Shown: positions 1-64,000 of the stretch, piece after piece | How positions within the stretch are numbered: position 1 is the first letter of the stretch | How the letters are laid out: each line of letters starts with the position of its first letter | Assembly (NCBI RefSeq): GCF_000319225.1 | Contig: NC_019815.1 | Span: forward strand, 248,001 to 312,000 | Reading direction: 5' to 3' | Source: Candidatus Kinetoplastibacterium crithidii (ex Angomonas deanei ATCC 30255) | Lineage (GTDB): Bacteria > Pseudomonadota > Gammaproteobacteria > Burkholderiales > Burkholderiaceae_B | DNA: 64,000 nt | Position numbers and translations under genes: made by a program | Notes under the pieces: model-generated | Told to the model about the DNA's origin: nothing | Databases searched by the model: none | What the model saw: only the letters and a program-made list of their open reading frames with translations

Positions 1-546
1 GAGTTAATAGATCAAGATGGATATTTCAAAAATATAGATGCTGATATATTTTTGGTTACTTTGGGTAGTTATAGCCCAATTTTATTAAAACCATTAGGTA
101 TTAAGCTTAATATTTATCCAGCTAAGGGTTATTCGGCTACTTTTCCTGTCAAAAATAAAGAAAAAGCTCCATATGTTAGTTTGATAGACAATGCTGATAA
201 GTTAGTTTTTTCTCGTTTAGGCGATCGTATGCGTATAGCTGGTTCAGTAGATTTCTCAGGTTATTCTAGATCTTTAAATAATATTGATTGCAATTTGCTA
301 TTAGAAAAAGCAATGGAGATGTTTCCTAATTCGTTAGATTTTGAAAATGTTTCTTATTGGTCAGGATTAAGGCCAGCTACTCCATCTAATGTTCCTATTG
401 TAGGGAAAACCAAAATTGATAATTTATATATAAATTCTGGTCATGGACCTTTAGGATGGACTATGGGAATGGGTTCGGGTAAAGCTATAGCAGATATAAT
501 AAATGGTAAAAAACCTAATTTTAAATTTCCATTTTTAGGCATATAA
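1..546 (+). CDS. dadA: D-amino-acid dehydrogenase, C-terminal part (cut by window start)
   Basis: The reading frame is open from base 1, so the N-terminal FAD-binding half lies outside the window. The visible 181 residues resemble the C-terminal half of the DadA family of FAD-dependent oxidoreductases, which oxidise D-amino acids to 2-oxo acids at the inner membrane. The clearest signature is the closing block GLRPATPSNVPIVG followed by NSGHGPLGWTMGMGSGKAIAD, where the family contacts FAD near its C-terminus. The stop is followed by about 180 AT-rich bases before alaS. A glycine/sarcosine-oxidase-like relative is possible, but the RPATPSNVPIVG block favours DadA. Confidence 0.8.
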   Translation, partial: ELIDQDGYFKNIDADIFLVTLGSYSPILLKPLGIKLNIYPAKGYSATFPVKNKEKAPYVSLIDNADKLVFSRLGDRMRIAGSVDFSGYSRSLNNIDCNLLLEKAMEMFPNSLDFENVSYWSGLRPATPSNVPIVGKTKIDNLYINSGHGPLGWTMGMGSGKAIADIINGKKPNFKFPFLGI

Positions 547-730
547 TATATTAAAATGGTACTTTGCAATAAAAATATTATGATTTTGAGTCAGTTGTTT
601 ATTATATATTTAATATGAACAATTTGGGTTATGTTTTATTTTTATTATTCTTATTGAGTTATTATTAAAAGTGAGTTTTCAGTTTTATTCTATGGCTTAA
701 TTAATTTTTCTTAATATTTTTATTTTTTTA

Positions 731-3364
731 ATGAAAACATCAGAAATCAGGTCTAAATTTTTAAAATTTTTCGAATCAAAAAATCATGTCATTTTGCCTT
801 CTTCTTCTTTAGTGCCAGTTGATGACCCAACTTTATTGTTTACAAATTCAGGAATGGTGCAGTTTAAAGATATTTTTTCTGGAAAAGAGCAAGCTAGTTA
901 CAAGAGGATAGTTACTGCTCAACGTTGTTTTAGAGCAGGCGGTAAACATAATGATCTTGAAAATGTTGGTTATACAGCTAGACATCATACATTTTTTGAA
1001 ATGCTAGGTAATTTTAGTTTTGGTGATTATTTTAAACGTGATGCAATTCATTATGCATGGGAGTTGCTTACAAAAGTATATAATATACCATCTCATAAAT
1101 TATTTATAACTGTTTATCATGATGATGATGAGGCATATGATATTTGGCATAGTGAAATAGGTGTTCCTAGTAGTTTGATATCCAGGATTGGAGATAATAA
1201 AGGATCAAAATTTGCATCTGATAATTTCTGGCAAATGTCAGATACTGGTCCTTGTGGACCTTGTTCAGAAATTTTTTATGATCATGGTCAACATTTTCAT
1301 GGGGACCCTCCTGGTCTTGGAAACATAGAAGGTGATAGGTATGTGGAAATATGGAATCTAGTTTTCATGCAATTTTATATAGATAAGGCACAAAATATTT
1401 CTCGTTTGCAGGTTCCATGTATAGATACTGGAATGGGTTTAGAAAGAATTGCAGCAGTTTTACAAAATGTTCATTCAAATTATGATACAGATTCCTTTAA
1501 AAAATTAATATTTGCAACTGCTTCAAAAATTGGTATTAAAAATTATTCTGATAATTCATTGAAAGTAATTTCTGATCATTTACGTGCATCTGTTTTTTTG
1601 ATTGTTGATGGAGTATTACCAAGCAATGATGGTCGTGGTTATGTATTAAGGCGAATTATAAGAAGAGCTTTAAGACATTCTTATAAATTAGGACATTCTG
1701 GTTCTTTTCTGTATAAACTTGTTCCTGATCTTATTTTAGAAATGAGTGATGCTTATCCAGAGATAAGTAAAAAATCAGATTATATTTCTAAAATAATTTT
1801 ACAAGAGGAAGACCGTTTTGGTGATACTCTTATTCATGGTATGAAGATATTAAATTCTGCTATTTCTAAAGTTGAACATGGAAATCAATTAGATGATGAT
1901 ATTGTATTTTCTTTATATGATACTTATGGGTTTCCTATAGATTTAACAGCAGATGTATGTAGAGAAAAAGGTATTTCAATTGATTTGAATTCTTTTGATA
2001 AACATATGAATTCTCAACGCAATAAAGCTAGATCATCAGGTAAATTCAAATCAAATATTTATAGTTTGGATTGTAGTAATTTTGTTTCTGAATTTTATGG
2101 TTACGAAAACCATAAATTAGAGAATTCAAAAATACTAGCTATTTATGTAAATGGGGCTATTGTAAATAAGATTGATAATAGCCAAGAGAAAGTTTGTATT
2201 ATTTTAGATAAAACGCCATTTTATGCAGAATTGGGTGGTCAAGTAGGAGATACTGGAGTATTAAGAAGTAATGATGCTGTTTTCATAGTTAATAATACAT
2301 TCCTTGGAAATACGAATGTATTTGTTCATAGTGGCATGTTACAGAATGGCATATTGCAAGTTGGCGATATAGTATCTTCCTGTGTTGATAGAACAAGGCG
2401 TTTAAATATTTCTAAAAATCATTCTGCAACACATTTGATGCATTTTGCTCTTAGAGAAATCTTAGGTTCACATGTTCATCAAAAAGGGTCTTTAGTAGAT
2501 GATGAGAGAATTAGATTCGATTTTACCAATGATTATCCACTATCTTGTTCACAAATATCTCAAATAGAAGAATTAGTTAATTATTATATTGTTTTAAATA
2601 GTGATGTTATTACAGATATAATTCCATATGAAAAAGCTATAAGTAGTGGGGCTATAGCTTTATTTAATGAAAAATATTCTAGTAAAGTGAGAGTTGTTTC
2701 TATAGGACCTTCTATTGAATTATGCGGTGGAACCCATGTGGTGAAAACTGGTGATATTGGTTTTTTTAAAATTACTACTGAGAGTTCTATATCTAATGGG
2801 GTAAGAAGAATAGAAGCATGTACTGCATTAAAAGCGGTAAATTTTGTTAGTAAACAAAGTTCACTTTTGTATGATATCGCAAAAATATTTAATTCTAGCA
2901 ATGATGAATTATTAGATCGCATATCACAATATAAAAATTATGTTAAACATAAGGAAAAGGAAAATCTTTTTTTGCGTAAAAAATTGGCATCTAGTATTGT
3001 AGAATATATTTGTATGGATAATATTGATAATCAAGATGAGATAAAACTTGTATCTTATTTTTTTGCAGATCTTGATCAGTCTATATTATTAGATATTATG
3101 GATTTTATGAAAAATAGATTTAAAAAAGTAATAGTTGTCTTAGGCACTAATGACTTATCTAGTAATAAGGGGATTTTAGTTTGTGGTGTTTCTAACAGTA
3201 TTATAGAAATTATAGAAGCTCGTGAGATAATGAATTTTTTTGCATCTTGTGTTCAAGGCAAAGGTGGTGGACGTGCAAATACTGCTACTGGAAGTACTAA
3301 TGATGCTAAATTGTTGCCTGATGGCATTGAAAATACAAAAAAATGGATATTGAGTAGGATTTGA
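731..3364 (+). CDS. alaS: Alanyl-tRNA synthetase
   Basis: Charges tRNA-Ala with alanine in the cytoplasm and hydrolyses mischarged Ser/Gly-tRNA. The 877 residues are full length for the family. The class II catalytic core is visible from residue 1 (LLFTNSGMVQFKDIF near 35-50, then RCFRAGGKHNDLENVG), followed by the tRNA-recognition domain. The editing domain carries the HSATHLMH motif near residue 562 and the ELCGGTH zinc-site motif near 663. A glycine-rich C-Ala domain ends the protein (QGKGGGRANTATG). The ATG lies in an AT-rich context with no strong Shine-Dalgarno sequence. The stop is 8 bases before the likely tusA start, so the two are probably cotranscribed. Confidence 0.97.
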   Translation: MKTSEIRSKFLKFFESKNHVILPSSSLVPVDDPTLLFTNSGMVQFKDIFSGKEQASYKRIVTAQRCFRAGGKHNDLENVGYTARHHTFFEMLGNFSFGDYFKRDAIHYAWELLTKVYNIPSHKLFITVYHDDDEAYDIWHSEIGVPSSLISRIGDNKGSKFASDNFWQMSDTGPCGPCSEIFYDHGQHFHGDPPGLGNIEGDRYVEIWNLVFMQFYIDKAQNISRLQVPCIDTGMGLERIAAVLQNVHSNYDTDSFKKLIFATASKIGIKNYSDNSLKVISDHLRASVFLIVDGVLPSNDGRGYVLRRIIRRALRHSYKLGHSGSFLYKLVPDLILEMSDAYPEISKKSDYISKIILQEEDRFGDTLIHGMKILNSAISKVEHGNQLDDDIVFSLYDTYGFPIDLTADVCREKGISIDLNSFDKHMNSQRNKARSSGKFKSNIYSLDCSNFVSEFYGYENHKLENSKILAIYVNGAIVNKIDNSQEKVCIILDKTPFYAELGGQVGDTGVLRSNDAVFIVNNTFLGNTNVFVHSGMLQNGILQVGDIVSSCVDRTRRLNISKNHSATHLMHFALREILGSHVHQKGSLVDDERIRFDFTNDYPLSCSQISQIEELVNYYIVLNSDVITDIIPYEKAISSGAIALFNEKYSSKVRVVSIGPSIELCGGTHVVKTGDIGFFKITTESSISNGVRRIEACTALKAVNFVSKQSSLLYDIAKIFNSSNDELLDRISQYKNYVKHKEKENLFLRKKLASSIVEYICMDNIDNQDEIKLVSYFFADLDQSILLDIMDFMKNRFKKVIVVLGTNDLSSNKGILVCGVSNSIIEIIEAREIMNFFASCVQGKGGGRANTATGSTNDAKLLPDGIENTKKWILSRI

Positions 3365-3372
3365 TAGTTGCC

Positions 3373-3636
3373 ATGAATATTGAAGAAAGTAAAGATATAG
3401 AATTTGATTCTTATATTGATGCAAGAGGTCTTAATTGCCCATTACCTATATTAAAGACAAAAAAAGCTTTATCAGAAATGGAAAGTGGGCAAATTTTGCG
3501 TATAATAACTACAGATGTTAATGCAGATTCTGATTTTAATATTTTTTCCAAACAAACTGGAAACAATATTATTATGCAGCGTAAGTGTTTTATAGAAGCT
3601 TTGGAAGTTACAGAGCATTTTTTACAAAAAAGATAA
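3373..3636 (+). CDS. tusA: TusA/SirA-family sulfur carrier protein
   Basis: Small cytoplasmic sulfur-transfer protein. The family carries persulfide sulfur on the cysteine of a conserved CPxP motif, seen here as DARGLNCPLPILKTKKAL near residue 20. TusA feeds sulfur to tRNA 2-thiouridine synthesis, which fits with mnmA elsewhere in the window. I use the ATG at 3373; a TTG at 3361 in the same frame overlaps the alaS stop and is less likely. The 87 residues match the family's usual size. Whether it is TusA itself or the YedF/SirA-like paralogue cannot be settled from sequence alone. Confidence 0.85.
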   Translation: MNIEESKDIEFDSYIDARGLNCPLPILKTKKALSEMESGQILRIITTDVNADSDFNIFSKQTGNNIIMQRKCFIEALEVTEHFLQKR

Positions 3637-3718
3637 ATTTTATTTTGCAAATTTGTCTGAATGATTGTTAAAATTACAAGCTATTTTTATAGTTAAATTA
3701 ATTAGGATTTAAATTGTT

Positions 3719-3979
3719 ATGGTAGTTATTCGTTTAGCTCGTGGTGGATCAAAAAAAAGGCCTTTTTATAGTTTAGTTGCTACAGATTCTAGAAATCGTA
3801 GAGATGGTAGATTTATTGAACGTTTAGGTTTTTATAATCCTGTTGCTGTTGAAGGTTCTGATCAAGTTAGAATTTCATTAGATAGGATTAAGTATTGGAA
3901 AGATAATGGTGCAGAACTATCTTCTGTTGTTTCAAGATTGGTAAAAGAATATTCCAAAAAACAGACCTCAGGTCTCTAA
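3719..3979 (+). CDS. rpsP: 30S ribosomal protein S16
   Basis: Primary 16S-binding protein needed for 30S assembly. The N-terminus [17 protein letters not shown] and the block [14 protein letters not shown] are classic S16 signatures. At 86 residues it is full length. It heads the conserved rpsP-rimM-trmD group, with rimM starting 13 bases after its stop. The usual fourth member, rplS, is not present downstream of trmD. Confidence 0.97.
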
Positions 3980-3992
3980 CATAGAGTCATTG

Positions 3993-4562
3993 ATGTTTGA
4001 TAATTCTGTTCCCAGTGATTTGATAGAACTTGCTAAAGTTGTATCTTCATATGGTGTTAGGGGTTCATTAAAGGTTTATCCATATTCAGATAACAAAGAA
4101 ACTTTGTTATCTGTTTTTGATTGGTGGTTATCTTTTTGCAATTGCCAAGCTAAACAATGTCAATGTAATCCTATATATAAACATTATGAGATAACTAGTT
4201 CTAAAAATTATAATAATTTTGTTATAGTAAATATATTAGGTATAAATACAAGAGAGGAGTCAGATAAACTTCGTAATAGTAGAATTTATGTGTCTAGAAG
4301 TTTATTTCCAAAACCACAAGAAGATGAGTATTATTGGGTTGATTTGATAGGATGTAAGTTATATGGAATTTCAAATTGTGATTCTATTTTTCTTGGTACG
4401 GTGACTGATATTTTTGAAAATGGTGCTCATCCTATATTACGTGTTTTAAATACTAATGAAGATAAACACAAAGAAATATTAATTCCTTTTGTTAAATTTT
4501 ATATAGATAGAATAGACTTATTGAATCATGAAATTTTTACTAGCTGGTCATTAGAATATTAA
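3993..4562 (+). CDS. rimM: 16S rRNA processing/maturation protein RimM
   Basis: Assists 30S subunit maturation by binding S19. The N-terminal barrel is recognisable (ELAKVVSSYGVRGSLKVYPYSD), as is the C-terminal PRC-barrel (EYYWVDLIGCKLYG). I choose the ATG at 3993 over the in-frame TTG at 3990. The stop codon overlaps the trmD start by one base (TAATG), so the two are translationally coupled. Unusual is a short cysteine-rich stretch between the two barrels (residues about 49-57, pattern C-x-C-x4-C-x-C), which I do not know from typical RimM proteins. Confidence 0.93.
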   Translation: MFDNSVPSDLIELAKVVSSYGVRGSLKVYPYSDNKETLLSVFDWWLSFCNCQAKQCQCNPIYKHYEITSSKNYNNFVIVNILGINTREESDKLRNSRIYVSRSLFPKPQEDEYYWVDLIGCKLYGISNCDSIFLGTVTDIFENGAHPILRVLNTNEDKHKEILIPFVKFYIDRIDLLNHEIFTSWSLEY

Positions 4563-5335
4563 TGTATTTAGATATTATAACTTTGTTTCCTGAGATATTT
4601 AGTATTGTAAATAATATGGGAGTTATAGGAAGATCCTGCAAAAATAATATATGTAATATTCATACTTGGAATCCTAGGGATTTCTCTGATAGTAAAAGAA
4701 AGAATATAGATGATAGACCATATGGTGGTGGTCCTGGTATGGTTATGACGCCAATTCCATTGGAAAATACTTTAAATGCTATAAATAAGAAACGCAATTT
4801 AAATGGCTTACATTCATCACCGGTTATTTTGTTAACTCCGATAGGTAGTGTTTTCACTCAAAAAAATGCAGAAAAACTTTCGACAACTGATGGGTTTGTT
4901 ATAATTTGTGGTCGCTATGAGGGTATAGATAAAAGGTTTATAGATCGCTTTGTTACTGATGAAATATCGATTGGTGATTTTATAATATCAGGAGGAGAAA
5001 TAGCTGCGCTTGCTTTAATTGATTCTGTTATAAGACTTTTACCTGGAACCCTTAATAATAAAGATTCAATTTTATATGAATCTTTCAGTGATGCTAATGA
5101 TGGATTATTAGAACCATATAGTTATACACGTCCTTATGATTATAATGGTGAGTATGTCCCAGATGTTCTTATAAATGGAGACCATCAAAAAATAAATATA
5201 TGGCGTAGACAAAAAGCTTTAGAAATCACTATGTTGCGTCGTCCTGATTTAATTGAAAAAGCACGTCATAATGGATTGTTATCTTGCGATGATGAGAAAG
5301 TAATATTAAATTTTTTGTTAAAAAAAGGATTATAA
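4562..5335 (+). CDS. trmD: tRNA (guanine-N1)-methyltransferase TrmD
   Basis: Methylates G37 of tRNAs that read CNN/CGG-type codons, using S-adenosylmethionine, and prevents +1 frameshifting. It is a SPOUT-fold protein of 257 residues, normal length. Diagnostic blocks are DDRPYGGGPGMVM near residue 54, the knot motif CGRYEGIDKRFIDRFVTDEISIGDF, and SGGE. Its start overlaps rimM by one base. The stop lies inside the left arm of a perfect hairpin shared with the convergent valS gene. Because TrmD suppresses frameshifts, its retention is relevant to the many frame-interrupted genes here. Confidence 0.97.
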   Translation: MYLDIITLFPEIFSIVNNMGVIGRSCKNNICNIHTWNPRDFSDSKRKNIDDRPYGGGPGMVMTPIPLENTLNAINKKRNLNGLHSSPVILLTPIGSVFTQKNAEKLSTTDGFVIICGRYEGIDKRFIDRFVTDEISIGDFIISGGEIAALALIDSVIRLLPGTLNNKDSILYESFSDANDGLLEPYSYTRPYDYNGEYVPDVLINGDHQKINIWRRQKALEITMLRRPDLIEKARHNGLLSCDDEKVILNFLLKKGL

Positions 5336-5362
5336 TTAAATTGCTAGAATTATAATCCTTTT
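5323..5362. terminator. Bidirectional hairpin terminator between trmD and valS
   Basis: A perfect 15-bp inverted repeat: left arm AAAAGGATTATAATT at 5323-5337, ten-base loop, right arm AATTATAATCCTTTT at 5348-5362. The left arm covers the trmD stop codon and the right arm ends six bases before the valS stop. Each strand ends the stem in TTTT, so it can act as an intrinsic terminator for both convergent genes. Confidence 0.8.
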
Positions 5363-5367
5363 ATAAT

Positions 5368-8245
5368 TTATGTATAATGTTTTTTTATTTTATCAATTTG
5401 ACTGCTAACATTATTAATAGTCAATTGAAATTTTTCTAGTCTATTTTTTTCTTGATCTATAATATGTTCAGGAGCATTTTTCATAAAATTACTATTTTGC
5501 AATTTTAGATTACATTTATCAATTTCCTCCATTAGCTTTTTTTGTTCTTTTTCTAATCTCAATAATTCCAAATTAATATCTATTTTTATGTCTAACATCA
5601 AATATGTTTCGCCTACTATTTGCACAGGAGCTTCTAATTTAGGGATATCATTTACTATATCTATACTTTTTAGCTTTGCAAAATGCATTATATAAGGTGA
5701 ATTGCGTTTTAATTTTGTAATATTTCCTTTTGCTAATAAAGGAATTTTATCAGCAGGGGATAGATTCATTGCTCCTCTTAGTGTCCTTACTGCATCAATT
5801 TGTGATTTGAGTTCAATAAAATCTTTTTCTATTGCTAAATTTATTTTATTTCTGTTTTCTTTTGGATATTCTTGTGTAGAAATACTTATAAACACATTTT
5901 TATTATGATAATCATTGAAAAATAACGATACTTTTTGCCATAATTCCTCTGTAATAAAAGGTATAATTGGATGTGCTAATCTTAATACTTCTTCTAAGAC
6001 AATCAATAATATTTTTTTAGTGCTACTTTGTTCTTTTTCTGAAAATTGTTTTATTTGTACTTTTGCTATTTCTAAATACCAATCACAAAACTCATCCCAA
6101 AAAAAATTTGTAGATAGCGTTAGCTACATTATCAAATCGATATTCATCATATGCATGTTTTACTTCTATAATAGTATTTTGTAATCTTGAAATAATCCAT
6201 TGGTCAGCAAAAGAAAAGTGCGTATTATTATCTATATCATTCTTTGATATTTTGTAATCCTCTTCTACATTTAATAATACAAATCTTGTTGCGTTCCATA
6301 ATTTATTACAGAAGTTTCTATAGCCCTCACATCGCTTTATATCAAAGTTTATATCACGACCTAAAGTTGCATAAGATGACATTGTGAATCTTAATGCATC
6401 TGTTCCTACTCCTTTGATGCCTTCTGGAAACTGTTTTTTAGTAAGTTGTTTTATTTTTTCAGCATGTTTAGGATTTAATAAGCCTGAAGTTCTTTTTTGC
6501 ACTAAACTTTCTATTTCTATGCCATCTATCAGATCTAGTGGATCTAAAGTATTACCCTTAGATTTGCTCATTTTCTTGCCTTCAGAATCTCGTATTAATC
6601 CATGGACATATATATTTTTGAATGGTATTTTTCCAGTCATATGTTTTGTAAGCATTACCATTCGAGCAACCCAAAAAAATATAATATCAAAACCAGTTAC
6701 TAATACGTTTGAAGGTAGATATTTTTGCATATCACTTGTTTCATTAGGCCATCCCATAGTAGTAAAAGGAATCAATCCAGAAGAAAACCATGTATCTAGT
6801 ACATCTTCATCTCGTTTTAGAACGCCCTTCACACCAGCTAGAGATGCTTTTTGATAAGCTTCTTGTTCATTGTGAGCTACAAATATTTGGCCGTCTTCTG
6901 AATACCATGCTGGAATTTGATGACCCCACCATAGCTGTCTTGATATACACCAATCTTGTATGTTTACTAACCATTGTTTATAAGTGTTTTTCCAATTATC
7001 TGGGTAGAACTTTATTTCTTCTTTTTCTATAACTTCTAGAGCTATCTCGGAAAGACTCTTACCGGGATTTATGCTGCTGTCTGGGGCTAACTTAGTAGTA
7101 GATACAAACCATTGATCAGTCAACATAGGTTCTAAGACAACTCCAGTTCTATCTCCCACTGGCTGGACAATTTTGTGAGGTTCAGTTTTTATCAAAAAAT
7201 TTGTATTATCTAAATTTTTTATTACTAACTCTCTTGCTTGATAGCGTTCTAATCCTTGAAATTTTTCAGGAACATTCTCATTTAGATGTGCATCTTTAGT
7301 AAAAATTGAAATTAATGGCAAATTATTTCTAATTGCACACTGGTAATCATTGAAATCATGAGCTGCAGTTATTTTTACACAACCAGTTCCAAAATTTATA
7401 TCAACAAAATCATCTGATATAACTGGAATTTTTCTATTAGTAAGAGGAATATAAACATTTTTTCCTACTAAATGTTTATATCTATCATCATCAGGATGGA
7501 CACATATAGCATTATCTGCAAATATTGTTTCTGGGCGAGTTGTAGCTATAACTAAATAGTTAGAATTGTCTTCATTCTGTTCTTCTATGTTATATTTTAT
7601 ATACCACATAAAAGAATCTACTTCTTCCATTTCAACTTCTAAATCTGATACAGCTGTAAGAAGTTTTGGGTCCCAATTGACTAATTTTTTTCCTCTATAT
7701 ATTAAACCTTGTTCATAGAGTCTTATGAAAGTCTCTATAACTCCAATAGACATGTTTTCGTCCATTGTAAAATATTCACGATCCCAATTTGCAGAAATTC
7801 CAAGGCGTTTTATTTGATCAGTAATAATATTTCCAGATTTTTCTTTCCATTTCCATATTTCTTTAATAAATCTTTCTTTACCTATGGCATATTTAGATGT
7901 ATTTTCCTTTTCTAATTGTCGTTCTACCACTAGTTGTGTTGCTATTCCAGCATGATCCGTACCTGGAACGAAAATAGTATTTTTTCCTAACATCCTATTA
8001 TATCTTATTAAACAATCCATTATGGTTTGGTTAAAAGCATGACCCATATGTAGAGTTCCAGTCACATTAGGAGGAGGGAATTGTATAGAATAGTTATCTT
8101 GTGGTTTATTTAGTCTACCTAAGTTATTCTTTTCTTCAAAACATCCATTTCTATACCATTCTCTATACCATTTATTTTCTATTTCTGATGGTTCAAAACT
8201 TTTATGTATATTATTCTTAATATTTTTTTCTGATTCTGTAATCAT
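5368..8245 (-). CDS. valS: Valyl-tRNA synthetase, frame interrupted at an 8-base homopolymer
   Basis: Charges tRNA-Val and edits misactivated threonine. Class I motifs are clear: [14 protein letters not shown] near residue 57 (HIGH signature) and [14 protein letters not shown] near 555. The frame starting at 8245 stops at 6092, right after a run of eight A (6099-6106 on the + strand; T8 in the coding strand). Reading the run as seven bases continues as [17 protein letters not shown] into the downstream frame, which is open to 5368 and holds the anticodon-binding remainder and the C-terminal coiled coil. The joined protein would be about 958 residues, normal for ValRS. With no other valS in view, complete inactivation is unlikely; assembly error or slippage is the likelier explanation. 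Confidence 0.93.
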
Positions 8246-8477
8246 TGAATATAATTCCGATAATGCTTATTTCAACTTAAAATGTGTATAATAATTAGAC
8301 CTTATATTATATAGGTTTAACTAATATTTTAATAATTTTAATTATAGTTGGTTTGATGTATTTTTATTTTATAGTATAAAGATAAACTAATAGAACTATA
8401 AAAATCAAAAATAATTAGATTGTTATTTTATTGTATGTTTTTGTTTTATATTGAAAATTAAAAAATTAGGAATAAAA

Positions 8478-8909
8478 ATGGCAATTCAACGTACTTTATC
8501 AATAATAAAACCTGATGCAGTGTCTAAAAATTGTATTGGGAAAATTATATCTCGTTTTGAAGACAATGGTTTATCTGTAGTTGCTTCACGTTTTCATAAA
8601 TTATCTACTTGTGAGGCAGAATCATTTTACTCTGTGCATAAGGAACGTTCTTTTTTTAGAGATTTGATAAATTTTATGATTTCAGGGCCTGTGTTTATCC
8701 AAGTTTTAGAAGGAGAAAATGCTGTACAGATTAATCGTAATATTATGGGTGATACTGATCCAAAGAAAGCAAAAAAAGGAACAATTAGAGCTGACTTTGC
8801 CGACAGTATAGATGCTAATGCTGTACATGGTTCTGATTCAGAAGAAAATGCAAAGAATGAAATAGCTTTTTTCTTTTCTGAGATGGAAATCCATTCTCAT
8901 AAATTATAA
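8478..8909 (+). CDS. ndk: Nucleoside diphosphate kinase
   Basis: Transfers the gamma phosphate between nucleoside triphosphates and diphosphates through a phosphohistidine. The N-terminus [15 protein letters not shown] and the active-site block [18 protein letters not shown] (catalytic His in NAVHGSD) are typical. I use the ATG at 8478, giving 143 residues, the usual length. It is preceded by AGGAAT, which can act as ribosome site; the upstream in-frame TTG at 8451 would add nine atypical residues. rlmN follows after 8 bases, as in other betaproteobacteria. Confidence 0.96.
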
Positions 8910-8917
8910 TATTTTCT

Positions 8918-10039
8918 ATGGAAGATAATTTTCTGATTAACCTGTTGGGTATAGATGAGCTGTCTTTAAGAAGAATCTTAGAAGAATGCGATTGTTATAG
9001 CAATTATAGAATTTCTCAATTGAAGAATTGGATTCATAGACGTCAAGTTAGTTCTTTTGATGAGATGACTAATCTATCTATGAAATTACGTGATTATTTG
9101 AAGACTATAGCTAAAATAGAAGCGATGCCATTAAAAACACAGCAATTTTCTATGGATGGAACTAGAAAATGGTTATTTGATGCTGGTTTTGATAATGCAG
9201 TTGAGACAGTTTTTATACCTGATAGCAATAGAAACACTCTTTGCATATCTAGTCAAGCAGGTTGTGCCGTAAATTGTAGTTTTTGTTTTACTGGGCAACA
9301 AGGATTTAATCGTAATTTGACTACTAGTGAGATTATTGGTCAGTTATGGTGGGCGCAAAAAAATATAAATAATGATTTTTTTTCTGGAAATCTAGATAAA
9401 TCTATTATCAACTCTCCTAAAATAACTAATATAGTAATGATGGGAATGGGAGAGCCTTTATTAAACTACAGCCAGGTTATTCCAGCTTTGCGTTTGATGA
9501 TGGATGAAAATTCATATGCTTTATCAAAAAGAAAAATAACCTTATCTACATCAGGTATAGTTCCTATGATTGATAAGTTGGTGAATGATTGTCCTGTTTC
9601 TTTGGCTATTTCTTTGCATGCTCCTAATGATGAATTAAGGGATAAATTAATACCAATAAATAAAAAATATCCATTACAAGAACTGATGAAGTCTTGTCGG
9701 AACTATGTGTCTTATGCTCCTAGAGATTTTATTACATTTGAATATTGCATGCTAGATAATATAAATGATTCAGATAAACATGCATTTGAATTGATTGAAT
9801 TAGTAAGAACTATTAAATGTAAAATAAATTTAATACCATTTAACTCTTTTCCTAATTCCAATTTGAAAAGATCTACACAAAATAGAATTTTGTCTTTTGT
9901 AAAAATATTAAATTCTCAAGGAATTGTTACGACAGTAAGGAAAACACGAGGTGATGATATAAATGCAGCATGTGGTCAATTAGCAGGTAGTATTAAAAAT
10001 ATTACTAAGATTAAGACTCATGAATCTATAAAGCTATAA
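8918..10039 (+). CDS. rlmN: Dual-specificity 23S rRNA/tRNA adenine-C2 methyltransferase RlmN
   Basis: Radical-SAM enzyme that methylates C2 of A2503 in 23S rRNA and A37 of some tRNAs. The cluster-binding CxxxCxxC is visible as CAVNCSFCFTG near residue 115. The N-terminal block FDEMTNLSMKLRDYL and the C-terminal ACGQLAG with its catalytic cysteine are present. Length (373) is typical. A run of eight T at 9376-9383 inside the gene leaves the frame intact, a useful control for the interrupted genes. A strong hairpin follows the stop. Confidence 0.97.
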   Translation: MEDNFLINLLGIDELSLRRILEECDCYSNYRISQLKNWIHRRQVSSFDEMTNLSMKLRDYLKTIAKIEAMPLKTQQFSMDGTRKWLFDAGFDNAVETVFIPDSNRNTLCISSQAGCAVNCSFCFTGQQGFNRNLTTSEIIGQLWWAQKNINNDFFSGNLDKSIINSPKITNIVMMGMGEPLLNYSQVIPALRLMMDENSYALSKRKITLSTSGIVPMIDKLVNDCPVSLAISLHAPNDELRDKLIPINKKYPLQELMKSCRNYVSYAPRDFITFEYCMLDNINDSDKHAFELIELVRTIKCKINLIPFNSFPNSNLKRSTQNRILSFVKILNSQGIVTTVRKTRGDDINAACGQLAGSIKNITKIKTHESIKL

Positions 10040-10386
10040 ATATGATATGGGAAAATATTTAAATTTCATCACAAATTTAAATATTTTTTCATCATAACAT
10101 CTTTTTTAATGTAAAAAATTTTAACTATATTAGTTTTGTGCAATGTTAAAATAATTTTATATATTGATGATAAATATTAAGTAATTATGCAAAGCTTGAG
10201 TCCTTTTTATTTTCTTTAAAGATTAGATAATAATGAATAGATGGTAATGTTATTCTGTTTTTGTAGTTATTTATGGAAAAGTTTACATTAAAAGATAATA
10301 GTTTTTCAATGTTCAAATATGTTTGATAATTATACTATTTAAGGTGTCTAATATTCTCACAAGAATTATTTTTTAAGAAAAAAAGT
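10040..10386. other. Intergenic region rlmN-hisS (347 bp)
   Basis: Apart from the hairpin terminator at 10052-10089 I see only AT-rich sequence with no frame resembling a known protein. In Bordetella-like genomes pilW-, rodZ- and ispG-type genes lie between rlmN and hisS. None is recognisable here, so they have been deleted or moved. The last stretch presumably carries the hisS promoter, but I cannot place it with confidence. Confidence 0.6.
10052..10089 (+). terminator. Rho-independent terminator after rlmN
   Basis: A perfect 15-bp stem: left arm AAAATATTTAAATTT at 10052-10066, six-base loop, right arm AAATTTAAATATTTT at 10073-10087, running into a T tract ending at 10089. The stem is almost all A/T, but its perfection, length and T tail support termination of ndk-rlmN transcription. 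Confidence 0.75.
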
Positions 10387-11709
10387 ATGGTAAATAATAC
10401 AAATACTAAAAAAATTTTAGCAATACGAGGAATGAATGACATTCTTCCTTCAAGAAGTTGTGACTGGGTCTGTCTAGAAAATATTTTATTAAATTGGCTT
10501 CATAGCTATGGCTATTCTAATATTAGAGTTCCTGTTTTGGAGCAAACTAGTTTGTTTCAAAGAGGAATAGGTGAGGTAACTGATATAGTAGAAAAAGAAA
10601 TGTATTCGTTTAGAGATAGTTATAATAATGATTCTTTAACAATACGTCCAGAGATTACAGCAGGAATAGTTAGAGCAGCCATAGAACATAATATTTTATA
10701 TGAAAGGCCTCGTAGATTGTATTCTATTGGCCCTGTTTTTAGGCATGAGCGCCCGCAGTTAGGGAGATACAGACAATTTCATCAAGTTGATATAGAAGCT
10801 ATTGGTTTTGATGGTCCTGATTTGGATGCTGAATTAATGATAATGGTATCTAGACTATGGAAAATTTTAGACATTCAAGATATTAAGTTAGAACTTAATT
10901 GTCTTGGTTCTTATCAAGATAGGTTGAATTATAAAGAAGTATTATTAAATTTTTTTGAAAAAAATATAGATCATTTAGATGATATTAGCAAAAAACGTCT
11001 ATATTCTAATCCATTGAGAATTTTGGATAGTAAAAATCCAACTGTACGTTCTTTAATAGAGGAAGCTCCAGTTCTATTAGATTTTCTATCAGATGATTCA
11101 TTAAAATATTTTGATTCTGTATGTGGTTTTTTAAAGTCTAATAATATTCAATATTACATTAATAATCGATTAGTAAGAGGATTGGATTATTACAATTTGA
11201 CAGTTTTTGAGTGGACTACAGATAAATTAGGCTCACAAAGCACAGTTTGTGGTGGTGGTAGATATGATAATTTATTCAGTATGCTTGGTGGCAAAAATAT
11301 TCCTGCTGCTGGCTTTGCTATAGGGTTTGAAAGGTTAATAGAACTATGGAATTTTTATAAAGGTACGTCTAAAACAAAAGATTGTGATATTTATATCACT
11401 CACCGTGGTTTAATAGCTCAGAAGTTATCGTTTAATTATGCAGAAAAATTACGTGATTCAGGATTTAAAGTCATAGTTCATTGCGGTTTAAATGATGCTT
11501 TAAAACGTCAGTTTAGAATGGCTGACTTGAGCAATGCTACTATAGCTATAGTTTTTGGAGAAGATGAAGTTAAGAATAATTTTGCAAGCATAAAATTATT
11601 GCGTGTATCTCATAAAGATAATGTTAATCAAGAAAAAGTTCCTCTAGAACAACTAATACCTTTTTTAAAAGATAAAATAAAAAATAATTTTGGATTTTAT
11701 GATGAATAA
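10387..11709 (+). CDS. hisS: Histidyl-tRNA synthetase
   Basis: Charges tRNA-His. Class II motif 2 (FRHERPQLGRYRQFHQ near residue 118) and the histidine-specific blocks LVRGLDYYNLTVFEW and CGGGRYDNL are present, then motif 3 (AAGFAIGFERL) and a complete C-terminal anticodon-binding domain. This domain separates it from the HisZ paralogue at 18619. Length 440 is slightly longer than the common 420-430. Its last codons overlap the start of the following YfgM-like gene, indicating coupling. Confidence 0.97.
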   Translation: MVNNTNTKKILAIRGMNDILPSRSCDWVCLENILLNWLHSYGYSNIRVPVLEQTSLFQRGIGEVTDIVEKEMYSFRDSYNNDSLTIRPEITAGIVRAAIEHNILYERPRRLYSIGPVFRHERPQLGRYRQFHQVDIEAIGFDGPDLDAELMIMVSRLWKILDIQDIKLELNCLGSYQDRLNYKEVLLNFFEKNIDHLDDISKKRLYSNPLRILDSKNPTVRSLIEEAPVLLDFLSDDSLKYFDSVCGFLKSNNIQYYINNRLVRGLDYYNLTVFEWTTDKLGSQSTVCGGGRYDNLFSMLGGKNIPAAGFAIGFERLIELWNFYKGTSKTKDCDIYITHRGLIAQKLSFNYAEKLRDSGFKVIVHCGLNDALKRQFRMADLSNATIAIVFGEDEVKNNFASIKLLRVSHKDNVNQEKVPLEQLIPFLKDKIKNNFGFYDE

Positions 11710-12283
11710 AATATTTCTTATAATCAGACAAAAATTAATAATTTTATCAATAGCTATTTTTTTTATTGTGTTAATAAAGTGTTTTTTTTTCAAAAAAACA
11801 AATATTGATAACATGAAAGATTTTGAATTGTTTGAACAAACAGTTATGACGCATCCTGTTGATCTCGAAAAAATTAGAGTGTTATTAGGTTCAATTAAAA
11901 GAAATAATATTAATGATGGATATTCTAAACTGTCTTCATTAATTGCCGCTAATGTATTTCAAGAACATTTTTTATTTGATGAGGCAAAAAATGAATTAAT
12001 ATGGTTATCTAATGTTAGCAAATATAACTTATTTCAATATATTGCAAAACTACGTTTATCTAATGTATTTGTGAATATGAGTGAATATGATAAAGCATTA
12101 GAATGTTTAAAGAATCCTCCAAAATCTTTTGAGAGTTTATTTGATAATAGTAGAGGTGATGTTTTTTTTGCACAAGGCAAATTGAGTAAGGCTATAGAAA
12201 ATTGGAAATTATCTTTAAATAATATGGATAAAAATGATCCTTTATTTAAAATAATTCAGTTAAAAATTGATTCTTGTAATTAG
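11702..12283 (+). CDS. YfgM-like membrane-anchored TPR protein
   Basis: Predicted inner-membrane protein with one N-terminal membrane segment (about residues 8-26, very rich in I/L/F) and a periplasmic helical-repeat region. It sits between hisS and bamB, the conserved place of YfgM, a tetratricopeptide protein that works near SecYEG/PpiD and the outer-membrane assembly pathway. Sequence identity to the family is weak, so the call depends largely on position, topology and repeat-like blocks such as ALECLKNPPKSFESL. I chose the ATG at 11702, overlapping hisS by 8 bases. An intact T9 run (11782-11790) codes for part of the segment after the membrane helix. Confidence 0.7.
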   Translation: MNKIFLIIRQKLIILSIAIFFIVLIKCFFFKKTNIDNMKDFELFEQTVMTHPVDLEKIRVLLGSIKRNNINDGYSKLSSLIAANVFQEHFLFDEAKNELIWLSNVSKYNLFQYIAKLRLSNVFVNMSEYDKALECLKNPPKSFESLFDNSRGDVFFAQGKLSKAIENWKLSLNNMDKNDPLFKIIQLKIDSCN

Positions 12284-12289
12284 AATTAT

Positions 12290-13390
12290 ATGAATGTATA
12301 TAAATTTATTTTTTTATTGCTTTTTCTCAGTATTCATAATAAGTCTTTTTCAGCTATAGATAATAATGAGCAGCAAATAGTACGTCATGTTAACGGTGGC
12401 TTATCTTATAAAAGATTATTCTCTGATTTTAGAATTGATTTAATTTCAAATGTAGTAGATGATTATATATATGTAGCCTCTTTAGATGGAAATATTGCTA
12501 AGTTAGATGTTGTTAGCAATAAATGTTTATGGCAAAAGAAAATTTCCATTGATAATATAGTATCTATAGTTGTTGATTTTGCTAATGTTGTAGTTGTTTC
12601 TGAAAAAGGAAATATTCTGGTATTTGATAATAATGGCAATCAAAAATGGCTATCTTTTGTGAATAATGCAATTAATATTCTACCAGTTATATATAAAAAT
12701 ATTCTCTTAATTAGGACTTGTGACTTATCTATTCATGCTTTTGATATTAATACTGGAGAAGTAATTTGGTCATTGAATAATTATTTTTTTTCAATATCAT
12801 CTGCTATTTATTCTCCCATGTTATCTTTGAAAAAGTCTCTTATAACATATAGCACAAATAATAGTATTTCATCAATTGATATTGATACTGGTTTTATAGA
12901 ATGGAAAATTCCAGTTTTCTTAGGCAATGTAAATAATGATTTATTGGGAATTAATGGTTCATTTTTAACACATAAAAATAATATTTATTTTGCTGATAGT
13001 AAAAATTATATTACTTGTTTAGATATAACAAATACAGTTATTGTTAAATGGAGTAAACTGTTTCCAGTATGTCGTGTTATGTATATGTGCGATGGATTTA
13101 TTTATGCTTTAAATGATGAAGGAGAATTAGCTAAGTTTAATTCTATAAATGGAAGTATTATTTGGAAAAAAATAATTTTTAAAAATTGCAAATTTAAAAC
13201 TATTTTGGTAGAAAATAAGTTAATAGTTTGTGGTGATTCTTCTGGTCAATTATATTTTATTTCTTCTGATGATGGCTCTATATTTTATAAATTTAAGATT
13301 AGCAAGAACAGTATATTATCTTCTGTCATTTTTAGCAAAAATCAAATTATAGTTAGTACTATAGATGGTGTTTTCATAATAGATATTTAA
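12290..13390 (+). CDS. bamB: Outer-membrane assembly factor BamB-like beta-propeller
   Basis: BamB is an eight-bladed PQQ-type propeller of the BAM complex that inserts outer-membrane proteins. Here blade repeats recur with the pattern of a small residue, V/I-x-D, then W (for example GEVIWSLNN, GFIEWKIPV, GSIIWKKII). An N-terminal hydrophobic signal (about residues 4-16) ends in SFSA, a signal-peptidase-I-like site. No cysteine lies in the signal, so the usual lipobox is missing and the protein may be soluble in the periplasm. Position between yfgM and der matches other proteobacteria. At 366 residues it is slightly short. An intact T8 run lies at 12784-12791. Confidence 0.85.
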   Translation: MNVYKFIFLLLFLSIHNKSFSAIDNNEQQIVRHVNGGLSYKRLFSDFRIDLISNVVDDYIYVASLDGNIAKLDVVSNKCLWQKKISIDNIVSIVVDFANVVVVSEKGNILVFDNNGNQKWLSFVNNAINILPVIYKNILLIRTCDLSIHAFDINTGEVIWSLNNYFFSISSAIYSPMLSLKKSLITYSTNNSISSIDIDTGFIEWKIPVFLGNVNNDLLGINGSFLTHKNNIYFADSKNYITCLDITNTVIVKWSKLFPVCRVMYMCDGFIYALNDEGELAKFNSINGSIIWKKIIFKNCKFKTILVENKLIVCGDSSGQLYFISSDDGSIFYKFKISKNSILSSVIFSKNQIIVSTIDGVFIIDI

Positions 13391-13415
13391 TTTTCATTTT
13401 TTTAAAGTTTTTACC

Positions 13416-14751
13416 GTGTCTTATAAACCAATAGTTTCGATAGTAGGAAGAGCAAATGTAGGTAAGTCTACTTTGTTTAATCGTTTAACAAAAACAAAAA
13501 ATGCATTAGTGGCTGATTTTCCAGGTTTAACGCGTGATAGACATTATGGAGAAGCTCATTTTGCATCATACAATTTTATTGTGATTGATACTGGTGGCCT
13601 TGATGTTCATTCTAAAGATCAATTTTCTTTGAAAATTGCTTCTCAAACCAATCAAGCTATATTAGAGTCTGATATTATTATATTTTTGCTTGATGGTCGT
13701 TCAGGAATATGTTCTCAAGATTATGAAATTGCTAAATTATTACGTAAATTTTCCGATAAACGTATATTATTAGCTATTAATAAATCAGAAGGAATGAACT
13801 TAAGTAATTTTAGCAATGAATTTTATGAGTTAGGTTTGGGTAAGCCATATTTGATTTCTTCATCTCATGGTGATGGTATTTACCATTTAATTGAAGATTC
13901 ATTAAGTGGGTTCTCGCAAACTGATGTTGATGAGAATTCAATTGTAGAATCAAATTCTTCTATTAAATTGGCTATAATTGGCAAACCAAATGTTGGAAAA
14001 TCTACATTAATTAATTCATTTTTAGGAGAAGAGAGGCTAATTGCTTTTGATATGCCAGGTACTACTAAAGATTCTATAAATGTTGATTTCAAGTTTGATG
14101 ATAGGAAATATATATTGGTAGATACGGCAGGTATGCGTCGTAAGAGTAGGGTGATAAATTATATTGAAAAATTCTCAGTAATAAAAACTATTCAGGCAAT
14201 AGAATCTAGTGATGTTGTTTTGTTAGTTATAGATGCAAATGAGGAAATTTCTGATCAAGATGCTCATATGGCTGGCTTTATTTTAGAATCAGGAAAAGCA
14301 ATTGTCATAGCTTTTAATAAATGTGACACCATAGAAAAAGAAAAATTAAAGAATCTTGAAAAATCTTTTAGAAGAAAAATGCATTTCCTGTCATTTGCTA
14401 AATTACATATGATTTCAGCATTAAAAAAATATCATATTAATGATTTTTTTATCTATAAATGAGGCTTATGATTCTTCGTTTGCTAATTTATCTACACCAA
14501 AACTTAATAAGTTACTTAAAATAGCTATTACTAAACAACCGCCTCCTAAAAAAAATATAATTAGACCAAAAATGCGTTATGCTCATCAAGGTGGTCAGAA
14601 TCCTCCTATTATTGTAATTCATGGAAATTCTCTCGAACATATTTCTAGTTCTTATATCAGGTATCTTGAATCATTTTTCAGGAGAGAGTTGTCTTTAAAA
14701 GGTACACCGTTACGAATTGAATTTAAATCATCAAAAAATCCATATATTTAG
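13416..14751 (+). CDS. der: Ribosome-assembly GTPase Der (EngA), frame interrupted near the C-terminal domain
   Basis: Double GTPase needed for 50S assembly. Both G1 loops are visible (GRANVGKST near residue 10, GKPNVGKST near 189) with their DxxG (DTGG, DTAG) and NKxD-type (AINKSE, AFNKCD) motifs. The first frame uses a GTG start at 13416 and stops at 14462 after a run of seven T (14444-14450). Reading six T gives HINDFLSINEAYDSS, which continues into the second frame with the KH-like domain (YAHQGGQNPPIIVIHGN) and ends at 14751. The joined product is about 444 residues, close to betaproteobacterial Der. The normally essential role argues against simple loss. Confidence 0.93.
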
Positions 14752-15061
14752 ATTTTTGATATATTTGAATATGTATATACACAACATCTTTTGTGAATAT
14801 ATAAAATATTTATATATGTTAAGGTGTAATAAAAAACATAACTAATTATTTGTTGTTGTATTATATAAAATATTATTTACACTTAATTTTATTTAGAATT
14901 CAATTTTTATTAGTGTTAGATATAATTTTAGTCAATATTTATTGATTTTTAATAGAAAGATGTCTAATTCAAGTTTGTTTTTCTATTAATTTAGCGTATT
15001 TTATGTCAGTTTAACTCATAATAGAAAAAAACATTTATAACAAACATATGGAACATAAATA
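14752..15061. other. Intergenic region der-hfq (310 bp)
   Basis: No protein-like frame or RNA gene is visible. It must carry the hfq promoter. One weak candidate has TTGTTT at 14975-14980, a 16-base spacer and TATTTT at 14997-15002, but AT content this high makes such matches common. A purine-rich stretch before the hfq ATG is the only ribosome-site-like signal. Confidence 0.5.
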
Positions 15062-15298
15062 ATGAATAATAAAGGCCAAACTCTACAAGATCCATTTTTA
15101 AATAAATTGCGTAAAGATCATGTGCCAATATCTATATATCTGGTTAATGGAATCAAACTGCAAGGGCAAATAGAAGCATTTGATCAATATGTTGTTTTAT
15201 TAAGGAATACGGTAACACAGATGGTATATAAACATGCTATATCAACTGTAGTCCCTTCTCGTGCTATAAGTTTCCAGGAAGATTTTGAGGCAGAATAG
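15062..15298 (+). CDS. hfq: RNA chaperone Hfq
   Basis: Hexameric Sm-like protein that pairs small RNAs with mRNAs. The 78 residues contain the Sm1 region ([22 protein letters not shown]) in reading order and the diagnostic Sm2 motif YKHAISTV. Q8, D9 and Y/H residues of the two RNA faces are conserved, so it should still bind A-rich and U-rich RNA. The extended C-terminal tail is short, as in many betaproteobacteria. hflX follows after 69 bases, the usual order. Confidence 0.97.
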
Positions 15299-15367
15299 TT
15301 TGGAAAAGATACAATTATTTTAATTTTTATGCTGTTTTGTTGTTTATTAACACTTTGAATTTGTTAT

Positions 15368-16459
15368 ATGAGATCTTTAATAGTTGGAGTCAATTTAGGC
15401 GGTGTTTTTTTTGATGATAATTTAAAAGAATTCTTTATGCTAGCTCAATCAGCTGGGGCCTTAGTAGCAGATCATGTAGTTGTTAAGAGAGATGTTCCTG
15501 ATAAAAAATTTTTTATAGGATCAGGGAAAGTAGAAGAAATATCATATTTGATAACAGAACTTTCCATAGAAATAGTCTTGTTTGATACTTCCTTATCTCC
15601 ATCGCAACAAAGAAATCTTGAGTTAAGATGGGGAGTTAGAGTAGTTGATAGAGTTGCTTTAATCTTAGATATATTCGCCATCAGAGCTAAAAGTCACGAA
15701 GGAAAGCTTCAAGTTGAGTTAGCACAATTGCAATATTTATCTACAAGATTAACTAGGCTATGGACTCATTTGGAGCGTCAGCGTGGTGGAATTGGGATGA
15801 GAGGTCCTGGTGAATCACAGTTGGAGATGGATCGGCGTATTATATCTAGCAAAGTTAAGGTTTTAAAAGAGCGTTTAAAGAAAATAAAATCCAGAAGAGT
15901 ATCTCAGAGAAATCTTCGTGAACGTAATAGGGTGTTTTCAATTTCTTTAGTTGGTTATACCAATTCAGGAAAATCTACATTATTTAATTTATTAACAAAA
16001 GAAAAAACTTATGTTGCTGATCAATTGTTTGCAACATTAGAAACAACATCTCGTCGTATTTGGGTAGGCACTTCTAATAAAGATATTGTTATTTCTGATA
16101 CAGTAGGCTTTATACGTGATTTACCACATAATTTGATAGATTCATTTCATGCGACACTACACGAAGCCATAAGCGCTGATTTGCTGCTTCATGTAGTTGA
16201 TTTTTCCAATGAAAATTACCAAGAACAAATAGATAATGTTAATAATGTCATTAAAGAAATAGGAGCATCTGATATACCAGTTATTATGATTTATAATAAG
16301 ATTGATTTATCTAATGTACAACCTAGGGTAGAATATGGTTTAAATAATACTATTGATAGTGTTTTTTTGAGTGCAGCGAAAAACACTGGAGTAGATGGTT
16401 TAACTGAAGCGATAATTAATGCTAGTAATACAATGGGGCAAGATATTGAGAATTTTTAA
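15368..16459 (+). CDS. hflX: Ribosome-splitting GTPase HflX
   Basis: Obg-HflX GTPase that binds the 50S subunit and can split stalled ribosomes. The N-terminal domain is followed by the glycine-rich linker RGGIGMRGPGESQLE, then G1 (GYTNSGKST near residue 196), the ATLETTSRR switch region, G3 (DTVGFI) and NKID. Length 363 is typical. A T8 run at 15405-15412 is read without a phase change. Its 3' end overlaps the likely hflK start. Confidence 0.96.
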   Translation: MRSLIVGVNLGGVFFDDNLKEFFMLAQSAGALVADHVVVKRDVPDKKFFIGSGKVEEISYLITELSIEIVLFDTSLSPSQQRNLELRWGVRVVDRVALILDIFAIRAKSHEGKLQVELAQLQYLSTRLTRLWTHLERQRGGIGMRGPGESQLEMDRRIISSKVKVLKERLKKIKSRRVSQRNLRERNRVFSISLVGYTNSGKSTLFNLLTKEKTYVADQLFATLETTSRRIWVGTSNKDIVISDTVGFIRDLPHNLIDSFHATLHEAISADLLLHVVDFSNENYQEQIDNVNNVIKEIGASDIPVIMIYNKIDLSNVQPRVEYGLNNTIDSVFLSAAKNTGVDGLTEAIINASNTMGQDIENF

Positions 16460-17698
16460 TATATTTAATTTTGATGATTCTAATTGGGGACGAGGAAAAA
16501 ACAAAGGTTTTTCTGATGAGTCTAAAAAAAATAGTAATCCACCAGATTTAGATGATGTTTGGAATGATTTAAGCAAGCGTTTTTCTAATATTTTTGGTAA
16601 GTACGGAAAAAAAATAGTAATGATAAGTTACCAGATTTTAATTTTAAAAATTCTGGTATTTTCTTTTGCTTGTTTATTTTATTTGCCTCTATTATCTGGT
16701 TATCTAGTAGTTTTTTTGTAGTTAAAGAAGGTCAAGTTTCTGTGATTACTCGATTTGGAAAATATTATAGAACAGCACAACCAGGTTTTAGATGGCATTT
16801 GCCGTATCCTATTGAAAATCATGAAATGGTAAATCTATCTCATTTGCGTACTTTTGAGGTAGGTTTTCGTGGAAATTCTCAAAATAAAGTTCTGTCTGAA
16901 TCTTTAATGCTTACAACAGATGAAAATATTGTAGATATGCAATTTGTTGTCCAATATCGATTAAGCGCAAATGGAGCTATTAATTACTTATTTAAAATCA
17001 GAGATCCTGATGAGTCTGTTAAACAAGCTGCCGAAACTGCTATGAGAGAAATAGTAGGTAAGAAAAATATGGATTTTGTTTTGTATGAAGGTAGGACTGC
17101 TGTTACTTTTGAAGTTCAGAAACTCATGCAAAATATTTTAAATAATTACAATACTGGCATTCAAATAACTGCAGTTGCTATACAAAATGTTCAGCCGCCA
17201 GAACAAGTTCAGGCTGCTTTTGATGACGCAGTGAAGGCAGGTCAAGATAGAGAAAGAAAAATTAATGAAGGATACGCTTATGCAAATCAGGTTATACCAT
17301 TGGCTAGTGGTCAATCTTCTAGATATTTAGAACAAGCAGAGGCCTATAAAGCTACGGTAATAGGAGAAGCTAAAGGTGAGTCATCTCGTTTTTATAGTAT
17401 ATTAAAAGAATATGAAAAGGCGCCTGATGTAACAAGGACTCGTTTATATCTAGAGGCTATGGAAAGTATTTTTTCTAAGGCTAATAAGTTGATGATTGAT
17501 TCTAAGAATAATAATGTTTTATTGTTACCTATAGACGCATTAAATAATAAAATTAATGATTCTTTTATAACTAAGAAAAATGATTTATTAGAAGAAAAAG
17601 TAGAAAAAAAGCTTTATGATATTGATAATTCAAATGATAGTTTTAAAACTATCAATAAATCATCAGATAAGATAAAGCGTGATCGTTCATTATACTAA
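16446..17698 (+). CDS. hflK: HflK, SPFH membrane protein of the HflKC complex, frame interrupted
   Basis: HflK and HflC form a large inner-membrane cage around FtsH. The upstream frame gives a cytoplasmic tail (DDSNWGRGKNKGF, NPPDLDDVWNDLS), typical of betaproteobacterial HflK, and then loses phase. The downstream frame holds the membrane helix, FVVKEGQVSVITRFGKYY, the SPFH domain and NVQPPEQVQAAFDDAVKAGQDRE. The change occurs at eight A (16607-16614): reading nine gives YGKKNSNDKLPDFNFKN and leads into the helix. The start is uncertain: TTG at 16446 (LRIFNIFNFDDS, as in Bordetella) or ATG at 16419. The joined product is about 417 residues. Confidence 0.9.
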
Positions 17699-17713
17699 TA
17701 GAAAAGATTTTTT

Positions 17714-18586
17714 ATGCAACGTATATTTTTAATACTATCTAGTTGTTTTGCTTTATTTGTATTAGCTTGTTCTACGATGTTTGTCGTAAATGAGCGTAGT
17801 TATGCACTGGTTTTCTCACTTGGTGAAATTAGTAGAGAAATTAGTTCTCCTGGTTTGTATTTTAAATTACCAGCTCCATTTCAAAATATTGAGTTTCTTG
17901 ATAAGAGAATACTTACAATTGAGTCAAAGGATGCAGAACGAATTCAGACTTCTGAAAAAAAGAATTTATCTATTGACTCTTTTGTTAAATGGAGAATAGC
18001 TAATCCAAAATTATTTTATGTAACTTTTGAAGGTAATGAGAGGGCTGCACAAGAAAAATTGCAAGCACAAATTAGAGATGCCTTAAATGCTTCAGTTAAC
18101 GTTAGAACAGTAAAGGAAGTTGTTTCTGTAGAGAGAAGTGAAATTATGACTGAAATTCTTAATAATGTAGCTTCTAGAGCAGAACCATTGGGTGTTGAAA
18201 TTGTTGATGTAAGGTTGCGTAGAATTGAGTTCGCACCAGAAATTTCTAAATCTGTATATAGAAGAATGGAAGCTGAACGGACAAAAGTTGCTAATGAATT
18301 AAGATCTATAGGGGCAGCGGAAAGTGAAAAGATTAGAGCAGAGGCAGATAGATCTCGTGAAGAAATATTAGCTAAGGCTAATGCTCAAGCAGAAGCGATT
18401 AAAGGAGAAGGTGATGCTATTGCAAGTGCGATTTATGCTTCATCTTTCGGTAAAAATCATGATTTTTATAAGTTTTATAAGAGTCTAGAAGCTTATAAAA
18501 AATCTTTTTCTAATAAGGATGATACATTAGTAGTAGACCCAAGTTCTGATTTTTTTCAGTTTATGAAAAAAATTGATTTGAAATAG
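17714..18586 (+). CDS. hflC: HflC, SPFH membrane protein of the HflKC complex
   Basis: Partner of HflK in the inner-membrane complex that modulates the FtsH protease. One N-terminal membrane segment (about residues 4-24) is followed by the SPFH domain with NERSYALVFSLGEI and SPGLYFKLPAPFQ, then a helical region rich in E/A/R (ERTKVANELRSIGAAESEK, ILAKANAQAEAIKGEGDA). Length 290 is normal and the frame is intact, unlike hflK, whose stop is 15 bases upstream. hisZ follows after 32 bases. Confidence 0.96.
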   Translation: MQRIFLILSSCFALFVLACSTMFVVNERSYALVFSLGEISREISSPGLYFKLPAPFQNIEFLDKRILTIESKDAERIQTSEKKNLSIDSFVKWRIANPKLFYVTFEGNERAAQEKLQAQIRDALNASVNVRTVKEVVSVERSEIMTEILNNVASRAEPLGVEIVDVRLRRIEFAPEISKSVYRRMEAERTKVANELRSIGAAESEKIRAEADRSREEILAKANAQAEAIKGEGDAIASAIYASSFGKNHDFYKFYKSLEAYKKSFSNKDDTLVVDPSSDFFQFMKKIDLK

Positions 18587-18618
18587 ATTTAATAAATTTT
18601 ATTTAGGAAATATAACTA

Positions 18619-19782
18619 ATGAGTAATTGGTTACTACCTGAAAATCTTGCTGATATTTTGCCAGTTGAGGCTAGACATATTGAGAAATTGCGTCATAAAT
18701 TACTTGATTTATACAAGACTTATGGTTTTGAGCTCGTTTGTCCTCCATTAGTAGAATATATAGATTCTTTATTGTCTGGTACTGGTAGTGATCTGAATTT
18801 ACAAACTTGTAAACTTGTAGATCAATTATCAGGTAGAACATTAGGCATAAGAGCGGATATGACTCCACAAATTAGTAGAATTGATGCTCATTTATTAAAT
18901 AGGGACGGCATAACAAGGTTGTGTTATTGTGGAAATGTTTTTCATGCCCTGCCTAATGATTTTTTATCTAGTAGGGAATTGTTGCAGATTGGGGCTGAAA
19001 TATATGGACATGCTGGAGTAGAAGCTGATTTTGAAATAATTCAACTAGCTATTGATACTATTAAAACAGCGGGCATAAGTACTTATAAACTAGATTTATG
19101 TCATCCTGGTGTAATACGTAGCATTATAAATTCAGATCATGCTGCATCTGCTAATGTTGATTTGATTCTTTCTTTATTGAAAGAAAAAGATGTTGCTGGA
19201 ATTTTAGAATTATCAGGTGTCATTAAAAATATAAGAAGTGATACATTAGAGTCTTTAAAGATAGTATCTTCTTTATATGGTGATACAGAAACTGTTATTT
19301 CTTTAGCTAGAAAATCTCTTCCATCTAATCCTGGAATTATAGGAGCTCTTGATGCTTTACAAATTTTGATTCATTCATTAGAAGATGATGTTGAATTGGG
19401 AATAGATTTGGCTGATGTTTCTGGTTATGGCTACCATTCAGGAGTAACTTTTTCTTTATATGCAGAAGGTTGGCGTGATACACTGGTCAAAGGTGGTAGG
19501 TATGATAATGTTGGCATTGCATTTGGTCGCGCTAGAGCTGCGACAGGTTTTAGTTTAGATCTACGTAAATTAGCTAGAGGTCTTTTTACTATGGAAAAAC
19601 CAAGTGCTATTTTAGCTCCTTGGGGCCGTGATAAAGATTTATTAACTTGTATAAAAAATTTACGTCAAGATGGTCAAATAGTAATTCAAATGTTACCAGG
19701 GGGTTATCCATCTCAAGATGAATTTGTTTTTGATCGCAAACTTGTTTTATTTGATGGTATATGGCAAATTAATGATTTATAA
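18619..19782 (+). CDS. hisZ: ATP phosphoribosyltransferase regulatory subunit HisZ
   Basis: HisRS-like protein without aminoacylation activity that forms the first enzyme of histidine synthesis with the short form of HisG. It keeps class-II-like blocks ([19 protein letters not shown] near residue 74 and a degenerate [22 protein letters not shown]) but lacks the anticodon-binding domain of HisS. Its place between hflC and purA is the standard betaproteobacterial arrangement. It implies that a hisG gene exists elsewhere in the genome. The 387 residues are full length. Confidence 0.94.
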
Positions 19783-19812
19783 ATTTATTTATATTAAATA
19801 ATAAATAAATTT
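19781..19812 (+). terminator. AT-only hairpin after hisZ
   Basis: A 12-bp perfect inverted repeat, AAATTTATTTAT at 19781-19792 and ATAAATAAATTT at 19801-19812, starting on the hisZ stop codon. There are no G/C pairs and only a broken T tail (TTGTTTAT), so termination is plausible but weak. Confidence 0.35.
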
Positions 19813-19830
19813 GTTTATCATTCAAGTTAA

Positions 19831-21147
<1,317 letters not shown>

Positions 21148-21159
21148 AAAATAGAATCA

Positions 21160-21195
21160 TTCTAGAAATAGATTATATAAAATTTATTTCTAGAA
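21160..21195 (+). terminator. Hairpin terminator after purA
   Basis: Eleven-base perfect inverted repeat, TTCTAGAAATA at 21160-21170 and TATTTCTAGAA at 21185-21195, extended on the outside by AAATAG at 21149-21154 pairing with CTATTT at 21196-21201 across an asymmetric bulge. It lies a few bases after the purA stop. The T-rich tail is weak. Confidence 0.55.
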
Positions 21196-21259
21196 CTATT
21201 TATCTTGATTAAATAGTTGTCTAAAAGCATTGTTTTAATGTAGAATTAGGTGATTGATG

Positions 21260-21287
21260 CTACAGCATTGAGTTTTTGTTGCTGTAG
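21260..21287 (+). promoter_or_regulatory. Inverted repeat upstream of rpsU
   Basis: CTACAGCA at 21260-21267 pairs with TGCTGTAG at 21280-21287 around a twelve-base T-rich loop. With four G/C pairs it stands out from the AT-rich surroundings. Its right arm overlaps the position expected for the -35 element of the rpsU promoter, so it could be an operator, or the tail of the preceding transcription unit. Confidence 0.45.
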
Positions 21288-21306
21288 AGTGAAATTTGAT
21301 TATAAT
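21279..21306 (+). promoter_or_regulatory. Putative sigma-70 promoter of rpsU-dnaG
   Basis: A perfect TATAAT at 21301-21306 with a weak -35 candidate TTGCTG at 21279-21284 (16-base spacer). Transcription would begin about 20 bases before the rpsU ATG at 21333. Position between the purA hairpin and the macromolecular-synthesis genes supports it, but the -35 matches only TTG of the consensus. Confidence 0.4.
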
Positions 21307-21332
21307 TATTCTTTTAAATTAAAGTATTGACT

Positions 21333-21545
21333 ATGCCTATTGTTAAGCTTAAAGAAAATGAACCTTTTGAATCAGCTATGCGTCGTTTTAAACGCACTGT
21401 TGAAAAAACTGGCCTGTTGACAGAGTTGCGTTCTAGAGAATTCTATGAAAAGCCAACAGCTGAAAGAAAACGTAAACTTGCTGCTGCTGTGAAACGTCAC
21501 TATAAACGTATACGCAGTCAACAACTGCCTCCTCGTATGTACTAG
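21333..21545 (+). CDS. rpsU: 30S ribosomal protein S21
   Basis: Small basic ribosomal protein involved in initiation. The sequence [27 protein letters not shown] in blocks and the tail ending QQLPPRMY are typical of betaproteobacterial S21. Start is the ATG at 21333; the TTG two codons upstream is unlikely. It heads the rpsU-dnaG-rpoD group, with the dnaG start 16 bases downstream. Confidence 0.96.
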
Positions 21546-21561
21546 CAAACTGTGTTTTTAT

Positions 21562-23378
21562 TTGATTCCAAAATATTTTATCCAAGATTTATCGTTTAGA
21601 CTAGATATAGTAGAAGTTATAGGCTCTTATATTTTATTAAAAAAATCAGGGTCTAGTTTAGTTGGTCTTTGTCCATTTCATTCGGAAAAAAGTCCTTCTT
21701 TTACTGTAAGTCAAACAAAAAAAATATATCATTGTTTTGGTTGTGGAGCTCACGGTGATTCCATTACGTTCGTAATGGAATATCTTGGTCTTAGTTTTGC
21801 TGATGCAGTAAAACAACTAGCGTCTTCTATTGGTGTGACAATTCCAGAAGAAGGTAGAAATTCTAATTTTTTGTCTAATGAACAAAAAAAGGAAAGAGAG
21901 TTGTTGAGCATAATGAACAAAGCTCAAGAATATTATCATTCATATCTGTTAAAATCCTCTAATGCTCTGAATTATTTATCAAAAAGGAAAATTCATAAAG
22001 AAACAATAGAATTATTTGGAATTGGTTGGTCAGGTTTTGAGACTAATTTTTTATCTAAATGTTTTGATAATTATAACGATGCTTCTCTCAAAGAGGTGGG
22101 TCTCGTTATAGACGAAACAAGGAGATATGATAGATTTAGACAGAGAATAATGTTTCCAATAAGAAATTATTATGGCAATGTTATCGGTTTTGGAGGTAGG
22201 ACAATTGACAGAAGACTTCCAAAATATTTAAATTCTCCGGAGACTATATTGTTTTCTAAAAGAAAAGAATTATATGGTTTGTGGGAATCTAGGAAAAATA
22301 TAAAAAAACAAGGATTTGTATTAGTAGTTGAGGGATATATAGATGTTATTATCCTAACACAATACGGTATTACTAATGTAGTGGCAACACTAGGAACTTC
22401 AATAAGTTCTGATCATATAATAAAATTATTTTCAATAACTGATAAAATAATTTTCAGTTTTGACGGTGATGATGCTGGTCATAGGGCAGCATGGAGAGCA
22501 TTATTAATTTGTTTAAAAGAATTAAAAGATAATCGTGAAATAAGATTCTTAATTTTAAAAGAAAACTATGATCCTGATTCTTATATTTTAGAATATGGAG
22601 TTCATAAGTTTAAAGAAATAATAGATAATTCTATTTCTTTGTCAAAGTTTTTTATTAATGAAATGCAGAAAAAACATAATATTTTAGAGGCAGAAGGTAG
22701 AGTATCTTGCTGGAATGAGTCTCTTTCTTTGTTAAATTCTATGCCTCTTAATGCTTTTCGTATACAGTTTGAGAAAGAAATTGCTAACTTATTAAATTTT
22801 AATAATAATGATATTAGACTGTTATCATCTATTAGCAATAGAAATACAAATAATTTGCAAAAACATTATTTTAAGAATGAAAATAATGTGAATTATAGTG
22901 AAATTGAAAAAAAATAAACCTTTATAATTCAAGTCGTAATATTCAAAAAGCTCCATCTCTTGCTAAACATTTACTGAATCTAATAGTATTTAATTTGCAA
23001 TATATTGATGACATGGTTGGGATTCAACAATTAGAGATTTTAGAAAAACAACCTGATTTAAAATATATAAAGGATCTAATTTTAATTATTCAAGAAAAAA
23101 ATATTAAAACTTTAGAGGGATTGCAAGAATCATTACCAAAAGATTCTGAATTGTATAAAATGGTTTCTAATATTAGTAATCAAGCTACTCACAAAGAGGT
23201 TTTATTACCAGATCCAGTCAAAGAATGGGAAGATGCTTTATTATTAATAGAACATGAATATTTGAAAAAAGAAATTAACTTGCTTGTAGAGCAAGGTTTA
23301 ACCTCTGATAATGATATAAATAAGTATAAAGAATTGTCTAATAAATTGTTTTTGATTAAAAAAGGTAATTTAAATTAA
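21562..23378 (+). CDS. dnaG: DNA primase, frame interrupted at an A8 run
   Basis: Synthesises RNA primers at the replication fork with DnaB. The N-terminal zinc ribbon is visible (CPFHSEKSPSF, then CFGCGAHGD), followed by the catalytic core with TOPRIM residues (VVEGYIDVI and FSFDGDDAGHRAA). Translation likely starts at TTG 21562. The first frame ends at 22917 at once after eight A (22907-22914). Reading nine A opens the frame into INLYNSSRNIQKAPSLAKHLL and on through the DnaB-binding helical domain to 23378, about 605 residues in all. Since primase is essential, the C-terminal domain is probably made, by slippage or because the run length is wrong in this assembly. Confidence 0.93.
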
Positions 23379-23518
23379 AATTGTTATGATTTTCATAACC
23401 ATTATGAGTAATTATGCTGTTTATAAATAAAATCTTATTTATGAAATGTCTACTTGTTAATTCTTAATTTTATAATTGTTTGATCTTTATTAATAAATTT
23501 TAATATCACGGAAAAGGT

Positions 23519-25756
23519 ATGATTACAAAGTCTAAAGACAAAGATAAAAATGTTTCAAATAAAAATAAAAATAATACTTTAAATCATCATAGCGATGATA
23601 GTAGTGATATTCCATCTTATGAAGAATTTAATAAATTAGAGAATTTAAAAAAATCTAAGAAAATTGTTAAAAATAAAATATTAAAATCTAATAAAGATGT
23701 CAATAATGAAAATTTAATAGATGGAGATGAGCTATTAGTATCAATTAAAGTTGCTGAATTAGCTAAAAAATCTAGCATAGTAATTAATGATGACTCTATT
23801 GAGAGTGATGATGAGCTTTTCGATGGTTTATCTGCAGATAATAGTGTAGATATGCTAACTTATTCTAAATCTAGTAAACGAAGTAGACGTAGCAAAAATG
23901 ATCCTAAGGATTTAATTCTAAAAGGGCCAATTTCCCAAGAAGAATATGAAAATCGTCGTAATAATCTTAAAAATCTTATTAAATTAGGTAAAGAAAAAGG
24001 ATATCTTACATTTGGCGAGATTAATGATAGTTTACCTGATGATTTAGCAGATGATGAAGTGTTTGATACAGTAGTTGCAACTTTTAGTGATATGGGGATT
24101 GCTGTTTATGATAAGACTCCAGATATAGATACACTATTAATGAGTGAAAATAATACTGTAATCTCTAATGATGATGTTGAAGATGAAGCAGAGGCTGCTC
24201 TCACAACTGTCGATTCTGATTTTGGTAGAACTACAGATCCTGTACGTATGTATATGCGTGAAATGGGAACTGTCGAACTCTTAACAAGGGAAGGAGAAAT
24301 AGAAATAGCAAAAAGAATTGAAGATGGTTTGAGCCTTATGATATCAGCTATCTCTGCTTGTCCTACGACTGTAAATGAAATTTTATTAGATATAGAGAAA
24401 GTAAATAATGATCAACTTCAAATAGATGAGATTGTAGATGCTCTTATAGATAATTCAGATTGTGATCCTAACATAAGTTTTCATCTTTCAGAAAATGAAG
24501 AATTGCTAGATATGTCATCGGGTATAATGTCTGCAAAGCAATTAGAGGAGTTGCGTACAAAAAGCTTAGAAAAATTTTCAGCCGTTACTAGTCATTTTAA
24601 AAAAATGCAAAAAGCTTATGTAGAAAATGGATATAACTCTGAAGATTATTTAGAAGCAAAAAATTTGATACAACAAGAATTAATGGGTGTAAGATTTAAT
24701 GCTAAAATGATAGCTAAGTTAGCTGACTCAATTAGATCTCATATGCAAGAAATAAGGTCTGTAGAAAAATCTATAATAAATATATGTGTAGATAAGGTTG
24801 GCATGCCAAGAGAACTTTTTCTTCAGTGTTTTATAGGAAATGAATCTAATACTCAATGGATGTTTGCAGAGCCTATAATTAATAGTAAATATTTTCAAGC
24901 ATTAGAACCATTAGTTTTGCTTATACAAAATAAGCAAAAAAAATTATTGGAAATTCAGGAGAGAATTGTATTACCAATTCAAGAATTTAAAGAAATCAAT
25001 AAACAAATGACAACTGGAGAGAATAAATCTCTTAAAGCAAAAAAAGAAATGACTGAAGCTAATTTGCGTCTAGTTATTTCTATAGCTAAAAAATATACGA
25101 ATAGAGGTTTACAATTTTTAGATTTAATACAAGAAGGTAATATTGGCCTAATGAAGGCTGTAGATAAATTTGAGTATCGTAGAGGATATAAATTTTCTAC
25201 ATATGCTACCTGGTGGATAAGGCAAGCTATAACACGTTCTATAGCAGATCAAGCTAGAACTATCAGGATTCCGGTACATATGATAGAAACAATAAATAAG
25301 ATGAATCGTATTAGCCGTCAGATTTTGCAGGAAACCGGTTTAGAGCCAGATCCTTCAGTTTTATCCAAAAAAATGGATATTCCAGAGGATAAAATTAGGA
25401 AAATTCTTAAAATAGCTAAAGAACCTATATCAATGGAAACTCAAATAGGAGATGACGATTCTCATTTAGGTGATTTTATAGAAGATACTAACACTTTAGC
25501 TCCTTCTGATTCTGCTTTACATAGTTCTATGAAGAATATTGTTAAAGAAGTATTAGATTCTTTGACTCCTAGAGAGGCTAAAGTTTTAAGAATGAGGTTT
25601 GGTATTGAAATGCATACAGATCAAACATTGGAGGAAGTAGGTAAACAATTTGATGTTACAAGAGAAAGAATTAGACAAATTGAAGCTAAAGCGTTACGGA
25701 AACTAAGACATCCTAGTAGAGCTGAAAAGTTAAAAAGTTTTTTAGATAATAATTAA
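23519..25756 (+). CDS. rpoD: RNA polymerase primary sigma factor RpoD (sigma-70)
   Basis: Housekeeping sigma factor. A lysine/asparagine-rich N-terminal extension (about residues 1-60) precedes region 1.1 ([18 protein letters not shown]). Region 1.2 is [20 protein letters not shown]; region 2 contains [12 protein letters not shown] and [20 protein letters not shown] with the -10 reading helix [14 protein letters not shown]; region 4.2 ends the protein with the -35 reading helix [20 protein letters not shown]. The 745 residues match betaproteobacterial RpoD. It is in the usual place after dnaG, with 140 AT-rich bases between, which may carry its own promoter. Confidence 0.97.
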
Positions 25757-25807
25757 GTTAAATTTTTTATTGCAAAATTAAAAAAAATACCTTATAGTTG
25801 TTTATCT

Positions 25808-25886
<79 letters not shown>

Positions 25887-26167
25887 GATTTAATAATCTA
25901 TATAATTTGTCTTATATTTTATGTAATTTTAGCTTTGCTAAATTATATTTCTTAAACGTTCCAAGAAACAATTGTATTGTTACAGATTTGAACATTGTTA
26001 GATGTTGTCATTTTTTTAGTTTAAATGATCTGTATTTAGCATATAATTTATGCTAACTTTCCAACGTTATAATTTTGAACTAATTATTTATATTTATTTA
26101 TTATCTATAATATTTGCAAATAAATTGTAAACTAAATGTTAGAAGCAAAAATATTACGGAGATCACT

Positions 26168-26425
26168 ATGAAAAATAATACATCAAGTTCATTGGAAAAT
26201 ATGAAAAATTTAGATTTTGAAACAGCGCTGCTTGAGTTAGAAATGCTAGTTTCTAATATGGAACAAGAAAATATAACTTTAGAAGATTCGCTATCATTAT
26301 ATCGTCGTGGTGTCAATTTAGTTCGTTTTTGTCAAAATCATATTGCAAAAGCTGAAGAAACTATAAAAGTATTAGATGGTGAATTGCTTAAGCCTTTAGA
26401 TAGTAATGAATTAGGTGAAGAATAA
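26168..26425 (+). CDS. xseB: Exodeoxyribonuclease VII small subunit
   Basis: Small helical subunit that joins XseA in degrading single-stranded DNA. The family blocks NLDFETALLELEMLVSNME and LEDSLSLYRRGVNLVRFCQ are clear. The ATG at 26168 follows GGAG and gives 85 residues, the normal length. In Bordetella-like genomes it starts an xseB-ispA-dxs group; here ispA is missing and 292 non-coding bases separate xseB from dxs. Confidence 0.9.
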   Translation: MKNNTSSSLENMKNLDFETALLELEMLVSNMEQENITLEDSLSLYRRGVNLVRFCQNHIAKAEETIKVLDGELLKPLDSNELGEE

Positions 26426-26717
26426 ATTTGTACCTATATGACAGTTATTTTTTAGAAATACTTGTTATTTGCTATCTATAGACTCATAAGTGGATATTGC
26501 ATCTATTTTGCTAATTACCAACAATATATAATTAATTTTATCAAAAAAAATAAATTTGTTTACTTTTTTATCGAAAAATATCTGAAAAAATTAGCAATTC
26601 TGTATATTGTTATAGTTAGTGAAGTTTATTTCTCAAAAATATAATATATTTGTTTTATTTATTCTCTCTAGAGAATATTTTTAATAAAAAATTTAAAAAC
26701 TCTTATAGAATAAATTT
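26426..26717. other. Intergenic region xseB-dxs, former ispA position
   Basis: About 290 bases of AT-rich sequence. The only frame of note (26462-26644, about 60 codons) has low-complexity I/Y/F/K composition and no likeness to farnesyl diphosphate synthase; no DDxxD-type motif is visible. I regard it as an eroded or deleted ispA locus plus the dxs promoter region. Confidence 0.55.
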
Positions 26718-28546
26718 ATGTTTCCTAAATTATTAGATAATATTCATCTTCCATCTGATCTAAGAAAATTAAATTTTGATTGTCTTAGTAAGTTATCTGA
26801 GGAATTACGACAAGAAGTTTTGGAGATTGTTTCTAAAACTGGGGGGCATCTTTCATCTAGTTTAGGAGTTATAGAATTAACAATAGCATTACATTATGTA
26901 TTTGATACACCAAATGATATTATTATTTGGGATGTAGGACATCAATCTTATCCTCATAAAATATTAACTGGAAGAAGAGAAAAAATGGGGACTTTACGCC
27001 AGAGGTATGGGATATCTGGATTTCCAAATAGATCTGAATCTTGTTATGATGCCTTTGGTACTGCTCATTCTTCCACTTCTATTTCTGCTGCGTTAGGAAT
27101 GGCTTATGCAGCTAGCAAAAAAAATTAAAGAATAGACAACATATAGCAGTAATTGGTGATGGTTCGATTTCTTCTGGTATGGCTTTTGAAGCTATAAATA
27201 ATGCTGGTGTAATGAAAGATATAAATCTTTTGGTTATTCTTAATGATAATCATATGTCTATTTCTCCACCAGTAGGAGCTTTGAATAAATATTTCAATAA
27301 TTTAATGCAAGGTCGTTTTTACGCTAATGTTAAAGCTGTTGATGATATAGTACATATTGAGCATCAAAAAATTAATAATACTAGCTTTGTGACATTTTTT
27401 GAGGAATTTGGTTTTAAATATTATGGGCCAATTGATGGTCATAATGTAACTAATTTAGCTAATGTGTTGCGAAACATCAAACAAGAATCTGGATTAAATT
27501 TTTTGCACATTGTAACAAAAAAAGGCAAAGGTTATAAGTTAGCTGAGAAAGACCCTATATTATACCATGGTCCAAGCAAATTCGATTTAGATATTGGCAT
27601 CATAAAATCAAAAAAAACTTGCAATAAAACTTTTACTCAAGTTTTTAGCAATTGGGTTTGTGATATGGCAACCTATGATGATAGTTTAATAATAATTACT
27701 CCTGCTATGAGAGAAGGTAGTGGGTTGGTAGAATTTGAGAGTCTTTTCCCAAGTAGATATTTTGATGTTGGCATATCAGAACAACATGCAATTACATTTG
27801 CAGCTGGTATGGCATGTGATGGATTAAAACCAGTAGTAGCAATTTATTCTACTTTTTTACAAAGAGGTTATGATCAATTAGTACATGATGTAGCTATTCA
27901 AAATCTAGATGTAACTTTTGCAGTTGATAGAGCTGGTTTAGTGGGAGCTGATGGAGCTACACATGCTGGTAATTATGATATATCTTTTTTAAGATGTATC
28001 CCAAATTTAATAATCGCTACACCTTCTGATGAAAATGAACAACGTTTACTATTAACTACATGTTATCTATATAATGGTCCTGCGATTGTTAGGTATCCTA
28101 GAGGTGAAGGGTTTGGTGTAAATATTGATGAAGAATTAAATTCTTTAGATATTGGTAAAGGAATAGTTAGAAAATTTGGTAAAAATATTGCTATTCTTGT
28201 ATTTGGTACTTTATTTAATACAGCAAATATTGTTGCTGATTCAATGAATTTAACTATTGCTGATATGAGATTTGTTAAGCCAATTGATAAAGAATTAATT
28301 ATTAGTTTATCTAAAACTCATAGAGCTATTGTTACTTTAGAAGATAATTCTATAATGGGAGGAGCTGGTAGTGCGGTACTAGAAGTTTTGCATGAAAATA
28401 ATTTATATATTCCAGTTCTTCAATTGGGTATACCTGATAGATTTATCGATCATGGGGATGTTAAACAATTAATTGCTGAAATAGGATTAGATAGTAATGG
28501 AATAGAACTTTCTATTAAATCTACTTTTCATAAATTATTGTTATAG
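26718..28546 (+). CDS. dxs: 1-deoxy-D-xylulose-5-phosphate synthase, frame interrupted at an A8 run
   Basis: Thiamine-dependent first enzyme of the MEP isoprenoid pathway, also supplying DXP for PLP and thiamine. The first frame ([54 protein letters not shown]) stops at 27128. The break is at eight A (27117-27124): with nine, it reads [18 protein letters not shown] and continues through [11 protein letters not shown], which holds the thiamine-diphosphate GDG motif, to 28546. The rest has the transketolase pyrimidine domain ([17 protein letters not shown]) and C-terminal domain. The joined product is about 609 residues, near the usual 620. Confidence 0.93.
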
Positions 28547-28614
28547 CTTAATAAAATTATTTCATTAAATACTTTATTTTATTAAAAAAAATTAATTAAC
28601 TGATTATATAATAA

Positions 28615-29433
28615 ATGGATATTAACAAAATAAATACAAATTCTGTGATACCAGATATACAAAGCTTAGTAGATGCTAGAAAAATTCCTATAAAGCGTGT
28701 TGGGATTCGTAATATTTGCTTGCCAACTAATATTTCAGATGCTAGTTCTATAATTCAAAATACCATAGCTAATTGGACTATGACTGTTTCACTATCAGAA
28801 AATGATAAAGGAACCCATATGTCTAGATTTATAGTTTTATTAGAAAATTATCGAACTAAAATACTGACTCCTGCTTTATTTGGTAGTATGTCTTTGGAAA
28901 TGTTAACTTTATTAAATGCTATTAACGGCGATATTTCATTATCTTTTCCTTTTTTTATAGAAAAAACAGCTCCTGTATCAAAATCTAAAAGCCTAATGGA
29001 CTATAAAGTTGAATGGATAGTTAGAGCTACTGAAAAAATAAAAACTGAATTTGAGCTTATTATACAAATTCCAGTTACAAGTTTATGTCCATGTTCTAAA
29101 GCTATCTCTTCATATGGAGCTCATAACCAAAGATCTAATATTACAATATCACTTGTTTTTAATGATTATTCTGATATTAAAATGTCAGATTTTATTGTGT
29201 TGGCTGAAAAAGAATCATCTTGTGAGTTATGGTCTTTATTAAAAAGGCCTGATGAAAAATATGTAACAGAATATGCTTATGAAAATCCTAAATTTGTTGA
29301 GGATTTGGTTCGTGATCTAGCTGCTAGTATAGATAAAAAATTTTTAAATATAAAAAAATATAGAATAGAGGCAGAAAATTTTGAATCAATACATAATCAT
29401 TCAGCATACGCTATGGTTGAAAAAAGTGTATAA
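28615..29433 (+). CDS. folE2: GTP cyclohydrolase FolE2
   Basis: Type IB GTP cyclohydrolase that makes 7,8-dihydroneopterin triphosphate, the first step toward folate (and queuosine). Family signatures include VDARKIPIKRVGIRN, KGTHMSRFIVLLE, VTSLCPCSKAISSYGAHNQRS (with the metal-binding cysteine) and the C-terminal block AENFESIHNHSAYA. The family uses varied divalent metals rather than only zinc. The 272 residues are full length. It is followed by a small hairpin and the rpsF group. Confidence 0.95.
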   Translation: MDINKINTNSVIPDIQSLVDARKIPIKRVGIRNICLPTNISDASSIIQNTIANWTMTVSLSENDKGTHMSRFIVLLENYRTKILTPALFGSMSLEMLTLLNAINGDISLSFPFFIEKTAPVSKSKSLMDYKVEWIVRATEKIKTEFELIIQIPVTSLCPCSKAISSYGAHNQRSNITISLVFNDYSDIKMSDFIVLAEKESSCELWSLLKRPDEKYVTEYAYENPKFVEDLVRDLAASIDKKFLNIKKYRIEAENFESIHNHSAYAMVEKSV

Positions 29434-29499
29434 TCTAGATTAGATGTAAATATTTTAAATAATTATTACTTTTATTGCTTTATCTGTTTGTTATTACTT

Positions 29500-29519
29500 G
29501 CTAGATATTTTTATCTAGC
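29500..29519 (+). terminator. Hairpin between folE2 and rpsF
   Basis: GCTAGATA at 29500-29507 pairs perfectly with TATCTAGC at 29512-29519 around a four-T loop, followed by TGTTTTG. It lies 67 bases after the folE2 stop and 57 bases before rpsF. It may end folE2 transcription or be part of the rpsF leader. Confidence 0.5.
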
Positions 29520-29575
29520 TGTTTTGAATTACTGTATAAGGTACTTTCTAAACATCCATAAGGGGTTTTATTATA

Positions 29576-29950
29576 ATGAGACATTATGAAATTGTGTTTA
29601 TAGTTCATCCAGACCAAAGTGAACAGGTTCCTGCGATGATAAAGAGATATACTTCTACTATTACTGAAGCTAATGGTATTATTCACAGAGTAGAAGATTG
29701 GGGTAGGCGTCAGTTAGCTTATCAAATAAATAAAATAGTAAAAGCGCATTATATTTGTATAAATATTGAGTGTTCACAAAGTATTCTAGATGAATTGGAA
29801 AATTCTTTTCGCTATAATGATGCTATTTTAAGGCATATGATAATTAAAAAGAAAAATTCTGAGACAGAGCCATCTATTATGATGAAAACAGTTGATAAAG
29901 AAGAGTCTTCTAATTCTTCAACAGACGAGTTAGAAATAATAGAAGAGTAG
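29576..29950 (+). CDS. rpsF: 30S ribosomal protein S6
   Basis: Ribosomal protein that pairs with S18 on the 30S platform. [21 protein letters not shown] at the start and [13 protein letters not shown] are typical. The C-terminal tail is rich in E/S/D, as in other proteobacteria. Length 124. First gene of rpsF-priB-rpsR-rplI; the start follows an AAGGGG-like Shine-Dalgarno sequence (AAGGGGTTT). Confidence 0.96.
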
Positions 29951-29966
29951 TTTTTGTTTATCTTCT

Positions 29967-30263
29967 ATGAATTTTCTTAGTCTTAATGCAAGGATTCTAA
30001 ATCGAGATTCTATAAGGTATAATTATGCTGGAATTCCGGTATTAGAAATGACCTTAAGTAGTTTTTCTAAAGTATTGGAATATAATATTGAACGTAATAT
30101 TAATTTGACAATTAAGGCTATTGCTTTGGGAACTTTAGCCATATCTTTAGATAAAACTCCATACGATAAGGAATTTTTTGCGACTGGTTTTTTGGCTCCA
30201 ATATACAAAAATTCAGTAATTCTAAGATTTCATTTGCAAAAAATAACAAGTAGTGATGACTAA
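29967..30263 (+). CDS. priB: Primosomal replication protein PriB
   Basis: Single-stranded DNA-binding OB-fold protein that bridges PriA and DnaT in replication restart. It diverges strongly, but the OB-type pattern (LNARILNRDSIRYNYAGIPVLEMTL and AIALGTLAISLDK) and length (98) fit, as does its place between rpsF and rpsR, the conserved site of PriB in beta- and gammaproteobacteria. It is transcribed with rpsF (16-base gap). RecG in this window acts on related stalled-fork structures. Confidence 0.87.
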   Translation: MNFLSLNARILNRDSIRYNYAGIPVLEMTLSSFSKVLEYNIERNINLTIKAIALGTLAISLDKTPYDKEFFATGFLAPIYKNSVILRFHLQKITSSDD

Positions 30264-30338
30264 ATTAAATTTAGTTATAATTAAAATTTTTATTTGTACA
30301 ATTATTTATAATTTGCAAAATAATTTAAAGGTATTAAA

Positions 30339-30611
30339 ATGTCTTTCTATCGAAAACCTAAGGAAAAACGCAAATTTGTCCAACAAAATCCTTTATTTAA
30401 ACGTCGTAAATTTTGCAGGTTCACAGCTGCTAAAGTAGAAGAAATAGATTATAAGGATGTGGACATCTTAAAAGATTTTATACAAGAAAATGGCAAAATA
30501 ATTCCAGCACGTCTTACTGGCACAAAAGCTATATATCAACGTCAATTGGGAATTGCTATTAAACGAGCACGTTTTTTAGCATTATTGCCTTATACAGATA
30601 ATCATAAATAG
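30339..30611 (+). CDS. rpsR: 30S ribosomal protein S18
   Basis: Basic ribosomal protein that binds S6 and the 16S platform. The core [23 protein letters not shown] and [30 protein letters not shown] are typical S18. The 90 residues have a somewhat extended K/R-rich N-terminus that includes RRKFCRF. A 75-base gap separates it from priB; rplI starts 12 bases after its stop. Confidence 0.96.
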
Positions 30612-30623
30612 ATATGAGTTAAT

Positions 30624-31076
30624 ATGGAAATTATTTTATTAGAAAAAGTGTCATCGCTAGGTAATTTAGGGGATGTAGTTCGTGTTAAAGATGGATATGC
30701 AAGAAATTACCTAATTCCTAAGAAAATAGCGCGTCGTGCTACAAAAAATGCTATAAAAGAATTTGAAGATAAAAGAATAGAACTGGAACAAATACAATTA
30801 GATAAATTTAATACTGCCATGGATATTAGTACTAAATTATCTGGTTTCCAATTACTTATACATCAGAAATCAAGTGTTGATGGAAGACTTTTTGGTTCTG
30901 TTACTAATTCCGATGTATCTGAGCATTTAAAAAAATCTGGTTTTGATATTAATAAATCTCAAATAAATTTATCAGTCGAGCATATAAAAACAATTGGTGA
31001 ATTTTCAGCTAAAATAAAACTGCATCCTGATGTAGTTTCTGAAATAACTATATTAGTTTCTAAAGAAAATTCTTAA
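30624..31076 (+). CDS. rplI: 50S ribosomal protein L9
   Basis: Two-domain 50S protein that stabilises the L1 stalk and limits forward slippage and frameshifting. The N-domain MEIILLEKVSSLGNLGDVV and VKDGYARNYLIPKKIA are diagnostic. A long linker helix and a C-terminal domain with SSVDGRLFGSVTNSDV follow. The 150 residues are full length. A strong terminator follows. Its presence is relevant to the possible role of slippage in this genome. Confidence 0.97.
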   Translation: MEIILLEKVSSLGNLGDVVRVKDGYARNYLIPKKIARRATKNAIKEFEDKRIELEQIQLDKFNTAMDISTKLSGFQLLIHQKSSVDGRLFGSVTNSDVSEHLKKSGFDINKSQINLSVEHIKTIGEFSAKIKLHPDVVSEITILVSKENS

Positions 31077-31085
31077 TTTATTTCT

Positions 31086-31121
31086 TGTATAAGAATTTGA
31101 TTTAATTCAAATTCTTATACA
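31086..31121 (+). terminator. Terminator of the rpsF-priB-rpsR-rplI group
   Basis: A perfect 15-bp stem, TGTATAAGAATTTGA at 31086-31100 and TCAAATTCTTATACA at 31107-31121, with a six-base loop. It lies 10 bases after the rplI stop. The tail (TTAAAATTTT) is T-containing but not a continuous run. Confidence 0.7.
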
Positions 31122-31181
31122 TTAAAATTTTAAATCCAAAAACCATAATTGGTAATATGATTTTTTTTCAATGAAATAATT

Positions 31182-32549
31182 ATGAATAATAAATCAAAAG
31201 ATTTAGATTATCTACGTACTCCACCTCATTCTATAGAAGCAGAACAGTCTGTATTGGGTGGATTATTTATAGATAACAGTACTTGGGATAAAGTATCTGA
31301 TGTTATAAAAGAAGAAGATTTTTATAAAAATGAGCATAAGATTATATGGAAACATATAGAAAAATTAATCAGTGCTGACCGTCCTGTTGATATTATTACA
31401 ATTAATGATTCATTGTTAAATTCTGGAAAATCAGAAGATGTAGGTGGTATAGAATATCTTAATGCATTGGCTCACAATACACCTTCTGCTGCAAATATAC
31501 GTAGATATGCAGAAATAGTTCGTGAACGTGCTATTTTAAGAAAATTAATTAGCATATCAGAAGAAATATCAGAGAATGCTTTAAATACAAAAGGAAAAGA
31601 TGCCAAACAAATATTAGATGAGGCAGAAGCTAAGGTTTTTAGAATAGCACAAGATCGGATATCTAATTTTATTGGTTTTCAAGAAATACAGCCTCTATTA
31701 TCGCAAGTAGTAGAAAGAATAGATGAATTATATAGTCGTGATAGCAATTCTGATATTACTGGAGTTCCTACTGGCTTTATAGATTTAGATAAAATGACAT
31801 CTGGTTTGCAACCTGGTGATTTAATTGTTGTGGCTGGTCGCCCATCTATGGGTAAAACTGCTTTCTCTATGAATATAGGAGAATATGTTTCAATAGAGCA
31901 TGGTTTGCCAGTAGCTATTTTTTCCATGGAAATGAGTGCCACTCAATTGGCTATGAGAATGCTTGGTTCTATTGGAGTAATAGATCAGCATAAAATTCGT
32001 ACAGGTAGATTAACAGAAGAAGATTGGCCAAAGATAACTAATGCTATACAAAGTATGCAAGATGCCCAACTTTATATAGATGAATCTCCTGCATTGAATG
32101 TGATGGAAGTCAGAGCTAAAACTAGAAGACTATCACGCCAATGTGGACAGCTAGGATTAATTATAATAGATTATATGCAACTGATGTCTGGCAATGGTGA
32201 GGAAAATAGGGCTACAGAAATTTCTGAAATTAGCCGTTCATTGAAAGGTCTAGCAAAAGAATTAAATTGCCCATTAATAGCTTTATCACAGTTAAATCGT
32301 AGTTTAGAGCAAAGACAAAACAAAAGACCTGTTATGAGTGATCTAAGAGAATCAGGTGCGATTGAACAGGATGCTGACTTAATTTTATTTATATATAGAG
32401 ATGAAATATATAATCCTGATTCGCAAGAAAAAGGAATAGCAGAAATTATTATAGGAAAACAAAGGAACGGTCCTATTGGTACTATTAAATTAACATTCCA
32501 AGGGCCTACAACAAGATTTTTGAATTTTGCTAATACCTCGTCTATTTAG
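31182..32549 (+). CDS. dnaB: Replicative DNA helicase DnaB
   Basis: Hexameric helicase that unwinds DNA ahead of the fork and recruits primase. The N-terminal collar domain (PPHSIEAEQSVLGGLFID) is followed by the RecA-like motor with Walker A GRPSMGKTAFSMN near residue 216, Walker B IIIDYMQLM, and the arginine-finger region near RDEIYNPDSQEKG. Length 455 is normal. No intein or frame break. Its 3' end overlaps the convergent pdxA gene by 8 bases (32542-32549). Confidence 0.97.
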   Translation: MNNKSKDLDYLRTPPHSIEAEQSVLGGLFIDNSTWDKVSDVIKEEDFYKNEHKIIWKHIEKLISADRPVDIITINDSLLNSGKSEDVGGIEYLNALAHNTPSAANIRRYAEIVRERAILRKLISISEEISENALNTKGKDAKQILDEAEAKVFRIAQDRISNFIGFQEIQPLLSQVVERIDELYSRDSNSDITGVPTGFIDLDKMTSGLQPGDLIVVAGRPSMGKTAFSMNIGEYVSIEHGLPVAIFSMEMSATQLAMRMLGSIGVIDQHKIRTGRLTEEDWPKITNAIQSMQDAQLYIDESPALNVMEVRAKTRRLSRQCGQLGLIIIDYMQLMSGNGEENRATEISEISRSLKGLAKELNCPLIALSQLNRSLEQRQNKRPVMSDLRESGAIEQDADLILFIYRDEIYNPDSQEKGIAEIIIGKQRNGPIGTIKLTFQGPTTRFLNFANTSSI

Positions 32550-33546
32550 TAGTAGATTTGAATATATCTACTGCTGCGTTAATAGCATTTAATAAAGAAT
32601 CTGGGCTTGCTGTGCCTTCCTTCCAAGCAATATCAAAAGCTGTTCCATGATCAACGCTAGTTCGGATTATTGGTAATCCTAGTGTTATATTAACACCGCT
32701 ATCTATACCTAAATATTTTATTGGAATTAATCCTTGATCATGATATTGTGCAACTACTATATCAAACTTACCGGTTCTTGCTTGCATAAAGACCGTATCT
32801 CCAGGCCATGGACCAGATACATTTATACCTTCATTTCTAGCTTTAGTTATGGCTGGATTAATAAATTTAATTTCTTCAATACCGAATTTGCCATTTTCCC
32901 CAGCATGTGGGTTAAGTCCAGCTACAGCTATACGAGGATCTTCAATGCCAAGCATTTTACATGCATTATATGCCATTTTTATGGAATTCAACTCTGATGA
33001 AATACTTATGCTATTACTTACATTGGATAGTGGCAAATGAATCGTAACTAAGATAATTCTTAAAGAATCATTAATCATCATCATATTAAATTTTTTGCTA
33101 TTAGTTAATTTAGCTAATAATTCTGTATGTCCTGGAAAATTTATATTAGCTTTAGCAAAAGATTCTTTGTTTATAGGACACGTTACTACTGCATTTATTT
33201 TGCTAGATAGAGCATCACTAACTGCATTTTTAATACAGTTGTACGAAGAAATTCCTGCTATTTCACTAACTGTTGATGGTTTAAAATCATCTGGTTTTAT
33301 TTCGTAACAATTAATAATATTTAGATAGGAGCTATCAGCAATTAAATTATTAGAAAAAAGTTCATTAGATTTTAATAACCTAATATTTATTTTCTTTCCT
33401 ATTAATTTGGCTGCTTTGCTAATAATGTAAGGGTCAGCATAAACAACTGTTGGCACTAAGAATTTAGCTAAAAATGATTTTACAATAATTTCAGGTCCGA
33501 TTCCAAATGGATCGCCCATGGTTATTCCAATAACTGGTAATTTCAT
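32542..33546 (-). CDS. pdxA: 4-hydroxythreonine-4-phosphate dehydrogenase PdxA
   Basis: NAD-dependent enzyme of pyridoxal-phosphate synthesis (DXP-dependent route). MGDPFGIGPEIIVK near the N-terminus, the metal-binding histidine block FPGHTELLAKL, and NPHAGENGKFGIEE plus AQYHDQGLIPIKY are family signatures. Length 334. It is convergent with dnaB and their ends overlap. The next gene upstream on this strand is the peroxiredoxin (16-base gap), so pdxA may be last in a three-gene unit. Its substrate route needs DXP, made by Dxs in this window. Confidence 0.95.
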   Translation of the reverse strand: MKLPVIGITMGDPFGIGPEIIVKSFLAKFLVPTVVYADPYIISKAAKLIGKKINIRLLKSNELFSNNLIADSSYLNIINCYEIKPDDFKPSTVSEIAGISSYNCIKNAVSDALSSKINAVVTCPINKESFAKANINFPGHTELLAKLTNSKKFNMMMINDSLRIILVTIHLPLSNVSNSISISSELNSIKMAYNACKMLGIEDPRIAVAGLNPHAGENGKFGIEEIKFINPAITKARNEGINVSGPWPGDTVFMQARTGKFDIVVAQYHDQGLIPIKYLGIDSGVNITLGLPIIRTSVDHGTAFDIAWKEGTASPDSLLNAINAAVDIFKSTTK

Positions 33547-33562
33547 ATTAATGATATAAAAA

Positions 33563-34039
33563 CTATTTATTAGTTAATGTTTTATCCAGAAAATCTAATA
33601 CTTGCGTAGCATGATTATCAACCTTGATTTTACGCCATTCCATTATAATATTACCTTCAGTATTAATTAGAAAAGTGCTTCTTTCTAAACCTAATACAGT
33701 TTTTCCATATATATTCTTCTTTTTTAAAACATTATATAGAGAGCATATATTTTGATTTTGATCAGATATAAGAGGAAATGGTAATGAAAATTTTGATTTG
33801 AAATTTTCATGTGACTTAATACTATCTCTGGATACTCCCAAAACTTCTGTATTCCTTATAGAAAATTCTCTATATAAATCTTTAAACTCAAGGTTTTCCT
33901 TAGTGCAACCAGGTGTGTTGTCTTTAGGGTAAAAAAACAATATTAAGTTTTTTCTATGAAGATAATCATCTAGTTTAATTACACCTAATGTGCTATCTTC
34001 TTGAAATTTTGGAGCTGGTTTTATAATAAAATTATCCAT
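33563..34039 (-). CDS. bcp: Bcp/PrxQ-family thiol peroxidase
   Basis: Peroxiredoxin that reduces hydroperoxides. The peroxidatic site is visible as YPKDNTPGCTKENLEF (Cys near residue 45). The resolving cysteine that many relatives have five residues later is a leucine here; another cysteine occurs at QNICSLYNVL. It is therefore probably of the one-Cys or atypical type, as in some other betaproteobacteria. Length 158. It lies 4 bases after the Mth938-domain gene, so the two are surely cotranscribed. Confidence 0.9.
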   Translation of the reverse strand: MDNFIIKPAPKFQEDSTLGVIKLDDYLHRKNLILFFYPKDNTPGCTKENLEFKDLYREFSIRNTEVLGVSRDSIKSHENFKSKFSLPFPLISDQNQNICSLYNVLKKKNIYGKTVLGLERSTFLINTEGNIIMEWRKIKVDNHATQVLDFLDKTLTNK

Positions 34040-34043
34040 AACT

Positions 34044-34481
34044 TTAAATATTATCCCTCATAGGAATAGCAGCAAATATAACATCTCTATTATTCAATAT
34101 TGACATATTATAAGTATATATTGCTGATCTAGTATTCATAATTTCTACGCTAATGCCCATTTTATATAGTGGCAATAATACATCATTATCTATAATTTCA
34201 TAAGAATTTCCAGTTCCTATTAATAAGAATTCAGGTAAATATTCATTATGATTTATTTCTACTTTCTTTTGCTTATCAACATCATTACAAAAACTATTCA
34301 ATAACAACATAATTTTTTCTGATGTTATATCAATATGTTTATTTATTTCCCAATTCCTTACATTTCCCTTTTTTCCAAAGAAAATTGAGCCAATATATTT
34401 TTCTTTATTAACGGTTATAAAACCATTGCCATAAGAATCAATTATATTTACAGATTCTATATTTTCTAAATATAACTTCAA
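34044..34481 (-). CDS. Mth938-domain (DUF498) protein of unknown function
   Basis: The 145 residues match the Mth938/NDUFAF3-like fold: N-terminal NIIDSYGNGFITVNKEKY, central EFLLIGTGNSY and C-terminal GISVEIMNTRSAIYTYNMSI followed by RDVIFAAIP. The mitochondrial relative NDUFAF3 helps assemble respiratory complex I; the bacterial role is unknown. It is linked to the peroxiredoxin by a 4-base gap, an arrangement also seen in Bordetella-type genomes. Start is the ATG at 34481, facing the hom promoter region. Confidence 0.8.
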   Translation of the reverse strand: MKLYLENIESVNIIDSYGNGFITVNKEKYIGSIFFGKKGNVRNWEINKHIDITSEKIMLLLNSFCNDVDKQKKVEINHNEYLPEFLLIGTGNSYEIIDNDVLLPLYKMGISVEIMNTRSAIYTYNMSILNNRDVIFAAIPMRDNI

Positions 34482-34687
34482 ATGGAAATCCTTTTTTATT
34501 AAACAATGGTTTAATTATTTTTTATAAAAAATGTAATTTAATCATAAAGGTAAATAATTATATATTTATGTATACTAAATAATAATAATTATGTCTTTGA
34601 TAAGTATATTACAATATGAATAAGCTCATGTTATTATTTAGTTTGAATTGATGTGGTTATATATATTTTAACAAAATGGTGGTGTTA

Positions 34688-35998
34688 ATGGATTCTATAA
34701 AAGTTGGCCTGCTTGGTATGGGTGTCGTAGGTAGTGGCACTTGGACTGTTTTAGATCGAAATGCAAAAGAAATAGCAAGACGTGCTGGTAGAAATATAGA
34801 AATTTCTAAAATTGCTACTCTGAATGTAGATCATGCTCGTTCTTTGGTCAATGGCAAGACTGAAGTTATTCAAAATGCTTACGATATAGTAAGGGATCCA
34901 AATATTGATATAGTTGTTGAATTGATAGGTGGTGATACTATAGCTTTAGATTTAGTAAGAGAAGCTATCGATAATGGCAAACATGTAGTTACTGCCAATA
35001 AGGCTATGCTAGCAAAACATGGAAATGAAATCTTTGCAAAAGCTTCATCCAAGGGAGTAATAGTAGCTTTTGAAGCAGCTGTTGCTGGAGGAATACCAAT
35101 TATAAAAGCAATTAGAGAGGGTTTAACTGCTAATCGCATAAAATTTATAGCTGGTATTATTAATGGCACTACTAATTTTATATTATCTGAAATGAGAAGT
35201 ACTGGATTGCCATTTAAAGAGGTGTTATCTAAAGCACAAAAACTTGGATATGCAGAGGCTGATCCAACTTTTGATATTGAAGGAGTAGATGCAGCTCATA
35301 AATTAACATTGTTAGCTTCATTATCTTTTGGTATTCCTGTTCAATTCCAGAGTGCTTATATTGAAGGTATTTCTCAATTGTCTTCAGAAGACATAACTTA
35401 TGCAGAAAAATTAGGTTATCGTATAAAATTATTAGCTATAACCAAATATAGAGCAGATGGTATTGAATTAAGAGTTCATCCAGCTTTAATATCATCATCT
35501 TGTTTATTAGCTAGTGTAGAAGGGGCTATGAATGCAGTATTTGTAAAAGGTGATGCTGTTGGCCCAACACTATATTACGGACAAGGGGCAGGTGGTGAAC
35601 CCACAGCTTCAGCTGTTATCGCTGATTTAGTAGATGTAACAAGGCTTCAAACAGCTGATCCAGGTAATAGAGTTCCACATTTAGCATTTCAGGCAGATGC
35701 TTTATCAGATGCTCGTATTTTACCAATAGAGTTAATTTCTACATCGTATTATCTAAGATTAAGAGTTATCGACCAACCTGGAGTTCTTTCTGAAATATCG
35801 AAAATCTTAGCTGTTTCTAACATATCTATTGGTTCTATGATACAAGAAATATGTTCTAATAGTAAAAATGAAGCAGATATTATATTCATCACTCATGAAT
35901 CTATAGAAAGAAATATTAATCAGGCTATTAAACAGATTGAATCTTTGCCTGTAGTACAATCAAAAGTGACTAGATTAAGAATAGAAAGCATTAATTAA
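34688..35998 (+). CDS. hom: Homoserine dehydrogenase
   Basis: Reduces aspartate semialdehyde to homoserine for threonine and methionine synthesis. NAD(P)-binding GLLGMGVVGSGTW opens the protein, with the catalytic block KLGYAEADPTFDIEGVDAAHK and GDAVGPTLYYGQGAGGEPTASAV. A regulatory ACT domain ends it (LRLRVIDQPGVLSEISKIL). I prefer the ATG at 34688 over the one at 34676. The usual downstream neighbour thrC is absent; a terminator and the convergent fbp follow. Confidence 0.95.
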   Translation: MDSIKVGLLGMGVVGSGTWTVLDRNAKEIARRAGRNIEISKIATLNVDHARSLVNGKTEVIQNAYDIVRDPNIDIVVELIGGDTIALDLVREAIDNGKHVVTANKAMLAKHGNEIFAKASSKGVIVAFEAAVAGGIPIIKAIREGLTANRIKFIAGIINGTTNFILSEMRSTGLPFKEVLSKAQKLGYAEADPTFDIEGVDAAHKLTLLASLSFGIPVQFQSAYIEGISQLSSEDITYAEKLGYRIKLLAITKYRADGIELRVHPALISSSCLLASVEGAMNAVFVKGDAVGPTLYYGQGAGGEPTASAVIADLVDVTRLQTADPGNRVPHLAFQADALSDARILPIELISTSYYLRLRVIDQPGVLSEISKILAVSNISIGSMIQEICSNSKNEADIIFITHESIERNINQAIKQIESLPVVQSKVTRLRIESIN

Positions 35999-36014
35999 TT
36001 GTGCATAATTGGCA

Positions 36015-36050
36015 AGTAGCGTGATATTTTAATAGGGATATCACGCTACT
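36015..36050. terminator. Bidirectional terminator between hom and fbp
   Basis: A perfect 13-bp stem, AGTAGCGTGATAT at 36015-36027 and ATATCACGCTACT at 36038-36050, with a ten-base loop. Six G/C pairs make it one of the most stable hairpins in the window. It lies exactly between the convergent stops of hom and fbp and can serve both, although there is no long T run. Confidence 0.7.
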
Positions 36051-36057
36051 CATTGTA

Positions 36058-37044
36058 TTATTGATAATATTTTTTTATAATTTCTACTTCTGCTTTTGAA
36101 CCTAGAACCACACCAATTCTTTGATGTAGTTCCTTTGGTTCTATTTCTAAAATAGATTCTGTACCACTGGTTGCTAATCCTCCAGCTTGTTCAATTAAAA
36201 AACTCATTGGGTTAACTTCATACATAAGTCTCAGTTTACCATTAATTGAATTTGAATCTTTGGGATATAGGAATATTCCACCTCTTCTCAAGATTCTATG
36301 AATATCAGCAACCATTGATCCAACCCATCGCATATTATATTTCTTTTTTAATGGACCGTCAGTTCCCATAAGGCAATCTTCTATATATTGTTTTATTCTA
36401 GAATCCCAAAGCTTCATATTAGAAGCATTTATTGAAAATTCTGAGCTATGTACAGGTATGGTAATTTTTTCTTCTTTTAATACCCATTCATTATAACTAT
36501 CTAAAATAAAAGATAAAACTCCATCTCCAATAGATAAAACTAAATTAGTTTGTGGTCCATATATTATATAACCTGCTGCAATTTGTTTTTTTCCTTTTTG
36601 TAGAAAACTTTTTTCTGTAATACTATTATCATTATCATCTGTTTTTAATATAGAAAATATTGTGCCAATAGATATGTTTACATCTATATTTGACGATCCA
36701 TCTAAAGGATCAAATAATAATAAATAATCACCTCTAATATATGCATTTGGTATTTCATATATTGTTTCTACTTCTTCAGAAGCTATCCCTGCTAAACAAG
36801 ATATACATTCTGAATCTTTTATAATTAATTCATTAGCAATAATATCTAATTTTTTTTGTTGTTCTCCTTGCACATTAATAGTATTAGATTCAGAAAAAAT
36901 ATCATATTCATTCCCATTTCTAATAATAGAATTAATCTTTTTGCAAGAATTAGTAATTGTATTTAACAAAACTAATAAATTTTTATCTATCTTAGAACAA
37001 TCAAGTTGTTTTTTTAAAAAAGTTGATAGAGTTATATTATTCAA
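36058..37044 (-). CDS. fbp: Fructose-1,6-bisphosphatase class I
   Basis: Gluconeogenic enzyme that hydrolyses fructose 1,6-bisphosphate to fructose 6-phosphate. Metal and substrate motifs are intact: LLLFDPLDGSSNIDVNISIGT near residue 105 and NPMSFLIEQAGGLAT near 275. Length 328. It follows pepN on the same strand after 10 bases, the order known from Bordetella. Its retention together with the pyruvate carrier CstA suggests carbon can flow toward hexoses in this organism. Confidence 0.95.
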   Translation of the reverse strand: MNNITLSTFLKKQLDCSKIDKNLLVLLNTITNSCKKINSIIRNGNEYDIFSESNTINVQGEQQKKLDIIANELIIKDSECISCLAGIASEEVETIYEIPNAYIRGDYLLLFDPLDGSSNIDVNISIGTIFSILKTDDNDNSITEKSFLQKGKKQIAAGYIIYGPQTNLVLSIGDGVLSFILDSYNEWVLKEEKITIPVHSSEFSINASNMKLWDSRIKQYIEDCLMGTDGPLKKKYNMRWVGSMVADIHRILRRGGIFLYPKDSNSINGKLRLMYEVNPMSFLIEQAGGLATSGTESILEIEPKELHQRIGVVLGSKAEVEIIKKYYQ

Positions 37045-37054
37045 ATAATTCTCC

Positions 37055-39813
37055 TTAAAAAATATTCAAGGCTTTTGAAACAATTTCAAAAGTATTTCTT
37101 GATAAATCATCACGTTTGTAAACAATCTCAATAGCATCATACATTTGAGATTTTAATTCAGGGGTAAAACAATACCAATTATCTAATGCTCTAGCTAATC
37201 TAGCTGCAACTTCTGGGTTTATCTTATCTAGATTAATGACTTGTTCAGCCCAATATTGATATCCTGAGCCATCATTTTTATGCATATGTAAATAATTTTT
37301 GAAACAAAATTGGAAAACTAATGATCTTACTCTATTTGGGTTTTGAGGAAAAAAATCAGGATGTTTCATCAAACATTTAATTTCTTTAATTCCAGTACAT
37401 CTTGAGGAAGATTGTATTGCAAACCACTTATCTATTACTAAATTATTGTTTTTCCATTTATTATAAAAATATAATTTTGCTTTATTTGCTTTATTTTCAT
37501 CTCCCAAAATTAATAAATTCGATAGCATCGCAATAGAATCTGTCATATTCTTAGAAGTATAGAAGTAGTTTTCAATTTTTTCCTCAATATAATTATTCCC
37601 ACTTGCTAGAAGATATTTTATAATCAAGTTTCTTAATAAACGATTGTTTGCTAATCTAGGATCATATATTTCTGAAGTAACTATTTCTTCATTTTCAAGC
37701 TTTTCTAACTTAGACAAAAAGTAGTCTGACAATTCATATCCTATTGTTTTAATTAATCCGTAACGAGTTTCTGTTATTAAAATAGGATCTATGATTTTTA
37801 CATGATTGAATAATATACTCTCATTAGGAATAGTTAAGAGTTTTGCACAATAGGAATTATCTAGGTTTTTGTTTGATATTATTTTTTTAAAAGTTTCAAA
37901 ATATTCTTCATTAATTCTTAAATTAGAACTATTTGTCATATTTTCTAGTATTTTGCGAATACTTAACTCTTGAAGAGCTTCCCAACGAGCAAAATAATCT
38001 CTGTCATGGTTAGCTAATATATATAGTTCATTGGTGCTATATTTATAATTCACTTTAACTGGTGCTGAAAAATTTCTCAATAAGGAAGGAATAGGATGAT
38101 TATTTATAGATTTAAAAGTCCAGCTTTGAGTTTTTTTATATAGTTCAAGAATAAAAGTATCTTTAGTATTGTAATAATTTTTATTATCGTCTTCTAATAC
38201 TAAATTTATACTATTTCCGTTGTAATCTAAAAAACCAATAGCAAAAGGTATATGGAAAGGTTTTTTTTCTTTAAAAAAAGTCTGCTTATTGTTTTCTATC
38301 CCAACAAAATCACATTCTTGATTAAGTATAACTGTGCATGTATTTTTATTTTCATCATATTTTATAACTACATTAATAGTAGGAGTGCCTGCTTGTTTAT
38401 ACCAATTCTTAAATATGCTGAAATCGGAATTTTTATTATTGATTGAATTAAATTCTCTTTCTTTATATATAGATTGCATAACATTTAAAAAATCATCGCA
38501 TGTTACTGCTTTACCATCATAAAGACTAAAATATTTATTAATACCTTTTAAAAAATTTTCATAACCTAAGATATTATTTAGCATTCTAATTATTTCTGAT
38601 CCTTTTTCATAAATAGTAGCAGTATAAAAATTACTTATTTCTTGATAATTATCAGGGCGTATAGGGTGTGCCATAGGACCAGAATCCTCTGGAAATTGAT
38701 TTGACCTTAAATTTATAGCATCATCAATACGCTTTACAGCTTTTATAGTTAGTTTTGTTTCTTCATCTTTAACTAAATCAGACATAACATCACTAAAAAA
38801 CTCTTGTTCACGAAAAACAGTAAGGCCCTCTTTTAAACTTAATTGGAACCAGTCTCTGCATGTAACTCGATTCCCTGTCCAATTATGAAAATATTCGTGA
38901 CCTATTACAGTAATTATATTTTCATAATCAGAGTCTGTGGCCGTATTTTCATCTGCCAATATGTATGATGAATTAAAAATATTTAAACCTTTATTTTCCA
39001 TAGCTCCCATATTAAAATCATTGACAGCTACTATCATATATTGATCCAAATCTAATTTTAGATTATATCTATACTCATCCCATCTGATAGCTTTTACTAG
39101 CGAATACATTGCCCATTCTGTTTTATTTTGGAATTTTGGATCACTATAAATTTGTAAAGTTACTACTTTGCCATCAATTGTTTTAATTTTTTTTCTAAAC
39201 ATGAAAATTCACCAACGACTAATGCAAATAAATAACTAGGCTTTGGAAAAGGATCTTCCCAAATGGCTTCCTTTTTTCCATCAGGTAATATTTTTTTACT
39301 TATTAAATTGCCATTAGAAAGTAATGTAGAGTATTTTGCATCTGCAATTAATGTAACTAAATATTTCGACATTACATCAGGTCTATCTGGGAAACAAGTT
39401 ATTTTTCTAAATCCCTCTGGCTCACACTGAGTGATAAAATTTTTATTAGATAAGTACAAGCCCATCATAGTTAAATTTTCTGATGGAAAACATTTTGTTA
39501 TTATTGTTAAAGTCCCAGAATCAGGAAATTGTTTTATAAGCAAAAAATCTTTTTGTACTATATAATTATCCTTACTTAGTTTTTTCTTGTTAAGAATGAT
39601 ATCTATTAATGCTAACTCATTAAAATCTGCATTTAAATATAAGTCATCATCCTGAAATTTTATTTTTCTTTGTATTTCCATTGTATTTGTAACTATAGTA
39701 CAATTTTCATCAAGATTTATTTGCAAATCAACTTTTTGTATGAAAAAAGGAAATTCTCTATAATCAAAGCGATTTATAGTTATTGGTTTTTTAAACTTTT
39801 TTACTGGTAGCAT
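37055..39813 (-). CDS. pepN: Aminopeptidase N (M1 family), frame interrupted at an A8 run
   Basis: Zinc metallo-aminopeptidase that completes cytoplasmic protein breakdown. The frame from 39813 holds the N-terminal saddle domain and stops at 39163; a second frame begins by 39202 and holds GAMENKGLNIF, the zinc site HEYFHNWTGNRVTCRDW and LKEGLTVFREQE. The break is at eight coding-strand A (T8 at 39187-39194 on the + strand). With nine A the protein reads GEFSCLEKKIKTIDGKVV without a gap relative to the family. The joined product is about 919 residues. fbp follows after 10 bases. Confidence 0.92.
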
Positions 39814-40151
39814 ATTTGTTTTGTTTATTGTTAATTAAAGTTAAATATTCAATGAAATATTATTATCAATACTAATTCTAGATTATCAATCATAAATAAT
39901 TAATAAGGTGAACCTATTAAGGTAGAGAAATTTATTATTGTTACAAACTTATTGAACTACGTTAAATAATAAAATTTTAAAATATCTAATATTACTTAAA
40001 AGTAAGATCATTCAATGATCGCAATTTTTATGACTTAAAACAGTGTTTTGATTTTAGAACACTCAAGTCAAACTAAAAAATATATTACTAGTCTGTTATA
40101 GTAATATAAAAATATTAATTGTAATAACTACAATACAGATAAGAATCATAT
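39814..40151. other. Divergent pepN/tldD intergenic region with three inverted repeats (338 bp)
   Basis: No protein-like frame. Three structures follow each other: an interrupted palindrome GATCATT-C-AATGATC at 40006-40020; a two-step hairpin at 40031-40070 (outer TGACTT with AAGTCA, inner AGTGTT with AACACT); and an imperfect hairpin near 40096-40130 (GTTATAGTAATAT region pairing with ATATTA and GTAATAAC). Promoters for both divergent genes must lie here. Operator sites or a small RNA are possible. Confidence 0.5.
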
Positions 40152-41615
40152 ATGAAAATAAATAATCTTCGAAACAATAATTTACATATTGCACAAAAAA
40201 CTCTTTTAGATCCATTTGGCCTTAATGAACTAAGTTTAGATAAGGCTATGGGCACTATACTTTCTAATAAAGTTGATTATGCTGATTTATATTTTCAATA
40301 TGTTATAAAAGAAAGTTGGAGTTTAGAGGAAGGAATTGTAAAAAATGGAAATTTTGCCATTAATCAGGGAGTTGGGGTTAGAGCTATTAGTGGAGAAAAA
40401 ACTGCTTTTGCATATTCAGACTCAATATCTCTAGACTCTCTTATAAAATCATCAAAAATAGTTAGTAATATAGCTAGATCTGGCTCAAAGCATCACGAAA
40501 AGATAACTTTACCATTTAATTATCAATATAATTTATATCAGCCTATAAACCCATTGGATACATTAACAGCTGATAGCAAAGTACGGTTACTAGAAAAAAT
40601 TGAAAAGATGGCTAAAAAAAGTAGTCATAAAATAACACAGGTTATGGCTAATTTATCAGCTATGTATGAGGTTATACTTGTATCAGCCAGTGATGGAAAA
40701 CTTGTTGCTGATGTAAGACCATTAGTTAGATTGTCATTGACCGTCATTGCTGAAGATAATGGTCGTAGAGAAACAGGACATGCTGGAGGAGGGTCAAGAT
40801 CTGATTTTTCTTTTTTTTCTGATGAAATACTAAGTTCTTATGTAGATCAAGCAATAAAAGAATCCTTAACAAATTTAGAAGCTAAAGAAGCTCCTGCTGG
40901 AGAAATGAAAGTAGTATTAGGAAATGGGTGGCCAGGTATTTTATTACATGAAGCGGTAGGCCATGGATTAGAAGGAGACTTCAACCGTAAGGGATCAAGC
41001 GTTTTTTCTGGCAAAATTGGTGAAAAAGTTGCTAGTAAAGGTGTTACTGTAATAGATAATGGTACGATTGAAGGAAGAAGAGGTTCTCTAAATGTTGATG
41101 ATGAAGGTAATTCTACAAAAAGCAATGTTTTAATTGATGATGGAGTTTTGTGTAATTATATGCAAGATATAATGAATGCAAAATTAATGAAAATGCAACC
41201 AACAGGTAACGGTAGAAGAGAATCTTTTGCTCATATACCATTACCAAGAATGACAAACACTTATATGTTATCTGGTTCATTCCATCCAGAAGAGATCATT
41301 TCATCTGTAAATTATGGTGTTTATGCTGCTAATTTTTCTGGAGGGCAAGTTGACATAACTAGCGGTAAATTTGTTTTTTCTGCATCTGAAGCATATATGA
41401 TAGAGGATGGAAAAATAACTAAACCTATAAAAGGTGCAACCTTGATAGGTAGTGGTCCAGAAGTAATGAATCAAATATCAATGATTGGAAATGATTTAAA
41501 GCTTGATTCTGGAGTTGGTACTTGTGGTAAAGATGGACAAAGTGTTCCTGTTGGAGTTGGAATGCCAACAATACTTATAGATAGGTTGACAGTAGGTGGT
41601 ACAAGTAATTCTTAA
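40152..41615 (+). CDS. tldD: Metalloprotease TldD
   Basis: Subunit of the TldD/TldE (PmbA) metalloprotease, which degrades unfolded peptides and processes microcin- or CcdA-like substrates in other bacteria. The zinc motif is intact in LLHEAVGHGLEGD near residue 264, as is the glycine-rich C-terminal region. Length 487 is typical. The partner PmbA is not in this window, so it must lie elsewhere if the complex is functional. Confidence 0.95.
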   Translation: MKINNLRNNNLHIAQKTLLDPFGLNELSLDKAMGTILSNKVDYADLYFQYVIKESWSLEEGIVKNGNFAINQGVGVRAISGEKTAFAYSDSISLDSLIKSSKIVSNIARSGSKHHEKITLPFNYQYNLYQPINPLDTLTADSKVRLLEKIEKMAKKSSHKITQVMANLSAMYEVILVSASDGKLVADVRPLVRLSLTVIAEDNGRRETGHAGGGSRSDFSFFSDEILSSYVDQAIKESLTNLEAKEAPAGEMKVVLGNGWPGILLHEAVGHGLEGDFNRKGSSVFSGKIGEKVASKGVTVIDNGTIEGRRGSLNVDDEGNSTKSNVLIDDGVLCNYMQDIMNAKLMKMQPTGNGRRESFAHIPLPRMTNTYMLSGSFHPEEIISSVNYGVYAANFSGGQVDITSGKFVFSASEAYMIEDGKITKPIKGATLIGSGPEVMNQISMIGNDLKLDSGVGTCGKDGQSVPVGVGMPTILIDRLTVGGTSNS

Positions 41616-41788
41616 CATCAAAGATTTGCAAAAAATAATTATATTGCTTATTATCGATGACATAAATATTTATTTAATCAAAAACTTTTATTTGTATAAG
41701 AAAGAATATTAATTATTTTTGTATTAGCGGTTAGATAAAAAACTTATTTGACTTTTGAAATTATATAACAGTTCTGTGAGGTAGCATA

Positions 41789-42862
41789 GTGACTTATAAT
41801 ACCGATGATATTCGTATCCGTGAAATTAAAGAATTAAATCCACCTGCAAATGTAATGAAAGAGCTGGAGTGTACTCGTGAAGCTTCAGAAACGGTTCATT
41901 CTGCAAGAAATGCAATTCATAAGATATTGTATGGTGTTGATGATAGACTAGTTATTGTAGTAGGTCCTTGTTCAATACATGATGTAAAAGCTGCTACTGA
42001 GTATTCAAAAAAACTAAGTGAAATAAGAAAAAGCTTAAAATCAGAACTTGAAATAGTAATGAGGGTTTATTTTGAAAAACCACGTACTACAGTTGGCTGG
42101 AAAGGATTAATAAATGATCCTGATTTGGATTCTAGTTTTAACATTAACAAAGGAATACGGTTAGCTAGATCTTTACTATTAGAAATAAATTCATCAGGAT
42201 TACCAGCTGGATGTGAATATCTAGACATGATTACACCACAATATATAGCAGACTTAGTTTCTTGGGGAGCAATAGGTGCAAGAACCACTGAAAGTCAGGT
42301 TCATCGTGAATTAGCATCTGGGTTATCTTGCCCAGTAGGATTTAAAAATGGAACTGATGGAAATATTAAAATAGCAATTGATGCAATTAAAACAGCTTCT
42401 CAGCCACATCATTTTCTTTCTGTTACTAAAGGCGGGCATTCCGCAATAGTATCTACAGATGGTAATGAAAATTGCCACATAATTTTGAGAGGTGGTACAG
42501 AACCTAATTATGATGCCATTAGTGTTCAAAAAGCAAGCGAAGAAATGGGCAAATCTGGTTTAGCCTCTAGGTTAATGATAGATGCAAGTCATTCAAACAG
42601 TAATAAAAAACCAGAAAATCAACCATTAGTAATTGAAGATATATGCAAACAGCTTGAAAATGGTGAGTCAAGAATATTTGGAATTATGATTGAGAGCTAC
42701 TTAGAAGCTGGACGTCAAGATTTTATACCTGGAAAAGATTTAGTTTATGGTAAAAGTATTACAGATGCTTGTATAGGATGGGATACTACTGTTGAAGTTC
42801 TTAATAGATTAGCTAGTGCAGTTCGTACTCGTCGCCAATACTTATCACAAACACATGATTAG
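41789..42862 (+). CDS. aroG: 3-deoxy-7-phosphoheptulonate (DAHP) synthase, class I
   Basis: Joins phosphoenolpyruvate and erythrose 4-phosphate in the first shikimate-pathway step. VVGPCSIHD, the block VYFEKPRTTVGWKGLINDPDL and the cluster IDASHSNSNKKPENQ are family signatures; the length (357) matches the AroF/AroG/AroH class. GTG start at 41789 preceded by GTGAGGTAG. Which amino acid inhibits it cannot be told from the sequence here. A terminator follows the stop. Confidence 0.95.
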   Translation: MTYNTDDIRIREIKELNPPANVMKELECTREASETVHSARNAIHKILYGVDDRLVIVVGPCSIHDVKAATEYSKKLSEIRKSLKSELEIVMRVYFEKPRTTVGWKGLINDPDLDSSFNINKGIRLARSLLLEINSSGLPAGCEYLDMITPQYIADLVSWGAIGARTTESQVHRELASGLSCPVGFKNGTDGNIKIAIDAIKTASQPHHFLSVTKGGHSAIVSTDGNENCHIILRGGTEPNYDAISVQKASEEMGKSGLASRLMIDASHSNSNKKPENQPLVIEDICKQLENGESRIFGIMIESYLEAGRQDFIPGKDLVYGKSITDACIGWDTTVEVLNRLASAVRTRRQYLSQTHD

Positions 42863-42878
42863 TTTTTTATAATTCAAT

Positions 42879-42916
42879 AAAAATAAAGACATCTTATATA
42901 GAGTGTCTTTATTTTT
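42879..42916 (+). terminator. Rho-independent terminator after aroG
   Basis: Stem AAAAATAAAGACA (42879-42891) and TGTCTTTATTTTT (42904-42916) with a twelve-base loop, ending directly in a T run. It lies 16 bases after the aroG stop. Typical terminator form. Confidence 0.8.
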
Positions 42917-42953
42917 TAATAAAGTATTTCAATAGCTTTTAACTAAAGGCTCT

Positions 42954-44055
42954 ATGGCAAAAAAAACATATAAAGAGTTAGTAGTACTTGGAATGTCTGG
43001 TGGAGTTGACTCTTCTGTTGCTGCTTTTATTTTGAAAGAACAAGGTTATAAAGTAGTTGGGTTATTTATGCAAAATTGGGAAGATGATAGTAACGACTCA
43101 TTTTGTAATATCAAAGAAGACCTATTAGATGCAGCAAGTGTAGCTGATTTAATTGGAATAGATTTCGAATATATAAATTTTGCTAAAGAATATAAAGAAA
43201 AAGTTTTTTCTATATTTCTTCAAGAATATTCTATGGGCAGAACTCCAAATCCAGATATTTTATGTAATTCAGAAATAAAGTTTAAAGCTTTTTTGGAGCA
43301 TTCTTTAAAAATTGGCGCTACAAAAATAGCTACTGGACATTATGCTAGAATAAAAAATGAAAATAATAAATTCCAATTACTGAAGGCTGTTGATTCAAAT
43401 AAGGACCAAAGCTATTTTTTATATAAGTTAAATCAAAATCAACTTTCTAGTGCTATTTTTCCTATAGGAAACTTATATAAAACCCAAGTTAGAGAAATAG
43501 CAAAGAAAATAGGTTTACATAATGCTTCTAAAAAAAGACTCTACTGGCATTTGTTTTATTGGAGAAAGACCATTTGCTGATTTTTTAAACAAGTATATAA
43601 AAGAAAAAGAAGGTCCAATATTAACAATTGATGGAAAAGAAATAGGAACTCATAAAGGCGTATTTTTTTATACTATTGGACAGAGAAAGGGATTGGGATT
43701 AGGTGGAATAAAAGGATTCTCTTCACAAAAAAATCCTTGGTATGTATTTAAAAAAGATTTAGATAAAAATATTATTTATGTTGTACAAGATCATGATAAT
43801 AAAATGCTTTACTCTAAAACATTAGAAATAAATGATATTAGTTGGATAAATGGTTTTCCTCCAGATAAAGTAGAGCAAAATGACTATTCATCAAAATCTA
43901 GATATCGACAATCCGAAGCCAAATGTAAAATTAAATTTATTGGTAATGAAAAGGCATTAATTACTTTTTTTGAACCACAATGGGCAATAACAAAAGGACA
44001 ATCTTTAGTTATATATGACAATGATGTATGCTTAGGTGGTGGTATCATTTGTTAA
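42954..44055 (+). CDS. mnmA: tRNA-specific 2-thiouridylase MnmA, frame interrupted at an A7 run
   Basis: Puts sulfur on U34 of Glu/Gln/Lys tRNAs in an ATP-dependent reaction, taking sulfur from the Tus relay (tusA is also present). The P-loop [12 protein letters not shown] and the catalytic cysteine in [12 protein letters not shown] are intact. The first frame stops at 43580; the second contains [19 protein letters not shown] with the other catalytic cysteine and runs to 44055. The change is at seven A (43530-43536): with six the protein reads [13 protein letters not shown], the same spacing as E. coli MnmA. The joined product is about 366 residues, the usual length. Loss of this enzyme would itself affect frame maintenance. 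Confidence 0.92.
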
Positions 44056-44127
44056 CTAGTTTTGTGTTATATAATTGTAGTATTTTTTTAAATTTATTAG
44101 TTATAATTAATAAGAGAGTTAATAACC

Positions 44128-45528
44128 ATGTTAGAAAAACTTAATGCTTTATCTCCCCTAGATGGAAGATACGCTTCTTCTGTAAATGAGTTAAGACCAT
44201 TTCTTTCTGAGTATGCTTTCATGGCACATAGGGTAGAAATAGAAATCAATTGGTTAATTGCTTTATCAAATTATAATTTACCAGAAATTAAACGTTTTTC
44301 AGATGAAGAACACAAAAAACTTAATGATTTAATAAAAAACTTTTCAGTAAAAGATGCTGATGATATAAAAAAAATAGAAAAAACCACTAACCATGATGTG
44401 AAAGCAGTTGAATATTGGTTAAAGGAAAAAATATCTTTTATAGCAAACTTTGATAAAGTTTCAGAATTTATTCATTTTGCATGCACATCTGAAGATATTA
44501 ATAATACATCTCACGCTTTAATGCTACTAAGAACTAGAGAAAAGATATTAGTTCCTGTTTTAGAACACTTAATAGATAACTTAGAAAAATTAGCAAAAAA
44601 ATATTCTAATCAACCTATGCTTTCTAGGACACATGGTCAGCCAGCAAGTCCTACTACAATAGGAAAAGAATTTGCTAATGTTGTAATAAGATTAAAAATA
44701 GCTTTAACAAAAATTAAATCTGTAAAAATTTTAGCTAAACTTAATGGTGCTACTGGCAACTATAATGCACATATATCATCATATCCAAACATAAATTGGC
44801 CTAATTTGAGCTGTGATGTTATAAATAAGTTAGGCTTAATACAAAACACTCACACAACACAAATAGAACCTCATGATTGGATAGCAGAGTTGTTTGATAG
44901 TATTAGCAGAATAAATACGATAATACTTGATTTAGATAGAGATATTTGGGGATATATATCTTTAGGTTATTTTAAGCAAATTTTAAAAGAAGGTGAGGTC
45001 GGTTCATCAACTATGCCTCATAAAGTGAACCCTATTGATTTTGAAAACTCAGAAGGTAATATAGGAATGGCAAATTGTATTTTAAGACATATGTCAGATA
45101 AATTACCAGTATCTAGATGGCAAAGAGATTTGACTGATTCTACTGTGCTCAGAAACATAGGAGTAGCACTAGGATATTGTTTAGTATCTTGGAAATCATG
45201 TATTAGAGGTTTAAATAAATTAGAAATCAATAAAACCAACATCGACAATGACATAGATAACTGTTGGGAAATATTAGCTGAACCAATACAAACAATAATG
45301 AGAAAACATGGTTTACCTAAACCATATGAACAATTAAAATCCCTAACTAGAGGAAGAGGAATTAATAAAGAGTCTCTCAGAGAATTTATCAAAAATCTTG
45401 ATTTGCCAAAAGAAGAAAAATCATATTTATTAACACTGGAGCCAAGAAAATACATAGGTCTTTCAGAATCACTATCTTTAGAAACTCAAGTGTCTAATAA
45501 GCTATTGAAAAATTATTTCAATTCATAG
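44128..45528 (+). CDS. purB: Adenylosuccinate lyase
   Basis: Acts twice in purine synthesis (SAICAR to AICAR; adenylosuccinate to AMP), the second time after PurA. The superfamily signature GSSTMPHKVNPIDFE is near residue 292, and TSEDINNTSHAL and RTHGQPASPTT are the other active-site blocks. Length 466 is normal. The frame is intact throughout. It ends 10 bases before the 3' end of the oppositely directed tRNA-Met gene. Confidence 0.96.
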   Translation: MLEKLNALSPLDGRYASSVNELRPFLSEYAFMAHRVEIEINWLIALSNYNLPEIKRFSDEEHKKLNDLIKNFSVKDADDIKKIEKTTNHDVKAVEYWLKEKISFIANFDKVSEFIHFACTSEDINNTSHALMLLRTREKILVPVLEHLIDNLEKLAKKYSNQPMLSRTHGQPASPTTIGKEFANVVIRLKIALTKIKSVKILAKLNGATGNYNAHISSYPNINWPNLSCDVINKLGLIQNTHTTQIEPHDWIAELFDSISRINTIILDLDRDIWGYISLGYFKQILKEGEVGSSTMPHKVNPIDFENSEGNIGMANCILRHMSDKLPVSRWQRDLTDSTVLRNIGVALGYCLVSWKSCIRGLNKLEINKTNIDNDIDNCWEILAEPIQTIMRKHGLPKPYEQLKSLTRGRGINKESLREFIKNLDLPKEEKSYLLTLEPRKYIGLSESLSLETQVSNKLLKNYFNS

Positions 45529-45538
45529 AAAAGAAAAA

Positions 45539-45615
45539 TGGTGGCGCATCCCTGACTCGAACAGGGGACCTGCGGATTATGATTCCGTCGCTCTAACCGA
45601 CTGAGCTAATGCGCC
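45539..45615 (-). tRNA. tRNA-Met (CAU), elongator type
   Basis: Complete cloverleaf on the minus strand: acceptor GGCGCAT/ATGCGCC, D arm GCTC/GAGC, anticodon loop ATCATAA (CAT), T arm CCCTG/CAGGG with TTCGAGT loop, encoded CCA. The GGC-start and TAGCTCAG block fit elongator tRNA-Met; no three G:C pairs in the anticodon stem, so not an initiator. A T-rich stretch follows its 3' end, just before the purB stop. Confidence 0.9.
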
Positions 45616-45763
45616 ATCTCAATATTTAAGATAGTCTAAGCAAAAACAATACTAAAATCAATATAATATTTAACAAAATAACTAAATAAGGTGGTTTTTA
45701 TAACTTTTTTCTAAAAAACTATCTTATAATGAAATAATATCTATTACAAATTTCACCTAACAT

Positions 45764-45848
45764 TGGTGCCCAGAAGAGGATTTGAACCTCCATACTTGTA
45801 AGTACATGGACCTGAACCATGCGCGTCTACCAATTTCGCCACCTGGGC
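45764..45848 (-). tRNA. tRNA-Leu (CAG)
   Basis: Class II tRNA of 85 bases on the minus strand: acceptor GCCCAGG with a pairing 3' side, anticodon stem CATGG/CCATG with loop TTCAGGT (anticodon CAG), a long variable arm (GTACTTACAAGTAT region), a GGTTCAAATCC T arm and encoded CCA. About 150 AT-rich bases separate it from tRNA-Met. It lies upstream of rnr, in reverse orientation. Confidence 0.92.
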
Positions 45849-45919
45849 ATAAATTTGTTTTAGATTAACATTGATAATGTTACATATAACGTTACGGATT
45901 ATATACGGAAATAATTACT

Positions 45920-48103
45920 TTGGCAAAATTAGAAAAAAATAATATTAAATTAAATGAAACAATTCCAAACTGGTTTGATCATAATTTACCTTCGAGAGAA
46001 GAAATTGTTTCTTGCATAAGAAAACACAATAAAAAATTAAATGAACTAGATATAGCAAATTTATTACAAATAAAACAAAAGAAAACTATTACTAGCCTGA
46101 AAAGACGTCTAGCTGCTATGCAAAAGGATGAGCAGATTGTTATTGATAATTTAGGATATATATCAATAAATATAAACAATATTGTTTTAACAGGTAAAGT
46201 TACACTTAAAAATGACGGCACTGGTGTTCTATCAACAAACAGTGAGAAAATTTTTATAAATCACAAGGAAATGCGCAAAGTCTTTCATGGCGATCATGTA
46301 CAAGTAAAAAAAGTAAAATATAACAAAACCTTAAATTGTACAGAAGGGAAAATTTTAGAAGTGTTAGAACGCTCATCTAAAAATATAATAGGTAAAATTA
46401 TCAAAAGAGAAAATAATTTTTATTTAATACCTATAGAACCAAAATACAATAATAAAATTATATTGCCTGATAAAAATTTATCAGAGGGTCAAGTGGTTAT
46501 TATTGATATAATAAAACAACCATCAGTTTATTCATTAGCCGTAGGCAATATAAAAGAGTATATCGGTAATATCAATGATCCTAAGATAGGAACTAAAGTT
46601 TCTTTAGAAAAATTTCATATCAGAAATTCTTTCAATGAAAAAATATTTGAAGAATTAGAAAGCATCACAAATGATATAAGCTCTTTTAAAAAAAATAGAA
46701 CTGATTTGACGAGTTTACCATTTATTACAATAGATGATGAAAATGCTCGTGATTTTGATGATGCATTATTTTGCAAAAAAATAATTGATAAAAATGGAAT
46801 AATTTCATGGGAAGTTTTTGTAGCTATTGCAGATGTATCAGAATATGTAAAACCTGATATGGAAATAAATCAGGAGGCATTTGAGAGAGGGACAAGTATA
46901 TATTTTCCAGAATATGTTGTTCCTATGTTGCCTGAAAAAATATCAAACAATATTTGTTCTTTAATACCTGAAGAAAAAAGATTAGTGCTTGTTTGTCAAT
47001 TTACAGTATCTGAAAGCATACTATCAGATAAAGATCATATAGTTAAAAATTACTCATTTTATCAAGCAATTATCAAATCAAAAGCAAGAATGAGCTATGA
47101 CAGTATAGACAAGTTTATATCTGATAAAAATATTAATATTGACGATGATGTTAAGGTTAATATTGATAATCTTCAACAAGCATATAATATTCTCTCGATA
47201 GCTTCAAAATTAAGAGGGTCTATAGCATTTGAAATGCAAGAAAATAAAATAATTTTTTCAGAAAATGGACACATTGAAAAAGTAGTAAAAAAAGAACGAT
47301 ATATTGCAAATAAAATAGTTGAAGAATGCATGTTAGCCGCAAACAGTTGTGCAGCACACTTCATTTATATAAATAAAAATATCTGTCTATATAGAGTACA
47401 TGACAAACCTTCGAATAGCTCCGTTAATAACTTAACTAAATTTCTAACAACTCAAAATATTAAAATAGATAATTATAATTTTTCTACATCACAAGGCATA
47501 AATAATTTTCTAGAAGACATAAGAGATAGGAATAACTTTAATATTATACAACTAGCCTGTTTGCAGGCAATGCAGCCTGCATCTTATAGCATACATAATA
47601 TAGGTCATTTTGGGTTATCGTATGAATTATATGCTCATTTCACATCTCCAATTAGAAGGTATCCGGATTTATTTAATCATAGGATGATAAAGAAAATAAT
47701 TAACTCGACAAATCATAATCCATTGCATGGAACTTCTAATGATGAACTTATAAAGTTTGGAAATGATATGTCTATCTGTGAGCGGTCTGCAGATGAAGCT
47801 TCTAGATATGCTCATAATTGGATGTTATTAAGTTTTTTAAAAAAATATGAAGGTAAATTTTTCAATGGAATTATAACAAATATTCTAAATTATGGTATGT
47901 TTGTAAATATAGAAAATATGTTTATAGACGGAATGCTACATATATCAGAATTAAAAAAAGAAAAATTTAAATATGATAAAGATATGAACTATTTTTATAA
48001 CAAAGAATCAAAAATATCATATAATTTAGGTGGAAAAATCAGAGTGCTTATTAAGCTTGTGAATATAGAACAAGGGCAAGTTGTACTGGGGTTAGTTAAA
48101 TAA
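45920..48103 (+). CDS. rnr: Ribonuclease R
   Basis: Processive 3'-5' exoribonuclease that can degrade structured RNA and takes part in rRNA quality control. An N-terminal cold-shock/helix-turn-helix region is followed by the RNB catalytic domain with [18 protein letters not shown] (Asp cluster) and [12 protein letters not shown], and a C-terminal S1 domain ([22 protein letters not shown]). 727 residues, shorter than E. coli (about 813) because the basic tail after S1 is missing. The best start is TTG at 45920. rlmB follows after 28 bases, as usual. Confidence 0.94.
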
Positions 48104-48131
48104 TACTATTAACAACAAGGATAATTTATAT

Positions 48132-48872
48132 ATGTCATCTACAAAGACTATAGCTGGATTTCATGCTATTCTTGCCAGACTACATCATTATCCTGAATCT
48201 ATTAAAACCATATATATTGACGCCAAACGTCATGATAAAAGAAGTATTTTTTTATTAGATAAAATAAATAATGTTGGCTGTAAAGTTTGCCATGTTGAAA
48301 CAAATAGACTGGATAATATGACTGGTGGCATGAGACATCAGGGAGTAGTAGCTATATGCAATGAAGTCAAGTTACCTAATGATATAGAAGAAATTCTAGA
48401 TGATCTTCAAGAACCTGCTTTATTGCTAATCCTTGATGGAGTTACTGATCCTCATAATTTAGGAGCATGTTTAAGAACTGCTAATGCTGCTGGTGTACAT
48501 GCTGTTATAGCTCCTCGTAATAGATCAGCTAGTATAAATGATATTGTTTATAAAGTATCATCTGGAGCAGCAGATATCACACCATATATTATGGTAACTA
48601 ATCTCGCTAGAGTTTTGAGAGATTTAAAAGATATGGATGTATGTCTAGTTGGTACTGATGAAAATGCTGTAAACAATATATATACAGTAAATGCTACTAA
48701 ATCCATGGCATGGGTACTGGGGTCTGAAGGTAAAGGTATGCGCCGTCTAACTAGAGAATCATGTGACTATTTAGTTAATATACCTATGTTAGGGGCGGTA
48801 GAAAGTTTAAATGTAAGTGTAGCTAGTTCTTTATGTTTGTACGAAAGCGTACGTCAAAGAAACTATTGTTAA
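48132..48872 (+). CDS. rlmB: 23S rRNA (guanosine-2'-O)-methyltransferase RlmB
   Basis: SPOUT methyltransferase for G2251 of 23S rRNA. Motifs are [33 protein letters not shown] and [13 protein letters not shown], forming the trefoil knot; GFHAILARL at the start is the L30e-like substrate domain. Length 246. It follows rnr directly. About 150 bases separate it from the HU gene. Confidence 0.96.
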
Positions 48873-49024
48873 ATAGACTGATTGTATGCTTATATGTTTA
48901 TCCAAACAACACTTTAATTTTATTAATTACATCATCTTTAGTAACAGGCTTAATGTTGATATATAATTTGTTATAAACAATTTATTTTTTATAAAATTAG
49001 GAACAATTCTTAGGGGATATTTAT

Positions 49025-49297
49025 ATGAATAAAACCGAGCTTATCGATCAAATAGCTGTTAGTGCTGATATTTCTAAAGCTGCAGCAAACCGTGCGATTG
49101 ATGCTTTTATAAACGTAATCAAAGAAACTATGAAAAAAGGAGATACACTCACTCTAGTTGGATTTGGTTCTTTTGCAGTATCAACAAGAGCAGCTCGTAA
49201 TGGACGAAATCCAAGAACTGGAGAAGTTATTAAAATCAAAAAAACTAGAGTACCAAAATTCAGACCAGGGAAAACATTAAAAGAAGCTGTAAATTAA
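49025..49297 (+). CDS. hup: DNA-binding protein HU
   Basis: Histone-like dimer that bends [23 protein letters not shown] and the arm block [23 protein letters not shown] are canonical. Length 90. Start follows AGGGGATATTT, a good ribosome site. Whether it represents HU-alpha or HU-beta is not meaningful here if it is the sole copy. Confidence 0.96.
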
Positions 49298-49402
49298 CAA
49301 CATTGTTAATCATATTTGTTATGAATATAAAAAATATGATATTATTTACTTTATATAGAATCATTTTTTAAATTTCTATCATTTGGTATGAAATTTATGA
49401 TA

Positions 49403-49478
49403 GGGTGCTTAGCTCAGCTGGTAGAGCGGCGCCCTTACAAGGCGTAGGTCACAGGTTCGATCCCTGTAGCACCCACCA
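49403..49478 (+). tRNA. tRNA-Val (UAC)
   Basis: Seventy-six-base cloverleaf: acceptor GGGTGCT/AGCACCC, D arm GCTC/GAGC, anticodon loop CTTACAA (TAC), T arm CACAG/CTGTA-side with GTTCGATCC, encoded CCA. It is followed within ten bases by a strong hairpin terminator. Confidence 0.95.
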
Positions 49479-49487
49479 TTAAATACG

Positions 49488-49517
49488 AAACAGCTTATTA
49501 CATGTAATAAGCTGTTT
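49488..49517. terminator. Terminator after tRNA-Val, facing argF
   Basis: AAACAGCTTATTAC (49488-49501) and GTAATAAGCTGTTT (49504-49517) form a perfect stem within one continuous palindrome, followed by further T. It sits 10 bases after the tRNA and 16 bases before the argF stop on the other strand, so it can act in both directions. Confidence 0.85.
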
Positions 49518-49532
49518 TTATATACATTAAAA

Positions 49533-50474
49533 TTAGAGTTTTCCCAAAAGCAAGAATTCCATTAAAGCTTTTTGAATATGCAAACGATTTTCAGCTTCAT
49601 CCCATACGACACTTTGTGGGCCTTCTAAAACATCATTTGTTACTTCTTCTCCACGATGTGCTGGTAAACAATGCATAAACAAAGCGTCTGTATTAGCAGA
49701 TGACATCATTTTTGAGTTAACACACCAATCAGAAAAAGCTTTATGACGTATGATATTTTCTTCTTCATATCCCATACTTGTCCATACATCAGTTGTTACA
49801 AGATCTACTCCTTTACAAGCTTCATAAGGGCTGTCAAACTGCCTTAAAATCTTATCAGAAATATTACCTATACGATTTTTTTCCATTTTATAGCCATTAG
49901 GAGCAGAGATATGAAGAGTAAAACCTAAAATCTCTGCTGCTTGCAACCAGGTATAAGACATATTATTAGCATCTCCTATCCATGCAACTTTCTTATTCTC
50001 TATAGAACCTCTATGTTCTATAAATGTAAGAATATCAGCTAATATTTGACATGGATGAAATTCATTAGTTAAACCATTAATAACAGGAACCCTAGAATGT
50101 GCAGCAAAACGCTTCAGTCTTTCTTGCTCAAATGTTCTAATCATCACAATATCGACCATTCTAGATATTACTCTTGCTGTATCTTCAATAGGCTCTGATC
50201 TTCCAAGTTGAGAGTCATTAGAGGTTAAATTAATAGCGCATCCTCCCATTTGATAAATTCCAGCTTCAAAAGATACTCTGGTTCGAGTACTGGCTTTCTC
50301 AAAAATCATAGCTAAAGTTCTGTCATGAAGCGGCATATGCGGTTCATATTTTTTAAATTTATCTTTTATAAAAATAGCTCTATTTAATACATAAATAATT
50401 TCTTCTTTGCTAAAATCTTTTAATTCTAAAAAATGACGCATATTTATTTTTTTATTACTTGAAGAATTAATCAT
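49533..50474 (-). CDS. argF: Ornithine carbamoyltransferase
   Basis: Makes citrulline from ornithine and carbamoyl phosphate in arginine synthesis or a urea-cycle-like route. Carbamoyl-phosphate motif EKASTRTRVSFEAG, ornithine motif HPCQILADILTF and catalytic MHCLPAHRGEEV are intact. I prefer the ATG at 50474, ten bases after GGAG, over GTG at 50480. No other arginine gene is adjacent. In trypanosomatid symbionts this enzyme is known to complement the host pathway, which fits the inferred lifestyle. Confidence 0.95.
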   Translation of the reverse strand: MINSSSNKKINMRHFLELKDFSKEEIIYVLNRAIFIKDKFKKYEPHMPLHDRTLAMIFEKASTRTRVSFEAGIYQMGGCAINLTSNDSQLGRSEPIEDTARVISRMVDIVMIRTFEQERLKRFAAHSRVPVINGLTNEFHPCQILADILTFIEHRGSIENKKVAWIGDANNMSYTWLQAAEILGFTLHISAPNGYKMEKNRIGNISDKILRQFDSPYEACKGVDLVTTDVWTSMGYEEENIIRHKAFSDWCVNSKMMSSANTDALFMHCLPAHRGEEVTNDVLEGPQSVVWDEAENRLHIQKALMEFLLLGKL

Positions 50475-50657
50475 ATTCACCCAGCTCCATTAATTGTTAT
50501 GAAAATAACTATTATTACTATATGTGAGTATTCGTATGTATACTTAAAAATACAAAACATCATACTAATTATACTTAACAAAAAAACATTAATAAAGAAA
50601 CTAAATATTAGTAAAATATTTCTGAATCTTTCATACTAAAATTATTACCACTATACT

Positions 50658-51281
50658 ATGAATAAAATTGATTGCATAAATAACAAATTAGTAATTGCTT
50701 CCAGCAATAAAGAAAAATTAATAGAAATTACAAGTTTTTTTAAAGATTTTGATTTATCTATATATTTGCAGAGCGATTTTGGCATACATACTAATGATGA
50801 ACGTAATAATACTTTTATTGAAAATGCTCTAAATAAGGCTAGACATGTGAGTAGACTCACTGGCCTTCCTTCTTTAGCAGAAGATTCTGGATTATGTGTC
50901 AATTCATTATCAGGAGCCCCAGGTATTTTTTCTGCTAGATACTCCTCTTTTTCAAATAAAGAAAATTCTGATAGTAAATTAAATAATGAATTACTAATAA
51001 AAAATTTAAAAGGACTCGAAGATAGAAGGGCATACTACATTAGTATAGTTGTTATTTTAAGGAATCCTAATGATCATAGGCCATTGATAACAGAAGGTAT
51101 ATTACATGGAGAAATTGTAGAAAAAGCCTCTGGAAATAATGGTTTCGGATATGACCCACATTTTTTTGTGCCTAGCATAGGCAAAACACTTGCTTCTATT
51201 ACGCTATCTGAAAAAAATAAAATTAGTCATAGAGCAAAAGCTTTTGAAAAAATGATTCAGAAATTAAAATTTACAAATTAA
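50658..51281 (+). CDS. rdgB: XTP/dITP diphosphatase RdgB (Ham1 family)
   Basis: Removes non-canonical purine triphosphates from the nucleotide pool. LVIASSNKEKLIEI, LAEDSGLCVNSLSGAPGIFSAR in blocks, and NGFGYDPHFFVP are characteristic. Length 207. It is immediately followed by hemW, as in Bordetella, where rph also precedes it; rph is not seen here. Confidence 0.95.
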   Translation: MNKIDCINNKLVIASSNKEKLIEITSFFKDFDLSIYLQSDFGIHTNDERNNTFIENALNKARHVSRLTGLPSLAEDSGLCVNSLSGAPGIFSARYSSFSNKENSDSKLNNELLIKNLKGLEDRRAYYISIVVILRNPNDHRPLITEGILHGEIVEKASGNNGFGYDPHFFVPSIGKTLASITLSEKNKISHRAKAFEKMIQKLKFTN

Positions 51282-51367
51282 ATTAACAACATTGCTCATG
51301 AAAAAAATAATAAATATATATCAAAAAAAAGATATTTTAGAAATGGGATATAAAGATAATATCAAAA

Positions 51368-52522
51368 ATGTTTTTTTTTAAAACCACCACCATTATCTTT
51401 GTATATACATATACCATGGTGTGTGAGCAAATGTCCTTATTGTGATTTTAATTCGCATTCTATAAAAAACATTAATTCAATACCAGAAGAAGAGTATATA
51501 AATGCTTTAAAAATAGAAATAGAGCAATCATTGCCTTTAGTATGGGGTAGGAAAATAATATCGGTATATATAGGAGGTGGTACTCCAAGCCTTCTAAAGG
51601 CTAGTTCCATAAATAAAATTATGGAATTGCTTAGAACATTTTTTAATTTAAGCTCCCAAATTGAAATAACTATAGAAATGAATCCTGGAACTGTAGATTC
51701 TAGCAAAATCAAAGAATTTGTTACTAGTGGTATAAATAGAATTTCTATAGGAGTACAGAGTTTCAATAATAGCAAATTAAAAATTCTTGGAAGGATTCAT
51801 AATAAATCAGATGCTATTAAAACAATTCAAACAGCTCAATCATTAATTGATAATATTAATATAGATATAATGTTTGCTTTGCCAGGACAAAATATTGAAG
51901 ATTGTTTGATGGATTTGAAAGAACCTATATTATCTGAAGTTAATCATGTATCTATGTATAATTTAACAATAGAAAAAAATACATTATTTGCAAAAAATAC
52001 TCCTGAAAATCTTCCAGATGAAGATAATAGCGCTATAATGCAGGATATAATAGAAAAAAATTATTTGATAAAAACATTATAAGATATGAAATTTCAGCAT
52101 ATTCTAAAGATGGGTTTCAATCAGTGCATAATAAGAACTATTGGACTTTTGGAGATTATTTAGGAATAGGCCCTGGAGCACATAGTAAGCTTTCCTTTCA
52201 AGATCATATCATAAGAATAAAAAGAATATATAATCCAAATCTTTGGATCAAAACTACAATGCAAAATGAAAAGAAATCAAGCAATAAAAAAATATTACAA
52301 ATAAATGAAATACCATTTGAATTTATGCTTAATGCCCTAAGATTAAAAAATGGTGTAAAAAGATCTTTATTTCAAGAACGAACTGGATTGTTTATTAATA
52401 TAATAGATAAACAATTAAAAATAGCTTATGAAAAAAAACTTCTAGAAGAGAACTGTACTAACATAAAAGCAACAGATCTAGGATGGAGGTTTTTAAATAA
52501 CTTACAGGAGATTTTTTTATAA
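51368..52522 (+). CDS. hemW: HemW radical-SAM heme chaperone, frame interrupted at two runs
   Basis: Related to coproporphyrinogen oxidase HemN; delivers heme rather than oxidising it. The cluster motif is [10 protein letters not shown], with IGGGTPSLL. Two breaks are inferred. First, ATG 51368 is followed by nine T (51371-51379); eight would join it to [13 protein letters not shown], the family's usual N-terminus. A TTG start at 51399 is the alternative. Second, the frame stops at 52082; adding one A to the seven-A run (52054-52060) reads [20 protein letters not shown] into the downstream frame ([17 protein letters not shown]) ending at 52522. The joined product is about 384 residues, full length. 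The second break could also lie in the short A run at 52070-52074. Confidence 0.9.
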
Positions 52523-52548
52523 AAAATTAATTTTTTATAAAAAATTAA
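52513..52548 (+). repeat. Perfect 18-bp tandem duplication at the hemW/fpr junction
   Basis: The unit TTTTTTATAAAAAATTAA occurs twice without a break (52513-52530 and 52531-52548). The first copy contains the hemW stop codon. Each unit carries its own inverted repeat (TTTTTT/AAAAAA), so the RNA can fold several ways. It ends 8 bases before the fpr start. Confidence 0.85.
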
Positions 52549-52556
52549 TTCGAATT

Positions 52557-53330
52557 ATGGCAAGTGTCAATGTAGAAAAAGTTTTAAAAGTATATCACTG
52601 GAATGAAAATTTATTCTCTTTTATAACTACAAGAAATAAGTCTTTTAGATTTGAAAATGGTCATTTTGTTATGTTAGGTATTAAAATAGAAGATAAACCT
52701 ATTATGAGAGCATATAGCATCGTTAGTGCTAATTATGAAGAAAATTTAGAATTTTTTAGCATTAAAGTTCCAAATGGAAAACTAACTTCTCATTTAAAAG
52801 AATTAAAAATTGGAGATGAAGTTTTAATAAGCAATAAATCTGTAGGAACTCTAGTTATAGATAGTTTAAATAAAGGAAAAAATTTATACTTACTTGCTAC
52901 TGGCACAGGTCTAGCTCCATTTATGAGCATAATAAAAGATTTTTCTATATATGAAAGATTTGAAAAAATCATATTAGTCCATAGTGTACGCAAGAAAAGT
53001 GATTTGGCATATAGAGACTATATAGAAAGTAATTTAGATAATAATGAATTATTGGGAGGTTTAGTAGAAAAACAACTTATATATTATCCTACTGTAACCC
53101 AGGAACAATTCTATAATAATTCCAGGATTACTAATTTATTATTATCAGATAATTTTTTTCTAGATATAAAATTACCAAAAATTAACCCTACTAATGATCG
53201 AGTTATGATTTGTGGTAATTCTGAAGCTTTAGTTGACATTAGTATTATTTTAAATAATATTGGATTTAAAGGATCATTAGGAATTAATAAACCTGGTGAT
53301 TATGTTTTGGAAAAAGCTTTCGTAAATTAA
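52557..53330 (+). CDS. fpr: Ferredoxin-NADP+ reductase
   Basis: FAD enzyme that passes electrons between NADPH and ferredoxin/flavodoxin, for example for Fe-S and radical-SAM enzymes such as HemW and RlmN. The FAD motif MRAYSIVSANYEE and FFSIKVPNGKLTSHL are clear, followed by the nucleotide-binding ATGTGLAPFMSII and MICGNSEALVDI. Length 257. Starts right after the 18-bp tandem repeat. ridA follows after 21 bases. Confidence 0.94.
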   Translation: MASVNVEKVLKVYHWNENLFSFITTRNKSFRFENGHFVMLGIKIEDKPIMRAYSIVSANYEENLEFFSIKVPNGKLTSHLKELKIGDEVLISNKSVGTLVIDSLNKGKNLYLLATGTGLAPFMSIIKDFSIYERFEKIILVHSVRKKSDLAYRDYIESNLDNNELLGGLVEKQLIYYPTVTQEQFYNNSRITNLLLSDNFFLDIKLPKINPTNDRVMICGNSEALVDISIILNNIGFKGSLGINKPGDYVLEKAFVN

Positions 53331-53351
53331 TTTAAAACATAGGAGATTTCA

Positions 53352-53738
53352 ATGAACAAGGAAATTATTCACACAAACAAAGCTCCAGAAGCTGTTGGTC
53401 CATATTCGCAAGCAGTAGCATGTTCTGCCAATAAACTTGTTTTTTTATCTGGTCAAATAGGACTCGATCCTAATACAGGAAAACTTATAGAAGGTGATTT
53501 TGAATTACAGGTTCGTCAATCTTTTAATAATATGCAAGCTGTTATAGAAGCTTCAAATGCTACTTTAGCTAATGTGGTAAAGATGAATTTATTCTTAACA
53601 GATCTTACAAAATTTGATGTTGTTAATAAAATTATGTCTGAAATATTTCCAAAGCCATTTCCTTCAAGATCAACAGTTGGAGTATTAAATTTGCCTAAAT
53701 CTGCTGAATTTGAAGTAGAAGCAATATTAGCTTTGTAA
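53352..53738 (+). CDS. ridA: Reactive intermediate deaminase RidA
   Basis: Trimeric enzyme that hydrolyses reactive enamine/imine products of PLP enzymes. NKAPEAVGPYSQAV, FLSGQIGLDP and the arginine-containing SRSTVGVLNLPK (active-site Arg) are characteristic. Length 128. Start follows AGGAG. Next to recG, the same order as in Bordetella. Confidence 0.95.
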   Translation: MNKEIIHTNKAPEAVGPYSQAVACSANKLVFLSGQIGLDPNTGKLIEGDFELQVRQSFNNMQAVIEASNATLANVVKMNLFLTDLTKFDVVNKIMSEIFPKPFPSRSTVGVLNLPKSAEFEVEAILAL

Positions 53739-53793
53739 TGGTCAAGAGCAATTCAGATATCTTATTTATATTTTTATATAGTTAATTTCTTAT

Positions 53794-55836
53794 ATGGATA
53801 AGAAAACTGAAAAATCTATTCAAAACAAACTGATAAAATTAAAGCTATATACGCAAAATGACTACATATTTCATATACCACTAAGATATGAAAATGAAAC
53901 TAAATTAACAAAAATTATAGATATACCTTTATCCACCTATATCTTAACAGAAGGTGTCATCATTGATGTTAAGATATTGGATAATAGGTTTAAAAATAAA
54001 GTTTTAATTGTTATTATCAAAGATGATACTGGATACTTGCAACTTCGATGGCTACATTTTTTTAGTTCACAAATTACAAAATTTATTATAGGAAATAAAA
54101 TTAGAGTAGGAGGAGAAGCTAAAAGAAAACAATCTGAATTAGAAATTATACACCCTAGAATTTACAATATTAACACCAAACTATCCAAAAAATTAACTCC
54201 AATATATTCTACTATAAAGGGCTTAAGTCAAATAAAAATCAGAAAAATAATCTTAGAAGAATTAACAAAGACAATAACTGATACTTTACCAGATAATATA
54301 GTAAAACATTTTAATCTAATGGCTTTTGATGAGGCTATAAAATATTTACATTATCCTCCACCTTACAATTCTTTGAGTCTATCTACTGAAAAAAAACATC
54401 CTGCTTGGACAAGGATAAAATTTGATGAGTTACTGGCTCATGAACTTTCCATTGGAATAATACGTCAAGATAGAATGCAAAAAAAAGCTTATTGCTTACC
54501 AAAAAATAGTAAATTTATAAAAAACTTAGCTACCTTTATTGATAATTTAGAATTTACTCTTACAGATTCTCAGCAATATGTAATTAATGAAATTTCGAAT
54601 GACTTATCTATGAGTTTCCCCATGAACAGATTGTTACAAGGGGATGTAGGATGTGGTAAAACTGTTGTAGCTACTATTGCTGCTATTCAAGCTATAAGTT
54701 CAAATAAACAAGTTGCACTTATGACACCCACCGAAATTTTAACAGAGCAGCATTTTTATAAGATACAAGAATACTGCAAAAAATTAGAAATTATTGTTGA
54801 ATATATTAGTAGCAATAAATCAATAAAAGATAAAAAAAGCATTAAAGAACGAGTTATTTCAGGCGAAATAAACTTTATAATAGGTACTCAATCTTTAATA
54901 CAAGAACATATTTATTTTAATAACTTAGGTCTGTTAATTATTGATGAGCAACATCGTTTTGGCGTAGAACAAAGATCCGTTTTTTATAATAAAGGGATCT
55001 ATATAGATAAAAATTCTGTAATATATCCTCATTTATTATCCATGAGTGCTACACCAATACCTAGAACATTAGCTATGACTCTATTAGACGATATGGACAT
55101 ATCTACAATAAAATCATTGCCTAAAGACAGAAAACCAATAATTACGAAATTGATATCTGATGATAGGCGAGAAGAGGTATTGACAAAAATAGTAAAATTT
55201 ATTAAAAATGGACGCCAAGCTTATTGGGTATGCCCAATGATAGTAGAAAATGAAAAAATTGATTTACAAAATGCAGTTGATACTTTTGAAGATATAAAGA
55301 AAAGGTTTCCTGATTTAAAAATTGGTTTAATACATAGCAATTTAGCTAATAATTTAAAGAATGAAATCATGCAATCTTTTAGAAATGGTAATATAAATTT
55401 GTTAGTTGCAACGACAGTAATCGAAGTAGGAGTAGATGTTCCAAACGCATCTTTGATGACTATAGAACATTCTGAAAGATTTGGACTAGCACAATTACAT
55501 CAATTGCGAGGAAGAATTGGAAGAGGAATTGACCAATCAATATGTATACTACTTTATCAAAAACCATTATCTTTGATAGCAAAAAAAAGACTCAGAGCTA
55601 TCTTTAAGACACTCGATGGTTTTAAAATAGCACAGTATGATTTATTAATAAGAGGTCCGGGAGACTTTTTAGGAACTAAACAATCAGGAGTTAATTTATT
55701 TAGATTTGCAGATATAGAAACTGATCAAGACATATTACAAAAATCTAAGGAAGCTGCTTTAATAATAAAAAAATATAATCCTGAATGTATAAATCCACAT
55801 ATTAGCAGGTGGAAGAAAAATGATAACTATATTTGA
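53794..55836 (+). CDS. recG: ATP-dependent DNA helicase RecG
   Basis: Remodels stalled forks and branched DNA. An N-terminal wedge domain is followed by helicase motifs: Walker A LLQGDVGCGKTVVA near residue 286, DEQH box IIDEQHRFGVEQR, motif III MSATPIPRTLAMTL and motif VI QLRGRIGRG. Length 680, normal. An A8 run at 55581-55588 is in frame. Its stop lies 17 bases from the convergent alcohol dehydrogenase stop. Confidence 0.96.
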   Translation: MDKKTEKSIQNKLIKLKLYTQNDYIFHIPLRYENETKLTKIIDIPLSTYILTEGVIIDVKILDNRFKNKVLIVIIKDDTGYLQLRWLHFFSSQITKFIIGNKIRVGGEAKRKQSELEIIHPRIYNINTKLSKKLTPIYSTIKGLSQIKIRKIILEELTKTITDTLPDNIVKHFNLMAFDEAIKYLHYPPPYNSLSLSTEKKHPAWTRIKFDELLAHELSIGIIRQDRMQKKAYCLPKNSKFIKNLATFIDNLEFTLTDSQQYVINEISNDLSMSFPMNRLLQGDVGCGKTVVATIAAIQAISSNKQVALMTPTEILTEQHFYKIQEYCKKLEIIVEYISSNKSIKDKKSIKERVISGEINFIIGTQSLIQEHIYFNNLGLLIIDEQHRFGVEQRSVFYNKGIYIDKNSVIYPHLLSMSATPIPRTLAMTLLDDMDISTIKSLPKDRKPIITKLISDDRREEVLTKIVKFIKNGRQAYWVCPMIVENEKIDLQNAVDTFEDIKKRFPDLKIGLIHSNLANNLKNEIMQSFRNGNINLLVATTVIEVGVDVPNASLMTIEHSERFGLAQLHQLRGRIGRGIDQSICILLYQKPLSLIAKKRLRAIFKTLDGFKIAQYDLLIRGPGDFLGTKQSGVNLFRFADIETDQDILQKSKEAALIIKKYNPECINPHISRWKKNDNYI

Positions 55837-55853
55837 TGAAAATGACAATTTAG

Positions 55854-56918
55854 CTAAATATTATTAATAATGACGGCTCTACCAACAACCTTACCAGATC
55901 TTAAATCTGACAGCGCTTCATTAAGCTTATCAAAATCATATTTCTTAATTTGTACTGGTTCTAATTTTTGATCAATTACCAATTTCATTAATTCATTAAA
56001 TTCAGATAAATTACCAACATAACTTCCTATGATTTTTAAAGCTTTCATAGGAATGAATGCTAATGGCCAGTTTGATAAACCACCAAACATACCAACTATA
56101 ATTAATGCTCCTGATTTTTCTAAGATATCAAAAGATGCTTTTGTAGTGTTAGAGTTTCCAACTAGATCAATGACAGCATGATACTTATGATTAGAATTAT
56201 GATCTAGTAATTTCTTTACTAAATGTTCGTCATTATAATCAAAAACAGCTAAAGCGCCTGCTTCTAAAGCGGCCTGTTTTTTATTTAAATCATTAGTTAT
56301 AACAATACTGCCATAACCACCAAGAGCTTTCAAAATAGAAACAGCCATTAATCCCAAACCACCAGCACCAAAAATTACAACTGGCTTTTTCTTATAGATA
56401 TTTTTCTCAATCTTATTAATTGCTGAATATGTAGTTAATCCAGCACAAGCATACTGAGCTATCATAGCAGGATCCATATTTTTAATATTTACGAGATATT
56501 TATAATGAGGAACTAAGATATATTCTGCAAACCCTCCTGGTTTATTTATGCCAAGATATTGAGGACTTAAGCAGTAATTTTCACATGATTCTTTACAATT
56601 TTCACAGATTCCACAACCTATCCACGGATATACTATATAATTACCACCTATTTCTATATCTTTAACATCTTCTCCCTTAGCAACAACATTTCCAACTATT
56701 TCATGACCAAGAACTAGAGGTAATTCAATCCCTCTATCTTTTAATTCAAATTTTTTACCCATACCAATATCATAATATCCGTTACATAAATGGATATCAC
56801 TATGACATATTCCAGATGCCTTTACTTTCAACAAAACCTGGTTTGTATGAGGAACAGGTAAGTCTATATCTTTTTCCTGCAAGGGTGATGAAAAATTATT
56901 AAGACAATAGCATTTCAT
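55854..56918 (-). CDS. Zinc-dependent medium-chain alcohol dehydrogenase
   Basis: NAD(P)-dependent MDR oxidoreductase of 354 residues. The catalytic zinc ligands are seen in GICHSDIHL and GHEIVGNV, the structural zinc in CGICENCKESCENYC, and the dinucleotide fold in FGAGGLGLMAV. Substrate is unknown; relatives oxidise primary or hydroxy-acid alcohols. It follows psd on the minus strand after 25 bases and may be cotranscribed with it. Alcohol/aldehyde disposal or NAD+ regeneration are possible roles. Confidence 0.85.
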   Translation of the reverse strand: MKCYCLNNFSSPLQEKDIDLPVPHTNQVLLKVKASGICHSDIHLCNGYYDIGMGKKFELKDRGIELPLVLGHEIVGNVVAKGEDVKDIEIGGNYIVYPWIGCGICENCKESCENYCLSPQYLGINKPGGFAEYILVPHYKYLVNIKNMDPAMIAQYACAGLTTYSAINKIEKNIYKKKPVVIFGAGGLGLMAVSILKALGGYGSIVITNDLNKKQAALEAGALAVFDYNDEHLVKKLLDHNSNHKYHAVIDLVGNSNTTKASFDILEKSGALIIVGMFGGLSNWPLAFIPMKALKIIGSYVGNLSEFNELMKLVIDQKLEPVQIKKYDFDKLNEALSDLRSGKVVGRAVIINNI

Positions 56919-56943
56919 AAATATCTCTTAGTATTAGCAATAA

Positions 56944-57822
56944 TTAAAAAATGAAATTACCTATTTCTTGACCAAATAAAATTTCACTTTGTTCAGAAAG
57001 AGAGTAATCCCATCTTATATTTTCATTTGACCCAAATAGAACTATTACAGTAGATCCTAATTGGAATCTAGCCATCTCATCTCCTTTATTTAGAGTGAGT
57101 GGTTTAATTAGATCTTGTCTATGAAAGGTAAATGGTTTTGACAATAAAGACTTCGGTTTAACTAAGCCAGTCCATACAGTTTCGATAGAAGATACTATCA
57201 TAGATCCAACCAAGACTATAGCAATAGGACCATTTATACTATCAAATAAACAAATAACTCTCTCATTACGTGCAAATAAATTAGGAACATATTTCACTAC
57301 TGTTGGATTAACAGAAAACAGCTTACCAGGTATATATTTGATTTTTGTTAAAGTAGCATCAAAAGGCATATGCACACGATGATAATTTTTAGGTGATAAA
57401 TATATGTTTATAAAATTGCCATCACTAAATTTAATATAATCTAGTGAATCATTTCCTAAAAGGCTAGCTACGCTATACTTGTGATTCTTAGCTTGAATAA
57501 TTGAATTATTATATATTCTTCCAAATTGACTAATAAAACCATCTGCTGGAGATAATATTGAACTTATATTGTTTTTTTTATTTAACAATCTATTTTGTGT
57601 TTTTATGGAACGGGTAAAAAAATCATTGAAACAAGTATAATCATCATATTTTTTTATATCACAATATGTTAAATCAATATCATATTTTTTTATAAAGCTA
57701 AGTATCATCAAATTTTTAAGCCAAACTACCCGACAATTTGCAGCAAAGAAAAAAAACTTAGAAATAAGATGATGAGGCAATAAAAATTGGCCTATTAATA
57801 AAAAAATATCTTTAATTCGCAT
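56944..57822 (-). CDS. psd: Phosphatidylserine decarboxylase
   Basis: Makes phosphatidylethanolamine at the inner membrane. It cleaves itself to form a pyruvoyl group at the serine of the LGST motif, here FQLGSTVIVLFG near residue 253. The histidine block YHRVHMPFDATL and PADGFISQFG complete the signature. Length 292. The signature motif is intact, so the gene should be functional. It faces the cstA upstream region in divergent orientation. Confidence 0.95.
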   Translation of the reverse strand: MRIKDIFLLIGQFLLPHHLISKFFFFAANCRVVWLKNLMILSFIKKYDIDLTYCDIKKYDDYTCFNDFFTRSIKTQNRLLNKKNNISSILSPADGFISQFGRIYNNSIIQAKNHKYSVASLLGNDSLDYIKFSDGNFINIYLSPKNYHRVHMPFDATLTKIKYIPGKLFSVNPTVVKYVPNLFARNERVICLFDSINGPIAIVLVGSMIVSSIETVWTGLVKPKSLLSKPFTFHRQDLIKPLTLNKGDEMARFQLGSTVIVLFGSNENIRWDYSLSEQSEILFGQEIGNFIF

Positions 57823-58028
57823 ATTACAGTAGTGTTATTTTATATGTTAATTTAAATGCAATATAGATATAATAAATAATTTACTAATCCTAAAATATTC
57901 AAACAATTGTATAATACAAATCTATAAATATAAATTTATTTTCCCGTAATATTGAAAACAAATTAAAAAAAACCGTGCAATCAAATCCACAGTGCCATAT
58001 AATTGCTCGTTATTTACTATAAGTTTTT

Positions 58029-58051
58029 AGGGGGTAGTAATAATGTGTTAA
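58029..58051 (+). promoter_or_regulatory. Shine-Dalgarno-like site with minimal ORF (Met-Cys-stop)
   Basis: AGGGGG at 58029-58034 is followed eight bases later by ATG-TGT-TAA at 58043-58051. The ribosome-site match is better than that of most real genes in the window. A start-stop element of two codons could hold a ribosome and influence leader folding. It may be chance. Confidence 0.3.
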
Positions 58052-58138
58052 GTAATTATTAAAAACATAATAATTATCAAATTATCATTTTAGTAGTTAT
58101 ATGATTATTTAATATCATAAATTAACAGATAAAGACAT

Positions 58139-58190
58139 ATAGCTAAATCAGCAAACCTAGCTGAAATTATGGGTTATAGCTATTTTTTTT
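58139..58190 (+). promoter_or_regulatory. Terminator-like hairpin in the cstA leader
   Basis: ATAGCTA (58139-58145) pairs with TAGCTAT (58177-58183), followed by a T run to 58190. Inside is a smaller hairpin, CAGC (58149-58152) with GCTG (58160-58163), whose loop AAACC (58153-58157) can pair with GGGTT (58171-58175), a pseudoknot-like option. Position about 90 bases before cstA suits attenuation. Confidence 0.4.
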
Positions 58191-58245
58191 CGTTTAGATT
58201 CTAAAAACAGTATTTAGTGAATTATTATTCTCAAATCATTACGGG

Positions 58246-58267
58246 CTCGTAAATCACTTCATACGAG
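58246..58267 (+). promoter_or_regulatory. Hairpin next to the cstA ribosome-binding site
   Basis: CTCGTA (58246-58251) and TACGAG (58262-58267) form a six-bp stem that ends just before AGGAG (58268-58272), the cstA ribosome-binding site nine bases ahead of the ATG. Folding could affect ribosome access. Confidence 0.45.
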
Positions 58268-58281
58268 AGGAGTTACTTATT

Positions 58282-60345
58282 ATGCAAAGTAGTACTAGGA
58301 GCTGTCGTCAGCACCTAATATGGATATTAATATCAATTGTCGGAGCTTTTGCTCTTGGTTTTATCGCTTTAAATCGTGGAGAAAGCATAAATGCTTTATG
58401 GATTTTAGTAGCCTCAATTTGTGTATACCTTATAGCATATCGTTATTATAGTAGATTTATCGCACACAAAGTTTTCCAACTAAATGCTAAACGCATAACA
58501 CCAGCTTGGAAGTATAATGATGGGATTGATTATGTACCAACAAACAAACATGTGTTATTTGGACATCATTTTGCTGCTATAGCAGGAGCTGGCCCTCTAG
58601 TTGGTCCAGTTTTGGCTGCGCAAATTGGTTATTTGCCAGGAATGTTATGGATTTTAGCTGGAGTCGTTTTTGTAGGAGCAGTTCAAGATTTTGTTGTTTT
58701 GTTTATTTCAACTAGAAGAGATGGAAGATCTATTGGAGATATAATAAAATCAGAATTAGGAGATGCACCTGGTTTATTAGCATTATTTGGCACGTTCATT
58801 ATAATGGTAATTATACTAGCAGTTCTTGCGTTAATTGTTGTAAAAGCATTAACAAACTCTCCATGGGGCACATTTACTGTTGCAGCAACAGTACCGATAG
58901 CTATTTTCATGGGTGTTTATCTAAGATATCTAAGACCAGGAAGAATAGGTGAGATATCTATTATTGGTTTTGTCTTACTGATGGCAGCTATAGTTTTTGG
59001 TCAAAAAGCTGTTAATAATGATATATTGTTATTTCTCTTTGACTTAGATGGAAAAAAATTAACCTGGATTTTAATAGGCTATGGGTTTATAGCATCTGTA
59101 TTACCAGTGTGGTTACTATTAGCACCTCGTGATTATTTATCTACTTTTTTAAAAATAGGAACGATAATAGGCTTGGCAGTTGGCATAGTGATAGTTGCCC
59201 CAACAATCAAAATGCCTTCAATAGTTACTCAATTTGCAGATGGAAATGGTCCTGTATGGTCAGGGCAACTTTTTCCATTTCTTTTTATAACAATAGCATG
59301 TGGAGCTGTATCGGGGTTTCATGCTCTTATAGCTTCAGGAACAACACCTAAACTTATAGAAAATGAAATTCAAACTAGATATATAGGATATGGTAGTATG
59401 TTGATGGAATCATTTGTAGCTATTATGGCATTAATAGCTGCAAGCATAATAGATCCAGGTATTTATTATGCTATGAATAGTCCAGCAGCATTAATAGGAA
59501 CAACCCCAGAAGAAGTAGCTAGTGTAGTTTCAAGTTGGGGATTTGTTATAACACCAGAAGATTTAATAAGAGTAGCAGATGAGGTCGGGGAAAGTAGTAT
59601 TATTTCTCGTGTGGGAGGAGCTCCTACATTAGCTGTATGTATGGCTCATATATTTCACCAAGTAATAGGTGGTTCAGGGATGATGGGTTTTTGGTATCAT
59701 TTCGCTATACTATTTGAGGCTCTTTTTATATTAACAGCTGTAGATGCAGGAACTAGAGCAGGTAGATTCATGCTTCAAGATCTCATAGGGGCATTTATAC
59801 CTTCTTTTAAACGTACAGATTCATTAGTATCCAGCATTATCGCTACTAGTATGTGTGTGGCTGCCTGGGGATATTTTTTATATCAAGGAGTAGTAGACCC
59901 TTTAGGAGGCATAAATACACTGTGGCCTCTATTTGGCATGGCGAATCAAATGTTAGCTGCTATAGCACTAATACTAAGCACAGTAGTGCTATTTAAAATG
60001 AAAAGAGATAAGTACGCTTGGGTTACAATAATACCAACCATATGGTTATTAATATGTACTTTTGCTGCTTCTTACCATAAGTTGTTTGATAACAATCCAA
60101 ATATTGGATTTATAGCACACGCTAATATGTATAAGGATGCTATTAAACAAGGGCTTATTCTTTCTCCAGCAAAAACAATATCTGAAATGCAAATGGTCAT
60201 CAAAAATGACTATATAAACGCATCTCTGTGCTCGCTATTCATGTTTGTTGTATTAGGTATAGCTTTATATGGAATACGCTCTATACTTATAGCAAGAAAA
60301 AACCCAAAACCTACTTGCATTGAATCAGATTTTAATGCTATTTAA
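58282..60345 (+). CDS. cstA: Carbon starvation protein CstA (pyruvate transporter family)
   Basis: Large inner-membrane protein (687 residues) with about sixteen or more hydrophobic segments. CstA of E. coli was first linked to peptide use and later shown to import pyruvate with BtsT. Family blocks include YVPTNKHVLFGHHFAAIAGAGP, GAVQDFVVLFISTRRDG and SGFHALIASGTTPK. The N-terminal segment is short and the rest is intact. ybdD, its usual partner, follows. In a symbiont this carrier would bring in host carbon. Confidence 0.95.
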   Translation: MQSSTRSCRQHLIWILISIVGAFALGFIALNRGESINALWILVASICVYLIAYRYYSRFIAHKVFQLNAKRITPAWKYNDGIDYVPTNKHVLFGHHFAAIAGAGPLVGPVLAAQIGYLPGMLWILAGVVFVGAVQDFVVLFISTRRDGRSIGDIIKSELGDAPGLLALFGTFIIMVIILAVLALIVVKALTNSPWGTFTVAATVPIAIFMGVYLRYLRPGRIGEISIIGFVLLMAAIVFGQKAVNNDILLFLFDLDGKKLTWILIGYGFIASVLPVWLLLAPRDYLSTFLKIGTIIGLAVGIVIVAPTIKMPSIVTQFADGNGPVWSGQLFPFLFITIACGAVSGFHALIASGTTPKLIENEIQTRYIGYGSMLMESFVAIMALIAASIIDPGIYYAMNSPAALIGTTPEEVASVVSSWGFVITPEDLIRVADEVGESSIISRVGGAPTLAVCMAHIFHQVIGGSGMMGFWYHFAILFEALFILTAVDAGTRAGRFMLQDLIGAFIPSFKRTDSLVSSIIATSMCVAAWGYFLYQGVVDPLGGINTLWPLFGMANQMLAAIALILSTVVLFKMKRDKYAWVTIIPTIWLLICTFAASYHKLFDNNPNIGFIAHANMYKDAIKQGLILSPAKTISEMQMVIKNDYINASLCSLFMFVVLGIALYGIRSILIARKNPKPTCIESDFNAI

Positions 60346-60374
60346 GCATATAGTTTTTATAGGATGGTTTTAAA

Positions 60375-60587
60375 ATGATATTTAGTATGTTAAATAAAAA
60401 AGCGTCTGTAGCCAGCAAATATCTAGGTCAAACACTAAGATTAATGGTTGGAATACAAGACTATGATCAATATATTAACCACATGAAAAAAAATCATCCT
60501 GATAAAACACCATTAAGTTATGAAGATTTTTTTAAGGCATGTCAAGATTCTAAATATGGCGGCAACGGAAATATTAAATGTTGTTAA
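60375..60587 (+). CDS. ybdD: YbdD/YjiX-family small protein (DUF466)
   Basis: A 70-residue protein of the family encoded after cstA in many proteobacteria. Recognisable blocks are LGQTLRLMVGIQDYDQY, HMKKNHPDKTPLSYEDFF and a cysteine-containing C-terminus. The family is required for CstA/BtsT transport in E. coli. It follows cstA after 29 bases and precedes a terminator, so the two form a unit. Confidence 0.9.
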   Translation: MIFSMLNKKASVASKYLGQTLRLMVGIQDYDQYINHMKKNHPDKTPLSYEDFFKACQDSKYGGNGNIKCC

Positions 60588-60619
60588 ACACAATATATTA
60601 ATAGCAAAAAAAATCTAAT

Positions 60620-60662
60620 AATAGTATTAGGGTTACTAAAATAACCTTAATACTATTTTTTT
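60620..60662 (+). terminator. Rho-independent terminator after cstA-ybdD
   Basis: AATAGTATTAGGGTTA (60620-60635) pairs with TAACCTTAATACTATT (60642-60657), 16 bp with one G:U pair and a six-base loop, followed by a T run to 60662. Confidence 0.85.
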
Positions 60663-60739
60663 GTGAAACATTGTTAAATAATGATAATAATTATGTTGCT
60701 TATCTAACAAAATAGCGTTATTTATTTTTATAAAAAAAG

Positions 60740-60745
60740 TATAAT
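60740..60745 (+). promoter_or_regulatory. Putative -10 element of guaB
   Basis: TATAAT 33 bases before the guaB ATG, after the ybdD terminator, so a promoter is needed here. The -35 region is weak (TTATTT at 60718-60723, 16-base spacer). Confidence 0.35.
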
Positions 60746-60777
60746 ATCACTTTATATAAAATTATTAGATATTAACA

Positions 60778-62238
60778 ATGCTTACTTTGAAAAAGGCTTT
60801 CACATTTGACGATGTGTTGTTAGTTCCTGCATATTCAGAAATATTACCTAAAAACACTTCTCTTACAACAAAACTTACAAAAAATATTGAACTAAAAATA
60901 CCTTTTGTATCTGCAGCAATGGATACAGTAACCGAGTTTAGTTTAGCAATTGCCCTTGCACAGGAAGGGGGCATTGGAATAATACATAAAAATCTTACAC
61001 CTGATCAACAAGCTCATGAAGTTTCAAGAGTGAAAAGACATGAATTTGGAATTGTTATAGACCCTATAACTGTAACACCGAATATGAATGTTGCCGAAGC
61101 TATAAACTTACAACGAAAATTTGGAATTTCTGGTTTACCAGTAGTTGAAAATGGTAAAGTTGTAGGAATTATAACTAATAGAGATTTGCGTTTTGAAACC
61201 AATTTGAATCAACCATTAAAAAATGTAATGACCCCTAAAGAACGCCTAGTAGTAATGGAAGAGGGCGCGACTTTATTAGATGCACAAGCTTTAATGCATA
61301 AACATAGGCTGGAAAGGGTCCTTATAGTAAATTCTGATTTTGAATTGCGTGGATTAGCTACTGTTAAAGACATAGTTAAAAATACAGAGCATCCAACAGC
61401 TAATAAAGACTCTCGTGGTCAATTAAGAGTTGGAGCAGCTGTAGGAATAGGAAATGAAACAACAGAACGTGTCGAAAAATTAGTTCATGCTGGTGTTGAT
61501 GTAATAGTTGTAGATACCGCTCATGGTCATTCTCTAGGAGTATTAAAAACCATCAGCTGGATAAAATCGAATTATCCTCAAATTGATATTATAGGTGGTA
61601 ATATTGCTACAGCGAGAGCAGCTAAAGCATTAGCAGAGCATGGAGCTGATGGAGTAAAGGTAGGTATAGGACCAGGTTCTATATGCACAACTAGAATAAT
61701 TTCTGGTGTTGGAGTTCCTCAAATAACAGCCATAAGTGAAGTTGCAAAAGCTTTAAACAATACAGATGTTTCCATAATAGCTGATGGTGGCATTAGATAT
61801 TCTGGTGACATTGCGAAAGCTATAGCAGCTGGTGCCCATTCTTGTATGATGGGCAGCATTTTTGCTGGAACATCAGAAGCTCCTGGAGAAGAAAGTTTAT
61901 TTCAGGGAAGAACCTATAAATCCTATAGAGGCATGGGAAGCATTGGAGCCATGGAAAAGGGTTCAGCTGATAGATATTTCCAAGGTCATTATAAAACAGC
62001 TGATAAATTGGTTCCAGAAGGAGTAGAAGGAAGAGTACCTTACAAAGGCAGTGTTATCTCAATCATATATCAATTAATAGGTGGTTTAAGAGCTGCCATG
62101 GGTTATTGTGGATGTGCAACAATAAATGACTTAAGAACTAAAACTGAGTTTGTTGAAATTACTTCTGCTGGAGTTAGTGAATCACATGTTCATGATATAC
62201 ATATTACAAAAGAAGCTCCTAATTATAGGTCAGAATAA
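60778..62238 (+). CDS. guaB: IMP dehydrogenase
   Basis: Oxidises IMP to XMP, the committed step to GMP. The barrel is interrupted by two CBS domains (about residues 95-205; [22 protein letters not shown]). The catalytic loop [17 protein letters not shown] near residue 300 has the nucleophilic cysteine, and the flap block follows at [15 protein letters not shown]. Length 486, full. guaA starts four bases after its stop, an operon. Confidence 0.97.
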
Positions 62239-62241
62239 TTT

Positions 62242-63822
62242 ATGAATAAAAACATACTAATTGTTGACTGTGGTTCTCAAGTTACTCAACTGATTGCTCG
62301 TAGAATAAGAGAAATAGGTATATACACAACGGTAATTAATCACAATTCTGTAGAACAAGATTATTTAGTTGAACAAATAAATAAAGGATTGGCTGGAATT
62401 ATAATATCTGGTAGTCACGAATCAATTAATAAAGAATCTCCAGATAAAATTAAAAAATATATATTTAAATTAGGTATTCCTGTGCTTGGAATTTGTTATG
62501 GCATGCAGTCTATGGCTAATCAATTAGGCGGAGAAGTAAGTGTTTCAACAAATAGAGAATATGGGCATGCCGAAATTACAATATCAAACGAAAGCGAACT
62601 ATTAGGTGCAATTCAAGAAATCAATCCTAATAGTACTTTAAAAGTTTGGATGAGTCATGGTGATACAGTAACAAAGTTACCAGATGGTTTTAAAAAAATT
62701 GCTCATACAAATTCTGCAATTGCTGGGATGGAAAACAATGAAAAAAAACTGTATGCTTTACAATTTCATCCAGAAGTTACACATACTGAATTAGGTAAAA
62801 AAATTCTAGAAAGATTTGTAATAAACATCTGTAATTGTCAATATAACTGGGATATGCCAAGTTATATTGAACAAGCAATTACAAATATCAAATCAACAGT
62901 AGGTAATGATAAAGTTATACTGGGACTATCTGGTGGTGTAGACTCATCTGTTGCTGCAGTCTTAATAAACAAAGCTATTGGCAAAAAATTAACTTGTATA
63001 TTTGTAGATCATGGTCTTATGAGATTAAATGAAAAAGAACAAGTAAAGACAATGTTTTCCTCATTTGATATAAATGTTATTTATTGCAATGCTTCAGAAT
63101 TATTCTTAAAAAAGTTAGAGGGTGTTACTGATCCTGAAAAGAAAAGAAAAATAATAGGGAATGAATTTATTAATGTGTTTCAAGAAGAAGCAAAAAAAAT
63201 TGGTAATGTTAAATGGCTTGCTCAAGGAACCATATATCCAGACATAATAGAATCTTCAAAAGAAAAAAATGGGATATCTAATGTTATAAAATCACATCAT
63301 AATGTTGGAGGTCTTCCTGAAAAAATGAACCTTTCTTTATTAGAGCCGTTAAAATATCTCTTTAAAGATGAGGTAAGAAAAATAGGTATAGAGCTTGGAA
63401 TTCCATACGACATGATATGTCGTCATCCTTTTCCTGGACCTGGTTTAGCTGTAAGGATAATAGGAGAAATCAAAGAAGAATTTATAAAAATTCTACAAAG
63501 TGCTGATAATATTTTTATAGATGAATTAAAAAGTAACAAAAATATTTTAAACAATAAAAGTTGGTATGATTCTGTCTCTCAAGCCTTTGCTGTATTTTTG
63601 CCTATTAAGTCTGTTGGGGTTATGGGTGATGGACGTACATATGAATACGTTATAGTTTTAAGATCTGTAGATACTTCAGATTTCATGACAGCAAATTGGT
63701 CAGATATACCTGCATCTTTATTATCAAAAATTTCTTCTAGAATAATTAACGAAGTTTCTGGCATTAATAGAGTTGTTTATGATATTTCTAATAAACCTCC
63801 ATCTACCATAGAATGGGAATAA
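62242..63822 (+). CDS. guaA: GMP synthase (glutamine-hydrolysing)
   Basis: Converts XMP to GMP. The N-terminal glutaminase has its nucleophile in [15 protein letters not shown] and His/Glu in [10 protein letters not shown]. The ATP pyrophosphatase P-loop is [14 protein letters not shown] near residue 228, and the dimerisation domain ends with [16 protein letters not shown]. Length 526. An A8 run at 62741-62748 remains in frame. Coupled to guaB. Confidence 0.97.
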
Positions 63823-63835
63823 AATAATGTATACG

Positions 63836-63851
63836 CATAATATATATTATG
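63836..63851. repeat. Perfect 16-bp palindrome after guaA
   Basis: CATAATATATATTATG, 13 bases after the guaA stop. Could be part of a terminator (no T run) or a chance AT palindrome. Confidence 0.3.
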
Positions 63852-63917
63852 TAAAGTAATGTGTATATTATAATACTTGCTCCTGTAAAATGAATATCAC
63901 TTAAGGAATTAATATAA

Positions 63918-64000
63918 ATGCATGGAGAATATAAAGCACCTGGAAATAAATTGGTAATGATAGACTTTGAAATTGACCATGATAATAATACGATATATAA
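63918..64000 (+). CDS. Lipoate-protein-ligase C-terminal-domain-like protein, start only
   Basis: The first 27 codons lie in the window, opening with MHGEYKAPGNKLVMIDFEI. This resembles the MHGEYK-x-PGGKL start of stand-alone proteins related to the accessory domain of lipoate ligases, which help LplA load lipoate onto E2 subunits. AAGGAATT 10-15 bases ahead is a ribosome site. The rest is outside, so the call depends on the first residues only. Confidence 0.5.
   Translation, partial: MHGEYKAPGNKLVMIDFEIDHDNNTIY

Follow-up and report, generated by a model that had tools for sequence, protein, structure and literature searches.

Single-base breaks at A/T runs in eight conserved genes of the Candidatus Kinetoplastibacterium crithidii assembly are probably homopolymer miscounts

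The genome assembly of Candidatus Kinetoplastibacterium crithidii, the bacterial symbiont of Angomonas deanei, contains a stretch of 64,000 nucleotides (positions 248,001–312,000 of a single contig of 821,813 bp), here called the window, in which eight conserved genes are each divided between reading frames. Every division lies at a run of A or T, and genes as central as valS, dnaG and der are among those struck. Are these genes whole in the bacterium itself, the breaks having arisen during sequencing? Or, are the frameshifts real, and either rescued when the genes are transcribed or the first stage of gene decay? Here we compare the window with congeneric genomes, with a second assembly and with other parts of the same chromosome.

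Break positions, other than the first in hemW, were obtained by protein-to-DNA alignment of the proteins of a congeneric genome of 816,901 bp (G006) against the window. The ORFs of G006 that are at least 100 aa long and have a match in the window served as proxies for genes. Among 46 such proxies, 37 have at least 93% of their length covered by a single frame, 8 are divided between frames, and one runs into the window edge. The split genes are valS, der, hflK, dnaG, dxs, pepN, mnmA, and hemW, with nine breaks in all, and family or database matches support all eight names. A preliminary description of this DNA had reported eight genes broken nine times at A/T runs of 7–9 and the rest of the window as intact; the comparison with G006 confirms each of the breaks in its place, and the remainder is indeed unbroken at the level of genes of at least 100 aa. 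One further split set, at 3179–3650 on the minus strand and opposite the 3' end of an ORF at 731–3364 and an ORF at 3361–3636, was judged spurious.

Five of the split genes are single ORFs in all five congeneric genomes compared (G001, G002, G005, G006, and G007). The valS gene (5368–8245, minus strand) is in two frames with the break at an A8 run at 6099–6106, and corresponds to an ORF of 953–964 aa in the relatives; nothing else in the genome scores above the cut-off for this family. The others are on the plus strand. The gene for the EngA GTPase, der (13416–14751), is broken at a T7 run (14444–14450) and has one domain match in the genome. The break in hflK (16419–17698) is at A8 (16607–16614), and the family match is to the second piece only; in one comparison the short first piece had no match in G001, where the split-gene test lists an ORF covering both pieces. 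The primase gene dnaG (21562–23378) is broken at A8 (22907–22914) and provides the only DNAG_N match in the genome. For dxs (26718–28546), with its break at A8 (27117–27124), PF13292 is matched at one other place in the genome, weakly (7.7e-8) and in a 693-aa frame.

The remaining three genes are single ORFs in G006, G005, G001, and G002. The break in pepN (37055–39813, minus strand) is at T8 (39187–39194); the ORF is 901–920 aa in these four relatives and is partly covered in G007. On the plus strand, mnmA (42954–44055) is broken at A7 (43530–43536); like hemW it falls outside the coverage of G007, and it has one further, weak match in the genome, in a 527-aa frame. Also on the plus strand, hemW (51298–52522) is in three pieces, with breaks at T9 (51371–51379) and A7 (52054–52060). 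The first of these is read from a 5' piece of 27 residues that is similar to the N-terminal part of its G006 counterpart and is ended there by a stop. Family and domain searches of the genome found no backup copies of valS, dnaG, or der.

All nine breaks are at A/T runs of 7–9. Chance placement can be excluded because A/T runs of at least 7, together with 2 nt on either side, take up merely 2.5% of the coding bases of the window (p ~4e-15 for nine out of nine). The frequency of breaks per coding A/T run increases with length, from 0/334 at 5 and 0/150 at 6 to 3/92 at 7, 5/29 at 8, and 1/2 at 9. Replication slippage likewise increases with run length, so this trend does not by itself decide between an error and a mutation. 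The sign of the frame change was computed for eight of the nine breaks; five have one sign and three the opposite. The preliminary description had pointed to six control runs of 8–9 that remain in frame, and had argued from them that run length alone is not enough. The six runs are present, and 25 of 30 coding runs of 8 have no break, which bears the argument out; a steeply length-dependent error rate accounts for these unbroken runs as well. The run-length distribution was also considered as a mark of undercalling. The window has 2 runs of 9 as against 7.3 per 64 kb in G006, a difference that is suggestive only, and in all sets the run counts drop steeply beyond 8.

None of the breaks is common to the relatives, be it in the eight genes in G006, G005, G001, and G002 or in the five that are covered in G007 (valS, der, hflK, dnaG, and dxs, all of them whole). 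In the matching region, the split-gene test produced no sets in G006, G005, or the covered part of G007. The sets that it produced in G001 and G002, one in each, are artefacts that match only an ORF antisense to valS. The match of the window to contig 7 of G007 (L112–L114) ends at about 38.4 kb, and the contig itself goes on.

We take G006 to be strain PNG-M02, G007 (with a contig of 125,979 bp) to be TCC2435, and G002 to be the symbiont of S. culicis (820,037 bp). PNG-M02 was assembled from PacBio and Illumina reads, and the TCC2435 assembly, with an N50 of 126 kb, from 454 and Illumina reads (PMC8229890). G001 and G005 come from a 454 project that finished the symbiont genomes, and G002 is from PMC3616161. 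Four of the five relatives are therefore products of projects that used 454 sequencing, yet none has a real split gene in this region, so that something beyond the platform must have contributed to the breaks of the window.

The comparison with G006 also shows differences of other kinds. Some genes of G006 have several frame changes each and are open in the genome to which the window belongs (L143:10622–11770 and L160:15756–17760); these are eroded and are not of the single-break kind. In addition, the stretches at about 24–36 kb and 466–476 kb match G006 in the plus orientation (L127, L133 against L143, L137) and most others in the minus orientation, perhaps because the segment between rRNA operons is inverted or because of a join made in assembly.

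A second assembly (GCA_000340825.1) is available from strain TCC036E, which is presumably one isolate with the strain of the window. The symbiont of TCC036E is 821,930 bp (PMC8229890), and a protein search with the hemW product of G006 found a protein of 366 aa from a contig of this length (P0002). It matches the window at 365 of its 366 residues, with residues 2–212 in one frame and residues 213–366 in another, and it thus crosses the second hemW break without interruption. It starts at a GTG downstream of the first. Since P0002 begins past that break, the first break may be common to both assemblies. No whole valS and no whole dxs from the 821,930-bp contig were among the best 120 of about 8,000 scored rows for either gene, which comprised the piece from the window (717 aa for valS, 455 aa for dxs) and proteins of other strains and species. 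This is weak evidence because the database is clustered at 90% and may hide copies; the valS and dxs breaks may be present in both assemblies, or the whole copies may be concealed by the clustering. The second assembly is described as 454-based too, so that the two could share systematic miscounts. The net difference of 117 bp between the two assemblies cannot be used in this context because the breaks are of mixed sign.

If the genes were no longer in use, their pieces might be expected to have lost the signature of selection. Pieces were taken from either side of the breaks, never joined, and the 27-residue first piece of hemW was left out. Measured against G006, the 16 pieces have a median omega of 0.133 (range 0.048–0.210) and 31 intact genes one of 0.121 (0.024–0.392; p 0.47). 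By this measure the pieces are as constrained as the intact genes. This speaks against old pseudogene decay, whereas a very recent mutation would look alike.

Are such breaks found throughout the chromosome? A further 20 stretches outside the window, 316 kb net, of which 283,470 bases could be compared with G006, contain eight broken genes: nuoJ, rluB, tatD, holB, cdsA, rsxB, one copy of tuf, and the malic-enzyme gene. The latter (L130:1–1050) has two one-base differences from G006, of opposite sign and about 180 bases apart, with stops between; one is at a run of 8 and the other at a run of 6 whose counterpart in G006 has 7 bases. The split copy of tuf, encoding elongation factor Tu, is at L135:7768–8956. 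Five of the nine breaks outside the window are at runs of at least 7 and four are near runs of 5–6, with the one in tuf poorly placed. A frame-changed yaaA (L152) was not counted, having more than one frame change, in both directions of the comparison.

Breaks are concentrated in and around the window. Of the 123 long coding runs of the window, 9 have a break, as against 5 of 426 in the other stretches (p 0.0008), where the total takes in some 32 kb outside the comparison; eight genes are broken in the 64 kb of the window as against eight in 316 kb elsewhere (p 0.002). Both contrasts are weaker for the inclusion of the malic-enzyme gene, without which p is 0.0003 for runs and 0.001 for genes. 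Thirteen of the 18 breaks fall at 231.9–331.3 kb, in a sampling that is uneven, with 200–372 kb covered throughout and the remainder as separate stretches of 16–48 kb. Both tatD and holB are split 1.6–1.9 kb beyond the window end, cdsA at 331 kb, and rluB at 232 kb; the loci of neighbouring splits are L149:1625–1860, L150:7295–7360, and L147:15880–15906. Most of the 16-kb stretches outside about 232–331 kb have no split genes. The simplest cause of the clustering would be a local problem of assembly quality.

We consider it very probable that most of the nine breaks arose as homopolymer miscounts when the genome of the A. deanei symbiont was assembled from pyrosequencing reads, and the genes are most likely whole in the bacterium itself. 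This reading is favoured because the breaks are at runs, the relatives are whole, selection has been kept, and one copy of hemW is unbroken at its second break, and also because the signs are mixed and single-copy core genes (valS, dnaG, and der) are struck. For A. deanei and S. culicis, PMC3616161 describes reads from 454-based pyrosequencing and gives the symbiont of the former, Candidatus Kinetoplastibacterium crithidii, as 821,813 bp with 30.96% G+C; the contig studied here was presumably built from those reads. Run counts at long A/T runs would then have been wrong in either direction, and more often as the runs lengthened. The miscounts would gather at about 232–331 kb, above all in the window, where the consensus probably rests on fewer or poorer reads, and read depth may be the cause of the clustering. 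Errors of Roche 454 assemblies are biased to A and T and rise with run length, and at least 20% of genes are possibly frameshifted in low-GC genomes, according to the available text of PMC3277595. The window has in common with the frameshifts described there the A/T bias, the length-linked rate, the unrelated conserved genes that are affected, the low-GC genome, and the 454 project. It differs in that its breaks are locally concentrated, and in that the other assembly from PMC3616161 is clean in the matching region. Against miscounts also stand the lack of whole copies of valS and dxs among the matches listed for the second assembly, the start of its hemW protein beyond the first break, the clean 454 relatives in general, and the breaks elsewhere that are near runs of merely 5–6.

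Could the frameshifts instead be real, and rescued by transcriptional slippage, through which a share of the mRNA would regain its frame at the A/T runs? There is a precedent in B. vafer, in which eight genes, dnaG and dxs included, are frameshifted in homopolymer tracts, and the report cites demonstrated slippage in Blochmannia and Buchnera (PMC3017870). That genome and the present one are alike in being AT-rich and reduced, in having dnaG and dxs on the list, and in the lack of accelerated evolution; undiminished selection on the pieces fits with rescue, and single-copy core genes, once struck, would need it. In Blochmannia, however, a dnaX frameshift is common to two species and a tract of 11 is reported (PMC3017870), whereas the runs here are merely 7–9 and no break is shared with any of the five congeneric genomes in which the gene is covered. 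The preliminary description had cited the rescue of poly(A) breaks by slippage in AT-rich insect symbionts such as Buchnera and Blochmannia; the present organism, a betaproteobacterial symbiont of a trypanosomatid, is no relative of either and belongs to another class. The two signs, five against three of the eight computed, give no consistent direction, the second hemW break is missing from the second assembly, and slippage offers no evident reason for the regional clustering. In the available text of PMC5574713, insertions predominate at runs and no transcription error restored a frame. Our literature search found no paper linking Kinetoplastibacterium with slippage. Of the two readings initially put forward, miscounts in the assembly are thus favoured, and slippage-based expression lacks its usual supports, since no break is common to relatives, the signs are mixed, and the runs are short; we regard it as very improbable. 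A bolder version, in which slippage has become, within one strain, the sole means of expressing a regional group of core genes (valS, dnaG, der, dxs, and others), with both signs corrected and at A/T runs shorter than the longest tracts of Blochmannia (PMC3017870), is more improbable still.

Real mutations could also be recent, with the genes of this culture just beginning to decay. The length dependence of replication slippage would suit such an origin. Mostly frameshifted pseudogenes are reported in two sister strains (PMC8229890), and 2–19 pseudogenes in Kinetoplastibacterium species, the K. crithidii assembly used being unstated in the available text of PMC5632650. The pseudogenes of the K. 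crithidii strains are in the same species group and also have frame changes, but in the window it is core genes that are cleanly broken, and at long runs (compare PMC8229890). Several of the frame-changed genes of G006 are broken more than once, unlike most of those in the window. It is hard to see how a cell could live with eight split genes in 64 kb when valS, dnaG, and der, each in single copy, are among them, and no further damage is seen in genes whose omega is that of intact ones, although very recent events would leave the same picture. We see hardly any likelihood in this explanation. A mixture, in which most breaks were miscounted and one or a few (the first in hemW, or those in valS or dxs) are real and strain-wide, is compatible with miscounts as the main cause. 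The GTG start of P0002 and the missing whole copies of valS and dxs speak for it, tempered by the 90% clustering and by the shared 454 basis already described; on balance we think it unlikely, though it deserves more credence than slippage or decay.

Real breaks would make this a striking example of slippage serving the expression of core genes. With most of them attributed to miscounts, the concern is rather with the use of the sequence. This assembly represents its species in the genome set searched. The symbiont serves as a model of organelle origin, and work on its gene loss or its dependence on the host would be misled by the broken calls in valS, dnaG, der, dxs, holB, and others.
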